From the NCBI RefSeq assembly GCF_027270735.1, contig NZ_JAPWIJ010000008.1, forward strand, positions 124,001 through 188,000: 64,000 nt of DNA, in the 5' to 3' direction. This DNA is from Rhodococcus ruber. GTDB taxonomy: Bacteria; Actinomycetota; Actinomycetes; Mycobacteriales; Mycobacteriaceae. The position numbers and the translations under genes were made by a program. The notes under the pieces were generated by a model. The model ran no database searches and was not told where the DNA came from. It saw nothing but the letters and a program-made list of their open reading frames with translations. Position 1 is the first letter of the stretch; every line of letters starts with the position of its first letter. Shown here piece after piece: positions 1 through 64,000 of the stretch.

Positions 1-85
1 TGCCTATGCGAGGTACAGCCGTGCGCACGTTCGATCGAAGAGCGCGCAACCGGCTGGACGTGTGGGGGTATGCGACACACCCGAC

Positions 86-162
86 CGCGGGGTGCAAGAG
101 ACCCGCGATAGCAGTACTGGAGCAGCAGCAGTACCGGGTGAGGAGCAGTGTTCTCTTGCTCC
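86..162 (+). promoter_or_regulatory. Structured leader upstream of rpsL
   Basis: The 204 bases before rpsL hold no convincing gene. Two short perfect hairpins are visible: CGCGGG/CCCGCG at 86-91 and 102-107, and GGAGCA/TGCTCC at 142-147 and 157-162. The second is about 40 bases upstream of the start codon. They may be part of the str-operon mRNA leader. No promoter hexamers could be assigned with confidence, and the transcription start may lie outside the window. Confidence 0.35.
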
Positions 163-204
163 AACTGCTAGATCCCTGTTTATCGACACGAAGAAAGCCG
201 GTTT

Positions 205-579
205 ATGCCAACGATCAACCAGCTGGTCCGTAAGGGTCGCACCGACAAGGTCGCGAAACTGAAGACCGCTGCCCTCAAGGGCAGTCCCCAGCGCCGTGGT
301 GTGTGCACTCGCGTGTACACCACCACCCCCAAGAAGCCGAACTCCGCTCTCCGTAAGGTCGCGCGTGTTCGCCTGACCTCCTCGGTCGAGGTCACCGCGT
401 ACATCCCCGGTGAGGGTCACAACCTGCAGGAGCACTCGATGGTGCTCGTTCGCGGCGGTCGTGTGAAGGACCTCCCGGGTGTGCGTTACAAGATCATCCG
501 CGGCTCGCTCGACACCCAGGGTGTCAAGAACCGCAAGCAGGCTCGCAGCCGCTACGGAGCCAAGAAGGAGAAGAGCTGA
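205..579 (+). CDS. rpsL: 30S ribosomal protein S12
   Basis: S12 shapes the decoding centre of the 30S subunit and is the classical streptomycin-resistance locus. The 124-residue protein has full family length and the family hallmarks: N-terminal [11 protein letters not shown], the [17 protein letters not shown] loop and [13 protein letters not shown] near residues 85-97. The lysines equivalent to K43 and K88 are both present, so the sequence shows no sign of a streptomycin-resistance substitution. The ATG is preceded by a GAAGAAAG Shine-Dalgarno. It is the first gene of the str operon and its stop codon ends one base before rpsG. Confidence 0.98.
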
Positions 580-580
580 T

Positions 581-1051
581 ATGCCACGCAAGGGCCCAGC
601 ACCCAAGCGGCCGCTGATCAACGATCCGGTTTACGGATCGCCGTTGGTCACGCAGCTCGTCAACAAGATTCTCCTCGACGGCAAGAAGTCGACCGCAGAG
701 CGCATCGTCTACCAGGCGCTCGAGCAGGCTCGCGAGAAGACCGGCACCGACCCCGTCGTCACGCTCAAGCGCGCACTCGACAACGTCAAGCCGGCCCTCG
801 AGGTTCGCAGCCGTCGCGTCGGTGGTGCCACCTACCAGGTGCCCGTCGAGGTTCGTCCCGGCCGCTCCACCACGCTGGCACTGCGCTGGCTGGTCACGTT
901 CTCACGCGCTCGTCGTGAGAAGACCATGGTCGAGCGTCTGGCGAACGAGTTGCTCGACGCCAGCAACGGCCTCGGTGCCGCTGTGAAGCGTCGCGAGGAC
1001 ACTCACAAGATGGCCGAAGCCAACAAGGCGTTCGCCCACTACCGCTGGTGA
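581..1051 (+). CDS. rpsG: 30S ribosomal protein S7
   Basis: S7 nucleates assembly of the 30S head and contacts E-site tRNA. The 156-residue product matches actinobacterial S7 throughout ([12 protein letters not shown] at the start, [14 protein letters not shown] in the middle, a C-terminal FAHYRW). The ATG at 581 was chosen because it follows the rpsL stop by one base; a longer reading frame upstream only overlaps rpsL. Tight spacing implies co-transcription and translational coupling with rpsL. A hairpin follows in the gap before fusA. Confidence 0.98.
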
Positions 1052-1063
1052 TCTCCTCGCTCG

Positions 1064-1092
1064 GGCGGTATTCGGAACTATCCGATACCGCC
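1064..1092 (+). promoter_or_regulatory. Intercistronic hairpin between rpsG and fusA
   Basis: The left arm GGCGGTATTCGGA (1064-1076) pairs with TCCGATACCGCC (1081-1092) around an ACTA loop, giving a 12-bp stem with one bulged T. It lies 12 bases after the rpsG stop and about 55 bases before the fusA start. No U-tract follows, so it is not an intrinsic terminator. A role in mRNA processing, stability or translational control of the operon is inference. Confidence 0.5.
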
Positions 1093-1146
1093 GGAGCGTT
1101 GATCAGCTCAGGCAATACCTCTTCCAACACCAAGGCGGGTTAACTC

Positions 1147-3249
1147 GTGGCACAGGACGTGCTGACCGACCTCAACAAGGTCCGCAACATCGGCATCATG
1201 GCCCACATCGATGCCGGCAAGACCACCACTACCGAACGCATCCTCTTCTACACCGGTATCTCCTACAAGATCGGTGAAGTTCACGATGGCGCAGCCACCA
1301 TGGACTGGATGGAGCAGGAGCAGGAGCGTGGCATCACGATCACCTCTGCTGCCACGACGTGCTTCTGGAACGACAACCAGATCAACATCATCGACACCCC
1401 CGGTCACGTCGACTTCACCGTCGAGGTGGAGCGTTCGCTCCGCGTCCTCGACGGCGCTGTCGCAGTGTTCGACGGCAAAGAAGGTGTCGAGCCGCAGTCC
1501 GAGCAGGTCTGGCGTCAGGCCGACAAGTACGACGTGCCGCGCATCTGCTTCGTCAACAAGATGGACAAGCTCGGCGCGGACTTCTACTACACCGTGCAGA
1601 CCATCATCGATCGTCTCGGTGCCAAGCCGCTGGTCATCCAGCTGCCCATCGGCGCAGAGAACGATTTCGAGGGCGTCATCGACCTCGTGCAGATGAAGGC
1701 TCTCGTGTGGAGTGGCGAGACCAAGCTCGGCGAGAAGTACGAGATCCAGGAGATCCCGGAAAACCTCAAGGAGCGCGCAGACGAGTACCGCACCATGCTG
1801 CTCGAGACCGTGGCCGAGTCCGACGAAGCGCTTCTGGAGAAGCACTTCGGTGGCGAAGAGCTCACGATCGACGAGATCAAGGGCGCCATCCGCAAGATGA
1901 CGGTCAACAGCGAGCTGTACCCGATCCTGTGTGGATCCGCGTTCAAGAACAAGGGCGTTCAGCCCATGCTCGACGCGGTCATCGACTACCTCCCGTCTCC
2001 CCTCGACGTTGCCGAGACCATCGGTCACGCCGTCGGCGACGAGGAGAAGGAGATCACTCGCAAGCCGTCCGCAGACGAGCCGTTCGCAGCTCTCGCGTTC
2101 AAGATCGCGACGCACCCCTTCTTCGGCAAGCTGACCTACGTCCGGGTGTACTCGGGCAAGGTCGACTCCGGCGCTCAGGTCATCAACTCGACCAAGGGCA
2201 AGAAGGAGCGTCTGGGCAAGCTGTTCCAGATGCACTCCAACAAGGAGAACGCGATCGCGACCGCGTCTGCCGGTCACATCTACGCCGTCATCGGCCTCAA
2301 GGACACCACGACGGGTGACACGCTCTGCGATCCGCAGAACCAGATCATCCTCGAGTCCATGAGCTTCCCGGACCCGGTCATCCAGGTGTCGATCGAGCCG
2401 AAGACCAAGTCCGACCAGGAGAAGCTGGGAACAGCCATCCAGAAGCTCGCCGAAGAGGATCCCACCTTCTCGGTGAAGCTGGACGAGGACACCGGTCAGA
2501 CCGTCATCGGCGGCATGGGCGAGCTGCACCTCGACATTCTCGTCGACCGTATGCGTCGCGAGTTCAAGGTCGAGGCCAACGTCGGCAAGCCGCAGGTCGC
2601 GTACCGCGAGACCATCCGCAAGACGGTCGAGAAGCACGACTACACGCACAAGAAGCAGACCGGTGGCTCCGGCCAGTTCGCGAAGGTCATCATCAAGCTC
2701 GAGCCTTTCGAGGGCGAAGACGGCGCGACCTACGAGTTCGAGAACAAGGTCAGCGGTGGTCGTGTGCCCAGGGAGTACATCCCCTCGGTCGACGCAGGTG
2801 CTCAGGACGCCATGCAGTACGGTGTTCTCGCCGGATACCCGCTGGTCAACGTCAAGGTCACACTGCTCGACGGTGCGTACCACGACGTCGACTCGTCGGA
2901 AATGGCCTTCAAGGTCGCCGGCTCACAAGCGTTCAAGGAAGCCGCCCGTAAGGCCAGCCCCGTCATTCTCGAACCCGTCATGGCCGTCGAGGTCATCACG
3001 CCCGAGGATTACATGGGTGAGGTCATCGGCGACCTGAACTCCCGCCGTGGTCAGATTCAGGCCATGGAGGAACGCAGCGGTGCCCGTATCGTCAAGGCAC
3101 TGGTTCCGCTGTCGGAGATGTTCGGCTACATCGGAGACCTTCGGTCGAAGACGCAGGGCCGCGCTAACTACTCCATGGTCTTCGATTCGTACGCAGAAGT
3201 TCCCGCGAACGTAGCGAAGGAAATCATCGCGAAGGTCAACGGAGAGTAA
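1147..3249 (+). CDS. fusA: Elongation factor G
   Basis: EF-G is the GTPase that drives ribosomal translocation and, with RRF, recycling. The 700-residue protein is full length. GTPase motifs are clear: AHIDAGKT at 19-26 (G1), RGITITSAA (G2), DTPGHVDF from about residue 83 (G3) and NKMD from residue 137 (G4). Domain IV contains the typical [15 protein letters not shown] stretch. The GTG start gives the expected [21 protein letters not shown]-terminus. A long antisense reading frame over this gene is a codon-usage shadow and is not reported. Confidence 0.98.
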
Positions 3250-3259
3250 TTCTCTTCGT

Positions 3260-3287
3260 TTGCTGGACCACGCTCGACCTGTAATAA
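3260..3287 (+). promoter_or_regulatory. Candidate internal promoter for tuf
   Basis: The 102-base fusA-tuf gap contains TTGCTG (3260-3265), a 16-base spacer and TAATAA (3282-3287), which resembles a housekeeping sigma promoter. An independent tuf promoter inside the str operon would fit the very high EF-Tu demand. This is a motif call only. Confidence 0.35.
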
Positions 3288-3351
3288 GTAACAACACATA
3301 CGCGTGCTTGCCCCGCAGGGGTACGCACAGATCAGTCCAGGAGGACACACA

Positions 3352-4542
3352 GTGGCGAAGGCGAAGTTCGATCGGACGAAGCCGCACGTCAACATCGGCA
3401 CCATCGGTCACGTTGACCACGGTAAGACGACGCTGACGGCTGCAATCACCAAGGTTCTGCACGACAAGTTCCCGGACCTGAACGAGGCATCGGCTTTCGA
3501 TCAGATCGACAAGGCTCCGGAGGAGAAGGCTCGTGGTATCACGATCAACATCTCCCACGTCGAGTACCAGACCGAGAAGCGCCACTACGCGCACGTCGAT
3601 GCACCGGGTCACGCCGACTACATCAAGAACATGATCACCGGCGCGGCTCAGATGGACGGCGCAATCCTGGTCGTGGCAGCTACCGATGGCCCGATGCCGC
3701 AGACCCGCGAGCACGTGCTGCTCGCCCGCCAGGTCGGTGTTCCTTACATCCTGGTCGCACTGAACAAGGCCGACATGGTCGACGACGACGAGATCATCGA
3801 GCTCGTCGAGATGGAGGTCCGCGAGCTCCTCGCTTCGCAGGAGTTCGACGAGGACGCACCGGTCATCAAGGTCTCCGCACTCAAGGCACTCGAGGGTGAC
3901 GAGAAGTGGGGCGAGTCGGTTCTGGAGCTCATGCAGGCCGTCGACGATTCCGTCCCGGACCCCGTCCGTGAGACCGACAAGCCGTTCCTCATGCCCGTCG
4001 AGGACGTCTTCACCATCACCGGTCGTGGCACCGTGGTCACCGGACGTATCGAGCGCGGCTCGGTCAACGTCAACGAAGAGGTCGAGATCGTCGGCATCCG
4101 CCCCGGCTCGACCAAGACCACCGTCACCGGAATCGAAATGTTCCGCAAGCTGCTCGACTCGGGTCAGGCAGGCGACAACGTCGGCCTCCTCGTTCGTGGC
4201 ATCAAGCGCGAAGACGTCGAGCGTGGACAGGTCATCATCAAGCCCGGCACCACGACTCCCCACACGGAGTTCGAGGGCAACGCCTACATCCTGTCCAAGG
4301 ATGAGGGTGGCCGCCACACGCCGTTCTTCAACAACTACCGCCCGCAGTTCTACTTCCGTACCACGGACGTTACGGGCGTTGTGACCCTCCCCGAGGGCAC
4401 CGAGATGGTCATGCCCGGTGACAACACCGAGATGTCCGTCACGCTGATCCAGCCGGTCGCCATGGATGTCGGCCTCCGTTTCGCCATCCGTGAGGGCGGT
4501 CGTACCGTCGGAGCCGGTCGCGTCACGAAGATCGTCAAGTGA
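3352..4542 (+). CDS. tuf: Elongation factor Tu
   Basis: EF-Tu delivers aminoacyl-tRNA to the ribosomal A site as a GTP complex. The 396-residue protein is full length with GHVDHGKT at 19-26, DAPGHADY from residue 83 and NKAD from residue 138. The GTG at 3352 was preferred over an upstream in-frame ATG/GTG because an AGGAGGA Shine-Dalgarno sits at 3339-3345 and the product then begins [14 protein letters not shown] like other actinobacterial EF-Tu. It is the last gene of the str operon and is followed directly by a terminator. Confidence 0.98.
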
Positions 4543-4565
4543 TCTAGTTTCACCCTGCTCTACCG

Positions 4566-4599
4566 AAGCGGCACCCACCTTCTGGTGGGTGCCGCTTTT
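4566..4599 (+). terminator. Intrinsic terminator of the str operon
   Basis: AAGCGGCACCCACC (4566-4579) pairs perfectly with GGTGGGTGCCGCTT (4584-4597) around a four-base loop and runs into TTTT. It is 23 bases after the tuf stop and is the clearest Rho-independent terminator in the window. Confidence 0.9.
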
Positions 4600-4671
4600 G
4601 CGTGTGCACGCGACCTCCTCAATGTGCGGCCTCCCTTGTGCGGCCCTCCCCGTCGGACGGCCCTCCCGTTG

Positions 4672-4722
4672 GGATCAATGTGGGTTTCAGTCGCTCAGAC
4701 TGCAACAAAGTCGCATTGATCC
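4672..4722 (+). repeat. 51-bp palindromic element, copy 1
   Basis: First of four 51-bp copies in the window. It starts GGATCAATGTGG and ends CGCATTGATCC; these arms pair with two G-T (G-U in RNA) positions. A nested CAGTC/GACTG hairpin lies inside, followed by the unpaired GCAAC seen in every copy. Flanking CCC and GGG runs extend the pairing imperfectly. It lies between the tuf terminator and hen1. It differs from copy 4, read on the opposite strand, at one position only. Confidence 0.85.
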
Positions 4723-4799
4723 GGCGGGTAGAGGGGAGTGCACGACCGGAAAATGGGACGCATCGGACGCGGCTGTACCGTAACGTCGCTTCGGTGCTA

Positions 4800-6116
4800 A
4801 TGACCGTGACTGCAAATGCCACAACCGATTTCCCGGACACCTCCGACATCGGGTATCTGTTGCACAAGCACCCCGATCGCGTATTTAGCCGAAACCTGCC
4901 CATGGGTGCCGCGACGGTGTTGTATCCCGAGGTCTCGGCAGAGCGGACAACCCTCGCAGTACTGCTCGACGGGGCCGGCGAGAAGAAGCCGGCCGCGTCC
5001 GGGCTCGCGGTGGCACTGTCTCGACTTTTCAAACAGACTCTCACCGGCGTATGCGCCACCAGACCTGAACTGGTCTCTGCCGCAATCGATCTGACTGTGT
5101 CGATGCCTGCTGCGCCGTCTCGTGGTGCGACCGACCTCGCATCACGGTTGTTCGGTCCCCTGGGATGGACCGTCGAGGCGACGCCCATTCCGTTCGATCC
5201 GACGCAGCCGCAGTGGGGCAACTCCGAGTACATCGGTCTCGTTCTCAGCGGCACGTTCACTCTGTCGGCAGCGCTGCGGCACCTGTACGTACTCCTTCCT
5301 GTGCTCGACGACGCCAAGCACTATTGGGTAGGGGAGGACGAGGCAGACAAACTCGTTCGAGCGGCGGGGGATTGGCTCGGAGATCACCCCGAGTCGTCGT
5401 TGATCGCATCCCGCTACCTGGCGCACCGCCGCGAACTCGTGGCCTCTGCGCTGGACCGCCTGGTGCCCGACACGCGGGAGGACGACATGACTCCGCGTGA
5501 TCCGACGTTGGCCGAGCAGCGGGTACGCGCCGTACTGGCGGCGCTGACCGACGTCGGTGCGAAGTCGGTGGTCGACTTGGGTTGCGGTGAGGGTCGTCTG
5601 CTGCGAGAACTGCTCGTAGACAGTGCTTTCGAGCGCATTGTCGGTGCCGACGTGAGTGATCGCGCACTCGCCAGGGCGCACCGCCGGTTGCGTCTGGACG
5701 ACATGGCGGATCGGCAGCGAACGCGTATCGAACTGGTCCAGTCGTCGGCCACCTACCGTGACGTTCGATTGCAAGGATTCGATGCGATGGTGCTCATGGA
5801 GGTGATCGAGCACGTCGACCTCGATCGGCTCCCGGCGCTGGTGCGCTCGGTCTTGCGCGAGGCGCGTCCAAGGACCGTGCTCGTGACCACACCCAACTCC
5901 GAATACAACGCACTGTATCCAGGGCTCGGACCGGGTGCTTTCCGTCATGTCGACCACCGATTCGAGTTCACCCGCAACGAATTCGAGCAGTGGGCATCAT
6001 CGGTGGCCGACGGCCACGCCTACTCGGTGCGTTTCGACCGCATCGGACCTGTCGACGACCGACTCGGTAGCCCGACCCAGATCGCAGTGTTCACCAGAGA
6101 GGAGCAGTCCCGATGA
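4800..6116 (+). CDS. hen1: 3'-terminal RNA 2'-O-methyltransferase Hen1
   Basis: Bacterial Hen1 methylates the 2'-OH at the 3' end of a cleaved RNA before PnkP religates it, so the repaired site resists being cut again. The 438-residue protein has the family layout: an N-terminal domain (IGYLLHKHPDRVFS near residue 20) that in studied homologs activates the PnkP ligase, then a methyltransferase. The SAM motif VVDLGCGEGRLL lies near residue 257. The metal-binding set E334-x-x-E337-H338 and a later His (VDH, about 386) is present, with TPNSEYN between. The ATG at 4800 gives a family-like N-terminus; a GTG two codons on is the alternative, and no strong Shine-Dalgarno decides. It overlaps pnkP by four bases. 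Confidence 0.92.
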   Translation: MTVTANATTDFPDTSDIGYLLHKHPDRVFSRNLPMGAATVLYPEVSAERTTLAVLLDGAGEKKPAASGLAVALSRLFKQTLTGVCATRPELVSAAIDLTVSMPAAPSRGATDLASRLFGPLGWTVEATPIPFDPTQPQWGNSEYIGLVLSGTFTLSAALRHLYVLLPVLDDAKHYWVGEDEADKLVRAAGDWLGDHPESSLIASRYLAHRRELVASALDRLVPDTREDDMTPRDPTLAEQRVRAVLAALTDVGAKSVVDLGCGEGRLLRELLVDSAFERIVGADVSDRALARAHRRLRLDDMADRQRTRIELVQSSATYRDVRLQGFDAMVLMEVIEHVDLDRLPALVRSVLREARPRTVLVTTPNSEYNALYPGLGPGAFRHVDHRFEFTRNEFEQWASSVADGHAYSVRFDRIGPVDDRLGSPTQIAVFTREEQSR

Positions 6117-8638
6117 CTACCTTCGACATTCCAGATCTGTCCCTCGTCGTACTCGTCGGCATCAGCGGCTCCGGCAAATCGTCCTTCGCCGCGCAACACT
6201 TCGGTCCGTACGAGACGGTGTCCAGCGATGCCTGCCGGGGCATGGTCAGCAACGACCCCAATCTGCAGAGTGCGACCAAGGACGCGTTCGCCCTCCTGGA
6301 ATTTCTGGTCGCGACCAGATTACGGGCCGGACTGCTCACTGTCGTCGATGCCACCAACGTGCAACCGGCCGCCCGCAAGGCGTTGATCGCGCTGGCCCGG
6401 GAACACGACGTGCTGCCGGTTGCCGTCGTGCTCGATGTGCCGGAGACAGTGTGCGCACAGCGCAACGCCGAACGGACCGACCGGATGTTCGGCCGAGATG
6501 TGTTGCGCCGCCAGCAGTCACAGTTGCAACGGTCCATGCGAGGTCTGGCCAAGGAAGGGTTTCGTTCGGTTCATGTGCTCGACGGCGTCGATGCGGTGGC
6601 GTCGGCGACGTTCGTTCGTACGCCTCTGCGTAGTGATCGACGTGAGTTGACCGGGCCGTTCGACGTGATCGGCGATATTCACGGGTGTCGCGCCGAGCTC
6701 GAAAGCCTGCTCGCAGCAGTGGGTTACACGGTGGAGCGTGACGAGCTCGGTCGAGCGGTCGGCGCAACGCCGCCGGCCGGACGAACGGCGGTGTTCCTCG
6801 GTGACTACATCGATCGTGGGCCCGACTCGGTCGGAGTCCTGCGGCTGGTGATGGGGATGGTCGGTGCCGGTGCGGCGCTGGCAGTCCCGGGCAACCACGA
6901 GAACAAGCTCGTCAAGGCGCTGCGAGGTCGCAAGGTGACTGCGTCGCACGGTCTCGCCGAGACACTGGAGCAGCTCGACGCCGAGCCGGCAGAGTTTCGC
7001 CGGGAGGTGCTCGAGTTCTGCGACGGCCTCGTCGCGCACCTCGTGCTCGACGGCGGAAGGCTCGTCGTCGCCCACGCGGGTCTGATCGAGAAGTACCAGA
7101 ACCGGGCGTCGGGCAGAGTCCGAAGCTTCGCTCTGTACGGCGACACCACCGGGGAAACAGATGAGTTCGGTCTGCCGGTTCGGTATCCGTGGGCCAAGGA
7201 CTATCGCGGTTCGGCGACGGTGCTCTACGGGCACACTCCGGTGCCGGAAGTGGAGTGGGAGAACAACACTGCGTGTCTCGATACCGGTTGCGTATTCGGT
7301 GGCAAGTTGACGGCGCTGCGCTACCCGGAGCGCGAGGTCGTCTCGGTGCCGGCCGAGCAGGTCTGGTACGAGCCGTCCCGTCCGGTCGGTGCCTTCGTGC
7401 GAGATGCGGCGTCGCTCGATCTGTCGGACGTGATCGGCCCGACGGGTGTCGAGACGTCGCTGCGTGGTCGCGTGTCGATTCGGCCCGAGAATGCGGCCGG
7501 GGCATTGGAGGTGATGAGTCGGTTTGCGCTCGCTCCGCAGTGGCTGCACTATCTGCCCCCGACGATGGCACCGAGTCGAACCTCGGAGCGCGACGGGTAT
7601 CTCGAGTATCCGACGGAGGCGTTCGACGCGTATCGGGCGCTCGGTGCGTCGGCGGTGATCTGCGAGGAGAAGCACATGGGCTCGCGGGTCGTTGTGGTGG
7701 TGTGCCGTGATGCCGACACCGCGCGGGAGAAGTTCGACGCACCGGCGGGAGTGCTCGGTACCGCGTACACCCGCACCGGTCGACCGGTGTTCGACGAGAC
7801 CCTCACTGGGAACCTGATTTCGGGGGTGGTCGACGCACTCGAAAGAGCGAGTGTGTGGGACGAATTGGATTCGCGCTGGCTGATTCTCGACTGTGAACTG
7901 ATGCCCTGGTCTGCCAAGGCGGAGGGGCTGATCAAGACCGAGTACGCCGCAGTTGCTGCGGAGTCTCGGGCTACTCTCGAGGCCGAAGCGGGTGTGCTTG
8001 CCCAGGCGGCGTCGCGTGGCCTGGACATACAGGAACTGCGGGACCGCAACATAGTTCGTCGGGACAATCTGGTCGAGTTCACCGCTGCATATCGGCGCTA
8101 CATCTGGCCGACCGACGGGTTGACCGGCGTTCGGATTGCGCCGTTCCAGATGTTGGCGTCCAATGTCGGAACCTATGTCGATCGTCCGCACCGGTGGCAC
8201 CTCGATCTCGCCGACCGAGTGGTGACGGCTGCTCCCGAGGTGTTCGCCGCGACCCGTCGAATCGAGGTGGATCTGGCATCGGTCGATTCCGTTGCGGCAG
8301 CAGAGAAGTGGTGGGAGGAGTTGACGGCGCAGGGCGGAGAGGGCATGGTCGTCAAGCCGGCCGAGAACAGTCCGCGCGGAAAGATGCAGCCCGGCATGAA
8401 GGTTCGCGGCCGAGAGTATCTGCGGCTGATCTACGGTGCCGACTACACCGACCCGGATCGCCTGACTGCACTGCGAAACCGGAACGTGGGACACAAGCAG
8501 TCGATGGCTCTGCGCGAATACGCACTCGGCATGGAGGCGTTGGACCGATCGGTGCGCAACGAACCGCTCTTTTCCATCCACCAGGCGGTGTTCGCGGTAC
8601 TGGCACTGGAATCGGAGCCGGTGGACCCGCGGTTGTGA
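6113..8638 (+). CDS. pnkP: Polynucleotide kinase-phosphatase / RNA-repair ligase PnkP
   Basis: PnkP heals and seals cut RNA. The kinase phosphorylates the 5'-OH, the metallophosphatase removes the 2',3'-cyclic phosphate, and the ligase-like domain adenylylates and, with Hen1, joins the ends. All three modules are visible in 841 residues. The kinase P-loop GISGSGKSS is at 16-24. The phosphatase has GDIHGC (about 187), GDYIDRG (about 230) and GNHENK (about 260). The nucleotidyltransferase has K520 in EEKHMGS. Length is close to the well-studied Clostridium thermocellum enzyme. The ATG overlaps the hen1 stop (ATGA), implying translational coupling and a 1:1 complex. No third gene of the cassette is visible. 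Confidence 0.95.
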   Translation: MTTFDIPDLSLVVLVGISGSGKSSFAAQHFGPYETVSSDACRGMVSNDPNLQSATKDAFALLEFLVATRLRAGLLTVVDATNVQPAARKALIALAREHDVLPVAVVLDVPETVCAQRNAERTDRMFGRDVLRRQQSQLQRSMRGLAKEGFRSVHVLDGVDAVASATFVRTPLRSDRRELTGPFDVIGDIHGCRAELESLLAAVGYTVERDELGRAVGATPPAGRTAVFLGDYIDRGPDSVGVLRLVMGMVGAGAALAVPGNHENKLVKALRGRKVTASHGLAETLEQLDAEPAEFRREVLEFCDGLVAHLVLDGGRLVVAHAGLIEKYQNRASGRVRSFALYGDTTGETDEFGLPVRYPWAKDYRGSATVLYGHTPVPEVEWENNTACLDTGCVFGGKLTALRYPEREVVSVPAEQVWYEPSRPVGAFVRDAASLDLSDVIGPTGVETSLRGRVSIRPENAAGALEVMSRFALAPQWLHYLPPTMAPSRTSERDGYLEYPTEAFDAYRALGASAVICEEKHMGSRVVVVVCRDADTAREKFDAPAGVLGTAYTRTGRPVFDETLTGNLISGVVDALERASVWDELDSRWLILDCELMPWSAKAEGLIKTEYAAVAAESRATLEAEAGVLAQAASRGLDIQELRDRNIVRRDNLVEFTAAYRRYIWPTDGLTGVRIAPFQMLASNVGTYVDRPHRWHLDLADRVVTAAPEVFAATRRIEVDLASVDSVAAAEKWWEELTAQGGEGMVVKPAENSPRGKMQPGMKVRGREYLRLIYGADYTDPDRLTALRNRNVGHKQSMALREYALGMEALDRSVRNEPLFSIHQAVFAVLALESEPVDPRL

Positions 8639-8660
8639 GCGCAGGCATTACTGTTCGGCA

Positions 8661-8957
8661 ATGACCATCAGACTCGTTGTATCCGTGGAAACGAAGCCCG
8701 GTCTCGGCGAACGCCAGGTTCAGGCGTTCGCCGAGCTGGCACCTCAGGTTCGAGCGGAGCGGGGTTGCCTCCAGTACGACCTTCATCGAGTCGTCGGCTC
8801 CGAGGAAAAGTTCGTGATACTCGAACACTGGGAGTCGGCGGAGGCCTTGGCGGCCCACGACGATGCGCCGCACATGCTCGACGCGGGTGCCGCGAACACA
8901 CAGTTTCGAACGGGACCGGCTCGAGTTCTGATCATCGAGGGCGCGGCAGTCCGTTAG
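8661..8957 (+). CDS. ABM-domain (putative quinol monooxygenase) family protein
   Basis: This 98-residue protein has the antibiotic-biosynthesis-monooxygenase dimeric ferredoxin-like fold signature: TIRLVVSVETKPG at the N-terminus, GCLQYDLHRVVGSEEKFVILEHWES in the middle, then an H-x-x-A-PH-like helix. Such proteins act as small cofactor-free oxygenases on quinols or anthrones, or are non-enzymatic; the substrate cannot be read from sequence. It starts 22 bases after pnkP on the same strand and could be read through from the RNA-repair cassette, but a functional link is unproven. A palindromic element follows its stop. Confidence 0.75.
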   Translation: MTIRLVVSVETKPGLGERQVQAFAELAPQVRAERGCLQYDLHRVVGSEEKFVILEHWESAEALAAHDDAPHMLDAGAANTQFRTGPARVLIIEGAAVR

Positions 8958-8982
8958 ACCTCGAGTGTTGCGCCCCCAGCTG

Positions 8983-9033
8983 GGATCAATGTGGATTTCA
9001 GTCGGTCAGAGTGCAACAAAGGCGCATTGATCC
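8983..9033 (+). repeat. 51-bp palindromic element, copy 2
   Basis: Same 51-bp length and framework as copy 1 (GGATCAATGTGG ... TGCAACAAAG ... CGCATTGATCC), with five substitutions: at positions 13, 23, 29 and 40, plus a shift in the small hairpin. The flanks add CGCCCCC on the left and GGGGGAGCG on the right, which pair with one bulge. It separates two convergent genes (ABM protein and a minus-strand membrane protein), so a bidirectional transcription-end role is possible. Confidence 0.85.
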
Positions 9034-9056
9034 GGACCGGGGGAGCGTAGCGAGAG

Positions 9057-9446
9057 TTACTCTTTCGGCGACGAGAATGGACTGATTCCGGCACTGATCG
9101 GTGCCGCGATTGCAGCAGCTACCCCGATCGACGCCCAGAAGGTCTGTGAGTCCAGCATCAGACCGCCTGCGAGACCGCAGACCGCAACCACGACGCCGCA
9201 TCCGATCAACAGTGCAGACCCGACAGCGGAGTGCAACAGGCCGCGTCGGTCAGGGGCGTGACGCCCCTCGAGCCAGATCATCGTTCCGGTCGCCGCGAAT
9301 ACCATCGGGACGTAGAAGTAGACAGAACTGTCACCGAGTTTCGAGGCGAAGGCGGCAACCACCAGCACCGCACCGAATGCGACAGGAACGGCGAGAGGCA
9401 TTCCACCGGACCATCGCTCGAACCTACTGCGCGTCGATGCCGTCAT
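9057..9446 (-). CDS. Hypothetical four-helix membrane protein
   Basis: This 129-residue protein has four predicted membrane segments (around residues 16-37, 44-60, 70-95 and 104-122) separated by short charged loops such as EGRHAPDRRG. No enzymatic motif was recognised. The ATG at 9446 (MTASTRSRFERW) gives a short basic cytoplasmic tail before helix 1. It is transcribed in the same direction as the Asp23/DUF6286 pair upstream, 24 bases away, and may be the last gene of that envelope unit. Confidence 0.6.
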   Translation of the reverse strand: MTASTRSRFERWSGGMPLAVPVAFGAVLVVAAFASKLGDSSVYFYVPMVFAATGTMIWLEGRHAPDRRGLLHSAVGSALLIGCGVVVAVCGLAGGLMLDSQTFWASIGVAAAIAAPISAGISPFSSPKE

Positions 9447-9470
9447 GAGGCCACCGTAGTGCCGAAGGCA

Positions 9471-10022
9471 CTATCCCCGCTTGTCGACGTGCAACTGAAT
9501 GCGGGTGGCGACGTACGCACCAGCGAGAGATTCGGCGACGAATGCGGCTCGTGATTCGGCCAGCGAGGTGAAGGCAACTACATCGAAGTCTGCTGCAGCG
9601 TAGACCGATACAGCGATGGTGGGTACACCGCGATCATCGATGGCTGTTCCTCTGGCTCGTCGAACACCGTGAAATTCTGCCAACTCCGCGGCCGCTCCCG
9701 ATGCGATGGCACTCAGGTCCACGTGCGCCGAGAAGTGTGGCTCCTCGATGACACTCGCCGTTCCGGTCCGACGCGGAGAGAAGTTGCCGATCAGCAACAC
9801 CAGCGCCACCACGACGGCCACTGCGACGACGATTGCCAGCGTCGGCACCCACCAGCCCTGCTGCGGCAACTCCGCAATACGCGCACGGTCGAAGCGAGAC
9901 AACGTCTCTCGCGCCCACGGAACGTCGTAGTGCCAGGCGAGGGCGAAGCCGCCACCGGCCACGAGCACGAGCCCGGCGACGACGGCGAGAAGCCGATCCA
10001 CCCCGGCGACGAACGTCTTCAT
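9471..10022 (-). CDS. DUF6286 / AmaP-like membrane protein
   Basis: The 183-residue product starts MKTFVAGVDRLLAVVAG. It has two membrane segments (about 8-30 and 60-84) followed by a soluble C-terminal domain like DUF6286 (alkaline-shock membrane-anchor relatives). The ATG overlaps the stop of the preceding Asp23-type gene (ATGA), so the two are co-translated. In Gram-positive bacteria Asp23-family proteins are held at the membrane by such anchors and affect envelope stress responses. That role here is by family analogy only. Confidence 0.65.
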   Translation of the reverse strand: MKTFVAGVDRLLAVVAGLVLVAGGGFALAWHYDVPWARETLSRFDRARIAELPQQGWWVPTLAIVVAVAVVVALVLLIGNFSPRRTGTASVIEEPHFSAHVDLSAIASGAAAELAEFHGVRRARGTAIDDRGVPTIAVSVYAAADFDVVAFTSLAESRAAFVAESLAGAYVATRIQLHVDKRG

Positions 10023-10960
10023 CACGAGACCCTCGACGGCTGCGACACCGAGTGCTTCACCGTCGATCGGCGCCCATCCGCGGCAACGGACAGCACCGGA
10101 GCCAGCGCTTCTCGCACGGCAGCGTCGACACTGTCGACGTCGAAACCAGGATCGCGCCTCACCCGCACTTCGATCCTCTTCCGCGTGACGACGGTATGGG
10201 CGTCCGTGACTCCGCGAGTGGACTGCGCTGCAGCACTGCACAATCGAGCGATATCGGTGGGTTTTGCCCATACGGTCGGAGCCCCGCCGCCCAGGCCGGA
10301 ATGAGTTCTCGTGCGTGGTTTGAGTCCGACGAACACGAGCAACAGTCCGACGACGGCTGTACCGATCGCGCCGGCGATCATCCAACTCTGCCAGTGCAAT
10401 CGGGCGGCCCGGCCGATCGCGTCGGCGACCCACGGACTGCCGCCGATGCTTCCGTGCGCGATGAAGAACTCGCGGCCGGCAACGAAGGCCACGCCCAGGA
10501 GGATGAATCCGAACAGCAGAGCCACCGGCATCGCAGCCGGACCAGCGGTGGGTGGACGGGGCGAAACAGTCTGCGAAGGATCGGGATTCGCCACAGGTGC
10601 GGGACGGCTGTCGAGGGTGGTGTCGGATACCAGCACGTTCACCCGATGCACGTGCAGACCCGTCATCGTCGCCAGTGCTTCTTCGACGGCTGTGTGCACT
10701 GCCTGGGTGACCTCGGTGATCTGCGACGGCCACCGGACACCGATGTAGAGGTTGACGGCAATCGTGTCCGCCCCGAGGGTGACGTCGGCGCGGGGGAGCT
10801 CTCGCCCGGTCAGTCGCGAGAGGCCACCGGTGGTGCGGGTGACCCGAGGGTCTTTCAATGCCGCCGCGATGGCGGTGCGGGAGATGGCCCGGTCCTTTAT
10901 TTCCACACTGCCGCGCGAACCGGGGTCGCTGACCTCGTCGGATGCAGCCTGCGTCGTCAC
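10022..10960 (-). CDS. Asp23/Gls24-family envelope stress protein with DUF6286-like C-terminus
   Basis: This 312-residue protein has an N-terminal Asp23-like domain (GSVEIKDRAISRTAIAAALK, then DTIAVNLYIGVRWP) of about 110 residues and a Pro-rich linker. Two membrane segments follow (about 145-165 and 192-212), then a soluble domain ending in IEVRVRRDPGFDVDSVDAAV. The GTG start at 10960 follows an AAAGGA Shine-Dalgarno and replaces a longer ATG frame that would extend into the ilvA promoter. It is divergent from ilvA. A soluble Asp23 domain joined to its own membrane anchor is notable beside a second anchor gene. Confidence 0.65.
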   Translation of the reverse strand: MTTQAASDEVSDPGSRGSVEIKDRAISRTAIAAALKDPRVTRTTGGLSRLTGRELPRADVTLGADTIAVNLYIGVRWPSQITEVTQAVHTAVEEALATMTGLHVHRVNVLVSDTTLDSRPAPVANPDPSQTVSPRPPTAGPAAMPVALLFGFILLGVAFVAGREFFIAHGSIGGSPWVADAIGRAARLHWQSWMIAGAIGTAVVGLLLVFVGLKPRTRTHSGLGGGAPTVWAKPTDIARLCSAAAQSTRGVTDAHTVVTRKRIEVRVRRDPGFDVDSVDAAVREALAPVLSVAADGRRSTVKHSVSQPSRVS

Positions 10961-11076
10961 CGAAAATCCTTTGCGCCGGTCGCGGCTCGCTCTGGTGCGG
11001 CTCGCGCTCCACAACTGTAGTGACGACCGACGTCGGATGCCGTCATGGGAGTAATTGTTCCTGGCATACTGCGACT

Positions 11077-12306
11077 GTGTCGGAAATTGTGCGGGTGACC
11101 GCGTCGGATATTGCCTCGGCCGAGGAGCTGCTGGAACCGGTCATGCGCCGGACTCCGGTGGTGGCCTCGCGGATTCTGTCGGATCTGACCGGCCACGAGG
11201 TGCGCCTCAAGTGCGAGAACTTGCAGCGAACCGGATCGTTCAAGCCACGCGGGGCGTACAACCGCATAGCCAAGCTCGACGCTGAACAGCGCGCCCACGG
11301 GGTGGTCGCGGCCAGCGCCGGCAACCACGCTCAGGGTGTCGCGTGGGCCGCGTCGCAGGTGGGAATCGAGTCCACGGTGTTCATGCCGGTAGGCGTGTCG
11401 CTGCCGAAGCTGGTGGCCACCAAGGCATACGGGGCGACGGTGCATCTGGTGGGCAACACCGTGGACGAGGCGCTGAAGTCGGCGCGGGAATTCGCCGAAC
11501 GTACCGGCGCGACCCTCATTCATCCGTTCGATCATCTCGACATCGTCGCCGGGCAGGCAACGCTCGGTACCGAACTGCTGCAGCAGATGCCGGACGTCGG
11601 CACCATCGTGATCCCCACCGGCGGCGGGGGACTGCTGGCCGGTGTCGCCGCGGCGGTCAAGCTGACCAAGCCCGACATCAGGATCGTCGGGGTGCAGGCA
11701 GAAGGCGCTGCTGCCTGGCCCGCGTCGCTGAAGGCGGGACACCCGATCGCGCTGAAATCGATGTCGACGATGGCCGACGGCATCGCGATCGGCCTGCCCG
11801 GATCGGTGCCGTTCGATCATGTGCAGGGCTTGGTCGACGACGTCGTCACCGTCAGCGAGGACGCTCTGTCGCGGGCGCTGGTGCTGTGCATCGAGCGCGC
11901 CAAACTCATCGTCGAACCAGCGGGCGCAGCCGCAGTGGCGGCGCTGATGACGCACTCGGCCGACGAGCTCGGTTTGACCGGCTCGGTGTGTGCCATCCTC
12001 TCCGGCGGAAACATCGATCCGCTGCTGCTCACCCACGTCATCACCCACGGTCTCCGGGCGGGTGGACGTTATCTCGCTGTGCGCGTGACCATTTCGGACC
12101 GACCGGGCGGGCTCACCGGAGTGCTCGGGGTGGTGCGCGACGCCGGCGCAAGTGTGGTCGACGTCGTCCACTCCCGCACGGGTGGCCGGCTCGGCCTCGA
12201 GGAAGTCGACGTGATGTTGACCGTCGAGACACGCGGACCGGATCACCGAGGCTCGGTGCTCGACGCCCTGGGCGCAGCGGGATATGCGGTCAGTGTCGAG
12301 AACTGA
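11077..12306 (+). CDS. ilvA: Threonine ammonia-lyase (threonine dehydratase)
   Basis: This PLP enzyme converts threonine to 2-oxobutanoate, the first committed step towards isoleucine. K56 in SFKPRGAYN is the Schiff-base lysine. The glycine-rich phosphate loop GGGGLLAG lies near residue 182 and SGGN near residue 308. Residues from about 325 form one ACT domain (DRPGGLTGVLGVVRDAGASV), the type of regulatory tail seen in shorter, single-ACT forms. The GTG at 11077 was chosen because the family start follows directly (SEIVRVTASDI) and the upstream frame overlaps the divergent gene. The length is 409 residues. The next gene begins within its last 23 bases. Confidence 0.93.
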   Translation: MSEIVRVTASDIASAEELLEPVMRRTPVVASRILSDLTGHEVRLKCENLQRTGSFKPRGAYNRIAKLDAEQRAHGVVAASAGNHAQGVAWAASQVGIESTVFMPVGVSLPKLVATKAYGATVHLVGNTVDEALKSAREFAERTGATLIHPFDHLDIVAGQATLGTELLQQMPDVGTIVIPTGGGGLLAGVAAAVKLTKPDIRIVGVQAEGAAAWPASLKAGHPIALKSMSTMADGIAIGLPGSVPFDHVQGLVDDVVTVSEDALSRALVLCIERAKLIVEPAGAAAVAALMTHSADELGLTGSVCAILSGGNIDPLLLTHVITHGLRAGGRYLAVRVTISDRPGGLTGVLGVVRDAGASVVDVVHSRTGGRLGLEEVDVMLTVETRGPDHRGSVLDALGAAGYAVSVEN

Positions 12307-13618
12307 GGGCAGATCAGGCTCGTTCATCTGCGCTCTCTTCACGGCATCGCTGGTTCTCGTCGTGTCTGCATGCTCGGCCGACGTAGAAGAGCCACCTGCT
12401 CGTGACTTGCGCATCGCATCAGGCGGATTGGCGAGTCGGCCGAGTTCGGTGTGGACAGTCGACACCGCGAACGTCGGCGACTCAGAGCATCGATCGGCGT
12501 TCTATCTGCCGTCGGTGCCAGGTGACGATGCCCCGATTCTGGTCGGCGCTGCCACTGGCGGTTACGGGGTGGGCGACGTCGGTGTCGTTGTCGCTGCGCT
12601 CGACCCCAGCTCGGCAACCCAGCTGTGGAGAGCAGACCTCGGCGTCGTCCGGCAGTGCGCAGAGACGATCGACGACGTCGTTCTTGCTTGTTATGGAGAC
12701 GACCGGGTCGTATACCTCGACGTGACGAACGGTTCCATTCTGGGCGACCTCGATCCGGACCCGGATTTTCCGGTGTATCACGTGCGCGTTGCTGCAGGAG
12801 TCGCGTATGTGTCCACCCGCAGTGCGGACATGTTCTCGGCGAGATTGTGGAGCGGTACGTTCACCGATCCGGGCCGCTACTGGAGGCGCGACGCGGCTAC
12901 CCCCGTGTTGGGTGTGCCCGTGTCACCTGCGGTGTTACCCGACATCGGCGTTGCGACGCTGTACGCGCAAGGGACGTATTCGATACTCGACATCGATTCG
13001 GGCGCAGATCGATTCACGTTCAGCGGAGAGAGTCTCATGGCTTTGCGACACGACCTGTTCCTACAGTCGATCCGCAATGCCGACGGATCACGCACCGAGA
13101 GACTGCTGGACGGCGTAGGTTCCGTTCGCACCACCATCGAAGTCCCCACGTACGGCCACAGCTTTGATTACCCGGTCAGTAAGCGCGACAACGAGATTCC
13201 GCTGTTCCTCGGAGACGGTGCGTACGATTCCGAGACTGCCCGCGAGCTGTGGCGAAACCCGCACATGCTCGAATACGAGGTGAGTGGCGCCATCACGGCT
13301 GTTCTTGCGGTGGTCGGAAACACCGTCATCGTCGGCTCGTCGACTGATCGGACGTTGTCCGGAATAGATCTGGAGACCGGCGTGACGCGATGGGTGACCC
13401 CATGGCAGGACGCATATTGGGCGAAGGCAGGTGCGACGGACGGAGAGCACTACGTGTTCGGCGACTACACCGGTATGCACGGAATCCGTGCGTCGGACGG
13501 TGTGGTGCTGTGGTCGGTGCCATGGCCGGACGGAACCGATCCACGTGTGGTGTCGGTGGCCGAGACCGCCGGGGTGCTGTCGATCTCCGGCCCCGACGGT
13601 GTGACCTTGTGGCACTGA
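12284..13618 (+). CDS. Lipoprotein with PQQ-like beta-propeller
   Basis: The 444-residue product has a basic N-terminus, a hydrophobic stretch and the lipobox VSAC with Cys30, so it should be a lipid-anchored exported protein. Repeated blades carry the PQQ-propeller signature (LDPSSATQLWRADLG, IDLETGVTRWVTPW, IRASDGVVLWSVPWP). No catalytic residues were recognised, and such propellers usually act as scaffolds. The ATG at 12284 overlaps ilvA; a GTG at 12293 is equally possible. It is followed by the Emb arabinosyltransferase 74 bases downstream, so a role in the envelope is plausible. Confidence 0.75.
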   Translation: MRSVSRTEGRSGSFICALFTASLVLVVSACSADVEEPPARDLRIASGGLASRPSSVWTVDTANVGDSEHRSAFYLPSVPGDDAPILVGAATGGYGVGDVGVVVAALDPSSATQLWRADLGVVRQCAETIDDVVLACYGDDRVVYLDVTNGSILGDLDPDPDFPVYHVRVAAGVAYVSTRSADMFSARLWSGTFTDPGRYWRRDAATPVLGVPVSPAVLPDIGVATLYAQGTYSILDIDSGADRFTFSGESLMALRHDLFLQSIRNADGSRTERLLDGVGSVRTTIEVPTYGHSFDYPVSKRDNEIPLFLGDGAYDSETARELWRNPHMLEYEVSGAITAVLAVVGNTVIVGSSTDRTLSGIDLETGVTRWVTPWQDAYWAKAGATDGEHYVFGDYTGMHGIRASDGVVLWSVPWPDGTDPRVVSVAETAGVLSISGPDGVTLWH

Positions 13619-13692
13619 CGGACCGGTCCACACAGGTGGCACTGGTACCTTGATCAGCGACCTGGACCAGGACATCAGTGGGAGATATTTGC

Positions 13693-16600
13693 ATGGCTCG
13701 GCTCGTCGCGATCGTTTCCGCTGTCCTGGGAATTCTGCTGACGATCTCGATACCGCTGTTGCCGATCGAGCAGCAGCAGTCGTCGTTGACCTGGCCGCAG
13801 AGCGACACTGTCGGCAATGTCGAAGCTCCGCTCGTCGGCTACACGCCGATCAGCGTCGATGCGACCGTCCCGTGTGACGCCGCGGCCAGGCTTCCCAGCG
13901 GCGGGATGCTGCTGTCCACTTCGCCCAAGGGATCGCCCGACGCCTATCGATACGGTCTCGTCGCGGAAGTGACCGGCGGTGAGGCGTCGCAACTGAAAGT
14001 GACGCTGCGAGATTCGGTTCTCCTCGAGAAGCCGGTCTCGGAACTGAGCCCATCGACTGCGGGCGACTGCTCGCTGACGATCACCTCGAACGGCACTGCG
14101 ACAACGGTCGGCCTGACCGGCGAAGACACCGTGACGCGCGACGGCGACGTCCGGCCACAGATGGTCGGCGTGTTCAGCGATCTTCAGGGGAGCATTCCCG
14201 GTCTGCAGCTGCAGGCCGAGCTGGACAGCCGCTTCTCCTCGACGCCGAGCATCCTGAAGTGGTTCGCGATGATCGTCGGAGTGCTCGCCACCCTCGTCTC
14301 GTTGGTGGCGCTGCACCGCCTGGACCTGTCCGACGGCCGGCGTGCCCGACGGTTCCTACCGCGTCGCTGGTGGACTTTCGGGCTGGTCGACGCGGTGGTG
14401 ATCGGAACGCTGTTGGTGTGGCACGTCATCGGCGCGAACACTTCCGACGACGGTTATCAACTCGGCATGGCCCGCACGGCCGATCATGCCGGATACATGG
14501 CCAACTACTTCCGGTACTTCGGTGTGCCCGAGACACCGTTCGGCACGCCGTTGTACGACATGTTCACCCTCCTCTCACACGTCTCGACCGCCAGTGTCTG
14601 GATGCGGTTGCCCACGCTGATCTGTGCCGTCGTGGCGTGGCTCGTCATCAGTCGTGAGGTGATCCCACGGTTCGGTGCCGCCGCTCGTGCGTCGAAGACT
14701 GCCCTGTGGACCGGTGGTCTGGTACTGCTCGCGTTCTGGTTGCCGTACAACAACGGCCTGCGACCGGAACCGTTCGTGGCCATCGGCGTGCTGCTGACGT
14801 GGTGCTCGGTGGAGCGATCCATAGCGACCCGCAGGTTGCTGCCCGCAGCGGCGGCAATTCTGATCGCGGCACTGACAGTCACGTGCGCCCCGTCCGGATT
14901 CATCTGCTTCGCGCCGCTGATCGCCGGAGCCCGACCGGTTCTGCAGATCGTCGTGGCCCGCGCTCGCGAGTTCGGCAGTGCTGCACTGGGCGTCGCCCTG
15001 ACACTGCTGGCCCCGTTGGTGGCGTCGGGCACGGTGGTACTGGTGTTCGCCTTCGGCAACCAGACCGTGGCGGGCATGCTCGAGATGCAACGCGTGCACA
15101 CTGTGGCCGGGCCGAGTCAGGCCTGGTTCGACGAATATCTGCGCTACCAGTGGTTGATGAACATGGACATCGACGGCTCGCTCGCGCGCCGGTTCGGGGT
15201 GTTCGTCATGATCGTCTCGCTGATCACGGTAGTTGTCGCGATGCTGCGCAAGGGCGGCAAGATCCCCGGCACCGCAACCGGTCCCGCGCGTCGGATCGTC
15301 GGTATCACCGTCGGGTCCATGGCGCTGATGATGATCACCCCGACCAAGTGGACTCACCATTTCGGAGTGTTCGCCGGTCTCGCCGCCTCGGTTGCGGTCC
15401 TGGCGGCCGTGGCGACCGGCGCGGCAGTGCTGCGCTCGCGGCGCAATCGACTGTTGTTCGCCGCAGCGGTGTCCTTCCTGCTGGCCGTCGCGTTCACCGG
15501 AACCAATGGCTACTGGTACGTCTCGGCCTGGGGAGTTCCGTTCTGGGACAAGCCGATTCTGGTCGCGGGCCTGGGCATCTCGACGATGTTCCTCGGACTG
15601 ACGCTGGTGTTGTTGCTCGCGGCCGTGTGGTTCCACCTCCGCGCGCCGTACGTACGCACCGACAAGCCCTTGGCGCGGTGGTGGTCGGTCCCGCCGATCG
15701 CCGTTGCGGCCGCATTGATGGTGCTACTGGCCGTGGCATCGATGGCCAAGGGCGCTGTGGCGCAGTGGCCGTCGTACTCGATTGCGAAATCGAACGTCTC
15801 GGCGCTGGCCGGAAACACGTGCGGTTTGGCCAACGACGTACTGCTCGAAACCGACCCCAACGCTGATGTGCTGCAACCGGTCAGCGGCGATGCATTCGTC
15901 GCGCTGGGTGCCGAGAACGACGGGTTCACCCCCGACGGCGTGGCGCGCGACCTCACCGCGGACAAGGAGGCCTCGGCGTCGGGGACCTCGAACACCGTCG
16001 ATACCGAGGACCAACAGCAGTCGACGTCGACCACCGGAGCCGGAACCGGCGGCAGCGCACTTCCGTTCGGCTTGGACCCGGCAACCGTTCCGGTGCTCGG
16101 ATCGTTCGGATCCGATACCCCTGCCACGTTGACCACCGGCTGGTACGCGCTGCCCACAGATCCGGGTGACCTGATCTCCATCGCCGCGGCCGGACGCATC
16201 CGCTCGGTGAACTCCGACGGCATCGTCACGTACGGCCAGAGCCTCGAGCTGGAGTACGGAGTCGACGGTCGCGCACAGGGTCGGGTGACGCCGATCGATA
16301 TCGGCCCGACGCCGTCGTGGCGCAACCTGCGAGTTCCCATGGACCAGATTCCAGCCGGTGCCAATACGATTCGCCTGGTGCTCTCCGACACCGATCGCGA
16401 TCCCGACCAGTGGCTCGCGATCACCCCGCCGCGAGTACCGCGCACCCAGACGCTGAACGAGGTCGTCGGCCGGGAGACTCCCGTGCTGCTGGACTGGGAG
16501 GTCGGCTTCAACTTCCCGTGCCAGCATCCGTTCGACCACCGCGTCGGCGTCGCCGAGGTGCCGGGCTACCGGGTGCTCCCCGACCGCAGCGGTGCCGTCA

Positions 16601-16827
16601 TCACCAATGCGTGGCAGGACCATTACGGTGGCGGGCCGCTCGGGTGGATCGACATCCTGGCCTCGGCCCGCACGATTCCGTCCTATCTGTCCGGCGACTG
16701 GGATCGAGACTGGGGGTCGATCGAGCAGTACACGCCCTACGACGAGACGGCGGAGCCGGCGCAGATCACCGCCACCGAGGTCCAGCGTTCGGGCCTGTGG
16801 ACGCCCGGTCCGATAGAAACCGGTTAA
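13693..16827 (+). CDS. Arabinosyltransferase, Emb family
   Basis: Emb proteins are GT-C glycosyltransferases that add arabinose from decaprenyl-phosphoryl-arabinose to arabinogalactan or lipoarabinomannan outside the membrane. The 1,044-residue protein has the full layout: a periplasmic domain after helix 1, about a dozen more membrane helices, and a C-terminal carbohydrate-binding domain. The catalytic loop has ANTSDDGYQLGMARTADHAGYM in two adjoining pieces, with the GT-C Asp pair in TSDDGY, and GLRPEP lies further on. The Met of HAGYM is at the position linked, from memory, to ethambutol resistance in EmbB. The ATG at 13693 follows GGGAG and is preferred to a GTG 15 bases upstream. Which paralogue it is cannot be decided. 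Confidence 0.9.
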   Translation: MARLVAIVSAVLGILLTISIPLLPIEQQQSSLTWPQSDTVGNVEAPLVGYTPISVDATVPCDAAARLPSGGMLLSTSPKGSPDAYRYGLVAEVTGGEASQLKVTLRDSVLLEKPVSELSPSTAGDCSLTITSNGTATTVGLTGEDTVTRDGDVRPQMVGVFSDLQGSIPGLQLQAELDSRFSSTPSILKWFAMIVGVLATLVSLVALHRLDLSDGRRARRFLPRRWWTFGLVDAVVIGTLLVWHVIGANTSDDGYQLGMARTADHAGYMANYFRYFGVPETPFGTPLYDMFTLLSHVSTASVWMRLPTLICAVVAWLVISREVIPRFGAAARASKTALWTGGLVLLAFWLPYNNGLRPEPFVAIGVLLTWCSVERSIATRRLLPAAAAILIAALTVTCAPSGFICFAPLIAGARPVLQIVVARAREFGSAALGVALTLLAPLVASGTVVLVFAFGNQTVAGMLEMQRVHTVAGPSQAWFDEYLRYQWLMNMDIDGSLARRFGVFVMIVSLITVVVAMLRKGGKIPGTATGPARRIVGITVGSMALMMITPTKWTHHFGVFAGLAASVAVLAAVATGAAVLRSRRNRLLFAAAVSFLLAVAFTGTNGYWYVSAWGVPFWDKPILVAGLGISTMFLGLTLVLLLAAVWFHLRAPYVRTDKPLARWWSVPPIAVAAALMVLLAVASMAKGAVAQWPSYSIAKSNVSALAGNTCGLANDVLLETDPNADVLQPVSGDAFVALGAENDGFTPDGVARDLTADKEASASGTSNTVDTEDQQQSTSTTGAGTGGSALPFGLDPATVPVLGSFGSDTPATLTTGWYALPTDPGDLISIAAAGRIRSVNSDGIVTYGQSLELEYGVDGRAQGRVTPIDIGPTPSWRNLRVPMDQIPAGANTIRLVLSDTDRDPDQWLAITPPRVPRTQTLNEVVGRETPVLLDWEVGFNFPCQHPFDHRVGVAEVPGYRVLPDRSGAVITNAWQDHYGGGPLGWIDILASARTIPSYLSGDWDRDWGSIEQYTPYDETAEPAQITATEVQRSGLWTPGPIETG

Positions 16828-16882
16828 TCTCTACGCGTTCGGAAGTCCTTATACCGACAGCGGAAGAAACGGGGACAGGGCC

Positions 16883-17851
16883 ATGGCGAACGCTATAGAA
16901 GTAGAGAACCTGGTACTTCGGTACGGGAAGAACGTCGCGCTGGGTGGGATCGACTTCACCGTTCCCGAGGGCACGGTGCTGGGTGTACTCGGCCCCAACG
17001 GTGCCGGCAAGACGACGGCTGTCCGCATTCTCGCCACGCTGCTGAAGGCGACGTCCGGTTCGGCGAAGATCTTCGGTCTCGACGTGCTGAAGCAGGCAAA
17101 CGAGGTTCGGGGCACGATCGGATTGACCGGCCAGTTCGCGGCCGTGGACGAGTATCTGACCGGCTACGAGAATCTCGAGATGGTCGGCCGGCTGTTCGGC
17201 CTACGCAAGGCGGAGGCGAAAAAGCGGGCAGGTGAACTACTCGAGCGGTTCGACCTGGAGTACGCGCGCGATCGCACTGCCAAGCAGTACTCCGGCGGTA
17301 TGCGTCGTCGACTCGACATCGCGGCCAGTTTGATCGGACGACCACGGGTGGTGTTCCTCGACGAACCCACCACCGGCCTCGATCCGCGCAGCCGAATCAC
17401 CATGTGGGAGTTCATCGCAGACCTCGTGCGCGACGGAACGACCATCTTGTTGACCACGCAGTACCTCGAAGAGGCCGATCGGCTGGCCGATTCGATCATC
17501 GTGCTGAACAAGGGCAAGATCATCGCCCGCGGCACAGCTGACGAGCTCAAAGCCCAAACAGGCGGCGAGCGAGTCGAATTCGTGCTCACCGACCGATCTC
17601 AGGCCGATCGTGCCAAGGAGATCCTGACACCGCTCGGCGTGGAGCCGCCCACCCTGGACGAGCAGGTGGGTCGCATCGTCATGCCGGTCAACGGCGGATC
17701 CAAGGATCTTTCCTCGGCGTTGAGCCATCTCGAAGCAGCGGGGATCGGGGTCGTCGACGTCGGTCTGCGACGGCCGAACCTCGACGATGTGTTCCTGTCT
17801 CTGACCGGTCAGACGACCGGCGAGCCCGAGGCTGCGGAGGAAGAGAAATGA
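16883..17851 (+). CDS. Daunorubicin-resistance-type ABC transporter ATPase
   Basis: This 322-residue cytoplasmic ATPase powers an ABC-2 exporter. Walker A GPNGAGKTT begins near residue 37, the signature YSGGMRRRLDIA near residue 133, and Walker B VVFLDEPTTGLDP near residue 155. The C-terminal extension with LRRPNLDDVFLSLTG is the DrrA-type tail. It overlaps its permease by four bases (ATGA). The substrate is not visible in the sequence; the family exports drugs, lipids or polysaccharides. The gene follows the Emb gene after 55 bases on the same strand. Confidence 0.92.
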   Translation: MANAIEVENLVLRYGKNVALGGIDFTVPEGTVLGVLGPNGAGKTTAVRILATLLKATSGSAKIFGLDVLKQANEVRGTIGLTGQFAAVDEYLTGYENLEMVGRLFGLRKAEAKKRAGELLERFDLEYARDRTAKQYSGGMRRRLDIAASLIGRPRVVFLDEPTTGLDPRSRITMWEFIADLVRDGTTILLTTQYLEEADRLADSIIVLNKGKIIARGTADELKAQTGGERVEFVLTDRSQADRAKEILTPLGVEPPTLDEQVGRIVMPVNGGSKDLSSALSHLEAAGIGVVDVGLRRPNLDDVFLSLTGQTTGEPEAAEEEK

Positions 17852-18642
17852 GCAACGTTCTCCTGGATTCGGCAATCATCACCAAACGAAACCTGATCAA
17901 GCTCAAGCGAGTTCCCGATCTGCTGTTCTTCGCGACGCTGTCACCGATCATGTTCGTGCTGTTGTTCGCGTACGTCTTCGGCAGTGCGATCGACGTGCCC
18001 GGCATCGACTACAAGAGCTTCCTGATGGGCGGCATCTTCGTCCAGACCATGATCTTCGGTGCGTCGATCACCGGATCCTCCCTGGCCGAGGATCTGCAGA
18101 AGGGTGTGATGGACCGCTTCCGGTCGTTGCCCATGGCGCGGTCGGCCGTGGTCATCGGACGCACGGCCGCCGACGTCGGCAACAACATCGTCACCATCAC
18201 GATCATGTCGATCACCGGACTCATCGTGGGCTGGCGCATCACGTCGTCGTTCTTCGACGCCCTGCTGGGTTACGTGCTGCTGCTGTTGTTCGCGTACTCG
18301 ATCTCGTGGGTGATGGCTCTGGTGGGGTTGATCGTGCGCTCCCCGGAGATCTTCAACAACGCGTCGTTCATCGTGATCTTCCCGTTGACGTTCATCGCCA
18401 ACACCTTCGTCCCGATCGACAATTTCCCGAGCGTGCTCAAGACGATCGCGGAATGGAATCCGATTTCCTCGGTGACGTTGGCGGTACGTGAGCAATTCGG
18501 CAACACCAATCCGATGGCACCGCCGCCAGAGGTGTGGCCACTGCAGAATCCAGTGCTCTACACCCTGATCTGGGTTGTGGTGATGCTCGTGGTGTTCGTG
18601 CCGCTGTCGGTACGCAAGTACCAGAAAACGATGACCGCCTGA
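17848..18642 (+). CDS. ABC-2 type (DrrB-like) transporter permease
   Basis: The membrane partner of the preceding ATPase, 264 residues. It has six membrane segments (about 29-49, 60-80, 107-133, 139-164, 172-190 and 231-251) and the ABC-2 motif region ITGSSLAEDLQKGVMDRFRSLPM after helix 2. The ATG overlaps the ATPase stop, which fixes the start. The stop overlaps the ATG of the GH114-like lipoprotein by one base, so all three are one transcriptional unit. Confidence 0.92.
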   Translation: MSNVLLDSAIITKRNLIKLKRVPDLLFFATLSPIMFVLLFAYVFGSAIDVPGIDYKSFLMGGIFVQTMIFGASITGSSLAEDLQKGVMDRFRSLPMARSAVVIGRTAADVGNNIVTITIMSITGLIVGWRITSSFFDALLGYVLLLLFAYSISWVMALVGLIVRSPEIFNNASFIVIFPLTFIANTFVPIDNFPSVLKTIAEWNPISSVTLAVREQFGNTNPMAPPPEVWPLQNPVLYTLIWVVVMLVVFVPLSVRKYQKTMTA

Positions 18643-19448
18643 TGCGTACTGCGGCGGCGGGAGCATGCCTGCTGGCCGCCGCGGTAGCGCTCGGGGGATG
18701 CAGTTCCGACCCGACACAGACCGACCCGACACAGACCGACCCGGTACAGAACGAGCGATTCGATTACCAACTCGGCGCGGCGTACGACGTGCCCGGCGGT
18801 CTCGACACCGTCGTGCGCGATTCGACCGCCGAGCCGCTGCCCGGCGCACTGTCGATCTGCTACGTCAACGGTCTTCAGACTCAGCCCGGAGCCGAGTGGA
18901 ATCCGGACCTACTGCTGCGCGATGCGGGCGGCGAGCTCGTGGTCGATCCGGACTGGCCCGACGAGCACATCCTCGACCCGGGTACACCCGAGAAGCGTGC
19001 GGCGATCGACGCGGTGATCGGGCCGATCATCGAAGGCTGCGCCGCACGGGGATTCGACGCCGTCGAAATCGACAACCTCGACAGCTGGACTCGGTTCCCG
19101 GATTCGATCGACGAGGATTCGGTACTCGCACTGGCGCGCCTGTACGCAGACCGTGCCCATGCGTCGGGCATCGAGATCGCGCAGAAGAACACCCCGGACG
19201 GAGCCGGTCGGATGAGGGACGACGTCGGATTCGATTTCGCCGTCGCCGAGGAGTGTCTCGCCTACGACGAATGTGGCTCCTACACTTCGGCATACGGAGC
19301 ACGGGTGTACGACATCGAGTACACCGACAACCTCCCGGAGCCGTTCGATCGGCTGTGTGCCCGACAGGATCGGCCGTCCGTCACGATTCTGCGAGATCGA
19401 GGCCTGGTGTCCCCGTCAAATGCGGCGTACGTGTACGAACAGTGTTGA
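18642..19448 (+). CDS. Lipoprotein of the GH114 / endo-alpha-1,4-polygalactosaminidase family
   Basis: The 268-residue exported protein has a signal ending LGGCSS with lipidated Cys20. A short linker follows in which DPTQT is repeated, encoded by a 15-bp tandem unit. The rest is a TIM-barrel of the DUF297/GH114 type with CYVNGLQTQPG, VEIDNLDSW, AQKNTPD and VAEECLAYDECGSY, which contain the family's acidic residues. Characterised members hydrolyse alpha-1,4-linked galactosamine polymers. Whether this one does so is inference. Coupling to an ABC exporter suggests work on an exported or surface glycan. Confidence 0.8.
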   Translation: MRTAAAGACLLAAAVALGGCSSDPTQTDPTQTDPVQNERFDYQLGAAYDVPGGLDTVVRDSTAEPLPGALSICYVNGLQTQPGAEWNPDLLLRDAGGELVVDPDWPDEHILDPGTPEKRAAIDAVIGPIIEGCAARGFDAVEIDNLDSWTRFPDSIDEDSVLALARLYADRAHASGIEIAQKNTPDGAGRMRDDVGFDFAVAEECLAYDECGSYTSAYGARVYDIEYTDNLPEPFDRLCARQDRPSVTILRDRGLVSPSNAAYVYEQC

Positions 19449-19462
19449 ACCGCCCAGACGAG

Positions 19463-19495
19463 TGCACCCCCGGTCGCCGAGCGACCGGGGGTGCA
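19463..19495. terminator. Bidirectional terminator between the GH114-like gene and greA
   Basis: TGCACCCCCGGTCG (19463-19476) and CGACCGGGGGTGCA (19482-19495) form a perfect 14-bp stem with a five-base loop. It sits between two convergent stop codons. No long U-tract follows on either strand, as is usual for actinobacterial terminators. Confidence 0.8.
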
Positions 19496-19516
19496 GCACA
19501 TCTTCGGTGAGCAGGC

Positions 19517-20011
19517 TCAGGTGTGGTACGGCTCCGCGCTCACGAGCGTGACCTTCATGGTCTTGCCGTTGGGCAGTGTGTACTCACGGGTGTCGCCGAC
19601 CTTGGCGTCGATGAGCGATCCGCCCAGCGGCGACGCGGGGGAGTACACCTCGAGCTTGCTGTCGCGGGCACCTTCCTCGCGGGTGGCGATGAGGAACGTC
19701 TCGGTGTCGGACTCGTCGCCGTCGTAGTAGACCTTGACGACGGATCCGGGCAGTGCCACGCCGGACTGGGTGGGCGCTTCGCCGACCTTCGCGTTGTTGA
19801 GCAGTTCCTGCAGCTGGCGAATGCGTGCTTCCTGCTGGCCCTGCTCCTCGCGCGCAGCGTGGTAGCCGCCGTTCTCCTTCAGATCGCCCTCTTCGCGACG
19901 CTCGTTGATCTCGGCGGCGATGACGGGGCGATTGGAAATGAGCTGGTCGAGTTCGCTCTTGAGCCTGTCGTGTGATTCCTGGGTCAGCCAGGTCACCTGG
20001 GTCTCGGTCAT
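19517..20011 (-). CDS. greA: Transcription elongation factor GreA
   Basis: GreA enters the RNA polymerase secondary channel and stimulates cleavage of backtracked RNA. The 164-residue protein has the N-terminal coiled coil with the acidic tip region [24 protein letters not shown] and the C-terminal FKBP-like domain ending [18 protein letters not shown]. The ATG at 20011 gives the standard [12 protein letters not shown] start; in-frame extension upstream is leader. It corresponds by order to M. tuberculosis Rv1080c and lies downstream of the DUF4307 gene as there. Confidence 0.96.
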
Positions 20012-20084
20012 CTCGATCACTCCCTCGTAGTCGGAATCTCGATATCGATTCCGTTTTCTGAGCAGGTAGGGCACGCAACGAACA

Positions 20085-20204
20085 GGGGACTCCAATGGTT
20101 GGATCCCCTTGGTCGGCCCGCATCCTGGAGCCGTCGTCATCGTTCGCAGGTGAACCCTGCCCGCAATGCAGCAATACACGGCACCTGTTACGGCGGCCGT
20201 GTAT
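20085..20204 (-). promoter_or_regulatory. Structured DUF4307-greA intergenic region
   Basis: The 224-base gap upstream of greA holds no gene. Two hairpins stand out. The first is a perfect 9-bp stem ATACACGGC/GCCGTGTAT (20174-20182 with 20196-20204, 13-base loop) after the DUF4307 stop. The second is GGGGACTCCAA/TTGGATCCCC at 20085-20108, about 75 bases before the greA start. The first may end DUF4307 transcription. The second would be in the greA leader. Confidence 0.4.
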
Positions 20205-20235
20205 GTGCCGAGCTTACCACGAACAGGTAGTTCGC

Positions 20236-20676
20236 CTATCGGGCTCGTAAATATTCGGGAACATCGAGGCTGCAGCCGTACACGTCACCGACCGCGGGGT
20301 CGGACGACGTCGTCACCTCGGTGGTCAGCTCGACGGTGCCGGACGAAGACTCCGGTGGGATGTACACCTCACGCCTGCCGGTCTCGGAACCGTCGCGGGA
20401 GCGGACACGGACGATGCACACGGCCGGTTGCTCGGGATCCTGTCGGGTGACGCTGAAACGGATGGACATCGTGGAGTCGTCGACGATGTCGAACGACAGC
20501 TGGCTGCCTTCGATGGGTTTGACCGAGAACTTGGAGTACGCGTAGTAGGCCACGCCCAGTCCGACCAGCAGAACCAGGGCCACCAGTGCGATCTTCGTCG
20601 CACGTTTCGGGGCCTGCCGAATTCCGCTGGGACCGGAACCCGACGGGTACCTACCTGCGGGAAGTGCGTTGGTCAT
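20236..20676 (-). CDS. DUF4307 domain membrane protein
   Basis: This 146-residue protein has a disordered Gly/Pro/Ser N-terminus, one membrane helix (about residues 27-47) and an extracytoplasmic domain. The domain has [35 protein letters not shown], typical of the actinobacterial DUF4307 family. Function is unknown. It keeps the position of M. tuberculosis Rv1081c between greA and the divergent mca, which supports both identity and start. Confidence 0.85.
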
Positions 20677-20779
20677 GGCCGCTCTCGGGGTCGATTCGGG
20701 GGTGCCGCTGGGGGCCTGTCGGCGTCAGGTGGAACTATAGGGCAGGCAAGAACCAGGCGAATCCGAGGTGAGGAAGAAC

Positions 20780-21655
20780 GTGTCCGGACTGCGGCTCATG
20801 GCAGTACATGCCCATCCCGACGACGAGTCCAGCAAAGGTGCTGCGACGACGGCTCGCTACGCGGCCGAAGGACACGACGTACTGGTCGTCACCCTCACCG
20901 GTGGCGAGCGGGGCGACATTCTCAATCCAGCGATGGACATTCCGGGAGTGCACGAGCGTATCCACGAGGTTCGGCGCGAAGAGATGGCCGAGGCCGCTCG
21001 CATCCTCGGTGTCCAGCAGACCTGGCTCGGCTTCGAGGACTCAGGACTGCCCGAGGGCGACCCGCTACCACCTCTTCCGGAGGGCTGCTTCGCGCTGGTG
21101 CCGTTGGAGGTCTCCACCGAAGCGCTGGTCAAGGTGGTTCGCGAGTTCAAGCCGCACGTCATCACCACCTACGACGAGCGTGGCGGTTACCCGCATCCCG
21201 ATCACATCCGCTGCCACGAGGTCTCGATGGCCGCGTGGGAGGCCGCGGGCGATCCCGAACGCTTCCCCGACGCGGGTGAGCCCTGGACTCCGCTCAAGCT
21301 GTACTACTCCCACGGGTTCATCCGTAAGCGCATGCAGCTGTTCCACGATTGGTTCATCGACCGCGGTGAAGAGAGCCCGTTCGTCGACTGGCTGAAGCGA
21401 TGGGACGGCCAGCGCGACGAGATCATCGGCCGCATCACCACCCAGGTGACCGTCGGTGATTACTTCGAGCAACGCGACGACGCCCTCCGCGCGCACGCGA
21501 CACAGATCGATCCCAATGGATCGTTCTTCGCGGTGCCGCTGGACGTCCAGCGCAAATTGTGGCCCACCGAGGAATTCGAGCTGGCTCGCACCCGGGTGGC
21601 GACCTCGCTGCCCGAGACGGACCTGTTCGCCGGAATCGAAGAGACCGACCGGTGA
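20780..21655 (+). CDS. mca: Mycothiol S-conjugate amidase
   Basis: Mca cleaves mycothiol S-conjugates to glucosaminyl-inositol and a mercapturic acid that is exported, so it is the detoxification arm of mycothiol metabolism. The 291-residue protein has the zinc site motifs AHPDDES (residues 11-17) and HPDHIRCHE. The C-terminal RAHATQIDP distinguishes it together with length from MshB deacetylase. The GTG at 20780 follows AGGAAG at 20771 and gives a family-like N-terminus; an upstream GTG at 20768 lacks support. It implies a mycothiol-producing actinobacterium. The next gene overlaps its stop (GTGA). Confidence 0.93.
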
Positions 21656-21923
21656 TCGTCTCGATTCTCGCCCAGCAGCCCACCGGCCCCGAGTTCGGTA
21701 AGTCGTCGCCGATCGGGTTGGTGATCCTGGTGGCGTTGCTGGTCGGAACAGCCCTGCTGATCTGGTCCATGAACAAGAAGATCAAGCGTCTGCCCGCCAC
21801 GTTCGAGAAAGAGGATCCGACGTTGGATCAGGCGCTCGACGAGGGCACCGACCGCGGCGGAATCGCCACCACCACCCCGCCGGAACAGAGTCCGGCAAAA
21901 CCTGCCGCAACCGACGAGACCTG

Positions 21924-21924
<1 letters not shown>
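21652..21924 (+). CDS. Small single-pass membrane protein (Rv1083-like)
   Basis: This 90-residue protein has one membrane helix ([19 protein letters not shown], about residues 18-37), then KKIKRLP, then an acidic, Pro/Thr-rich tail. The GTG overlaps the mca stop and the stop overlaps the next ATG, so it is translationally coupled on both sides. No known domain was recognised. The conserved place between mca and the DUF255 gene suggests a membrane-side accessory of that operon. Confidence 0.75.
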
Positions 21925-23948
<2,024 letters not shown>

Positions 23949-24033
23949 CGACGCTCGTCGATGCTTTTGCCCGAGAACAGTATTGTTGCGGGATCTTGTT
24001 CGGCCTGGGGCGGAAACTTCTATCAGTGGATCG

Positions 24034-24984
24034 ATGGTGCGTGTCATGAGCGAAGGCGTCACCAGAAGCAGTGTCGTGAGCGACGGCACCCTCGACGAGG
24101 CGATCACCGACGAGCAGCGGGCGGCCGTGGCAGATTTTGTCGCGTCTGTCCCGATGGCGGCCATGGTCCACTCCATGCAGTACGAGGTGGTCGGTGCCAA
24201 CACGCTGTGCGAAGAGGTACTCGACTGCCCGGTGGAGGGCATGCTCGGTCGACCCGTGGCCGATTTCGTACCTCTCGGGGATCGCGCGTCGGCCAAGCAG
24301 ATGGCGGTGCAGCTCGAGCACCGTTTCCCCGCGGCCGGCTCATCCGATGCCGAGGGGCCGATCGGTGCCCTGCGTCGAGTACGGCGCAGCGATGGTGAGG
24401 TCGTCTCGTGCTGGATGCATGTGGGGATCTCGACCATCGCCGGTCGGCGGTTCATCGTCGCATTGCTCGACCTGGTCAATCCCGTCGTCGACGACACCGT
24501 GCACTGGCGCGATCGCGCCGAACGCGACGATCTGACCGGCCTGCTGCGGCGAGGGCCGCTGTTGGCCCACGTCGACGAATGGGCGGTGGCCGACAGTCCG
24601 GTTGCCTTGGTGTTCGTCGATGTCGATCGGTTGAAGTCGATCAACGACGCTCACGGTCATGCTGCCGGGGACGCTGTGCTCGAGGCCGCAGGTCGTCGAC
24701 TGCAGCAGTGGTCGCCGCAAGGCAGCGTCGTCGGTCGATACGCGGGAGACGAGTTCGTGTTCGCGGTGACGGACGGGGTCGGCGGAAGTTCGTTCGACAG
24801 CGCGCGGCTCGCGGAGTCGGTCAGGGAGGCGATCTGCGGCGAGCCGGTGCCGTTCGGATCTCGATTGCTCGGGGTGTCGGTGAGCGTCGGTGTCGCGGTG
24901 CGAGAACCCGACGAATCGAGCGAGCGGCTCATCCAGCGGGCCGACGAACTGATGTACCGAGACAAGGCATCCGGACCCGCCTGA
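24034..24984 (+). CDS. PAS-GGDEF protein (putative diguanylate cyclase)
   Basis: The 316-residue product has an N-terminal PAS-like sensor (about residues 20-135) and a C-terminal GGDEF domain with RDDLTGLLRR, FVDVDRLKSIND and the catalytic loop RYAGDEF near residue 235. The loop is AGDEF rather than GGDEF, a variant known in active cyclases. No RxxD inhibitory site is visible five residues before it. No membrane segment is seen, so it is cytosolic. Starts at 24034 or 24046 are both possible. It is an insertion relative to the mycobacterial gene order and ends eight bases from the convergent hemolysin III gene. Confidence 0.82.
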   Translation: MVRVMSEGVTRSSVVSDGTLDEAITDEQRAAVADFVASVPMAAMVHSMQYEVVGANTLCEEVLDCPVEGMLGRPVADFVPLGDRASAKQMAVQLEHRFPAAGSSDAEGPIGALRRVRRSDGEVVSCWMHVGISTIAGRRFIVALLDLVNPVVDDTVHWRDRAERDDLTGLLRRGPLLAHVDEWAVADSPVALVFVDVDRLKSINDAHGHAAGDAVLEAAGRRLQQWSPQGSVVGRYAGDEFVFAVTDGVGGSSFDSARLAESVREAICGEPVPFGSRLLGVSVSVGVAVREPDESSERLIQRADELMYRDKASGPA

Positions 24985-24991
24985 CGGGTGC

Positions 24992-25657
24992 TCAGAACAA
25001 GACGAGCCATACGGCAACCAGGTGGCAGGTTGCCGCCAATACCGTTGCGGCATGGAAGAATTCGTGATGGCCGAAGGTCGTAGGCCATGGGTTCGGCCAC
25101 TTGGTGGCGTACAGCACGGCTCCCACGCTGTAGAACACCCCGCCCACCAGCAGCAACAAGAACGGCGCGTAGCCGACATGGTCGATCAGTGTGGGGGCGA
25201 CCGGTACGATCGCCCAGCCGAGGACCAGATACAGCGGTACGCCGACCCAGCGGGGAGCGGTGGGCCACAACATCTTCAGAGCCACTCCGGCGAAGGCCCC
25301 GAGCCACACGATGATCAGCAGTGTGCGTCCGGTCGAGGCGGGCAGGCCCAGCACGGCGAACGGGGTGTAGCTGCCGGCGATGAACAGGAAGATCATCGAA
25401 TGATCGGCGCGCTTCATCCAGATCTGCGACGCCGTGGTTTTCCACGGGACGCGGTGGTACGTGGCACTGACCCCGAAAACTCCACAGACGGTGATGGCAT
25501 ACACGCCCGTCGCCAGCCCCGCGCTGACCGAGACCATGCTGAAGGCCAGCGTGACGAGTGTGATCGCACAGACCACCGCCACGCAGAACGCGTACAGGTG
25601 AATCCAACCGCGCATGCGAGGTTTGACGGGTATCTCGTCCAGCCCGAACATCGTCAT
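24992..25657 (-). CDS. Hemolysin III / TrhA (PAQR-like) family membrane protein
   Basis: This 221-residue protein has seven membrane helices and the conserved polar residues of the PAQR-like family. These are SATYHR in helix 2-3, D-HSMIFLFIAGSYTPF in the middle and GHHEFFHAATVLAATCH near the end, which together form the predicted metal site. The cellular role is unsettled; homologs affect membrane-lipid homeostasis. The order matches Rv1085c, divergent from the prenyl synthase gene. Confidence 0.88.
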   Translation of the reverse strand: MTMFGLDEIPVKPRMRGWIHLYAFCVAVVCAITLVTLAFSMVSVSAGLATGVYAITVCGVFGVSATYHRVPWKTTASQIWMKRADHSMIFLFIAGSYTPFAVLGLPASTGRTLLIIVWLGAFAGVALKMLWPTAPRWVGVPLYLVLGWAIVPVAPTLIDHVGYAPFLLLLVGGVFYSVGAVLYATKWPNPWPTTFGHHEFFHAATVLAATCHLVAVWLVLF

Positions 25658-25789
25658 CTCGATGACCTTTCCGTACCGCTGTCGAAAGCTACGCCACCGT
25701 AGGTTCAGACGCTACTGTACCGGCGGCCGGTTCACGGGTGTCGGCGTAAGGTGATCCTTCGTGGTGATGGGAGCAGTGGTGACGAAGCA

Positions 25790-26572
25790 GTGGTGATCAT
25801 TCCGCAGAAGGTGCGCGGCGTTCTCTACAACGTCTACGAGCGGCGGCTGCTGAGCCAGCTCGAGGGCGTGCAGCATCCGCGACACGTGGCGGTGATGTGC
25901 GACGGCAATCGGCGTTGGGCGCGCGAGAACGGGTTCACCGATGTCGCACACGGCCATCGCATGGGGGCACTGAAGATCGCCGAGATGCTCGGCTGGTGCG
26001 ATGCCGCCGGTATCGAGATGGCCACCATCTATCTGCTCTCGACCGAGAACCTGCGACGGGAAGCCGACGAACTCGATTCGTTGCTCGATATCATCACCGA
26101 CGTCGTCGAGGAGATCTGCGGACCCGAGATGAACTGGGGCGTCAAACTCGTCGGCACCCTCGATCTGCTGCCTGCATCGACCTCCCGTCGGCTCAAGGAG
26201 GCGGCCGCTCTCACCGAGGGGCGGACCGGAACGCACGTCAACGTCGCGGTCGGATACGGCGGTCGGCAGGAAATTGCCGATGCAGTGCAATCCCTGGTCA
26301 GCGAGAAAATCGCCGAGGGTGTCACCGGAGACGAGCTGATCTCCTCCATCAATGTCGACGGCATCGACAGCCACCTCTACACCTCCGGCCAGCCCGATCC
26401 CGATCTCGTCATCCGTACCTCGGGCGAACAGCGTCTCTCCGGATTTCTGCTGTGGCAGAGCGCGTATTCGGAAATCTGGTTCACCGAGGCCTACTGGCCC
26501 GAATTCCGTCGCGTCGACTTCCTGCGCGCCCTGCGAGACTTCGCCGCCAGACACCGACGCTTCGGTATCTGA
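25790..26572 (+). CDS. Short-chain Z-isoprenyl diphosphate synthase (UppS family)
   Basis: This 260-residue cis-prenyltransferase adds isoprene units in Z configuration. D38 in VMCDGNRRWAREN is the catalytic Asp that binds the diphosphate. HVNVAVGYGGRQEI and the C-terminal DLVIRTSGEQRLSGFLLWQSAYSE (split here as two known motifs) bind substrate. By position and sequence it matches Rv1086, a Z,E-farnesyl diphosphate synthase that primes decaprenyl phosphate, the carrier for arabinan and peptidoglycan. GTG 25790 yields an N-terminus like that protein. Product chain length cannot be read with certainty. Confidence 0.88.
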   Translation: MVIIPQKVRGVLYNVYERRLLSQLEGVQHPRHVAVMCDGNRRWARENGFTDVAHGHRMGALKIAEMLGWCDAAGIEMATIYLLSTENLRREADELDSLLDIITDVVEEICGPEMNWGVKLVGTLDLLPASTSRRLKEAAALTEGRTGTHVNVAVGYGGRQEIADAVQSLVSEKIAEGVTGDELISSINVDGIDSHLYTSGQPDPDLVIRTSGEQRLSGFLLWQSAYSEIWFTEAYWPEFRRVDFLRALRDFAARHRRFGI

Positions 26573-26583
26573 CGTGCACAGGA

Positions 26584-26623
26584 CCTCGTAGCCTGCTACG
26601 AACTTCCACTCACGACCTGGGTC
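26584..26623 (+). repeat. Right half of the cloverleaf repeat (copy A)
   Basis: After the prenyl synthase stop, CCTCGTAG-CCTG-CTACGAA forms a 6-bp hairpin (TCGTAG 26586-26591, CTACGA 26596-26601). TTCC, CTCAC and CTGGGTC follow. The same order with a few changes occurs at 35562-35598. The left hairpin of the full element is absent here. The rest of the 128-base gap before the SARP gene shows no other feature. Confidence 0.6.
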
Positions 26624-26700
26624 GACGCACTACGTACTTATCGCTGTATTGCTACGTAATCTGTGGCGCGATCGGCGCGAGGCTCGGAAAATTTCCGATC

Positions 26701-27471
26701 GTGGACTACAACGTGCTCGGACCCATGGTGGTGCGCGACGGGATCGGCGTGAAAGCGCTCGGTGGACTCAAGCAGCGGGCCGTGCTGGCGGTGCTGCTCG
26801 TGGAAGCGGGGACCGTCGTCGAATTCGACCGGTTGATCGATCTCGTCTGGGAGCGTCGTCCGCCGGCCAAGGCGCTGACGTCGCTGCGTGCCTACGTGGC
26901 GAATCTGCGGCGAGTCCTCGGTGCGGACGACGGTGCCCGGCTCGTCACGACGTCCTGGGGTTACCGGTTGGACCTGGGTGTAGACCGACTCGATCTGCGC
27001 GAGTTCGAGATGCTCGCCGCCCGCGGTCGTGACGCTTTCGGCCGCGGCAGGTTCGCCGAGGCAGACGGGCAGTTCGGTCGTGCGCTGGCGTTGTGGAGAG
27101 GTCCCGCTTTCGTCGAGTTCGGTGATCTGGGCTTCGCTGTCGATGAGCGGGTGCATCTGGACGAGGTGCGCGCCGTGGTGCTGGAATCGGCATTCGAGGC
27201 CCGCCTACACCTCGGTCGACACGAGACGGTGATCGCCGATATCGAGCGCGCACTACGGGTCTCGCCGTTGCGCGAACACCTGTGGGGCCAGCTGATGATC
27301 GCCCTCGATCGGTCGCACCGGACGGCCGAGGCGGTCGTTGCCTTTCGGCGAGCCGAGGCGATTCTGCGGGCCGAACTCGGGGTGGCACCGTCGCGCTACC
27401 TGCTCGACATCGAGGCCTCTCTCTACACCGGCGGTTCGGTCAATCGAGCAGTGAGCCTCGTAGCGATGTGA
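26701..27471 (+). CDS. SARP/BTAD-type transcriptional regulator
   Basis: The 256-residue protein combines an OmpR-like winged helix (about 1-90; LGGLKQRAVLAVLLVEAG, SLRAYVANLRRVLG) with a bacterial transcriptional activation domain of helical repeats (about 97-245; RFAEADGQFGRALALWRG, SPLREHLWGQLMIALDRSHR). It has no nucleotide-binding or FHA domain, so it is a minimal SARP. Family members activate secondary-metabolite or envelope genes. The GTG at 26701 was chosen at the domain start; the longer frame reads through uppS antisense-like sequence. Its 3' end overlaps the convergent LAL gene by 32 bases. Confidence 0.85.
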   Translation: MDYNVLGPMVVRDGIGVKALGGLKQRAVLAVLLVEAGTVVEFDRLIDLVWERRPPAKALTSLRAYVANLRRVLGADDGARLVTTSWGYRLDLGVDRLDLREFEMLAARGRDAFGRGRFAEADGQFGRALALWRGPAFVEFGDLGFAVDERVHLDEVRAVVLESAFEARLHLGRHETVIADIERALRVSPLREHLWGQLMIALDRSHRTAEAVVAFRRAEAILRAELGVAPSRYLLDIEASLYTGGSVNRAVSLVAM

Positions 27472-30094
27472 GCTCGGCGCGGGTGCTGATGCCCAGCTTG
27501 CCGAAGATGCGATTGAGGTGGGTCTCGACGGTGCGGATCGACAGCACGACGGCGTCGGCGATATCGCGGTTCGACAGGCCGGATGCGGCAAGGGTCGCGA
27601 TCTGACGTTCGCGGGTGGTCAGAGCTGCGTCTCGTGTTCCGCGCAGGAGCGGGGTGCTGGGATGTCCACACCGCTCGGTGAGCACGTGGCCCTGCCTTCC
27701 TGCGGTTGCGGCTGCGCGAGGGTTGCTGCGCAACAGAAGGTTTCGTGCGTGGAAGTACATCTCTGCGGCGTGCAGGTCCAGGCCGTGTTTCTCGGCGCTC
27801 GCAGCCACGGACACCGCCTGTTCGGCCACCACCTGCTCCGATACCGAACCGTCCGAACTGTCAGACTCGAGCGCTGTGGCGAGAACCTCGACCATGCGTA
27901 CCTCGGTGCGGACCAGGTCGCCCTCGATCAAATTCGCCAGGGAGTGGACGGGGGCCAGCACCGCGGCCGCCGCACCACAGCGGGCGGCGTCGACGTAGGA
28001 GAACAGAGCGGGCAGATGATGGTCAATGATGGCGTGCGCCTCGGCCGAGGCGATGAGCAGCTCACGCGCCCGGTCGACGTCTCCGCGGGCCGCCGCAGCC
28101 CAGCCCAGTGCCGCGAGCCGTGTCCCGCGAGCTCCGAACAATGCAGGCGAGGCCGGGTTGTCGAGGTCAGCGGCCTCGATGACAGCAGATGCCTCCGCCG
28201 CGCGTCCGGCGAGTGCGAGCGCGCGGACCAGATCGCACGCCACCATCGGCTCCATCGACCGCTGTCCGAGCGTGCCCGCGAGTGTGAAGGCCTCCGAGCA
28301 CCAGCGGATCGCGTCGGTCGCGTGGCCCTGCGAGAGCAACACACCTCCGCGGGCCCACCCGAACCACGCCTGCTGCAACGGCGAGAACTGTTCGACCGCT
28401 TCGTCGTACCGGTACCGAGCGAGTGCTGATGCCTCTTCGAAGTTGCCGGCACAGGCGATCGTGAAGCATCGCGTCAGATCCAGGACCGTTGCCGCTGGGT
28501 TGTCGGGCCCGGGCTGCACGCGGGCGAGCGCGGAGAACGCGGCCGACAACCGGCCGACGACGGTGGCACCGGCGGCAACGGCGAAACTGGCCGAGATCAG
28601 CGTCGCACCCTCCAGATCGTCCATCAGCGGCTCGAGCAGCGCCAGTGCGCCGGCAGTGTCGCCGATCGCATGCATCATCAGGCCACGCTGCGCGCGTAGT
28701 TGCGTTCGAATACCGGGGTCGACGATGGCGAGCTCGGTACTCGAGTTCAGGGCCAGCGCCCGCGTCGGATCCGCCAGCCTCAGCACCATGTTGTCGGTAC
28801 ACGCGCGCACCGCCGTCGCGCGGCGGATGTCGTTGTCGGACCCGCGTAGTAGCTCGTCGAGTCGATGCTGAGCGGATGCGGTCAGACCGAGCTGGCTCTC
28901 CGCCGTCGCAAGAATCAGCTGAGCATCGAACCCGCCGCCGGCCGCGGCAGCAGCCGAGGCCAGCTCGAGCGTCGTCTCGGGAGGAACGAAACGCCACGAC
29001 AACCGGGCCGCCTCCACGGCCGTCTGCGCATCGAGCGCGACGCCGGCACGGATGCGCAGTAGTGCGGCGATGACGCGCTCGCGGGGGCCGAGGCCGTCGG
29101 TGGAGGCGTCGAGAGCGTCGGCTACCGTCAGGCTCAGACGTCGTCTGCGCAGCGTGGCCATGTCCTCGGTACGTACCTGCGCGGTGATCGGCGTCGCGAA
29201 CGTCACCCGGTCGACGTTCTGCTCGGTGCGGACGGTGAGCACGCCGGCCGATTCGAGTTCCTCGATCAGACGCGGATCGATCACCGCGGCAGCGGCTCCG
29301 AACGCCAGGGAACCGGCCAGGGCGACGATGTCGAGCGCATCGGCGATCTCTGTTGCGGGTGCATAGTCGGCGAGTGCGACCACCTCGGCCAGATGATCGC
29401 GCACCACATCGGCCAGACCGGCGGAGACGGGCAGGGGAGAGGTGAGTCGCCATACACGCGACGAGACGGTCAGCGCCTGCCGCTCGACCGCGGTCGTCAC
29501 CAGATCGCGCAGCACGACCAGATTTCCCGCGGACAATGCGGTGACGGCGAAAAGTGCCGCACTGTCCACTATCTCGTCATCCCGACGAAGCATGGACTCC
29601 ATCAGGGATCGGCTCTGCTCGGGGGTGAGCGGCTCCAGATCGATGCGGTCGACCAGGCCGTCCTTCCACAGGCCGTCGAGCACCGGGGTGCGACGTCGGC
29701 CGGCACTGACACTGAGCAGAATGAACAGATCCTTCGAGCCGATGCGGCGGGCCAGGAGTTCGATGGTCGAATCGGCCAACCACTGGGCGTCGTCGATGAC
29801 CACCACCGTGCGTCGGCCGCTGTGCGACTCGGCAAGAGCGGCCGCCAGCGCCCGGTCGGATTCGACGGGGACGAATCCGGTGCCGGTCGGCATCACCGTC
29901 ACCACTCGGTGCGGATGCCAGCCGAGACGCACCAGCGACCGCACCGCCTCGGTCAGTAGTCGGGTGCGGCCGACTCCGGGCGCGGCTTTGACCGCCATTC
30001 CGCCGTACGTGCGGGCGGCATGCAGAATTCGCGCCGACTCGTCGTCTCGACCGATCAGCGGAACCTCGCCGATCGTGCGCTTTTCCAGCGTCAT
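27440..30094 (-). CDS. Large LuxR-family (LAL/MalT-like) regulator with degenerate P-loop
   Basis: The 884-residue protein has an N-terminal STAND-type ATPase region, a long alpha-helical (TPR-like) middle and a C-terminal LuxR helix-turn-helix (LTTRERQIATLAASGLSNRDIA, IRTVETHLNRIFGKLG). Walker B VVVIDDAQWLADS is intact. The P-loop reads AAPGVGRT (37-44), so the first Gly is Ala and the invariant Lys is Arg43, which should weaken ATP binding. The ATG at 30094 gives a normal LAL N-terminus. It lies 14 bases after coaA on the same strand. Target genes are unknown; the facing SARP gene is an obvious candidate partner. Confidence 0.88.
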   Translation of the reverse strand: MTLEKRTIGEVPLIGRDDESARILHAARTYGGMAVKAAPGVGRTRLLTEAVRSLVRLGWHPHRVVTVMPTGTGFVPVESDRALAAALAESHSGRRTVVVIDDAQWLADSTIELLARRIGSKDLFILLSVSAGRRRTPVLDGLWKDGLVDRIDLEPLTPEQSRSLMESMLRRDDEIVDSAALFAVTALSAGNLVVLRDLVTTAVERQALTVSSRVWRLTSPLPVSAGLADVVRDHLAEVVALADYAPATEIADALDIVALAGSLAFGAAAAVIDPRLIEELESAGVLTVRTEQNVDRVTFATPITAQVRTEDMATLRRRRLSLTVADALDASTDGLGPRERVIAALLRIRAGVALDAQTAVEAARLSWRFVPPETTLELASAAAAAGGGFDAQLILATAESQLGLTASAQHRLDELLRGSDNDIRRATAVRACTDNMVLRLADPTRALALNSSTELAIVDPGIRTQLRAQRGLMMHAIGDTAGALALLEPLMDDLEGATLISASFAVAAGATVVGRLSAAFSALARVQPGPDNPAATVLDLTRCFTIACAGNFEEASALARYRYDEAVEQFSPLQQAWFGWARGGVLLSQGHATDAIRWCSEAFTLAGTLGQRSMEPMVACDLVRALALAGRAAEASAVIEAADLDNPASPALFGARGTRLAALGWAAAARGDVDRARELLIASAEAHAIIDHHLPALFSYVDAARCGAAAAVLAPVHSLANLIEGDLVRTEVRMVEVLATALESDSSDGSVSEQVVAEQAVSVAASAEKHGLDLHAAEMYFHARNLLLRSNPRAAATAGRQGHVLTERCGHPSTPLLRGTRDAALTTRERQIATLAASGLSNRDIADAVVLSIRTVETHLNRIFGKLGISTRAELTSLRGSLLD

Positions 30095-30108
30095 TGCTGG
30101 ATTATGGT

Positions 30109-31032
30109 CTACAACTTCCGCAGGCGCAGCCGGTTGATCGCGTGGTCGTTGTCTTTGCGCAACACCATGGTCGCGCGCGGTCGCGTCGGCAGGATGTTCT
30201 CCACCAGATTCGGCAGGTTGATCGAATGCCACAGATCCTCGGCGGCGATCTGAGCGTGGTCGTCGGACAGACCGGCGTAATGGTGGAAATGCGAGGACGG
30301 ATCGGTGAACGACGTCTTGCGCAACGCGAGAAAACGCTTGACGTACCAGCTCTCGATGTCCTCGATTCGAGCGTCGACGTAGATGGAGAAGTCGAACAGA
30401 TCCGAGACCATCAACCGCGGCCCGGTCTGTAATACGTTGAGTCCCTCCACGATCAGAATGTCGGGCTGCCGGACCATGTGGTACTGGCCCTTGACGATGT
30501 CGTACGAGACGTGTGAATAGACCGGCGCGCCCACCTCTTCGGTCCCGGACTTGACTTCGGTGACGAACCTGAGCAGCTTGCGCCGGTCGTAGCTCTCGGG
30601 AAAACCCTTGCGGTGCAGGATTCCTCGACGCATGAGCTCGGCCGTCGGATACAGAAATCCGTCGGTGGTGACCAGGTCGACCCGCGGATGATGGTCCCAT
30701 CGGGCCAGGAGTGCCTGCAGCACACGGGCTGTCGTCGACTTGCCGACGGCGACGCTGCCCGCGACACCGATGACGAAGGGGACCTGACGATCGGGATGCT
30801 TCTCGCCGAGGAACGTTGCAGTCGCGGCGAAAAGCCGCTGCCGGGCTGCGACCTGGAGGTGGATCAAACGCGCCAGGGGCAAGTAGACCTCGGCCACCTC
30901 GTCGAGGTCGATCTGTTCACCGAGACCGCGCAGCCCGATCAGTTCTTCCTCGGTGAGCACCAAGGGCGTGGATTGGCGCAGCGTGCGCCACTGCACACGG
31001 TCGAACTCGACGTACGGGCTGGACTCGCTCAC
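30109..31032 (-). CDS. coaA: Pantothenate kinase type I
   Basis: CoaA phosphorylates pantothenate, the first step of coenzyme A synthesis. The 307-residue protein has the P-loop [21 protein letters not shown] and the type I signature regions [30 protein letters not shown] and [13 protein letters not shown]. The GTG at 31032 follows GGTTGGAG and gives the family start [11 protein letters not shown], whereas the longer frame runs across a repeat and the divergent gene's start. It matches Rv1092c. A half copy of the cloverleaf repeat lies in its upstream region. Confidence 0.94.
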
Positions 31033-31053
31033 GCACGGCTCCAACCACAGTCG

Positions 31054-31075
31054 TTCCGCAGGCTCCACTCTTGCC
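31054..31075 (+). repeat. Left half of the cloverleaf repeat (copy C)
   Basis: A 22-base segment beginning TTCCGCAGGCTCCACTC is identical to 35542-35563 after phoH. It is 22 to 43 bases upstream of the coaA start codon, so it lies in the coaA leader or promoter. The pairing left arm is degenerate here (CACGGCTCCAACC). The rest of the 165-base divergent gap to the DUF885 gene shows no clear promoter. Confidence 0.6.
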
Positions 31076-31197
31076 ACATCGGAGATGCTGAGGGTCCGGC
31101 TGAGCTCCCGTGGAGCGCGAGTCGCATGGTTTCCGATTGTGCTCGGTGCCGGTGGATCGCGCACGGGCGGGGTCGTTCGCCGTACTAGGGTTCGGGT

Positions 31198-32394
31198 ATG
31201 GATGCTGCTTCCCTGGTACGCGAATACCTGCTGCTCGGCCTCAGTTTCGACCGCCTCGAAGACGGCTTCGTCGACGCATACACGGGCGATCCGGAGTTGC
31301 GCAGAATCACCGAGAACGCCCCCGCGCCGGAGCCTCGCGAGCTCGTCCGTCGAGCGCAGACGCTGCGCGCAGAGCTCGGCAACGTCGATCTGACACCCGA
31401 GCGCACGACGTTCCTCGACGTCCACCTGCGTGCCCTCGAGTGTTCGGCGCGAAAGTTCGCCGGCGAGGACATCGGGTTCGTCGACGAGGTGGACGCCTAC
31501 TTCGACGTCCGCATCGCCCCCGGCGATCAGGACCAGTACCTACAGGCTCACCGCAAGATGGACGAGGTTCTCGCCGGTCCCGGCTCGCTGAGCGAACGGT
31601 TGATCGCGCATCGCCGTGCCGACATCATTCCGGCCGACCGACTGCAGGACTGCGTCGAGGCGTTCTCGTCCGCTCTGCGAGACCGTGTGCGCGCCGAATA
31701 CACGCTGCCCGACACCGAGAAAGTCACCTACGAGGTCGTCGGAGACAAGCCCTGGTCCGGCTTCAACTACTACCTCGGCAACTTCCAGTCCACCGTCGCG
31801 ATCAACTCAGACATCGAGCAGCAGATGGCCAATCTGCCGCACCTGATCGCGCACGAGTCGTACCCCGGCCACCACACCGAGCACTGCCGCAAGGAGACCG
31901 GGCTCGTCGGCGCAGGGCAGCTCGAGCAGACGCTGTTCGTGGTCAACACTCCGCAGTGTCTGATGGCCGAGGGGCTGGCCGACCATGCTCTCGGCGCGAT
32001 CGTCGGTGAAGGATGGGGCATGTGGGCGCAGGAGATCTACGCCGACCTCGGACTCCGCTTCGACGGCGAGAAGGCCGAGCGCCTGTCATCCGCGTCGAGT
32101 CAGCTGTTGGGAGTTCGCCAGGACGCCGCGCTATTGCTGCACGATCAGCACAGGAGCGAGGACGATGTGGCCGCCTACCTGGAGCGGTGGTCGTTGGCAT
32201 CGCCTCAGCGCGCCCGGCACAGCCTGCGCTTTCTCTCCTCCCCGCTGTGGCGGGCGTACATCAGTACCTACGTCGAGGGCTACAAGCTGTTGGCCGGTTG
32301 GCTGGACCAGGGCACGACCGTCAGCGAGCGTGCACAACTGTTCGGCAGGCTCCTCGACGAGCCACTGACACCGGGCGCACTACGCGTCTCGTAA
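31198..32394 (+). CDS. DUF885 domain protein (putative zinc peptidase)
   Basis: This 398-residue cytoplasmic protein carries the DUF885 signature [15 protein letters not shown] near residue 217, an HExxPGHH variant of the zincin HExxH motif. A downstream EGLADHALG / [11 protein letters not shown] pair could supply the third ligand. No signal peptide is visible. DUF885 proteins resemble M32-like metallopeptidases but their substrates are mostly unknown. The ATG at 31198 begins with [20 protein letters not shown], typical of the family. It is divergent from coaA and followed after 58 bases by glyA. Confidence 0.82.
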
Positions 32395-32452
32395 ACTGGC
32401 CCAGTCCCGTACTGTGCTGCCCCCTTTCTGCTGTCCTTTGGAGACTCCTGTT

Positions 32453-33736
32453 ATGACTGACGTCAACAACCTGTCACTGGCCGAACTCGATCCCGAGGTC
32501 GCCGAAGCGATGGCCGGTGAGCTGGGACGTCAGCGCGACACCCTGGAAATGATCGCGTCGGAGAACTTCGTCCCTCGTGCGGTGCTTCAGGCCCAGGGCA
32601 GCGTCCTGACCAACAAGTACGCCGAGGGCTACCCGGGCCGCCGCTACTACGGCGGTTGCGAGCACGTCGACATCGTCGAGGATCTCGCCCGCAATCGCGC
32701 CAAGGAACTCTTCGGTGCCGAGTTCGCCAACGTGCAGCCGCACGCCGGCGCGCAGGCCAACGCCGCGGTGCTGATGGCGCTGATCAACCCGGGCGACAAG
32801 ATCATGGGCCTGGACCTGGCTCACGGCGGGCACCTCACGCACGGCATGAAGCTCAACTTCTCGGGCAAGCTCTACGAGGTCGAGTCCTACGGCGTCAGCA
32901 AAGAAGATCACCGCATCGACATGGACGAGGTGCGCAAGCAGGCCATCGCCGCGAAGCCTCAGGTGCTGATCGCAGGCTGGTCCGCCTACCCGCGCCATCA
33001 GGATTTTGCGGCCTTCCGGTCCATCGCCGACGAGGTCGGCGCACTGCTCTGGGTCGACATGGCGCACTTCGCCGGACTCGTCGCAGCAGGGGTACACCCC
33101 TCGCCCGTGCCGTACGCCGACGTCGTCTCCTCGACGGTGCACAAGACCCTCGGCGGACCGCGCTCCGGCATTATCCTGGCCAAGAAGGAATGGGCCAAGA
33201 AGCTCAACTCCGCAGTGTTCCCCGGACAGCAGGGCGGCCCGCTGATGCACGCGATCGCCGCCAAGGCCGTCGCCTTCAAAATCGCGGCCACGCCGGAGTT
33301 CAAGGAGCGTCAGGAGCGCACTCTGCTCGGTGCCTCGCTGCTCGCCGAGCGCCTCAGCGGAGCCGACGTCGCCGACAAGGGTGTCTCGGTCCTCACCGGC
33401 GGCACCGACGTCCACCTGGTACTCGTCGACCTGCGCAATTCCGAGCTCGACGGCCAGCAGGCCGAAGACCTCCTGCACGAGGTCGGCATCACCGTCAACC
33501 GCAACGCCGTGCCCTTCGACCCGCGCCCGCCGATGGTCACCTCCGGCCTGCGCATCGGCACCGGCGCTCTGGCCACCCGTGGCTTCGGCGAGGCCGAGTT
33601 CACCGAGGTCGCCGACATTATCGGTACCGCCCTCGCCACCGGTCAGGCCACCGACGCTCTGAAAGATCGCGTCGTGAAACTCGCGAAGAGCAAGCCTCTG
33701 TACGAGGGCCTCGAAGACTGGGGATTGCTGGGCTGA
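32453..33736 (+). CDS. glyA: Serine hydroxymethyltransferase
   Basis: GlyA interconverts serine and glycine and supplies 5,10-methylene-tetrahydrofolate. The 427-residue PLP enzyme has K231 in the Schiff-base motif [11 protein letters not shown] (where many homologs read HKTLRGPRGG). It also has the N-terminal [36 protein letters not shown] region (shown by its first and last few residues) and [16 protein letters not shown] 32453 follows GGAGAC and gives the standard [16 protein letters not shown]; an upstream in-frame start is unsupported. It matches Rv1093. Confidence 0.96.
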
Positions 33737-33783
33737 CCCTGGCTCTCGCCCGCCCACCCCACCCCGCCCGCCCACTCCGGTCC

Positions 33784-33806
33784 GCGTTAATGGACCATTG
33801 CAACGC
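33784..33806 (+). terminator. Possible terminator hairpin after glyA
   Basis: GCGTTAATGG and CCATT-GC-AACGC pair as a 10-bp stem with a two-base bulge, 47 bases after the glyA stop. There is no U-tract, so termination is a weak inference. It begins the 450-base non-coding stretch 33737-34186, which also holds palindromic copy 3 and the phoH leader. Confidence 0.35.
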
Positions 33807-33847
33807 TCAGACGTGTGTGCACCGCTCCTTTCACACCCACCCCGGTC

Positions 33848-33898
33848 GGATCAATGTGGCTTTCAGTCAATCTGAGTGCAACAAAGCCACATTGATTC
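33848..33898 (+). repeat. 51-bp palindromic element, copy 3
   Basis: The most divergent copy by sequence but the best paired. GATCAATGTGGCTTT and AAAGCCACATTGATT match along the arms, because positions 13, 40 and 42 have become C-G, G-C and T-A pairs. The nested hairpin has shifted to TCAG/CTGA. The invariant TGCAACAAAG is kept. Flanks CACCCACCCCGG and CCTGGGAGGG pair at most positions. It lies between glyA and phoH, both on the plus strand. Confidence 0.85.
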
Positions 33899-33991
33899 AT
33901 CCTGGGAGGGCGGCTTCGGTACGGATCGGCGGCCGACCTGGGGCGACGTCGACGTAACGCGTTGTTCACCGACACGCCAGACACTTAGCGA

Positions 33992-34186
33992 GCCGAACCT
34001 GGGTTTCGGCGGTACCGTCGGCATTAACAGGCAGCGGGGAAGCTACCTGTGCGGGAGGTTCTGATACGTGACTGAGCTAGTGAGCGCGAGAGGGCCGGTA
34101 CCCGGTCCTCGTGTCACCTGACACATCGGACCCGACCGGCCGAGCGACAGAGTTTGCGCGGTACCGCGCAGACGTAGGAGCCCCAC
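33992..34186 (+). promoter_or_regulatory. Highly structured phoH2 leader with GGTACC palindromes
   Basis: Five hairpins follow one another: GCCGAA/TTCGGC (33992-34010); ACAGGcAGC/GCTaCCTGT with a GGGGAA loop (34027-34050); GAGGGCCGG/CCGGTCCTC (34090-34110); GTGTC/GACAC (34111-34124); and the perfect 16-base palindrome TGCGCGGTACCGCGCA (34155-34170), which ends five bases before the phoH TAGGAG Shine-Dalgarno. CGGTACC cores recur at 34010, 34096 and 34159. It was compared from memory with the ydaO c-di-AMP riboswitch and does not carry its conserved boxes. It could be an RNA regulator or a set of protein operators. Confidence 0.5.
34068..34121 (+). CDS. Possible 17-residue leader peptide upstream of phoH2
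   Basis: A GTG-started 17-codon frame (VTELVSARGPVPGPRVT) has a good Shine-Dalgarno, GGGAGG at 34053-34058, nine bases upstream. Its last third runs through the 34090-34110 hairpin and it stops 65 bases before the phoH start. Mycobacterial phoH2 is preceded by a small antitoxin gene (phoAT), but this peptide is much shorter and shows no similarity that I can support. It may instead be a chance frame. Confidence 0.3.
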   Translation: MTELVSARGPVPGPRVT

Positions 34187-35512
34187 GTGACCACTTCACG
34201 CTCCGTTTCCGCCCCTCTTCGGACATTCGTGCTCGATACCTCGGTCCTGCTGTCGGATCCCTGGGCAGTCATCCGGTTCGCCGAGCACAATGTGGTACTT
34301 CCGTTGATCGTGATCAGCGAGTTGGAGGGCAAACGCCACCATCACGAACTGGGATGGTTCGCGCGGGAATCCTTGCGCATGCTCGACGACCTTCGAGTCG
34401 AATTCGGCCGACTCGACCAGCCGGTTCCCATCGGAACATCCGGTGGCACACTACAAGTCGAGCTCAATCACACCGATCCTTCGGTACTTCCCGTCGGGTT
34501 TCGTACCGACTCCAACGACTCCAGAATCCTTGCGTGCGCCCTGAATCTGGCAGCCGAGGGCAAGGACGTGGTGTTGGTCAGCAAAGACATCCCGCTGCGC
34601 GTCAAGGCCGGAGCCGTCGGACTCCCCGCCGACGAGTACCACGCCCACGACGTCGTGCCGTCCGGCTGGACCGGCATGACCGAGCTCGACGTGCCGTCCG
34701 ACGCGGTCGACACACTGTTCAACGACGGCGTCATCGACCTGGCGGAGGCGCGAGACCTGCCGTGTCACACGGGAGTTCGACTGCTTGCCGGACGGCAGAG
34801 TGCGCTGGGCCGCGTCACTCCCGACAAGCAGATTCAGCTCGTGCGCGGTGAGCGTGAGGCATTCGGCCTGCACGGCCGTTCGGCAGAACAGCGAGTCGCA
34901 CTCGATCTTCTGCTCGACGAGAGCATCGGCATCGTCTCGCTCGGTGGAAAGGCAGGCACCGGTAAGTCCGCTCTGGCGCTGACCGCCGGACTGGAGGCCG
35001 TCCTCGAACGTCGCTCGCATCGGAAAGTCGTTGTGTTCCGGCCTCTTTACGCCGTCGGTGGCCAGGAGCTCGGCTATCTCCCCGGCAGCGAGAGCGAGAA
35101 GATGGGGCCGTGGGGCCAGGCGGTCTTCGACACGCTCGAAGGCCTGGCGAGCCCGGAGGTCATGGAGGAGGTCATCGCCCGCGGAATGCTGGAAGTGTTG
35201 CCACTGACGCACATTCGCGGCCGATCGCTGCACGATTCCTTCGTGATCGTCGACGAGGCGCAGTCCCTCGAACGCAACGTTCTGCTGACGGTACTGTCCC
35301 GGCTCGGTTCGGGCTCACGCGTCGTACTGACCCACGACGTCGCGCAGCGAGACAACCTGCGCGTCGGGCGACACGACGGCGTCGCCGCCGTGATCGAGAA
35401 GCTCAAGGGACACCCGCTTTTCGCGCACATCACGCTCACCCGCAGTGAGCGTTCACCGATCGCCGCACTGGTGACGGAAATGTTGGAAGAGTTCGGGCCT
35501 TCAGGAGCCTGA
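34187..35512 (+). CDS. phoH2: PhoH2: PIN-domain ribonuclease fused to PhoH ATPase
   Basis: PhoH2 proteins are RNA helicase-ribonucleases. Residues 10-150 form a PIN nuclease ([15 protein letters not shown] with the first catalytic Asp, then ELEGKRHH and [12 protein letters not shown]). The C-terminal half is a PhoH ATPase with P-loop [11 protein letters not shown] near residue 250 and Walker [14 protein letters not shown] near residue 350. The length, 441 residues, is normal. GTG 34187 follows TAGGAG by six bases. It matches Rv1095, the toxin of the PhoAT-PhoH2 pair, but no overlapping antitoxin gene is present here; a structured leader takes its place. Confidence 0.93.
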
Positions 35513-35518
35513 CCCTAC

Positions 35519-35591
35519 GTGAGCGTGGAGCCTGCGGGTCATTCCGCAGGCTCCACTCTTGCCTCGTAGCCCACTACGAAGTTCCGCTCAC
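35519..35591. repeat. Cloverleaf-like palindromic repeat (complete copy B)
   Basis: An outer 7-bp stem GTGAGCG (35519-35525) / CGCTCAC (35585-35591) encloses two arms. These are the perfect 12-bp hairpin TGGAGCCTGCGG/CCGCAGGCTCCA (35526-35537, 35544-35555) and TCGTAG/CTACGA (35564-35569, 35574-35579). It separates the convergent stops of phoH2 and the epoxide-hydrolase-like gene and may terminate both. Its left part is repeated at 31054 and its right part at 26584. Confidence 0.7.
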
Positions 35592-35596
35592 CTGGG

Positions 35597-36004
35597 TCAC
35601 CGGCCCAACGCAGCCCGTAGTGTTCCTCGTGCAACACCTTTCAGGAAATCGACAGTGTCGAAGTAGTCTCGCCACACGGCCACTTTGTCGTCGCGCAGCT
35701 CGAAGGTTCCGCACACCCAGAACTCGATTCGGAGCCGCCGCCAGATCAGGACGTCGGTGCGCTCGGTGAGCACGACATCTCCGTGCGCCGCGATGTTGTG
35801 GATGGTGACGTCGAAGCCGAACGTCGGCTTGGCCAGCAACGCCATGAACCTGCCGACGTTCGAGGTGCCGCGCACCTTGGGGAGCCCGACGTTGTGCCAC
35901 ACGACGCGGTCGTCGAGAAGGGACAGTGCGCGATCGGTGTCGCGAAGCCTCAATGCGTCGAACAGATCTTCCACGATCTTGGTTGCCTGCTGTGTGTCGG
36001 TCAC
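35597..36004 (-). CDS. Limonene-1,2-epoxide hydrolase / NTF2-like family protein
   Basis: This 135-residue protein with a cone-like NTF2 fold keeps the limonene-epoxide-hydrolase residues: Asn38 in VWHN, R82-x-D84 in ERTDVL and D113 in VWRDYFD. These match the Arg-Asp-Asp triad and water-binding Asn of the Rhodococcus enzyme. That supports epoxide hydrolysis, though the substrate may not be limonene. The GTG at 36004 begins VTDTQQATKIVEDLFDAL; the longer frame upstream is low-complexity arginine-rich. It is divergent from the desaturase-like gene, with 249 bases between that show no recognised motif. Confidence 0.75.
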   Translation of the reverse strand: MTDTQQATKIVEDLFDALRLRDTDRALSLLDDRVVWHNVGLPKVRGTSNVGRFMALLAKPTFGFDVTIHNIAAHGDVVLTERTDVLIWRRLRIEFWVCGTFELRDDKVAVWRDYFDTVDFLKGVARGTLRAALGR

Positions 36005-36253
36005 GTGGTGAATCGCCCCAATCCGTCGCCGTCGGAGAACTCCAGTGTGACCGTGTTCCCCTCGTATGCCGCCTGAAGAACGGTTCCGTCCGGTGCGTTC
36101 TCCCGCTCTGCTCGAACGAGAAGGTATCACCGTTCCCTCACGTCGATGGCTGGATGCTCCGAGACTGGACCTGCGACGACCTGGCGTTAGGAGAAATCAC
36201 AGAGGTCAGGGGCATGACGTCGGGCGCTGGAGTGCAGGCGCTACGGTTACCAC

Positions 36254-37111
36254 ATGTCTACGAACCTGTCCGACGGTGATCTGCTGGTCCGTTTGGAGCC
36301 CGCGGTCGAAGAGAATCTACGACGCCACATCGAGGTGGCGAGCGAGTGGCACCCCCATGACCTGGCACCGTTCGACGAGGGCAAGAATTTCGCCTTCCTC
36401 GGCGGCGAGGACTGGACACCCGACCAGTCGCACCTCAGCGACGTCGAAATCCTGGCCGCGACGGTCGCAGTCCTGGTGGCCGACAACCTGCCCGCCTACC
36501 ACCGCGAACTGGCCCATGCACTCACCGGCCTCGGTGCCTGGTGGAAGTGGACCGGCCGGTGGACGTCGGAGGAGAACCGGCAGTCGATCGTGCTCCGCAA
36601 CTTCCTGGTACTCACCCGCGCCGTCGATCCGGTCGCACTCGAGCGCGTCCGGATGGAGCACATGACACTCGGCTACGACGCGCCGAGCCATCATCTGCTC
36701 GATATCTTGGCTCACTTCGCCATCGAGGAAGCTGCCGCCGCGCTGCGTCACCGCAACACGGTTGCCCTCAGCAAGGATCCGGTACTTGCCACCATTCTCG
36801 GCAAGATCGCCGACGACGACGCACTGCAGTCGGCATTCTTCGCCAGCATCCTCGACGAGGCATTCGCTGTGGTGCCGGACCAGGCCGCACGCGCAATCGC
36901 AGACCGCGTGAACGGGTTCTCGATCCCCGTCGTCGACCTGCCCGAGCGCGGTAACAGCACCGTCGCACTCGCCGAAGCCGGCATCTACGACGCCGATCAG
37001 GAACGCGAGAAGGTGTTCAAGCCCCTGCTCGCCGGCTGGAAGATCTTCGATCGCACCGATCTGGGTGAGGACGGGCTGAAGGCACGCGAGGAACTCACAC
37101 ACCTGGCTTGA
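36254..37111 (+). CDS. Acyl-ACP desaturase-like protein lacking diiron ligands (DesA2-like)
   Basis: The 285-residue helical protein aligns with acyl-ACP desaturases of the mycobacterial DesA1/DesA2 type (ENLPAYHRELAHAL, APSHHLLDILAHF, GKIADDDALQSAFF). Active enzymes bind two irons with two ExxH motifs. Here the first reads E107-N-R-Q110 and the second D189-A-L-Q192, so both histidines are glutamine and one Glu is Asp. Loss of both His ligands predicts no desaturase activity; a structural or regulatory role is possible. It occupies the region of the Rv1094 desA2 neighbourhood. Palindromic copy 4 lies after its stop. Confidence 0.78.
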   Translation: MSTNLSDGDLLVRLEPAVEENLRRHIEVASEWHPHDLAPFDEGKNFAFLGGEDWTPDQSHLSDVEILAATVAVLVADNLPAYHRELAHALTGLGAWWKWTGRWTSEENRQSIVLRNFLVLTRAVDPVALERVRMEHMTLGYDAPSHHLLDILAHFAIEEAAAALRHRNTVALSKDPVLATILGKIADDDALQSAFFASILDEAFAVVPDQAARAIADRVNGFSIPVVDLPERGNSTVALAEAGIYDADQEREKVFKPLLAGWKIFDRTDLGEDGLKAREELTHLA

Positions 37112-37145
37112 GGTTCTCCGCTTCGAACGAACCCGCCCCCGGTGG

Positions 37146-37196
37146 GGATCAATGCGACTTTGTTGCAGTCTGAGTGACTGAAACCCACATTGATCC
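37146..37196 (-). repeat. 51-bp palindromic element, copy 4 (opposite orientation)
   Basis: Read on the minus strand this copy differs from copy 1 at one base, in the loop of the small hairpin. Its flanks give the longest arm extension seen: CCCGCCCCCGGTG on the left pairs base for base with CACCGGGGGCGGG on the right. It lies between two convergent genes, the desaturase-like gene and fumC, where it could stop transcription from both sides. Confidence 0.88.
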
Positions 37197-37242
37197 CACC
37201 GGGGGCGGGCGCGTTCAGGGGTACGGCGGGGGAGCGGGGAAG

Positions 37243-38646
37243 CTAGTCCTTGACCTTCGCCATGGCGAGGACGTCGAGGCGCTTGTCGAGTTCTGCCTCG
37301 CTGAGCTTGTCGCCGATCAGTCCGCGGTCGATGACCGTCTGACGGATCGTCTTCTTCTCCTTCAGAGCCTGCTTGGCGACCGCTGCCGCTTCCTCGTAGC
37401 CGATTGCCGAGTTCAGTGGCGTCACGATGGACGGCGAGGACTCGGCGAGGGTCTTGAGGTGATCGACGTTCGCAACCAAGCCGACGACGCACTTGTCGGC
37501 GAAGAGCACCGAGACGTTGGCGAGCAGCTTGAACGATTCGAGGACGTTGCGCGCCATCATCGGGATGTACACGTTGAGCTCGAATGCACCCGATGCGCCA
37601 CCGAAAGCGACTGCGGCATCGTTACCGATGACCTGTGCGGCGACCTGCGTAACTGCCTCGGGCAGAACGGGATTGACCTTGCCGGGCATGATGGAGCTAC
37701 CGGGCTGCAGGTCGGGGAGGGCCAGCTCGCCGAGTCCGGTGAGCGGTCCCGATCCCATCCAGCGAATGTCGTTGGCGATCTTGGTCAGTGACACCGCGAT
37801 GGTGCGCAGTGCGCCCGATGCTTCGACGAGTCCGTCGCGCGCGGCCTGTGCCTCGAACGAATCCTTGGCCGCGGTGAGCGCATCGATGCCGGTCGACTTG
37901 ACCAGTTCCGCAACAACTTTCGGGCCGAAGCCGTCGGGTGCGTTGAGGCCGGTGCCGACGGCGGTACCGCCGATGGGCAGCTCACCCAGTCGGGGCAGGG
38001 TGGCCTCGACGCGCTCGATGCCGGCCTCGATCTGACGGGCGTAGCCGCCGAATTCCTGGCCGAGGGTAACCGGAACGGCATCCATGAGGTGGGTGCGGCC
38101 GGACTTCACGACGGTCTTCCACTCGACTGCCTTGGCGGCCAGTGCCTCGTGCAGGTGCTTCAGCGCAGGCACCAGTGAGGTGACCGCTGCCTCGGTCGCT
38201 GCGACGTGGGTGGCCGTCGGGAACGTGTCGTTGGAGGACTGCGACATGTTCACGTGATCGTTGGGGTGCACCTCGACGCCGTTCGCCTTGGCGATCGACG
38301 CGATGACCTCGTTGGCGTTCATGTTGGAGCTGGTGCCCGAGCCGGTCTGGAAGACGTCGATCGGGAACTGGTCGTCGTGCTTGCCGTCGGCGATCTCGGT
38401 GGCCGCTGCGATGATCGCGTCGGCCAATGCGCCGTCGAGCAGACCGAGGTCCTTGTTGACCTGCGCGCAGGCTGCCTTGAGCAGGCCCATCGCGCGGATC
38501 TGGGTGCGCTCGAGCGGACGTCCCGAGATGGGGAAGTTCTCCACCGCACGCTGAGTCTGGGCACGCCAGAGCGCGTCGATGGGAACGCGAACCTCTCCCA
38601 TGGTGTCGTGTTCGATCCGGAACTGCTGTTCGTCTGTCTGCGTCAT
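37243..38646 (-). CDS. fumC: Fumarate hydratase class II
   Basis: FumC reversibly hydrates fumarate to L-malate in the TCA cycle without an iron-sulphur cluster. The 467-residue protein has the family signature [12 protein letters not shown] near residue 320, plus [15 protein letters not shown] and the [18 protein letters not shown] region. The ATG at 38646 gives [22 protein letters not shown], as in other actinobacterial enzymes. It is preceded on the same strand by glpX with a 32-base gap, matching Rv1098c-Rv1099c. Confidence 0.96.
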
Positions 38647-38678
38647 GAGCCTTACTTTGCCAGTCGTGGTTTCGGTGA

Positions 38679-39719
38679 TCAGAAGGACGGTGCTTGGCCG
38701 GATTCGTCGGCGTCGAAGTCGACCGAGGAGTATTCGCGCAGCTTCTCGAGGCGGTGGTAGGCGTCGATCATGCGCACGGTGCCGGACTTCGAGCGCATGA
38801 CGATGGACTGGGTGTGCGCGCCGCCGCCTGCGTAGCGAACGCCGCGCAGCAGGTCACCGTCGGTGACGCCGGTGGCGGTGAAGAAGACGTTCTCGCCCGA
38901 GACGAGGTCCTTGGTGTCGAGGACGCGATCGAGGTCGTGGCCCGCATCGATGGCCTTCTGCTTCTCGTCGTCGTCCGTGGGTGCCAGACGCCCGAGGATG
39001 GCACCGTCCATGCACCGCATCGCGGCGGCGGCGATGATGCCCTCGGGCGTGCCGCCGATTCCGATGAGCATGTCGGTGCCCGAGTCGGGACGAGCGGCGG
39101 CGATCGCACCGGCCACGTCACCGTCGGAGATCAACCGGATGCGGGATCCGGCGTCGCGCACCTGCTGGATCAGTTCGGCGTGCCGCGGGCGATCGAGGAT
39201 GCACACCGTGACGTCCGACGCAGATCCCTTCTTGATCTTGGCGATCCGAGCGATGTTCTCGGCGACGGGGACGGTGATGTCGATGACGTCGGCGTAGTCG
39301 GGGCCGACGGCGATCTTCTCCATGTAGAAGACGGCGGACGGGTCGAACATCGCGCCACGCTCGGCGACGGCGAGGACCGAGATGGCGTTGGGCATGCCCT
39401 TGGCCATCAGCGTCGTTCCGTCGACGGGGTCGACGGCGAAGTCGACGTCCGGTCCGTTGCCGTTACCGACCTCTTCGCCGTTGTAGAGCATCGGCGCTTC
39501 GTCCTTCTCGCCTTCACCGATGACGACGACGCCGCGCATCGAGACCGAGGCGACCAACTGACGCATGGCGTCGACTGCCGCTCCGTCGCCACCTTCCTTG
39601 TCGCCGCGACCTACCCAGCGGCCCGATGCGAGTGCACCGGCCTCGGTGACGCGTACGAGTTCGAGTGCGAGGTTGCGATCTGGCGCCATGGCGCGAGTGG
39701 ACTCGGTGCTGGCCGTCAT
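38679..39719 (-). CDS. glpX: Fructose-1,6-bisphosphatase class II
   Basis: GlpX-type FBPase is the gluconeogenic phosphatase of actinobacteria. The 346-residue protein carries [27 protein letters not shown] (the metal-binding Asp-Pro-Val-Asp-Gly motif) and the GIGGTPEG loop. ATG 39719 is preceded by an AGGAGG Shine-Dalgarno, which fixes the start. It shares strand and probably transcript with fumC, linking gluconeogenesis and the TCA cycle. Confidence 0.95.
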
Positions 39720-39854
39720 CGGTTTGTAGCCTCCTGGTTGGTGGGGTGTTACCCAGGCGCGATTATCTCACTTCTGTGATGCCTGCGGTGGGGTCGGGTC
39801 GACTGTGAGGTACGCGCCGACCGAGCACTGCCGCGCAGAGGGGATACTGGTGAA

Positions 39855-40427
39855 GTGGCGAACAGCAAACCCCGGATTCTCAACAACAACCGCGACATGG
39901 TGTGGTCGCTCATTCCGCTGGTCATTGCCTGTTTGCTGATCGCGGGCGTGGCCAGTCAATGCTCGCTCAGCCCCGGTGGCCCCAAGCAGGGGCCAATCCC
40001 CAACTTCGACGTGAACACCGCGTTGCAATACGACGCATCGGAAATCGGCTTCCCGGTGCGTAATCCGAGTGTTCCCGAGGGTTGGACGCCCAACTCGGGC
40101 AGTCGCGCGACCATCTCCGGCGACAACGGCGGAGCGGTGTCGACTGTCGGATACATCACCGGTACCGGCGCTTACCTGCAACTGACTCAGTCCTCCGCAA
40201 CCGAGGAACAGTTGGTTCCGTTCGTGGCCGGCAGTGAAACGGCGTACGCCTCGGGTGCGCAGAACGTATCCGGTCGAGATTGGGTGGTCTACGGCGAGGA
40301 AGGGTCGCGAAACTACTGGGTCTCCGATTTCGGTGACGTCCGAATACTGCTGGGCGGCACCGCAACCACCGAGGATTTCACCACTCTCGCGGCGACCCTC
40401 GAGGCCACCGAACCGCTCGTTCCCTAG
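39855..40427 (+). CDS. DUF4245 domain protein
   Basis: The 190-residue protein has a short basic N-terminus, one membrane helix (about residues 14-33, [20 protein letters not shown]) and an extracytoplasmic DUF4245 domain with [27 protein letters not shown] as its conserved start (shown in part of the family). Function is unknown. GTG 39855 begins [15 protein letters not shown], like its relatives. The position beside divergent glpX matches Rv1100. Its TAG interleaves with the stop of convergent xseB in a CTAG tetramer. Confidence 0.85.
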
Positions 40428-40648
40428 CCGTCCTTCTCGGTGCTCGCAAGTGCGGTCTCGATCCGCTTGCGGGCGCCTGCAAGTTGTTCCTCGCAGCGCG
40501 CGGCCAGTTGCTCGCCGCGTTCCCACAGGGCCAGAGATGCATCGAGATCGAGCCCGCCCTGCTCGAGAATCCGCACCACGCCCACCAGTTCGTCACGGGC
40601 TTCCTCGTAGCCCAGTTCCGATACCGGCTTGTCTTCGTTCTCGCTCAT
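40424..40648 (-). CDS. xseB: Exodeoxyribonuclease VII small subunit
   Basis: XseB, 74 residues, forms the multi-copy helical handle around XseA in the single-strand-specific ExoVII nuclease. Typical features are [38 protein letters not shown] (the ExoVII small-subunit signature, seen as [16 protein letters not shown]) and a basic tail. ATG 40648 follows GGGAGAT. It lies 29 bases after xseA on the same strand, and the two are co-transcribed. Confidence 0.94.
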
Positions 40649-40677
40649 CGAATCTCCCTCTGTCGTTTCACTCGGCG

Positions 40678-41955
40678 TCATTTCACTCGGCCCATCACTG
40701 CGGCGGTGACGGCACCGTCGGCCACCCGCACTCTGATCTGTGTACCCGGCGGCGCGTCCTCTACCGAACGCAGCACTTCGGGATCGGAGCCTGCCACCAC
40801 CCTCTGCACGACGGCATAGCCCCGAGCAAGTGTGGCAGCCGGTCCCAGCGTCGCCAGCCGCGCCCGCAGATGTTCGACGAGCGTGTCCTGGGTGGTGAGT
40901 TCGCGCTGTACGTCGCGTCGTGCCGCATCGGTCAAGCGTCGAATTTCCTCGCGTCGCTGCTCGAGTGAGGCGAGCGGATCTGCCAGTACCGGTCGGTGCC
41001 GGAGCATATCGAGGCCACGTGCCTCGCGCTCGACCCAGTTGCGCAGAGCGGCAGCGCTTCTGGACTTCAGCTCCGATACCAGCGCTTGCTCGGCGACGGC
41101 GTCGGGAACCACGAGTTTGGCGGCGTCGGTGGGGGTTGCGGCGCGCAGGTCTGCGACGTGGTCGCTGAGCGGACTGTCGGGCTCGTGACCGATCGCGCTG
41201 ACGATCGGTGTGGTGGCCCGAGAGATGGCGCGGCACAGAGCCTCGTCCGAGAACGGCAGCAGATCCTCGACGCTACCGCCGCCGCGGGCCAGGATGATGA
41301 CGTCGACGCCGGGGTCGTCGTTCAGGTCCTTCAGCGCGTCCAGAATCGCCGGCACCGCCTGAGGCCCTTGAACCGGGGTGTTGCGGACCTCGAATCGAAC
41401 TGCGGGCCAACGCCTCTGGGCGACAGTGAGGACGTCCTTCTCGGCTGCGCTGGCCCGGGCGGTGATGAGTCCGATGGTGCCGGGCAGAAACGGCAACGGA
41501 CGCTTGAGCCGTGGGTCGAACAACCCCTCTGCGGCGAGCAGTGCTCGGAGACGTTCGATGCGAGCGAGAAGCTCGCCCACACCCACAGCGCGAATGTCGG
41601 TGGCGCGCAGCGAAATGGTTCCGCGGCCGGTGAAGAACGACAGCTTGCCGTACAGAATGACGCGTGCGCCCTCGGTCAGCGGAACAGGCGAACGATCGAG
41701 CAGTTGAGGCGAACACGTCACCGACAGCGACATGTCGGCCGACGGATCACGCAGCGTCAGAAAGGCAGTGCGGGTACCGGGTCTGGCGTTGATCTGCGTG
41801 AGTTGCCCCTCGACCCAGATGCTGCCGAGCTTGTCGATCCAGCCGGCGACCTTCATCGCGACGGTGCGCACCGGCCATGGCTGTTCGGCAGAACTCGCGG
41901 CAGCCTGCGTGGAACCCGGCTGGGTGGGACCGGACTGGGTTGGGGGAGTGCTCAC
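40678..41955 (-). CDS. xseA: Exodeoxyribonuclease VII large subunit
   Basis: The catalytic subunit of ExoVII degrades single-stranded DNA from both ends. In 425 residues there is an N-terminal Pro/Thr/Ser-rich tail, an OB fold ([25 protein letters not shown]) and the nuclease core with [33 protein letters not shown] and [25 protein letters not shown] long coiled-coil segment (about 285-370) follows. GTG 41955 overlaps the preceding stop (GTGA) and begins [10 protein letters not shown]. Confidence 0.94.
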
Positions 41956-42551
41956 TTGGCCTTGGCGGTGGTGATTCGGTTCGCCAGCATCGTCTGGAAC
42001 GGTGCGCGGGCGAGCGTGTCGTTCTCGTAGTCGAGCAGAGCCTCGAGGTCCTCGACCGAGAGCGTGCGCAACCGTGCGCGCAGCTGCGCCAGCGCGAGGG
42101 TGTCGAAGTCGATCATCTCGACGATCTCGGGCTTGTCGACGGACGGAGCTCGCTTGGCCGAGGTGTCCTGGACCGGCTCGTCCAGCGGAGGCGTCGAGTA
42201 CAGCGCAAAGCGGCCGTTGGCGGCGACCGGCTCGGCCACCGGCGCATCGGGTACATCGACGTCGTCGGTGATGACAGGGGTGTCGACAGCATCGTCGTCG
42301 TCCTCGTCGAACGAGGCCCACGCGGGCTGCTCCTCGCGCGGAGTGCCGACAACCGGCAGGGTCGCGATGATCAGATCGCCCTTGATGGCCAACGCCGTCA
42401 CCTGCTGCTGGAAACGCATACCGCGCGCCAGCGCTTCACTGACAACCGTCATCGGCAGCATAAGGGCGGAACCGGGAAGCTTGCGAGCCTCTTCTACCAC
42501 GGTCACTGCGACGCCAGCGGCCACGCGAGCTGCAAAGGGGACTCGAGTCAT
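41952..42551 (-). CDS. Lipid droplet-associated protein family (Rv1109c-like)
   Basis: This 199-residue protein has an amphipathic/hydrophobic N-terminal region ([31 protein letters not shown] in outline), an acidic Asp-rich linker near residue 80 and a conserved C-terminal helix pair ([25 protein letters not shown]). Relatives are annotated as lipid-droplet-associated in rhodococci and mycobacteria; I rely on memory for that. ATG 42551 was preferred to an in-frame GTG two codons upstream. It overlaps xseA by four bases and is divergent from ispH. Confidence 0.7.
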
Positions 42552-42639
42552 GCCCACCAGACTGCCCGAAGTCGTGAACTTTGGGTAGCCGACAGGCTGG
42601 AGACGCAGCGAGGTTACGACCTACACGTATCCTGGAGGT

Positions 42640-43647
42640 ATGTCTTCGGCCGTTCCTCTGAATCTTGGTATCACACAGTCAGCCGGCGCGGGTAAGTCCG
42701 CGTACGCCGGGGGTAAGCGAGTGCTGCTCGCGGAGCCGCGTGGCTACTGCGCAGGCGTCGATCGTGCGGTCGAGACCGTCGAGAAAGCATTGGAACAACA
42801 CGGTGCGCCGGTCTACGTCCGCAAGGAGATCGTCCACAACAAGCACGTGGTCGAGACGCTGTCCGATCGCGGCGCGGTGTTCGTCGAGGAAACCGACGAG
42901 GTGCCGGAGGGTTCGCTGCTCGTGTTTTCGGCACACGGCGTTTCCCCTGCCGTGCACACCTCCGCGGCGGAGCGGAACCTGCGCACCATCGACGCCACCT
43001 GCCCGCTGGTGACCAAGGTGCACCAGGAAGCGAAGCGGTTCGCTCGCGACGACTACGACATTCTCCTGATCGGTCACGAGGGTCACGAGGAGGTCGAGGG
43101 CACGGCAGGCGAGGCTCCCGAGCACATTCAGCTGGTGGACGGCCCCGAGTCGGTCGCCAACGTCACCGTCCGCGACGAGAACAAGGTGATCTGGTTGTCG
43201 CAGACCACGCTGAGCGTCGACGAGACGATGATGACTGTCGCCAAGCTGCGCGAGCGTTTCCCGACGTTGCAGGACCCACCCAGCGACGACATCTGCTACG
43301 CCACCCAGAACCGTCAGGTCGCGGTGAAGGCGATGGCTCCGGAATGCGATCTGGTGATCGTCGTCGGCTCGAAGAACTCGTCGAATTCGGTGCGTCTGGT
43401 GGAGGTTGCCCTGAACGCCGGTGCGCGGGCGAGCTACCTCGTCGACTACGCCAAGGAGATCGACCTGGCCTGGCTCGACGGGGTCGAGACCATCGGCATC
43501 ACCTCGGGCGCGTCGGTTCCGGAGATCCTGGTGCAGGGCGTCATCGACCTGTTCGCCGAGTACGGATACGCAGACGTGCAGCCGGTCACCACGGCCAACG
43601 AGACGCTGGTGTTCTCACTTCCCCGCGAACTTCGTCCGGCTCGGTAA
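42640..43647 (+). CDS. ispH: 4-hydroxy-3-methylbut-2-enyl diphosphate reductase
   Basis: IspH (LytB) makes IPP and DMAPP in the last step of the non-mevalonate pathway using a [4Fe-4S] cluster. The three cluster cysteines are visible: C37 ([14 protein letters not shown]), C121 ([10 protein letters not shown]) and C219 ([12 protein letters not shown]). Length is 335 residues. ATG 42640 follows CTGGAGGT. The product feeds the Z-prenyl synthase encoded earlier in the window. Order matches Rv1110. Confidence 0.96.
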
Positions 43648-43709
43648 GACCCCCGGGCGCCCACTTCTGTAAGGGCTCCGACCCGATCGCTGACGCCCGT
43701 GGGGCCCGT

Positions 43710-44846
43710 TCAGTCGGTGTGGCGGTCGCGGTAGCGAACCTGCGGCACCGGATGCGGCGGAATGTCGTCCCGATGGGCACCAGGCAGCGAGTGGTTCCCG
43801 GGAGCCCGATCGGTGTCGGTGGACGACGGGGTCTGGCTCGATGAGGTGTTCTGGGGAGCTACGACGGGCCGGGACCCGGTGGCGTACGGACCGGGGACCT
43901 CACGAGGAGGCTGCACCGGAGTCGACCGTTGGCGGCGATGCTCTGTCGAGTAACGAGGCTCGCCCGATTGCGGCCGCGGTGATTGCCGAGCCTGAGGCTG
44001 CTGAGACTGCGGGTATTGCGGGCGCTGGTAGTCGGGTTTTTGGTACTCCGACCTGGCGTGATCCTGCCGAGGTGAATCGGTGTCGGAGTGTCGGTTCTGG
44101 GGCGGTGGTACTGCCCCGGACGAGCGGCGTGCGCTCGCGCTCGGATCCGCGACCCGTGACGTGCGCGAGGCCGGATCGGAACGAGAGTCGGTGCCTCTTC
44201 GTCCGACGTACGGCCCGGGCACGATGTCGGTGGCCTCGGTAGCGGAAACGGCGCTGCGATCGGCCGATGGGGTAGCCCGCCTGCGGTTGCGTTCGGGACG
44301 CGCTTCCTGTGCACGTCGCTGCGCACGGGTGGGCTTGTCGTCACCGGGCTTCGGAGTGCGGCGTGCTGCACTCTCGGACTTCGAGCTTCGCCGAACCGCA
44401 GGGGCATGGGTGTTCTGCCGCTTGAGCACGATGCGCAGTGCTCCGAGTCCGACGGCCACGAGGGTACCGAGCAGCATCAACGGGAAGCGATTGACCAGCG
44501 GAATCGCGACGTTGAGAATGATGTCCTTGAGGCTGGTACCCGCGTTGTCGGTGAAGTACTGGTACGACAGCGGTACGGCGACGAACAAGATCAGCGGGGC
44601 TTGCACCATCGCGGTGAACAGTCCGCGGTAACGAACGAGCACAACGGCTGCGATGCAGCCGAGGATGTAGAAGAACGCGAACGCGCCGGTCAGCTCCGTG
44701 CCGCGGGCGGCATCGATGAGGAACCCGAGGAAAGTCAGCCCTGCGGCGATCGCGACGGCACCCCACGCGGGCACACCGGGCAGAGTCGCGAGGATGGATC
44801 GGTGATCCAGCGGTACCCCGGATCGGGCACGTTGGGAGGTAGACAC
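43710..44846 (-). CDS. DUF6542 membrane protein with long disordered tail
   Basis: The 378-residue protein has four membrane helices in its first 150 residues (about 28-48, 55-76, 82-100 and 118-140). Then come about 230 residues rich in Pro, Arg, Ser and Gln with repeated YQ/PQ steps (EYQKPDYQRPQYPQSQQPQ), clearly disordered and cytoplasmic. DUF6542 is an actinobacterial family of unknown role. Position matches Rv1111c, convergent to ispH. It is the last gene before an accessory block that displaces ychF by about 18 kb. Confidence 0.8.
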   Translation of the reverse strand: MSTSQRARSGVPLDHRSILATLPGVPAWGAVAIAAGLTFLGFLIDAARGTELTGAFAFFYILGCIAAVVLVRYRGLFTAMVQAPLILFVAVPLSYQYFTDNAGTSLKDIILNVAIPLVNRFPLMLLGTLVAVGLGALRIVLKRQNTHAPAVRRSSKSESAARRTPKPGDDKPTRAQRRAQEARPERNRRRATPSADRSAVSATEATDIVPGPYVGRRGTDSRSDPASRTSRVADPSASARRSSGAVPPPQNRHSDTDSPRQDHARSEYQKPDYQRPQYPQSQQPQARQSPRPQSGEPRYSTEHRRQRSTPVQPPREVPGPYATGSRPVVAPQNTSSSQTPSSTDTDRAPGNHSLPGAHRDDIPPHPVPQVRYRDRHTD

Positions 44847-44866
44847 CCCTCGAGGTTAGCCGTTGT

Positions 44867-46033
44867 TCAGCCGACTGCATCGTCGACATGACCGAAGTCG
44901 TGCCGGTAGCGGGACGAATCGGACAGTGTCGGACGCCCGTCCACCCGGCCGATCGTCACCGGCTCGGCGTCGAACAGCTCGAGTTCGTGCAGTTTTCTCG
45001 CCGTCACGCTCACCCGGGAATCCACCGACCCGACGGTGGAGTTGAAGGAGTCCACGGCCTTGCCGAGATTGGCCCCGAGCTTGTCCAAGTGCGTCGACAC
45101 GACGCCGATGCGGGTGTACAACTCGCGCCCCAACTGCTGGATGCGCGCCGCATCCTCGGCCAATGATTCCTGCTTCCAGGTGTAGGCCACCGTGCGCAAC
45201 AGCGCGACCAGGGTGGTGGGGGTGGCCAGGATCACGTTCCGTCCGAAGGCGTACTCGAGCAGGCCCGTATCGGACGTCAGTGCTGCATCCAGAAACGGGT
45301 CGCCGGGAACGAACAGCACGACGAATTCCGGCGTCGGCTCGAACGCCTCCCAGTACGCCTTGTCGGCCAACTGATCGATGTGGGTCCGCAGCTGCTTGGC
45401 GTGGCGTCGCAGGTTCTTCTCGCGAGCGCCCGGGGCCTCGTCCTGAGCGGCATCGAGGTAGGCCGCGAACGGCACCTTCGCGTCGACGACGATCTGACGA
45501 CCGCCGGCGAGGCGGACGATCATGTCCGGTCTGATGCCGTCCTTGCTGACCTGAGTATCGAAATCGCAGTGCTTGAGCATCCCCGCCAGCTCGACGACCC
45601 GCTCGAGCTGAATCTCTCCCCACCGTCCTCTGATCTGCGGGGCACGCAGCGCCGTCACCAACTGGCCGGTTTGGGTGGACAGATGCATCGACGCTCGGTG
45701 CATGCCGGTGACCTGCTCGGACAGCCCTGCGTAGGCCCTGATTCGATTGTGCTCGACTTGCCGGACGTGCTCGGACAGCGCATCGACGGCGTCATGCAAC
45801 GGCTCGACCAGGTGCGAGACCTGTTGCCCGATCACGGTGGAGTGTCGCCGAGCAGAATCCTCGTTGACCGCGCTCAACGACTGCCGAAGCATGCCTTCGT
45901 GCTCGCGCAGCGCAGCAAGTTGCGCCTCGGCCCGCACAGCTCTGTCTCCCATCCGCGAGGCGTGCAGCAACCAGCCCACTACCGCTCCGATGCCGAGGGC
46001 CACGAGCAGGCCGAACGCCGTGAGAATGTTCAT
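44867..46033 (-). CDS. rmuC: DNA recombination protein RmuC homolog
   Basis: RmuC proteins are predicted nucleases that limit recombination at inverted repeats. The 388-residue protein has one N-terminal membrane helix (about 5-25), a coiled coil (about 35-115) and the RmuC core. The core has RGRWGEIQLERVVELAGM, RPDMIVRLAGGRQIVVDAKVP (a PD-(D/E)xK-like site) and FVPGDPFLDAAL. ATG 46033 gives the membrane-anchored form. It is divergent from sbcD across 125 bases, so the two repair genes may share a control region. Confidence 0.9.
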   Translation of the reverse strand: MNILTAFGLLVALGIGAVVGWLLHASRMGDRAVRAEAQLAALREHEGMLRQSLSAVNEDSARRHSTVIGQQVSHLVEPLHDAVDALSEHVRQVEHNRIRAYAGLSEQVTGMHRASMHLSTQTGQLVTALRAPQIRGRWGEIQLERVVELAGMLKHCDFDTQVSKDGIRPDMIVRLAGGRQIVVDAKVPFAAYLDAAQDEAPGAREKNLRRHAKQLRTHIDQLADKAYWEAFEPTPEFVVLFVPGDPFLDAALTSDTGLLEYAFGRNVILATPTTLVALLRTVAYTWKQESLAEDAARIQQLGRELYTRIGVVSTHLDKLGANLGKAVDSFNSTVGSVDSRVSVTARKLHELELFDAEPVTIGRVDGRPTLSDSSRYRHDFGHVDDAVG

Positions 46034-46158
46034 GGAGACAGATGATGCAGGAAGGTACCGACAGACTTCGCTGCGCGGAGTTCGTGGATCGACCTCGGAT
46101 CCCGACAGGCCGACGCGCCTCGAATAGTTTGTCGGTGCTTGGCGATAGCGTCGAACTC

Positions 46159-47340
46159 ATGAGAATCCTGCACACCTCGGACTGGCACATAGGTCGCACC
46201 TTTCACGGTGTCGACCTGTTGGCCGATCAAGGCGCTGTGCTCGAGTCCATCGCGGAACTGGTTGCGGCACAATCGATCGATGTGGTGGTGGTACCGGGCG
46301 ACATTTACGATCGCGCGGTGCCCAGCGCCGACGCCGTGCTGGTCTGCAATCGCGGGCTGGAGGCAATTCGAGCAGCGGGTGCCGTGATCGTCGCGACGTC
46401 GGGCAACCACGACTCCCCGGCTCGCCTGGGAGCCGGTGCTGCGTTCGCTTCGGCGGGAGGCCTGCACCTGATGACTCGGGTGGGCGATGTCGCCACACCG
46501 GTCGTCATCGACGACGAACACGGCGACGTCGCGTTCTACGGCATTCCGTATCTCGAGCCGGAGACCACCCGCGCGGAACTCGACGTTCCCGCAGCGCGTA
46601 CCCACGCCGAGGTGCTCGGAGCCGCGATGGATCGCGTTCGCGGCGACCTCGAAACGAGAGCCGCTGCAGGACAACATGTTCGGTCGGTCGTGCTCGCGCA
46701 TGCGTTCATCGTCGGCGGTGAGGCGACCGGTTCCGAGCGGTCCATTTCTTCCGGCGGCATCGAGACCGCACCTGCGTCGGCGTTCGACGGAGTCGACTAC
46801 GTGGCGCTCGGTCACCTGCATTCTCCGCAGATTCTCACCGACCGAGTGCGGTACTCCGGGTCTCCTCTGCCGTATTCGTTCGGCGAGCGATCGCACCGCA
46901 AGGCCGTGTGGATTCTCGAACTCGACGCGAACGGACTCGGCAGCGTCGAGCGAGTGGACCTGCCGGTGGTGCGCGGGCTCGCCCGTATCGAAGGAACGGT
47001 CGAGGAGTTGCTCTCGGACGCAACCTATTTCGATGTCGAGGATCACTACGTCTCTGCCGTGCTCACCGACAACGTCCGTCCGGTCGACGCAATGCGATTG
47101 CTGCAGCAACGGTTTCGGCACGCGATACACCTGGAGTGGCGTCGCCCCGAGGGGTCGGGCGAGCTTCGCTACCGCGACCGGGTGCGCGGTCGCAGTGATC
47201 TCGCCATCGCCACCTCGTTCCTGACGGATATGCGTAGCGAGCCCACCGCAGCGGAGTCGGCGTTGCTGGCCCGCGCGTTGGCGTCGGTACAGCGCGAGGA
47301 CGAGGTCACCGACGCTGCTGCAGACCGCGGTGCTGCGTGA
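46159..47340 (+). CDS. sbcD: Exonuclease SbcCD subunit D
   Basis: SbcD is the Mre11-like nuclease that, with SbcC, opens hairpins and trims DNA ends. The 393-residue protein has the calcineurin-type phosphoesterase motifs DWHIGR, VVVPGDIYDRA, SGNHDSP and GHLHSPQ in order, each providing metal ligands. ATG 46159 begins MRILHTSDWHIGR; a longer upstream frame is unsupported. Its stop overlaps the sbcC GTG, so the subunits are co-translated. Confidence 0.95.
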   Translation: MRILHTSDWHIGRTFHGVDLLADQGAVLESIAELVAAQSIDVVVVPGDIYDRAVPSADAVLVCNRGLEAIRAAGAVIVATSGNHDSPARLGAGAAFASAGGLHLMTRVGDVATPVVIDDEHGDVAFYGIPYLEPETTRAELDVPAARTHAEVLGAAMDRVRGDLETRAAAGQHVRSVVLAHAFIVGGEATGSERSISSGGIETAPASAFDGVDYVALGHLHSPQILTDRVRYSGSPLPYSFGERSHRKAVWILELDANGLGSVERVDLPVVRGLARIEGTVEELLSDATYFDVEDHYVSAVLTDNVRPVDAMRLLQQRFRHAIHLEWRRPEGSGELRYRDRVRGRSDLAIATSFLTDMRSEPTAAESALLARALASVQREDEVTDAAADRGAA

Positions 47341-50300
47341 GGCTGCATTCGCTCGAGATCACCGCGTTCGGACCCTTCGCGGGTACCGAGACGGTCGATT
47401 TCGATGCGCTCGGAGCCGATGGGCTCTTCTTGTTGCACGGGCACACGGGGGCCGGCAAGACGACGGTTCTCGACGCCGTGGCGTTTGCCCTGTACGGAAC
47501 CGTGCCCGGGGCGCGCCGCGAGGGTAAGCGACTGCTGTCCGACCATGCGGCCGTCGGAGCGGTACCGAAGGTGACCCTCGAGGCGACCCTCGGCGGACGG
47601 CGCATCCGAATCGTGCGCAGTCCGGAGTTCCTGCGCCCCAAGCTCAGAAGCACCGGAACCACCAAGCAACACGCCAAGGCCAGTCTCACCTGGCTCGACG
47701 GTCGCGGGCAGAACCTCACCCGGCTGAGCGAGATCGGCGATGCCGTCAACGCGTTGCTGGGAATGAGCGCCGACCAGTTCTTCCAGGTGGTGCTGTTGCC
47801 GCAGGGCGAGTTCGCGCGTTTCCTCCGAGCCGACAGTGACGAGCGAGGGAGCCTGCTCGAAAGGCTCTTCGACACAGGCCGATTCGGTGACGTCGAAGAG
47901 TGGTTCGCGCAGCGCCGCCGAGAGTTGGCCGCCGATCTCGCCGATGCCCACCACAACATCGACATCATGCTCGGGCGGGTGTCGCAGGCATCGGGAGTGC
48001 CCGAGCCCGTCACCGACGACCGCGAACAACAGGACCCGCTCGACTGGGCGGCCGACGTCCTGGCCGACGCTCGCCAGAATCGGACCCTTGCTCAGGGGCG
48101 CGCGGTGTTGGTCGACGCGGCAGCTCGGCGTGCGTCCGAGGCGCTGGCTCAGGCCACGATCGTTCTGGATCTGCAGCACAGGCGTGCTCTCGCCGAGGAG
48201 CAACTCGCACAGCACCACGACGGGGAGGCGGCACGAGCAGCGCGCAGAACCGAACTGGCCGACTCCGCGGCCGCAGGACCTATCGCCGACGCCGCTGCGG
48301 ACCTGTCTTTGGCGCGTGCGGCGGGCGAGGCGGCTACCGCCGCGCTGGCCGCAGCCGAACGCGAGCTACCGACGTCGCGGGAGGGGCAGCGGTTTCACGA
48401 TGCACTGCATTGGCCACCCGCGCCGGGTGATCCTGCGGACGAGCGCACCGTCGTCGCGCAGTTCGTGCGGGACTGGACCACCGACGTCGCACGAATGCAG
48501 TCGTTGCTCGGCGTCGTACGCGAAGCAGACAAGCTCGACGGTGCCCTGGTCGACTATCGAGCGCAACAACGCAGCATTGCAGCGCAGATCGAGCGCACCG
48601 AGCAGCAGCAGGCTTCGATGCCCGAGAAGATCGCGGCCGCCGAATCTCGGGCGGCGCGAGCAGAGGCGGCCGCGACACAGCTGCCGGGCCTCGACGAGCG
48701 CTGCGAACGGGCTCGCGTGGCCGCGGAATCCGCCATCGAGTTGGTGCGCAAGCGCGCCGCGCTGGCCGAGAGCGAACGGTTCCGCGACTCTGCCGCTGCC
48801 GCACACAACACCGCGTGGGAGCACCTGCTCGATCTTCGTGAGCGCCGCATCGACGGGATGGCAGCAGAGCTGGCGGCCCGATTGAAAGACGGCGAGCCGT
48901 GCCAGGTGTGTGGATCGGCCGCGCATCCTCACCCCGCTGCGGCCTCGACGTCGACGGTGACCAAGGCTCAGGAAGACAAGGCAGCCGCCGCCGAACGTAA
49001 GGCGGCTGCCGCCCTCGATCAGGCGGTCGGGTCTGTCGCGGAGGCCAGACTCGCAGTGGACCTGCTGCACGATCGCACCGGGGGCGCGACTCTCGCGCAG
49101 CTGACCCAGGCCCTCGATACGGCAACGAGTTCGGTGCAGGATGCTCGTGCGAGCGCCGCGGATGCCGACCCGGCGAGGGCGGAACTGAGCCGACTGCGCC
49201 GCGAGACGGACGAACTGACGGTCACGTTCAACAACCTCGTCGCGTCGCGCGTGGCCGTGGACGAGCGGATATCGGCCACCGAGGAATCGCTGGCGCAGAT
49301 GCGCGCGTCGGTGTCGCAGGAAGTGGGCGGGGGCGAGTCGCTCATCGATCGCATTGCCGAACGTGAGGCCCTGATCGACGGTGCCCGGCGAATTCAGGAG
49401 GCGCGGATCGTCTGGCTCGATGCGACTGCGCAGTCCGATGCACTGCGCGCCGAACTGGTCCGACGCGTTGCCGCATCGAGTTTCGACTCCGTCGAGGCTG
49501 CGGCCGCATCCGCTCTCACCGCAGATCGCGTCGAGCGAATCGAGGCCGAACTTCGCGCCGCCGACGAGCGGCGGGCGCATGCCGAACACGTACTACGTGA
49601 GCCCACCATCGTCGCCGTCGCCGGGCATGCGCCGGTGGACCTCGATCCGCTGCGACAGGCCTGTACCGAGCTCGACCGGCAGGTCAGATCCGCCGCCGCC
49701 ACGGTAGCGGAATGCCGAAGGCGCGCAGACGATCTGGAACGACTGATCGCCGAACTGTCGACTGCGGCCGAGGCCATCGCGCCGCAACGCGCGGAATTCG
49801 ACGAGCTCGCCAACCTGGCGGACGTGGTGGCCGGGCGCGGTCAGAATGCCAGGAAGATGTCGCTGCGGTCCTATGTTCTCGCGTCCCGGCTCGAGGACGT
49901 CGCCGAGTCGGCCTCTGCGCGACTGCGTCGGATGTCTTCGGGGCGATACGAATTCGTTCATTCCGACGAGGCGGGTGCTCGCGGTAAGCGTGGTGGTCTC
50001 GGCCTCGACATCCGCGACGACTACACCGGTGTCGTGCGCTCGGCCAAGACTCTCTCCGGTGGGGAGGCGTTCCTCGCGTCGCTGGCTCTCGCGTTGGGAC
50101 TCGCCGACGTCGTGGCTGCCGAATCCGGTGGTGTCGTGCTCGACACCATGTTCATCGACGAGGGGTTCGGCACGCTCGATGCCGACACTCTCGAGCAGGT
50201 GATGGCCGTCCTCGACGAACTACGTGCAGGCGGACGCGTCGTCGGGGTCGTCAGTCACGTCGACGAGATGCGCCAGCGCATTCCCAGTCGCCTCTACGTC

Positions 50301-50345
50301 AAGCGGGAGCGCACCGGTTCGACGCTTCAGGTCGTCGCGTCCTGA
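47337..50345 (+). CDS. sbcC: Exonuclease SbcCD subunit C (SMC-like ATPase)
   Basis: SbcC is the Rad50-like partner of SbcD. The 1,002-residue protein has an N-terminal ATPase half (LEITAFGPFAGTE, P-loop GHTGAGKTTVLDAV), long coiled coils and a zinc hook, CQVC at Cys522/Cys525. The C-terminal half has LSGGEAFLASLALALGLADV and Walker B VLDTMFIDEGFGTLD. GTG 47337 overlaps the sbcD stop. Its 3' end overlaps the convergent permease gene by 19 bases. Confidence 0.95.
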   Translation: MRLHSLEITAFGPFAGTETVDFDALGADGLFLLHGHTGAGKTTVLDAVAFALYGTVPGARREGKRLLSDHAAVGAVPKVTLEATLGGRRIRIVRSPEFLRPKLRSTGTTKQHAKASLTWLDGRGQNLTRLSEIGDAVNALLGMSADQFFQVVLLPQGEFARFLRADSDERGSLLERLFDTGRFGDVEEWFAQRRRELAADLADAHHNIDIMLGRVSQASGVPEPVTDDREQQDPLDWAADVLADARQNRTLAQGRAVLVDAAARRASEALAQATIVLDLQHRRALAEEQLAQHHDGEAARAARRTELADSAAAGPIADAAADLSLARAAGEAATAALAAAERELPTSREGQRFHDALHWPPAPGDPADERTVVAQFVRDWTTDVARMQSLLGVVREADKLDGALVDYRAQQRSIAAQIERTEQQQASMPEKIAAAESRAARAEAAATQLPGLDERCERARVAAESAIELVRKRAALAESERFRDSAAAAHNTAWEHLLDLRERRIDGMAAELAARLKDGEPCQVCGSAAHPHPAAASTSTVTKAQEDKAAAAERKAAAALDQAVGSVAEARLAVDLLHDRTGGATLAQLTQALDTATSSVQDARASAADADPARAELSRLRRETDELTVTFNNLVASRVAVDERISATEESLAQMRASVSQEVGGGESLIDRIAEREALIDGARRIQEARIVWLDATAQSDALRAELVRRVAASSFDSVEAAAASALTADRVERIEAELRAADERRAHAEHVLREPTIVAVAGHAPVDLDPLRQACTELDRQVRSAAATVAECRRRADDLERLIAELSTAAEAIAPQRAEFDELANLADVVAGRGQNARKMSLRSYVLASRLEDVAESASARLRRMSSGRYEFVHSDEAGARGKRGGLGLDIRDDYTGVVRSAKTLSGGEAFLASLALALGLADVVAAESGGVVLDTMFIDEGFGTLDADTLEQVMAVLDELRAGGRVVGVVSHVDEMRQRIPSRLYVKRERTGSTLQVVAS

Positions 50346-51568
50346 CCTGACGCAGTCTTGTCCGGCTTCGACTCGTCCTCGTCGTCCAGACCGGCCTGTT
50401 CGTCGGTCAGTCCCTCGGGCGGCGGGATTTCGTCTTCGAGTTCGTCCTGGTCCGGTTCGTTCGAGCGCGCGTCGATCTGTTCGGACAGGTACCGGATCAG
50501 CACTGCGGCAACAGCAGCCGCCGGGACCGCGAGAAATGCCCCGATGATGCCGAACAACGAGCTGCCACCCGCCACCGCGAGGAGCACGATCGCGGGATGC
50601 AGGTTCATGCTTCGACTCTGCAGAATCGGCTGCAGCACATTGCCTTCCAACTGCTGCACCGCGACGATGATGGCGAGCACGATCAGCGCCGTCGTCAGCC
50701 CGTTCGCCACCAGGGCCACGAGAACTGCGAGCGCACCCGCGACGAACGCACCGACGATCGGAATGAACCCGCCGAGGAACGTCAGCGTTGCGAGTACCAG
50801 CGCCAGCGGAACGCCGAGAATGACGAGTCCGAGGCCGATGAAGAAGGCGTCGATGAAACTGACGATGGCCTGAGTACGGATGAAGCCGCCGAGCGTCGCC
50901 CACATCCGAGAGAGCACCTCGCCCAGATGGCGGCCGGCGCGACCACCGGAGAACCCGTGCAGCCACGGCAGGAACTTCGGACCGTCCTTGACGAAGAAGA
51001 ACGACAGAACCAGCACCAACGCCAGAGTGACCAGCAGCGAGCCGGCTGCCGATACGCCGCTGAACACGCCGGTAGCGATGACGTCCCCGCTGTCCTGCAG
51101 CCGCGAGATGATGGCCGACACGGCCGTATCGATCTGGTCGTCACCGATGTTGAGCGGCGGCCCCTTCAGCCAGTCCTGAACCTGCGCAATTCCGCCCGAC
51201 GCCTGGTCCACCAACTCGGGAGCCTGCTCGGCCACCGACGGGATGATCAGGGTGATGACACCGCCGATGACGACGAAGAACACCACGAGCGAGACCGACG
51301 CGGCCAGCGCGGGAGGAAATCCGAGCCGCATCATCAGTTTCGCCGGCGGCCACAACACCGTCGCGACGATGACCGCGAGCAGGACCGGCAACAGGATCAC
51401 CCACAGATGACCGATCAGCCAACCGAACACCCACGCTCCGGCCGCGATCGACACCAGGATGAGCGACCACTTGGCGAGCCACAGGCCGCCGACCCCGATG
51501 AGGTCTCCGCGGTCCTTGCCGGACTTGGCGGATGCCGTGGATTTTCCTGGCACTGCCGATTCGGTCAC
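50327..51568 (-). CDS. AI-2E family transporter
   Basis: This 413-residue inner-membrane protein of the AI-2E (PerM/TqsA) family has about eight helices, the typical extracytoplasmic loop after helix 3, and GGFIPIVGAFVAGALAVLVAL and LEGNVLQPILQSRSMNLHP near the C-terminus. Members export small signals or exchange sodium and protons; specificity is not readable. GTG 51568 follows GAGGAAG and begins VTESAVPGK; upstream Met codons lack a Shine-Dalgarno. The C-terminus is strongly acidic. Confidence 0.85.
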   Translation of the reverse strand: MTESAVPGKSTASAKSGKDRGDLIGVGGLWLAKWSLILVSIAAGAWVFGWLIGHLWVILLPVLLAVIVATVLWPPAKLMMRLGFPPALAASVSLVVFFVVIGGVITLIIPSVAEQAPELVDQASGGIAQVQDWLKGPPLNIGDDQIDTAVSAIISRLQDSGDVIATGVFSGVSAAGSLLVTLALVLVLSFFFVKDGPKFLPWLHGFSGGRAGRHLGEVLSRMWATLGGFIRTQAIVSFIDAFFIGLGLVILGVPLALVLATLTFLGGFIPIVGAFVAGALAVLVALVANGLTTALIVLAIIVAVQQLEGNVLQPILQSRSMNLHPAIVLLAVAGGSSLFGIIGAFLAVPAAAVAAVLIRYLSEQIDARSNEPDQDELEDEIPPPEGLTDEQAGLDDEDESKPDKTASGQDATT

Positions 51569-51664
51569 TGGGGCTTCCTCACATTCGGCGGATGGCGGAT
51601 CGTGAAGAACCATAACGCCCGGGACCGTTCGACCGTGGGCCACCGCCACCCGACGCGGCAGCGG

Positions 51665-52162
51665 TCAGGCGCTCTCGTGCGCCAACAGCCATTTCTTCGC
51701 GGGCAGCCCCCATCGGAATCCGCCGAGCGCGCCGCCGATGCGGACCACCCGGTGACACGGCACGAACAGCGCGGCGGCATTGCGCGCACAGGCGGACGCC
51801 GCACCTCGGATGGCGGCGGGCCGGCCGGAGAGCTCCGCGAAGTGGGAGTAGGTCACCGGGGCTCCGGGTTCGACGGTGCGCAGTACATCCCAGGCATGCA
51901 TCAGGAATTCACCGGACCGTTGCGCGACGCGCACATCGTCGATGCGTGTCAGCTCGCCGCGGTGGTAGGCGTCGACGGCTTCGGTGACCGTACCGAGGTC
52001 GGCGGCACTGCGAACGGTGTCGGGTCGCATCGTCGGGTGGATCAGGATTCGCAGTTCTTCGACATCATCGGTCCAGCCCGACGCGAGTACGCGCTGATCG
52101 TCGTCGACGATCGTGGTGAACGGGCCGATCGGGGTGTCCCGGGTGGCGGACGTAGCGGTCAT
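51665..52162 (-). CDS. ogt: Methylated-DNA--protein-cysteine methyltransferase
   Basis: This 165-residue suicide enzyme transfers methyl groups from O6-methylguanine to its own cysteine, Cys137 in VPCHRVV. The DNA-binding helix region GRPAAIRGAASACARNAAAL precedes it and GFRWGLPAKKWLLAHE follows. The ATG overlaps the Ada-AlkA stop by four bases (ATGA), forming an alkylation-repair operon, so it is probably induced with it by methylated Ada. Confidence 0.93.
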   Translation of the reverse strand: MTATSATRDTPIGPFTTIVDDDQRVLASGWTDDVEELRILIHPTMRPDTVRSAADLGTVTEAVDAYHRGELTRIDDVRVAQRSGEFLMHAWDVLRTVEPGAPVTYSHFAELSGRPAAIRGAASACARNAAALFVPCHRVVRIGGALGGFRWGLPAKKWLLAHESA

Positions 52163-53625
52163 GGCTGTCTTCTTTCCAATGCGGTGATCCACAGGTGCAT
52201 CGAGACGTAGGAACGCCACGGAGCCCAGCGGGCGGAGTCCTTCAACGAGATGTCCAGCGCAGCCGCGCCTTGGCGAACGACCAGGTCGGTGTCGAGGAGA
52301 ACGTCGGGGTCGCCGAGCAGCCGCATCACGACATAGCGAGCGGTCCACGGTCCGATACCTTTGAGCGCCAGCAGTTCTCGCTCCAGTTCGGGACCCTCGC
52401 GCGCGGGATGCAGCTCGACGGTTCCCGACGCGATGGCGTCGGCGACGCGGATGACGGTCTGTACGCGGGCCGCAGGGCCGGTGAGAACTTCGTGACCGCG
52501 TTCGGCGATGAGGGCGGGATCGGGAAACAACCTGGTGACGGTGTTGTTGCCGAGGTCGACTGGTTCACCCAGCGCGTCGACGAGCCGGGCAGTGTGGGTG
52601 GCTGCAGCTTTCAGCGAGATCTGTTGCCCGATAACGGTGCGCAGCAACATCTCTGCGCCGTCGACCACCCCGAGTGCCCGAATTCCGGGATGGGCCTCGA
52701 CGCTCGGTGCCAACTGCGGGTCGGTGCGTAGGGCCTCGTCGACGGCAAGCGGATCGGCGTCGAGGTCGAGAAGATGTCGGATTCGGGCGACGGCGGGAGC
52801 GAGGTCTCGCATGTCCTGCAATGTCACTGCGGCACTGACGAATCCGTCCATCACTCGCAGCGCGACCAGTCCGCCGGCGTGCGGCAGGCGCAGTGATCGG
52901 ACGTATTCTCCGTCTTCGGAGAACGATTCGATGCCCTCGACCACGTGACCACGAAGGAACCACTCGATCCAGCCGCGGTCCAACGGCTGGCGGTAGGGCA
53001 GTCGCAAGGTGACCGTTCCACCTGCGGTTGTCACCGCGGTGCGGTGTGCCTCCCGCCGCAGGGTGGACGGATCGACAGCGAACACTTCCTTGACGGTGTC
53101 GTTGAACTGCCGAACACTGGAAAAGCCGGCAGCGAAGGCGATGTCGGCCATCGTCATGTCGGTGGTCTGAATCAGTGTGCGGGCGGTGTGTGCCCGGTGC
53201 GCGCGGGCCAATGCCAGCGGGCCTGCACCGACCTCGGCCGTCAACACCCGTGTCAGTTGCCTGCTCGAGTAACCGAGGGTGCTGGCGAGGCCGTCGACGC
53301 CGCCGCGCTCGACGGCCCCGTCGGAGATCAGTCGCATTGCGCGAGAGCTGAGGTCGGAGTGGATGTTCCACCGCGGGGAACCGGGCGTGGCGTCGGGCTG
53401 GCAGCGGCGGCAGGCACGGTAGCCGGATTGTTGCGCTGCAGCGGCAGTGGCCAGGAACGAGACGTTGCCCGGCTTGGGTGTGCGTGCCGGGCAGGACGGT
53501 CGGCAGTAGATGCCGGTGGTGGATACGGCGGTGAAGAACTGGCCGTCGAACCGTGCGTCACGCGAGGAGACCGCGCGATAACACCGATCGAAGTCCAGTT
53601 CTTGCACCTGCCGTTCGCTGCTCAT
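52159..53625 (-). CDS. alkA: Ada-type regulator fused to AlkA DNA glycosylase
   Basis: The 488-residue protein joins three modules. An Ada N-terminal zinc domain has C41 (methyl acceptor by homology), C45, C72 and C75 in GIYCRPSC and RACRRCQ. An AraC-type helix-turn-helix (about 90-190; MTMADIAFAAGFSSVRQFNDT) follows. The AlkA glycosylase comes last, with helix-hairpin-helix LLALKGIGPWTARYVVMRL and the catalytic Asp in LLDTDLVVRQG. It senses methyl phosphotriesters, activates its operon and excises alkylated bases. This fusion is typical of actinobacteria. It is the first gene of the operon with ogt. Confidence 0.93.
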   Translation of the reverse strand: MSSERQVQELDFDRCYRAVSSRDARFDGQFFTAVSTTGIYCRPSCPARTPKPGNVSFLATAAAAQQSGYRACRRCQPDATPGSPRWNIHSDLSSRAMRLISDGAVERGGVDGLASTLGYSSRQLTRVLTAEVGAGPLALARAHRAHTARTLIQTTDMTMADIAFAAGFSSVRQFNDTVKEVFAVDPSTLRREAHRTAVTTAGGTVTLRLPYRQPLDRGWIEWFLRGHVVEGIESFSEDGEYVRSLRLPHAGGLVALRVMDGFVSAAVTLQDMRDLAPAVARIRHLLDLDADPLAVDEALRTDPQLAPSVEAHPGIRALGVVDGAEMLLRTVIGQQISLKAAATHTARLVDALGEPVDLGNNTVTRLFPDPALIAERGHEVLTGPAARVQTVIRVADAIASGTVELHPAREGPELERELLALKGIGPWTARYVVMRLLGDPDVLLDTDLVVRQGAAALDISLKDSARWAPWRSYVSMHLWITALERRQP

Positions 53626-53643
53626 GCTCCTACTGTGTCAGCG

Positions 53644-53670
53644 CGATCCCGCCAGTGCTAGCGGGAATCG
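53644..53670 (-). terminator. Hairpin between ybdD and the Ada-AlkA gene
   Basis: CGAT-CCCGC (53644-53652) pairs with GCGGG-A-ATCG (53661-53670), a 9-bp stem with one bulge and an eight-base loop. It follows the cstA-ybdD unit on the minus strand and precedes the alkA start. It may separate the two transcripts; no U-tract is present. Confidence 0.45.
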
Positions 53671-53682
53671 GACAGCACCGTG

Positions 53683-53853
53683 TCAGCAGCACCGTGCCCC
53701 CGGATTTCGGTCCGCTTCCGCGTGCCGGTCCTTCCAGTACTGCCGCACGGTCGGCGGCTCCTGGCCCGGATGGTGCCGAGCCAGGTGGGCGACGTAGTGG
53801 TCGTAATCGTGGTCGCCCATCACCGAGGTGATCCACCACCACAGCCCGCGCAT
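53683..53853 (-). CDS. ybdD: YbdD/YjiX family small protein
   Basis: This 56-residue frame translates as MRGLWWWITSVMGDHDYDHY and continues to a C-terminal GARCC. That is the DUF466/YbdD pattern: aromatic start, D-YDHYVAHLARHHP, PPTVRQYWKDRH and terminal Cys-Cys. Its ATG follows the cstA TAG with no gap. YbdD/YjiX proteins are regularly encoded right after CstA/YjiY pyruvate or peptide transporters and are thought to support them. Confidence 0.92.
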   Translation of the reverse strand: MRGLWWWITSVMGDHDYDHYVAHLARHHPGQEPPTVRQYWKDRHAEADRNPGARCC

Positions 53854-56127
53854 CTAGTGCGCCGATCCGGGTCTGCGGACGGTGCCCGCGTCGATCAGCT
53901 CGTCCCACTCGGCCTGGACTTTTTTCTCGGCCGGAGTGAGCACAAATCCGGCGGGGCCGAAGATCTTCGACGGCACCTCCGGCTCTTCGTTGTCCGGCAG
54001 TTCGGCTCCGCGAACGGCCTTGATGCACACCCACACTCCGGCGATCACGACGACCAGGACGAGTACCGCGAAGATGATCGACAGCGTGCCCTGGATGAAG
54101 GTGTTGCGGATGACGGCGTCGATGGCCTCGGGTGTCTTGGCGCTGCCGAACTCGGTCAGCCCCTGCGCCTTGGCGTCGCGGAACTGCGAGTGCTGAGTCC
54201 AGTAGCCGATGGCCGGGACCGAGGAGAAGATCTTCTGGTACGAGGCCGTCATGGTGACGATCAGGTCCCAGGCGAGCGGAATACCGGGAATCCAGGCCCA
54301 CTTGTAGAGACCTCGTTTGACGACGATGACCATGACCACCGTCAACGCGATCGCCGCGAGCAACTGGTTGGCGATACCGAACAGCGGGAACAGGGTGTTG
54401 ATACCGCCCAGTGGATCGGTGACGCCCATGAGAAGGATTGCGCCCCAGGCCGCGACGACGATCAGCGAGCAGATCCACGCGCCGGGACGCCACGACGGAT
54501 CCTTGAACTTCTTGGCCGAGGCTCCGGGCAAATTGCCGATGCTGTCGGAGAGCATGAAGCGCGCGACGCGGGTACCGGCGTCGACCGTGGTGAGAATGAA
54601 CAGTGCCTCGAACATGATCGCGAAGTGGTACCAGAACGACTTGAGCGATTCGCCGCCGAACACCTGGTGCAGTACCTCGGACATGCCGAACGCGAGTGTC
54701 GGTGCTCCGCCGGTGCGAGAGATGATCGATTCCTCGCCCACATCGGTTGCCGCCTGACTCAATTCGGCCGCCGAAATGTCGCCGCCGCTCAGCCCCAATC
54801 CGTTGACGTACGTCGCCGCAGTCTCCGGGGTGCCGCCGGTCAATGTCGCCGGTGCGTTCAATGCGAAGTAGATGTGCTGATCGAGAACGCAGGCGGTGAT
54901 GAGCGCCATGATGGCGACGAACGACTCGGTGAGCATGCCGCCGTAGCCGATCATGCGCATCTGCTTTTCCTTCTCGAGCAACTTCGGCGTGGTGCCGGAG
55001 GAGATCAGAGCGTGGAAACCGGAGAGTGCACCGCAGGCGATGGTGATGAACAGGAACGGGAACAGCGATCCCGCGAACGCCGGGCCGTTGCCCTCGGTGG
55101 CGAAGCTCGTCATGGCGGGCATCTGAATCTCGGGACGAGCGATGAGAATGCCGACGGCCAGCAGCGCGATTGTGCCGACCTTCATGAACGTCGACAGGTA
55201 ATCGCGCGGGGCGAGCAACAGCCACACCGGCAGGATGCAGGCGAGCAGGCCGTAGCCGATCAGCAACCAGGCGACGGTCACCTTGGAGAGGGTGAACCAG
55301 TCGGTGCCCCACTCGGTTTCGGCAACCCAGCCGCCGGCGACAATGGCGAACAGCAGCAGGACGACACCGATGAGCGAGACCTCGGTGACGTTGCCCGGTC
55401 GCAGGTAGCGCAGGTACACGCCCATGAACAGTGCGATCGGGATGGTCAGCGCGATGGAGAAGACTCCCCATGGGCTTTCGGCGAGCGCGTTGACGACGAC
55501 GAGTGCCAGCACCGCGATCAGGATGATCATGATGACGAACACCGCGATCAGCGCCGCGGTACCACCGACGACGCCGAGTTCGTCGCGGGCCATCTGGCCG
55601 AGGCTGCGGCCGTTGCGGCGCGTCGAGATCCACAGCACCAGGAAGTCCTGGACTGCACCGGCGAACACGACACCGATGATGATCCACATCGTGCCGGGTA
55701 GGTAGCCCATCTGGGCGGCGAGCACGGGTCCGACGAGGGGACCGGCTCCGGCGATGGCGGCGAAGTGGTGGCCGAACAACACCCGACGATCGGTCGGCAT
55801 GTAGTCCTTGCCGTTTTCCAGAATCTCGGCCGGTGTCGCTCTGTCGTCGCGAGGAAAGACGATCTTGCGTTCGATCAACCTGGCGTAGAAGCGGAACGCG
55901 AAGATGTAGGTGCAGACGGCGGCGATGACGAACCAGACGGCGTTGGGGTTCTCCCCGCGCACGATGGCGATGATCGTCCAGGCGACGCCGCCGAGTAGGC
56001 CGATGGCGACGAGCATCAGACGCTTGGCCGTGCTCATCGGATGTGACTCGACGATGCCGACGGGTGGTAGGTCGGGATCTGTCTTCAGCAGTTCGACGTG
56101 TGGATCGTCGGGTGCTTTCAGTGACAT
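53854..56127 (-). CDS. cstA: Carbon starvation protein A (CstA family transporter)
   Basis: CstA-family proteins import pyruvate and, in some species, peptides during carbon limitation. The 757-residue protein has about 16-18 membrane helices and family motifs GHHFAAIAGAGPLVGPVLAAQMGYLPG (in part), FHALISSGTTPKLLEKE, DAGTRVARFMLSD and LFGIANQLLAAIAL. The ATG at 56127 (MSLKAPDDPHVE) follows CTGGAG; an in-frame upstream Met lacks one. The small partner ybdD abuts its stop. Long antisense frames over this gene are shadows. Confidence 0.93.
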   Translation of the reverse strand: MSLKAPDDPHVELLKTDPDLPPVGIVESHPMSTAKRLMLVAIGLLGGVAWTIIAIVRGENPNAVWFVIAAVCTYIFAFRFYARLIERKIVFPRDDRATPAEILENGKDYMPTDRRVLFGHHFAAIAGAGPLVGPVLAAQMGYLPGTMWIIIGVVFAGAVQDFLVLWISTRRNGRSLGQMARDELGVVGGTAALIAVFVIMIILIAVLALVVVNALAESPWGVFSIALTIPIALFMGVYLRYLRPGNVTEVSLIGVVLLLFAIVAGGWVAETEWGTDWFTLSKVTVAWLLIGYGLLACILPVWLLLAPRDYLSTFMKVGTIALLAVGILIARPEIQMPAMTSFATEGNGPAFAGSLFPFLFITIACGALSGFHALISSGTTPKLLEKEKQMRMIGYGGMLTESFVAIMALITACVLDQHIYFALNAPATLTGGTPETAATYVNGLGLSGGDISAAELSQAATDVGEESIISRTGGAPTLAFGMSEVLHQVFGGESLKSFWYHFAIMFEALFILTTVDAGTRVARFMLSDSIGNLPGASAKKFKDPSWRPGAWICSLIVVAAWGAILLMGVTDPLGGINTLFPLFGIANQLLAAIALTVVMVIVVKRGLYKWAWIPGIPLAWDLIVTMTASYQKIFSSVPAIGYWTQHSQFRDAKAQGLTEFGSAKTPEAIDAVIRNTFIQGTLSIIFAVLVLVVVIAGVWVCIKAVRGAELPDNEEPEVPSKIFGPAGFVLTPAEKKVQAEWDELIDAGTVRRPGSAH

Positions 56128-56261
56128 GTGTGGGGTCTCCAGGATCGCAGGTGTGACTGCGATCACCCTATGTGGGCAGCCGGTGCTCGTCCTCGAATCG
56201 ACGCATCGCGTTGCGCCCGGCGGTCGCTGGAGTGCGACGAACGGAGATGTCGCCGGGGGCG

Positions 56262-57452
56262 TCAGCTACCGAGCGCGTCGTCGACGGCCCGAGCGCTGAG
56301 TACCTGATCCAGCACCAGTGCTGCGCTACCGATGACCCCCGAGAGGTCACCGTGGGTGGTGGCCTGGATGGTGAGCGCCTTGGTGGCCAGTGCGGTTGCG
56401 TTTCCGTAGACGGTTTCGCGCAGTCCTGCAACGAAGATGTCGTATGCATTGGCCATGTCGCCGCCGACGATGAGGACCTCGGGGTTGAGTAGATTGACGG
56501 CTCCGGCCAGGGTTTCGCCGATGTGGCGTCCACTGTCGCGAATGAGTCTGCGTGCTTCGGGATCACCGCTGACCGCGAGGTCGACGACACCGCGGATGTG
56601 GCCCACTTCTCGGCCCTGCTCGTTCAGCGCGCGCACCAGTGCCCAGCCGCCGGCGATGGCCTCGAGGCAACCACTGTCGCCGCACCGGCACGCGACGCCC
56701 GCTGCGGCTGCGGTCTTGGTGTGGCCGAATTCGCCTGCAGCGCCCAATGATCCACGCTGTAGTGCGCCGCCCGCGACGATCCCGGCACCGAGACCCGTCG
56801 AGGCCTTGACCAAGAGCGCGTTCTGGAATCGATCTCGATTGTCCCGGCGTTCGGCCAGGACCATCGCGTTGGCGTCGTTGTCGAGAAAGACCGGAGCAGA
56901 TGTGGTGTCGGCGAAGAACGGGGCCAGTGGCACTCCGTCCCAGCCGTGCATGATCGGTGAGTCCAGGCTGCACCCGCGCGCGGTGTCGGCGGTGCCGGGG
57001 ATGGACAGGCCCACGCCGAGAATGCGATGTTCGGTTCGGTGCGATTCGTCGAGCAATGCCTGCAAACGCTTGGTGATCTGCGGCATCAGCTCGTCCGGTC
57101 CGATGCCGATTTCCTGATCGACGGTATCGCCGGCGAGAAATTCCCCACCGAGAGTGAAGACGCCCAGTTGCGAGCGGCTTCGTCCGATCGCAGCCGCGAG
57201 CACGACACCCGCGTCGACGTCGAAGGACAATCGCGCCGGGGGGCGTCCACCCGTCGACTGGGTGTCCTCGGTTTCGATGATCAAGCCGAGTCCGGCGAGT
57301 GCGGCGACACGGGAGGCGACGGCCGATCGGGACAGTCCGGTGATGCGGCCCAATTCGGATCGGGTGTCGGCTTCGCCGTCGCGAACCAGAGCGAAGATCT
57401 CACCTGCGGTCGCAGGTGGAGCGCTCATGCGCGGCATCGACATATACGCCAT
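56262..57452 (-). CDS. ROK family transcriptional regulator
   Basis: The 396-residue protein has an N-terminal winged helix (ELGRITGLSRSAVASRVAALAGLGLI) followed by a sugar-kinase-like ROK domain. The domain has LDNDANAMVLAE, KASTGLGAGIVAGG and the zinc motif CRCGDSGCLEAIAGG. This is the NagC/XylR layout of sugar-responsive repressors. It is divergent from edd-eda, so it most likely controls them. Four in-frame Met codons lie in the first nine residues and none has a clear Shine-Dalgarno, so the start is uncertain by up to 24 bases. Confidence 0.88.
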   Translation of the reverse strand: MAYMSMPRMSAPPATAGEIFALVRDGEADTRSELGRITGLSRSAVASRVAALAGLGLIIETEDTQSTGGRPPARLSFDVDAGVVLAAAIGRSRSQLGVFTLGGEFLAGDTVDQEIGIGPDELMPQITKRLQALLDESHRTEHRILGVGLSIPGTADTARGCSLDSPIMHGWDGVPLAPFFADTTSAPVFLDNDANAMVLAERRDNRDRFQNALLVKASTGLGAGIVAGGALQRGSLGAAGEFGHTKTAAAAGVACRCGDSGCLEAIAGGWALVRALNEQGREVGHIRGVVDLAVSGDPEARRLIRDSGRHIGETLAGAVNLLNPEVLIVGGDMANAYDIFVAGLRETVYGNATALATKALTIQATTHGDLSGVIGSAALVLDQVLSARAVDDALGS

Positions 57453-57585
57453 TCAACCAACTGGCAACTTTTACGGCAACACCCTAAGAATAGCTACTTA
57501 GAACTTTGAAAAACATAAGTTGGGTTGCTGATCGACTTAACTGGCTTTAGGCTGAGTCGTGAGAGACCGAACATCGGAGATACTC
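57453..57585. promoter_or_regulatory. ROK-edd divergent control region
   Basis: This 133-base gap is unusually AT-rich for the window between about 57454 and 57540. It contains CTAAG (57484-57488) and CTTAG (57497-57501) as an inverted repeat with eight bases between. A wider pair, AACCAACT (57454-57461) and AAGTTGGGTT (57517-57526), is also present. These are candidate operators for the ROK protein and overlap where both promoters should lie. No -10/-35 assignment is secure. Confidence 0.45.
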
Positions 57586-59409
57586 ATGGACACACTTCAT
57601 CCGGTCCTGCGTCAGGTCACCGACCGCATCGCAGACCGCAGCCAGTCCGACCGCACCACATATCTCGCTCGAATCGCTGCTGCCGGGGATCGAGGCCCGG
57701 CCCGTGGCCGACTTGCCTGCGCCAACATCGCCCACGGCTTCGCGGCCTCCGGCAAGGCCGACAAGCAAGCGCTGCGCGGCATGGTCAAGCCCAACATCGC
57801 GATCGTCTCCGCCTACAACGACATGCTCTCGGCGCACAAGCCGTTCGAGACCTACCCGGCCGTACTGAAGAAGTCGGTGATCGACGCCGGCGGCATCGCG
57901 CAGTTCGCCGGTGGCGTCCCCGCGATGTGCGACGGCATCACGCAGGGCCGCGACGGCATGCAGCTCTCACTCTTCAGCCGCGACATCATCGCGATGTCGA
58001 CGGCAATTGCGTTGTCCCACGACATGTTCGACGCCACCCTGATGCTCGGGGTGTGCGACAAGATCGTCCCCGGAATGCTCATCGGCGCACTGAGTTTCGG
58101 CCATCTGCCCGCGGTGTTCGTGCCCGCCGGTCCGATGACGTCCGGACTTCCCAACGGCGAGAAGGCAAAAGCGCGTCAGCTCTACGCCGAGGGCAAGGTG
58201 GGGCGTGAGGCGCTGCTGGATGCTGAGGCCGCGTCGTATCACGGCAGTGGCACGTGCACGTTCTTCGGAACGGCCAATTCCAATCAGCTGCTCATGGAGG
58301 TCATGGGTCTGCATCTGCCGGGCTCGTCGTTCGTCAACCCCGGAACCGCGATGCGCGACGCGCTCACCCGCGAGGCCGCCCACGTCGTCACCGGTCTGAC
58401 GTCACTCGGGGACAACTACACCCCGGTGGGGGAGGTCGTCGACGTCAAGTCGATCGTGAACGGCTGCGTCGCACTGCTGGCCACCGGCGGCTCGACCAAC
58501 CACACGATGCACCTCGTTGCCATCGCGAAAGCTGCCGGCATCACGCTGACGTGGCAGGACCTGTCCGATCTGTCGGCCGTGGTGCCGCTGATGGCCAGGA
58601 TCTATCCCAACGGCAAAGCCGACGTCAACCACTTCCACGCGGCCGGTGGCCTCGGTTTCGTCATCGGGTCTCTGCTCGACGCCGGATTGATGCACGAGGA
58701 CGTGAAAACCGTTGCCGGGCAGGGTCTGCGACGCTACACGCAAGAGCCGAAGCTCGACGGCGACGGGGTGATGTGGCAGGACGGTACTCGGATGAGCCAC
58801 GACGACACCGTGTTACGTGGCGCGAACGAGCCGTTCAGCGCCGACGGCGGACTGAAGGTGCTGACCGGGCCGATCGGAAAGTGTGTCATCAAGACTTCTG
58901 CATTGGCATCCGAGCATCGGGTGGTCACCGGACCGGCGCGAGTGTTCGACGACCAGGCGGACTTCCTCGCGGCATTCGATGCAGGGCTTCTCGACGGCGA
59001 CTTCGTTGCGGTGCTGCGTTATCAGGGTCCACAGGCGAACGGCATGCCCGAGTTGCACAAGCTGACCCCGGCACTCGGAATCCTGCAGGACAAGGGGCGG
59101 TCCGTAGCGCTGATCACGGACGGCCGGATGTCCGGTGCCTCCGGCAAAGTCGCTGCGGCAATTCACCTCACGCCCGAGGCCGCGAGCGGGGGACCGATCG
59201 CGAAAATTCTCGACGGTGACATCATCACCCTCGACTCTCTCGACGGCACATTGTCGATCGACGTTCCGCTCGACGAGTTCGAGGCTCGACCGGTCACCGG
59301 ACGAGTCCTCGACAAGGACGAATGGTCCAGCACCGGTCGTGACCTGTTCTCGGGCATGCGTGCGCTCGTCGGCCCTGCCGACGAGGGTGCAATGTTCGTC
59401 ATGCGCTGA
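57586..59409 (+). CDS. edd: Phosphogluconate dehydratase
   Basis: Edd converts 6-phosphogluconate to KDPG, the first dedicated step of the Entner-Doudoroff pathway, using an iron-sulphur cluster. The 607-residue protein is family length. Cluster and substrate motifs are [33 protein letters not shown] and [16 protein letters not shown]. The C-terminal [13 protein letters not shown] is typical of the IlvD/Edd family. ATG 57586 follows CGGAGAT; a GTG nine codons upstream is less likely. It is followed by eda after 29 bases. Confidence 0.94.
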
Positions 59410-59438
59410 GCCCGACAACTTCGAATGAAGGTAAGAAC

Positions 59439-60056
59439 GTGACTGCATCTCTGCTCGACCGCGTACCCGTCATCCCCGTCGTCGTCATCGAGAACCTCGA
59501 TGATGCTGTTCCGATCGCACGCGCCCTGGTGGCGGGCGGAGTGCCCGTCATCGAGCTGACGTTGCGGACTCCGGTGGCACTCGACGCAATCGAGCGCATC
59601 GCGGGGGAGGTCCCCGAGATCCTCGTGGGCGCGGGCACGATCATCACTCCCGGCCAGGCCGAGCAGGCCACCGACGCGGGTGCTCAGTTCTTGGTCTCGC
59701 CCGGCTGCACGCCTTCGCTGACGAAGGCCATGCGAGATACCGGACTTCCGCATCTGCCCGGTGCCGCAACGGTATCCGAGGTGCTCACGCTGCTCGAAGC
59801 CGGTTATACCGAGCTGAAGTTCTTCCCGGCCGAGGCATCCGGTGGCGCGAATTTCTTGAAGTCGATCCACTCGCCGATCCCGGCCGCACGATTCTGCCCG
59901 ACGGGTGGAATCTCCACCGCCAATGCGTCGGCGTACCTGGCGCTGCCGAACGTCGGATGTGTGGGGGGATCGTGGCTCACTCCGGCCGCGGCTGTAGCAG
60001 AACAAGATTGGGATGCAATCGTCGCTCTGGCGGCAGCCACGGCCGAACTGGTCTGA
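59439..60056 (+). CDS. eda: KDPG aldolase
   Basis: Eda splits 2-keto-3-deoxy-6-phosphogluconate into pyruvate and glyceraldehyde 3-phosphate. The 205-residue TIM barrel has the catalytic Glu in VIELTLRTP (about residue 42), VSPGCTPSL, and the Schiff-base Lys127 in TELKFFPAEASGG. GTG 59439 follows GAAGGTAAG. With edd it gives a complete Entner-Doudoroff branch under the presumed control of the divergent ROK regulator. Confidence 0.94.
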   Translation: MTASLLDRVPVIPVVVIENLDDAVPIARALVAGGVPVIELTLRTPVALDAIERIAGEVPEILVGAGTIITPGQAEQATDAGAQFLVSPGCTPSLTKAMRDTGLPHLPGAATVSEVLTLLEAGYTELKFFPAEASGGANFLKSIHSPIPAARFCPTGGISTANASAYLALPNVGCVGGSWLTPAAAVAEQDWDAIVALAAATAELV

Positions 60057-60140
60057 AATTCCCCCTCCTCCGATGGAACCAGACGTGACGATGCGGCGTC
60101 CAACTAGCTGTCCGTCATCGAACAATCGGGGGAAATTCTC

Positions 60141-60473
60141 ATGTCAGGTCCGTACGAGCAACCGTTCCCAGCCGCACAGTCGTTTCCAGCGGGGCAGTCC
60201 TTTCCGGCCGCGCAGCCGTATTCGCAGCCAGCTGCTCTGCCGTCCTCCAATGCAGGGTGGGCCGTCGTGGCCGTCATCTTCTTCTGGCCGTTGGCCATTC
60301 CCGCGTTCAACCACGCACTGAAGGTGCACCCACTGTGGATGATGGGAGACGTTCAGGGAGCAGAGTATTCGTCGAATCGGGCCGGGTTCTTCGGGAAGCT
60401 GTCGCTGATCATCTTCGGTGCCTTCATCGTTCTCTACCTTGCATTCATCGGCTTGGTCGTCTCGACCATGTGA
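60141..60473 (+). CDS. CD225/dispanin-like small membrane protein
   Basis: The 110-residue protein starts with imperfect repeats (QPFPAAQSFPAGQSFPAAQ) encoded by tandem 18-base units. Two membrane helices follow, with a loop containing ALKVHPLWMMGDVQGAEYSSNRAGFFGKLS, whose GD...A pattern resembles CD225/dispanin proteins. Bacterial members have no assigned role. It lies 84 bases after eda on the same strand. Codon use looks native. Confidence 0.65.
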   Translation: MSGPYEQPFPAAQSFPAGQSFPAAQPYSQPAALPSSNAGWAVVAVIFFWPLAIPAFNHALKVHPLWMMGDVQGAEYSSNRAGFFGKLSLIIFGAFIVLYLAFIGLVVSTM

Positions 60474-60495
60474 CCGGTCGACGGCGGTGTGCTGC

Positions 60496-61266
60496 TCACC
60501 CGCGGGTGACCGAGATGCCGCCGTCGACGTAGAGGGTCGTCCCGTGGACCATCGCGGCGTTGTCCGAGACCAGGAACAGAACGCCGTCGGCGATGTCCTG
60601 CGGCGAGAGCACTGTGCCTGCCGGCGTTCCGGCTGTCATCGCGTCGAGTACTTGACGAGCATCCTCGTTGCCCGGGGTCAGAGTCGCTCCGGGCGCGAGG
60701 GAGTTCACCCGCACGCCGCGTGGGCCGAACTCTGCAGCCCAACTGCGGGTGAGCTGTTCGTCGGCGGCTTTGGTGGCGGAGTACATGGCGGCGAAAGGAC
60801 TGCCCAGCGTGGCCATCCACGACCCGATGTTCACGATGACTCCGCTACCGCGCTCGGCCATGGCAGGGGCCAGCGCGCCGACGAGTACGTGTGGAGCTCG
60901 GACGTTGACGGCAAGCATCGTGTCGAGCTGGTCGTCGGGCAGGTCCGCGGTGGCGGTGGCCGGATAGATGCCGGCGTTGTTGACGAGAATGTCGACGCGG
61001 CCGCCGAGATCGTCGGTGGTGCGGGCAGCGAACTCGCGGAGCTCCTGGTAGCTGCCCGAGAGATCGACGTCGACGAAGGTCGCAAGGCCGCCTGCTCCTG
61101 TGATGCGGTGCGCCAGGGCCTTGCCGCGCTCGGCGTCGCGGCCGCTGACGACCACCGATGCCCCCTCGGCGGCGAGGGTGAGCGCAATGGCAGCACCGAT
61201 TCCACTGGTCGATCCGGTGACGACGGCGGTGCGTCCGAGGAGTTGCGGAGAAGTAGTAGAAGTCAT
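60496..61266 (-). CDS. SDR family NAD(P)-dependent oxidoreductase
   Basis: The 256-residue classical short-chain dehydrogenase has the cofactor loop TGSTSGIG (near residue 16), NNAG, the catalytic Ser/Tyr/Lys as S in NIGSWMATLGS and YSATK, and a C-terminal DGGISVTRG. ATG 61266 begins MTSTTSPQLLGRTAV; a longer frame runs into the divergent regulator. The substrate is unknown. Divergence from an MmyB-type regulator suggests it is the regulator's main target. Confidence 0.88.
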   Translation of the reverse strand: MTSTTSPQLLGRTAVVTGSTSGIGAAIALTLAAEGASVVVSGRDAERGKALAHRITGAGGLATFVDVDLSGSYQELREFAARTTDDLGGRVDILVNNAGIYPATATADLPDDQLDTMLAVNVRAPHVLVGALAPAMAERGSGVIVNIGSWMATLGSPFAAMYSATKAADEQLTRSWAAEFGPRGVRVNSLAPGATLTPGNEDARQVLDAMTAGTPAGTVLSPQDIADGVLFLVSDNAAMVHGTTLYVDGGISVTRG

Positions 61267-61368
61267 GACGCCATGTCTACGGTCGGTCGAGGCAGCGAAC
61301 CAGGCGTCGTTCTGCCTAGGTCTGTCATGACCAGGTTGGCAATCGCCCATGTCGCTACTGTGGAATTC

Positions 61369-62205
61369 GTGAACAAAGACAGGTCCGCCCTCAGCGCGTT
61401 TCTGCGTGATCGGCGCGACCGCATGACCCCGATCGAGGCCGGGGTTCGCACATACCCCGGTGCCCGACGGGTGCCTGGGCTTCGGCGCGAAGAACTCGCG
61501 GCTCTGGCCGGAGTGAGTCCGGATTACTACAGCAAACTCGAACAGGGTCGCCAGGCCAATGTCTCACCCGAAGTACTGCTGGCAATCGCCGGCGCGTTGA
61601 AGCTCGATGAGGTCGAGTCTGCGCATCTACTCGATCTCGCATCCCCGGCGATGCCCACCGAGGATGTTGCGCAGCTACCGAATCCAGGGCTGCTCCAGGT
61701 CATGCAGGCGCTCGACCATGTGCCGGTGATCCTGCTCGGGCGCAGCGGGGTCATTCTGGCCAGCAACTCGCTGGTTCGATCCGTACTGAGTCTGCAACCG
61801 ACGGTTGGGCACACGTTGTTCCACTATCTGTTTCGCAACCCCATCGCCCGCGAGCGAATCGTCAATTGGTCGCAGTTCGCGGCGGCCTCGGTCGCGGCGC
61901 TTCGCCGCGATCTTGCCCGTCGACCGGGAGACCCGACCCTGACTGCGTTGATCAACGAATTGCGTTCGTCCGAGCCTAATTTCGAGCAATGGTGGAGCGA
62001 TCACGAGGTCGCCGAATTTGCAGGTGCCACCAAGATCATTCAGCACCCGGCGGCAGGCACCCTGCAATTCGGGATCGAGTTTCTGACGTCGCCGAGCGCG
62101 CCGGATCAAAATCTGATCGTCTACACAGTCGAGGAAGGGTCGAGCACGGCGAAAGTCCTGCCGATCCTGGCGAGCTGGGAACCGAGTTCGGCGATCACCT
62201 CTTGA
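61369..62205 (+). CDS. XRE-family regulator with MmyB-like ligand domain
   Basis: The 278-residue protein has an N-terminal helix-turn-helix (LRREELAALAGVSPDYYSKLEQGRQ in two parts, residues about 32-60) followed by an MmyB-type PAS-like ligand domain (HVPVILLGRSGVILASNSLVRSVL, RDPTLTALINELR-like core). Such proteins in actinobacteria often repress a divergent SDR gene, as here. GTG 61369 begins VNKDRSALSAFLRDRRDR; an ATG at 61327 is in frame and possible. The 102 bases between the two genes must hold both promoters. Confidence 0.85.
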   Translation: MNKDRSALSAFLRDRRDRMTPIEAGVRTYPGARRVPGLRREELAALAGVSPDYYSKLEQGRQANVSPEVLLAIAGALKLDEVESAHLLDLASPAMPTEDVAQLPNPGLLQVMQALDHVPVILLGRSGVILASNSLVRSVLSLQPTVGHTLFHYLFRNPIARERIVNWSQFAAASVAALRRDLARRPGDPTLTALINELRSSEPNFEQWWSDHEVAEFAGATKIIQHPAAGTLQFGIEFLTSPSAPDQNLIVYTVEEGSSTAKVLPILASWEPSSAITS

Positions 62206-62239
62206 CCTGAACAACGCTCGAGGTTTTAGCGTCGTAGCC

Positions 62240-63034
62240 ATGGACACACTCGGTCTCGGCACAATCGGAATTTCCATCGACGTGTCACCGTCGTACCTCG
62301 ACGATGTGCGGGAATTGGAATCACTCGGATTCACCTCGTTCTGGCTGCCGGGCGGTCAGATCGATCGACTCGGCAGGCTGGCCGATCTGGTCCGCGCGAC
62401 CGAGACTGCGACCATCGTTCCGGCGATCGTGCCGGTCGATGTGTACTCGCCTGCGCAGACCGGAGAACTGTTCGACGAGCTCTCGGGCACCGGTCGATTC
62501 GTCCTCGGCCTCGGTGGGCCGCAGAGTGCTCGGCCTCTGGCCGGGTTGAGGAAGTACCTCGACGAGCTCGAGGTGCCCGCCGATCATCTTCTGCTCGCGG
62601 CGCTCGGTCCGAAGAAATTGGAGATGGCGCGGAACCGCGCCGCCGGCGCAATCGGGTTGCTGGTGACGCCGGAGTGGACGGCGCAGGCGCGCGGTGCACT
62701 CGGTGGGTCGACGTTGGTGGTCGACCAGTTCGTCGTGGTCGATTCCGATCCGGATCGAGCGCGCGCTGCAGCGCGGGAGCCGCTGAGCTTTCTCGCCACG
62801 GTCCCTGGCTATCGGCAGAACTTCCTGCGTATGGGCTTCACCGAGGCGGACGTGGACGAGCTCAGCGACCGACTGGTCGACGGCCTGGTGGTGTGGGGGA
62901 GCATCGACGACATCGCCGAGAGTGTGGCCGCGCACCACGCTGCCGGCGCAGATCACGTGGTTCTTGCGCCGCTGGGTGCGTCGAGTATCGACGCTGGCCG
63001 GGCACTGTCGGAGCTGGTGGCGTTGTCAAAGTAG
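62240..63034 (+). CDS. LLM-class F420-dependent oxidoreductase family protein
   Basis: The 264-residue protein is luciferase-like. It has a TIM-barrel start (LGTIGISIDVSPSYLDDVRELESLGFTSFWLPG), VPAIVPVDVYSPAQTGELFDELSGTGRFVLGLGG as the second and third strands, and a C-terminal HHAAGADHVVLAPLG. Closest in style to the short actinobacterial F420-type subfamily (TIGR03620). The cofactor, F420 or FMN, is inferred from family. ATG 62240 is the only reasonable start. ychF follows 12 bases later. Confidence 0.82.
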   Translation: MDTLGLGTIGISIDVSPSYLDDVRELESLGFTSFWLPGGQIDRLGRLADLVRATETATIVPAIVPVDVYSPAQTGELFDELSGTGRFVLGLGGPQSARPLAGLRKYLDELEVPADHLLLAALGPKKLEMARNRAAGAIGLLVTPEWTAQARGALGGSTLVVDQFVVVDSDPDRARAAAREPLSFLATVPGYRQNFLRMGFTEADVDELSDRLVDGLVVWGSIDDIAESVAAHHAAGADHVVLAPLGASSIDAGRALSELVALSK

Positions 63035-63046
63035 ACTCCATAGACC

Positions 63047-64000
63047 GTGAGCCTCACCCTCGGAATCGTCGGACTGCCCAACGTCGGCAAGTCCACCCTC
63101 TTCAATGCACTGACCAACAACGATGTGCTGGCCGCGAACTACCCGTTCGCCACCATCGAGCCCAACGTCGGTGTGGTCGCGTTGCCGGATCCCCGGCTCG
63201 AGAAGCTGGCCGAGGTGTTCGGGTCGGAGAAGCTCGTGCCTGCGCTGGTGTCGTTCGTCGACATCGCCGGCATCGTCAAGGGAGCGTCCGAGGGCGCTGG
63301 CCTGGGCAACAAGTTCCTCGCCAACATTCGTGAGGCCGACGCCATCTGCCAGGTCGTTCGTGTCTTCGCCGACGACGACGTGGTGCATGTCGACGGTCGC
63401 GTCGACCCGACCGCAGACATCGAGGTCATCGAAACCGAACTCGCGATCGCCGATCTGCAGACTCTCGAGAAGGCAATCCCGCGCCTCGAGAAAGAGGTGC
63501 GGATCAAGAAGGATCGCAAGCCTGCGCTCGACGCAGCTCTGGCCGCACAGGCTGTGCTGAACGACGGCAAGACGCTGTTCTCGGCCAAGGCGAAGCTGGA
63601 TTTCGAGCTTCTCGGTGAATTCCAGCTGCTCACCACCAAGCCCTTCCTGTACGTCTTCAACGCCGACGAGTCGGTGCTGACCGACGACGCGAAGATCGGC
63701 GAACTAGCTCGCCTCGTCGCGCCCGCTGACGCGGTGTTCCTCGACGCGAAGATCGAATCCGAGTTGCTCGAACTCGACAAGGAATCGGCAGCGGAACTGC
63801 TCGAATCCGTCGGACAGACCGAGCCCGGTCTCGATGCGTTGGCTCGCGCAGGCTTCCACACTCTGGGCTTGCAGACCTACCTCACCGCAGGCCCGAAAGA
63901 GGCCCGCGCGTGGACAATTCACCGGGGAGACACCGCCCCGCAGGCAGCGGGCGTCATTCACACCGACTTCGAGCGCGGCTTCATCAAGGCCGAAATCGTT
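63047..64000 (+). CDS. ychF: Redox-regulated ATPase YchF / OLA1 (3' end cut by window)
   Basis: YchF is an Obg-family ATPase that binds ribosomes. The visible 318 residues have the P-loop GLPNVGKST (9-17), FATIEPNVGVV, switch DIAGIVKGASEGAGLGNKFLANIRE (in part), the NADE-type specificity motif in YVFNADES and the start of the TGS domain (TYLTAGPKEARAWTIHRG). GTG 63047 begins VSLTLGIVGLPNVGKS. About 40 C-terminal residues lie beyond the window. It matches Rv1112, which in mycobacteria lies next to the DUF6542 gene. Confidence 0.95.
   Translation, partial: MSLTLGIVGLPNVGKSTLFNALTNNDVLAANYPFATIEPNVGVVALPDPRLEKLAEVFGSEKLVPALVSFVDIAGIVKGASEGAGLGNKFLANIREADAICQVVRVFADDDVVHVDGRVDPTADIEVIETELAIADLQTLEKAIPRLEKEVRIKKDRKPALDAALAAQAVLNDGKTLFSAKAKLDFELLGEFQLLTTKPFLYVFNADESVLTDDAKIGELARLVAPADAVFLDAKIESELLELDKESAAELLESVGQTEPGLDALARAGFHTLGLQTYLTAGPKEARAWTIHRGDTAPQAAGVIHTDFERGFIKAEIV

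Follow-up and report, generated by a model that had tools for sequence, protein, structure and literature searches.

The 64,000-nt stretch of the Rhodococcus ruber genome analysed here, referred to below as the window, carries four copies of a 51-bp imperfect palindrome that belongs to a dispersed repeat family, F1, and at orthologous sites of related genomes, those of soil and plant-associated Rhodococcus relatives, its place can be taken by a second 51-bp family, F2. The units are dispersed, nearly constant in length and biased towards gene ends; they differ between relatives in presence and in family at the same sites, and fragments of F2 are found abutting F1. The explanation that we favour, with confidence about evenly balanced against doubt, is that F1 and F2 are REPIN-like, non-autonomous hairpin repeats at gene 3′ ends, copied in trans and replaced in place by their siblings.

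An earlier note on this DNA had described four copies of exactly 51 bp, and all four were recovered (Table 1); the window pattern gave exactly four matches, against a mean of 0.00 in 100 dinucleotide shuffles. Its remark that copies 1 and 4 differ by a single base was confirmed, and no copy lay within a convincing gene; an open reading frame includes copy 1 only when read from the GTG at 4602, far upstream. The same note had placed every copy just downstream of a gene 3′ end. This was true of copies 2, 3 and 4, which follow the reading frame taken as the gene at distances of 25, 111 and 34 bp from its stop, but not of copy 1, which is 129 bp from the stop, with a separate perfect 14-bp hairpin (4566-4597) in between. 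Folded as single-stranded DNA, each copy beat all 200 of its shuffles. The 51 bp are only a core, since C-rich left and G-rich right arms lengthen the hairpin outward. F1 is an imperfect inverted repeat whose two halves are unlike (TTTCAGTC on the left, GCAACAAAG on the right). The F2-like stretch beside copy 3 holds the F2 motif with one mismatch and falls below the threshold of the unit scan, which reports F1 alone there; relatives carry complete F2 units at its place.

Table 1. Repeat units and an associated stretch in the window (positions counted from its first letter)
Feature	Positions	Strand	Remarks
F1 copy 1, core	4672..4722	+	51 bp; outer arms at about 4661-4671 and 4723-4736, by eye
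F1 copy 2	8983..9033	+	C-rich arm left, G-rich arm right
Decayed F2-like stretch beside copy 3	33784..33823	+	left arm and loop kept; by eye
F1 copy 3	33848..33898	+	hairpin reaches 33836-33910
F1 copy 4	37146..37196	-	flanked by two convergent genes; arms reach about 37132 and about 37210, by eye

To find further copies we built a covariance model, R1, from 22 F1 units of the own genome (G000; 5.86 Mb in 61 contigs). It detected more than the four of the window: 26 units at E ≤ 2e-5 and one weak unit (E 0.14), at 23 sites. With about 27 units at 23 sites, the hundreds of copies per genome that had been extrapolated from the window are wrong, and the window is a local cluster; four of the roughly 27 units of the genome lie between 4 and 37 kb of this one 64-kb window. 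The earlier reading as a dispersed intergenic palindrome thus stands without its copy number, and it had not foreseen sibling families at the same sites. In another F1-bearing genome, contig G016:C1 (5.7 Mb) has one F1 site only between about 1.8 and 4.3 Mb, perhaps reflecting an origin-proximal bias. When the left half of F1 was searched for by itself in the own genome with 0-1 mismatch, 21 of 21 matches lay within full units; at three mismatches there were 15 further matches. The F1 stem showed no covariation, with 88.9% of cells paired against 90.1% in shuffled alignments of the 22 units, which counts against our explanation, and alignment pair 8-50 was broken in 10 of the 22. Because its stem pairing does not covary, a structural RNA was ruled out as a reading of F1 alone.

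F1 units also occur as doublets; counted across all loci, every one of the 13 distinct cases (seven direct, six inverted) has a period of exactly 74 bp. Ten of these 13 read TSAATG with S=C at the outer ends and with S=G at the inner ends, which lets the two outer ends pair with each other and likewise the two inner ones. The full pattern was present in only 11 of 47 F2 doublets; this weakness likewise counts against our explanation. The ends of the hairpins, GGATC/GATCC in F1 and GCGTS/SACGC in F2, are paired in most folded units.

F2 was first met in relatives as a different palindrome at the site of copy 4, and then at those of copies 1 and 3. Compared by eye, it resembles F1 in length, in its loop (near CTCAGAC), in its SAATG ends and in its doubling, the F2 doublets keeping an exact 64-bp period in 33 of 47 cases; a length variant of 53-54 nt occurs at L107 and L286. 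The F2 model, R2, barely detects F1, with one match (L079, 14.3 bits, E 0.75), a point against kinship of the two families. The likeness by eye of length, loop and ends suggests that the two families descend from a common ancestor. Covariation in the F2 stem was no more than in shuffles, which also counts against our explanation. In the score matrices used for F1 and F2 the threshold was 18, and the best score in shuffled sequence was -4.5. R2 matched 30 of 61 relatives and R1 matched 23, all within the genus, which was the only one of its family among the 61; R1 was strong in 14 genomes, and in the other nine its matches were weak, the best of each being another hairpin. Several F2 units in G012 (contigs C31, C33, C4 and C5) and G013 (C20 and C11) sit close to contig ends, a few hundred bases away at most, and look as if they adjoin assembly-breaking repeats.

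Across 14 genomes, the numbers of F1 and F2 matches were inversely related (Spearman -0.84, uncorrected for kinship, and from match counts that include both-strand duplicates, more so for F2, the better palindrome). The balance differs even between sister genomes, as paired by a tree of the flanks of nine sites, one gene and the fum region: F1/F2 counts were 42/16 in G000 and 18/63 in G024, and 7/66 in G013 and 41/38 in G035.

We then compared the F1 sites of the own genome with their orthologues. At least one relative could be compared at 22 of the 23 sites, and occupied and unoccupied orthologues were both found. F2 without F1 stood in at least one relative at 11 of the 22, L062 being a twelfth if G016 serves as a bridge. 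F1 was present in every compared genome at nine, a result that counts against our explanation, with just one or two genomes comparable at five of these nine (L062, L063, L069, L073 and L077). At two sites, copy 2 and L049, a relative was empty and F2 was found in none. Empty sites are under-counted in this comparison, because most loci of relatives had been fetched for holding a unit. The copy 1 site is free of that bias, because its loci were fetched by the neighbouring protein, and there F1 was found in three, F2 in nine and neither in one of 13 genomes of the fascians clade. The neighbouring gene of copy 1 was present in 20 genomes; of the seven outside the fascians clade, G030 carries a unit like F2 nearby, and in the other six no unit appears within the available stretch.

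The individual sites differ in what replaces F1. At copy 2, F1 is present in G007, G008, G016 and G024, and G018 has an empty orthologous site with a gap of 17 bp against 98 bp. G018 is the only clean empty site there, seven of the eight unit-free relatives apparently lacking the neighbouring small gene as well. This single clean empty site (L190 versus L198) showed no target-site duplication, in line with what the earlier note had said of the window. The empty site at L049 keeps GGATC, which could be a scar or a target. Orthologues of copy 3 carry F2-F2, F2-F2-F1, F2-F1 or F1, the window itself keeping F1 with a decayed F2-like stretch, and the copy 4 site holds F2 or other 51-nt hairpins in relatives. 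Double-for-double swaps of F1 and F2 occurred at L057 and L065, and at L072 the F2 of G021 and G012 adjoins a degraded F1.

Junctions between the families give a direction to some of these replacements. A broken F2 end of 9-19 nt adjoins an F1 arm in 6 of 91 single-unit F1 contexts, where about 1.3 such motifs would be expected in all flanks together. All six are in G009, G011 and G016; at four of them a whole F2 is present in another relative, and the other two were comparable with F1-bearing relatives only. Judged from these abutting ends, F1 probably overwrote F2. In the reverse case, among 33 single F2 contexts, F1 ends were found at L273 and L304 only.

The placement of the units relative to genes was examined with a crude gene caller against 92 background gaps, which include the window's own four and comprise 26 convergent, 32 codirectional and 34 divergent gaps. 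In the own genome, 13 F1 sites were convergent, 8 codirectional and 2 divergent. The corresponding F1 counts were 11, 6 and 1, with 2 unclassified, in G009; 9, 4 and 1, with 1 unclassified and 1 called inside a gene, in G016; and 5, 7 and 2 in G011. The F2 sites of G013, G021, G024 and G012 together comprised 30 convergent, 18 codirectional, 0 divergent and 6 unclassified. Divergent gaps were depleted at Fisher p values of 0.011 (G000, 2/23 versus 34/92), 0.011 (G009) and 0.008 (F2 of G021); these sets are not independent, because sites are common to several genomes. The gene-end bias was weaker elsewhere, with divergent calls at 5 of the 19 best F1 loci of relatives and at 2 of 14 in G011, and this counts against our explanation.

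Further 51-bp hairpins were found in other members of the genus. Head-to-tail palindromes like GTGACCGAATGNNNCATTCGGTCAC at L095, L096 and L099 (G025, G032 and G017) are possibly another form of the same class. Searched among 301 genomes, R2 gave weaker matches in five genomes of three other genera, whose units again measured 51 nt (52 in the alignment of one) and in many cases had a TCAGA-like loop. In an alignment of 40 sequences, whose members were mostly chosen by models that reward pairing, both sides change in 17 of the 20 stem pairs, 91.1% of cells are paired (67.4% in shuffles) and covariation is 0.570 (0.153 shuffled, at most 0.099 when slid). A model built from this alignment, R3, reached 90 of 401 genomes of the family, spread over 12 of its 31 genera, with E 1e-5 as threshold and no more than 14 candidates scored per genome; 30 of the 90 belong to the own genus, and three genera have a single match each. 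Among the stretches fetched from the listed R3 matches, 18 of 18 keep 18-20 of the 20 pairs and have 0-3 extra pairs outside. Covariance models favour ungapped 51-nt matches and paired arms, which biases the alignment, the family-wide census and the results on arm dyads and fetched stretches. A model-free check on 80 loci not chosen by repeat found seven dyad pairs exactly 30 bp apart, against 0.27 expected; one is in R. zopfii and six are from strains near R. fascians, three of the seven coming from one locus. A motif-free census of hairpins had no more than a slight excess at 51 nt (16 windows, against 14 at 49 nt) and returned lengths from 36 to 75 nt, and constant length therefore applies to the motif-bearing units only. 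Homology of the 51-nt hairpins across genera is therefore plausible, if short of proven.

We propose that the unit is a 51-nt element with a 20-bp stem, an 11-nt loop and a 20-bp stem, on which C/G-rich outer arms would be optional. Units would settle between genes, mostly at 3′ ends, and would be tolerated there because such places are mostly outside promoters. Some factor acting in trans may copy the unit as a hairpin, and a new unit would tend to insert into, or next to, a hairpin of the class already present; with such landing, a site would often keep a hairpin while its family changes, from F2 to F1 or the reverse. A unit may also weakly shape transcript 3′ ends in both directions. Mobility, the common descent of F1 and F2, copying in trans, hairpin-directed landing and any effect on transcripts are the parts that we infer, and ectopic recombination could also produce the swaps. 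No autonomous copy was seen, which counts against this scheme. One gene between F1 units (L040 1534-2670; G000:C11, about 131-132.1 kb) encodes a product with a weak, sub-threshold AbiEi-like N-terminus, and a 58% identical orthologue adjoins F2 in G013 and G021. We dismissed it as the mover: it is an ordinary gene with an orthologue beside F2, and another orthologue is present in G015, where R1, R2 and R3 find no unit.

Recombination is also the core of a different account, unlikely in our estimate and still deserving serious weight, in which the hairpins are bidirectional 3′-end structures of the host (terminators or mRNA stabilisers) exchanged between sites and species through recombination, whether homologous or ectopic, and gene conversion, and not through anything like transposition. 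The gene-end bias, often between convergent genes, fits such a role, and other long hairpins are present in loci of other genera; moreover, G000 and G011 share a near-identical intergenic stretch at copy 1 (by eye) next to a neighbouring protein that is just 88% identical. However, no U-tailed terminator is predicted at the four window copies, separate hairpins stand in the same gap at copy 1, L056, L058 and L065 (the last three by eye), and among codirectional genes F1 seems to be oriented at random (4 of 8 in either direction). F1 also comes with arms of its own, usually at the loss of one side of F2. That the repeats are relics, either ends of dead insertion sequences or phage attachment sites, we consider very improbable. 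The two different halves of F1 would suit such an origin, but no left half with 0-1 mismatch was found apart from a full unit, the geometry is conserved over families, and the F1 doublet was unmatched in phage and plasmid collections.

Alternatively, the units could be paired protein-binding sites, two 13-bp dyads near GAANGGNCCNTTC with centres 30 bp apart, the families being dialects that follow a drifting recogniser. This seems decidedly unlikely to us. The exact 30-bp spacing in the model-free check speaks for it, as do unit periods of 64 and 74 bp that differ by about one helical turn, and other genera that use their own wording in the same 51-nt layout. Against it, six of the seven dyad pairs come from strains near R. 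fascians, the arms of F1 are weak as dyads, those of some families make poor dyads yet stay mutually complementary, and we know of no recogniser for 51-nt hairpins. Returning to in-place replacement, a bolder version, which we put forward as a doubtful conjecture, would make the 51-nt two-dyad hairpins, met in many genera of the family, a set of dialects in which each lineage has its own wording, read by a putative trans recogniser; a genome could then convert its conserved gene-end sites from one dialect to another by hairpin-directed overwriting and without a RAYT-type transposase.

Searches of known collections agree with the earlier note in leaving the repeat unnamed. Rfam gave a single match in the window, the ASdes sRNA at 36572-36639 on the minus strand (53.6 bits), which is antisense within the open reading frame 36254-37111 adjoining copy 4 and not at a copy; copy 1 itself had no match up to E 1, and five loci with other units had sub-threshold matches only (four miRNA families and one BSnc120). 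The literature search, which included the accessible portions of PMC3733652, PMC3116915 and PMC5217627, found no description of this repeat. The F1 doublet matched nothing in phage and plasmid collections, nor did the F2-like stretch in the phage collection; four viral contigs held half the pattern and no unit, and a phage or plasmid origin was rejected.

These results describe a dispersed hairpin class, in genomes mostly without RAYT, whose families substitute for one another at the same sites between sister species, which makes the route of spread testable. The table of orthologous sites (F1, F2, both or empty) supplies natural pairs of states before and after a change, ready for use. Should the class reach as far as the covariance model indicates, many relatives of Rhodococcus would have an overlooked feature at their gene ends.

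RAYT transposases are the usual explanation for REP-like repeats. The Y1_Tnp/RAYT domain (PF01797) was absent from 36 of 37 genus genomes, including the own genome, while an E. coli control was positive, and membership in a REP/RAYT system was rejected on this negative search, which also counts against our own explanation. The sole Y1_Tnp gene among the 37 genomes (L209) is in G018, which is poor in F1 and rich in F2. With REPINs, REPs and RAYTs as described in PMC3116915 and PMC3733652, the likeness lies in short extragenic palindromes, inverted doublets forming one hairpin, several families and arrays. F1 is itself a dispersed extragenic palindrome, and the 51-nt units have the build of an inverted doublet, with two arms of about 20 bp and an 11-nt loop. 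REPs carry an unpaired GTAG or CGTC tag at one end (PMC3733652), which F1 and F2 lack; they usually number more than 100 copies (PMC2817692), well above the roughly 27 units of F1. The main text of PMC3733652 has zero mentions of Rhodococcus or Actinobacteria. In contrast to REPINs, the 51-nt units thus occur without Y1_Tnp/RAYT in nearly all genus genomes, in few copies, and with families that swap in place.

MITEs, pneumococcal BOX and enterobacterial RU repeats are small, dispersed, modular, intergenic and gene-free. F1 and F2 share these traits and may differ in two others, as no target duplication stands at the single clean empty site and the left half of F1, searched for in the own genome, led to no parent IS. 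Intrinsic terminators resemble the units in being strong hairpins where genes end, in many cases between convergent ones, but the four window copies have no U tract, separate hairpins lie nearby at several sites, and the units form dispersed, near-identical families. Some insertion sequences target palindromes, as IS1397 does in inserting into REP. The preference for existing hairpins as landing places would be the same here, the incoming piece being instead a gene-free hairpin of 70-80 bp.
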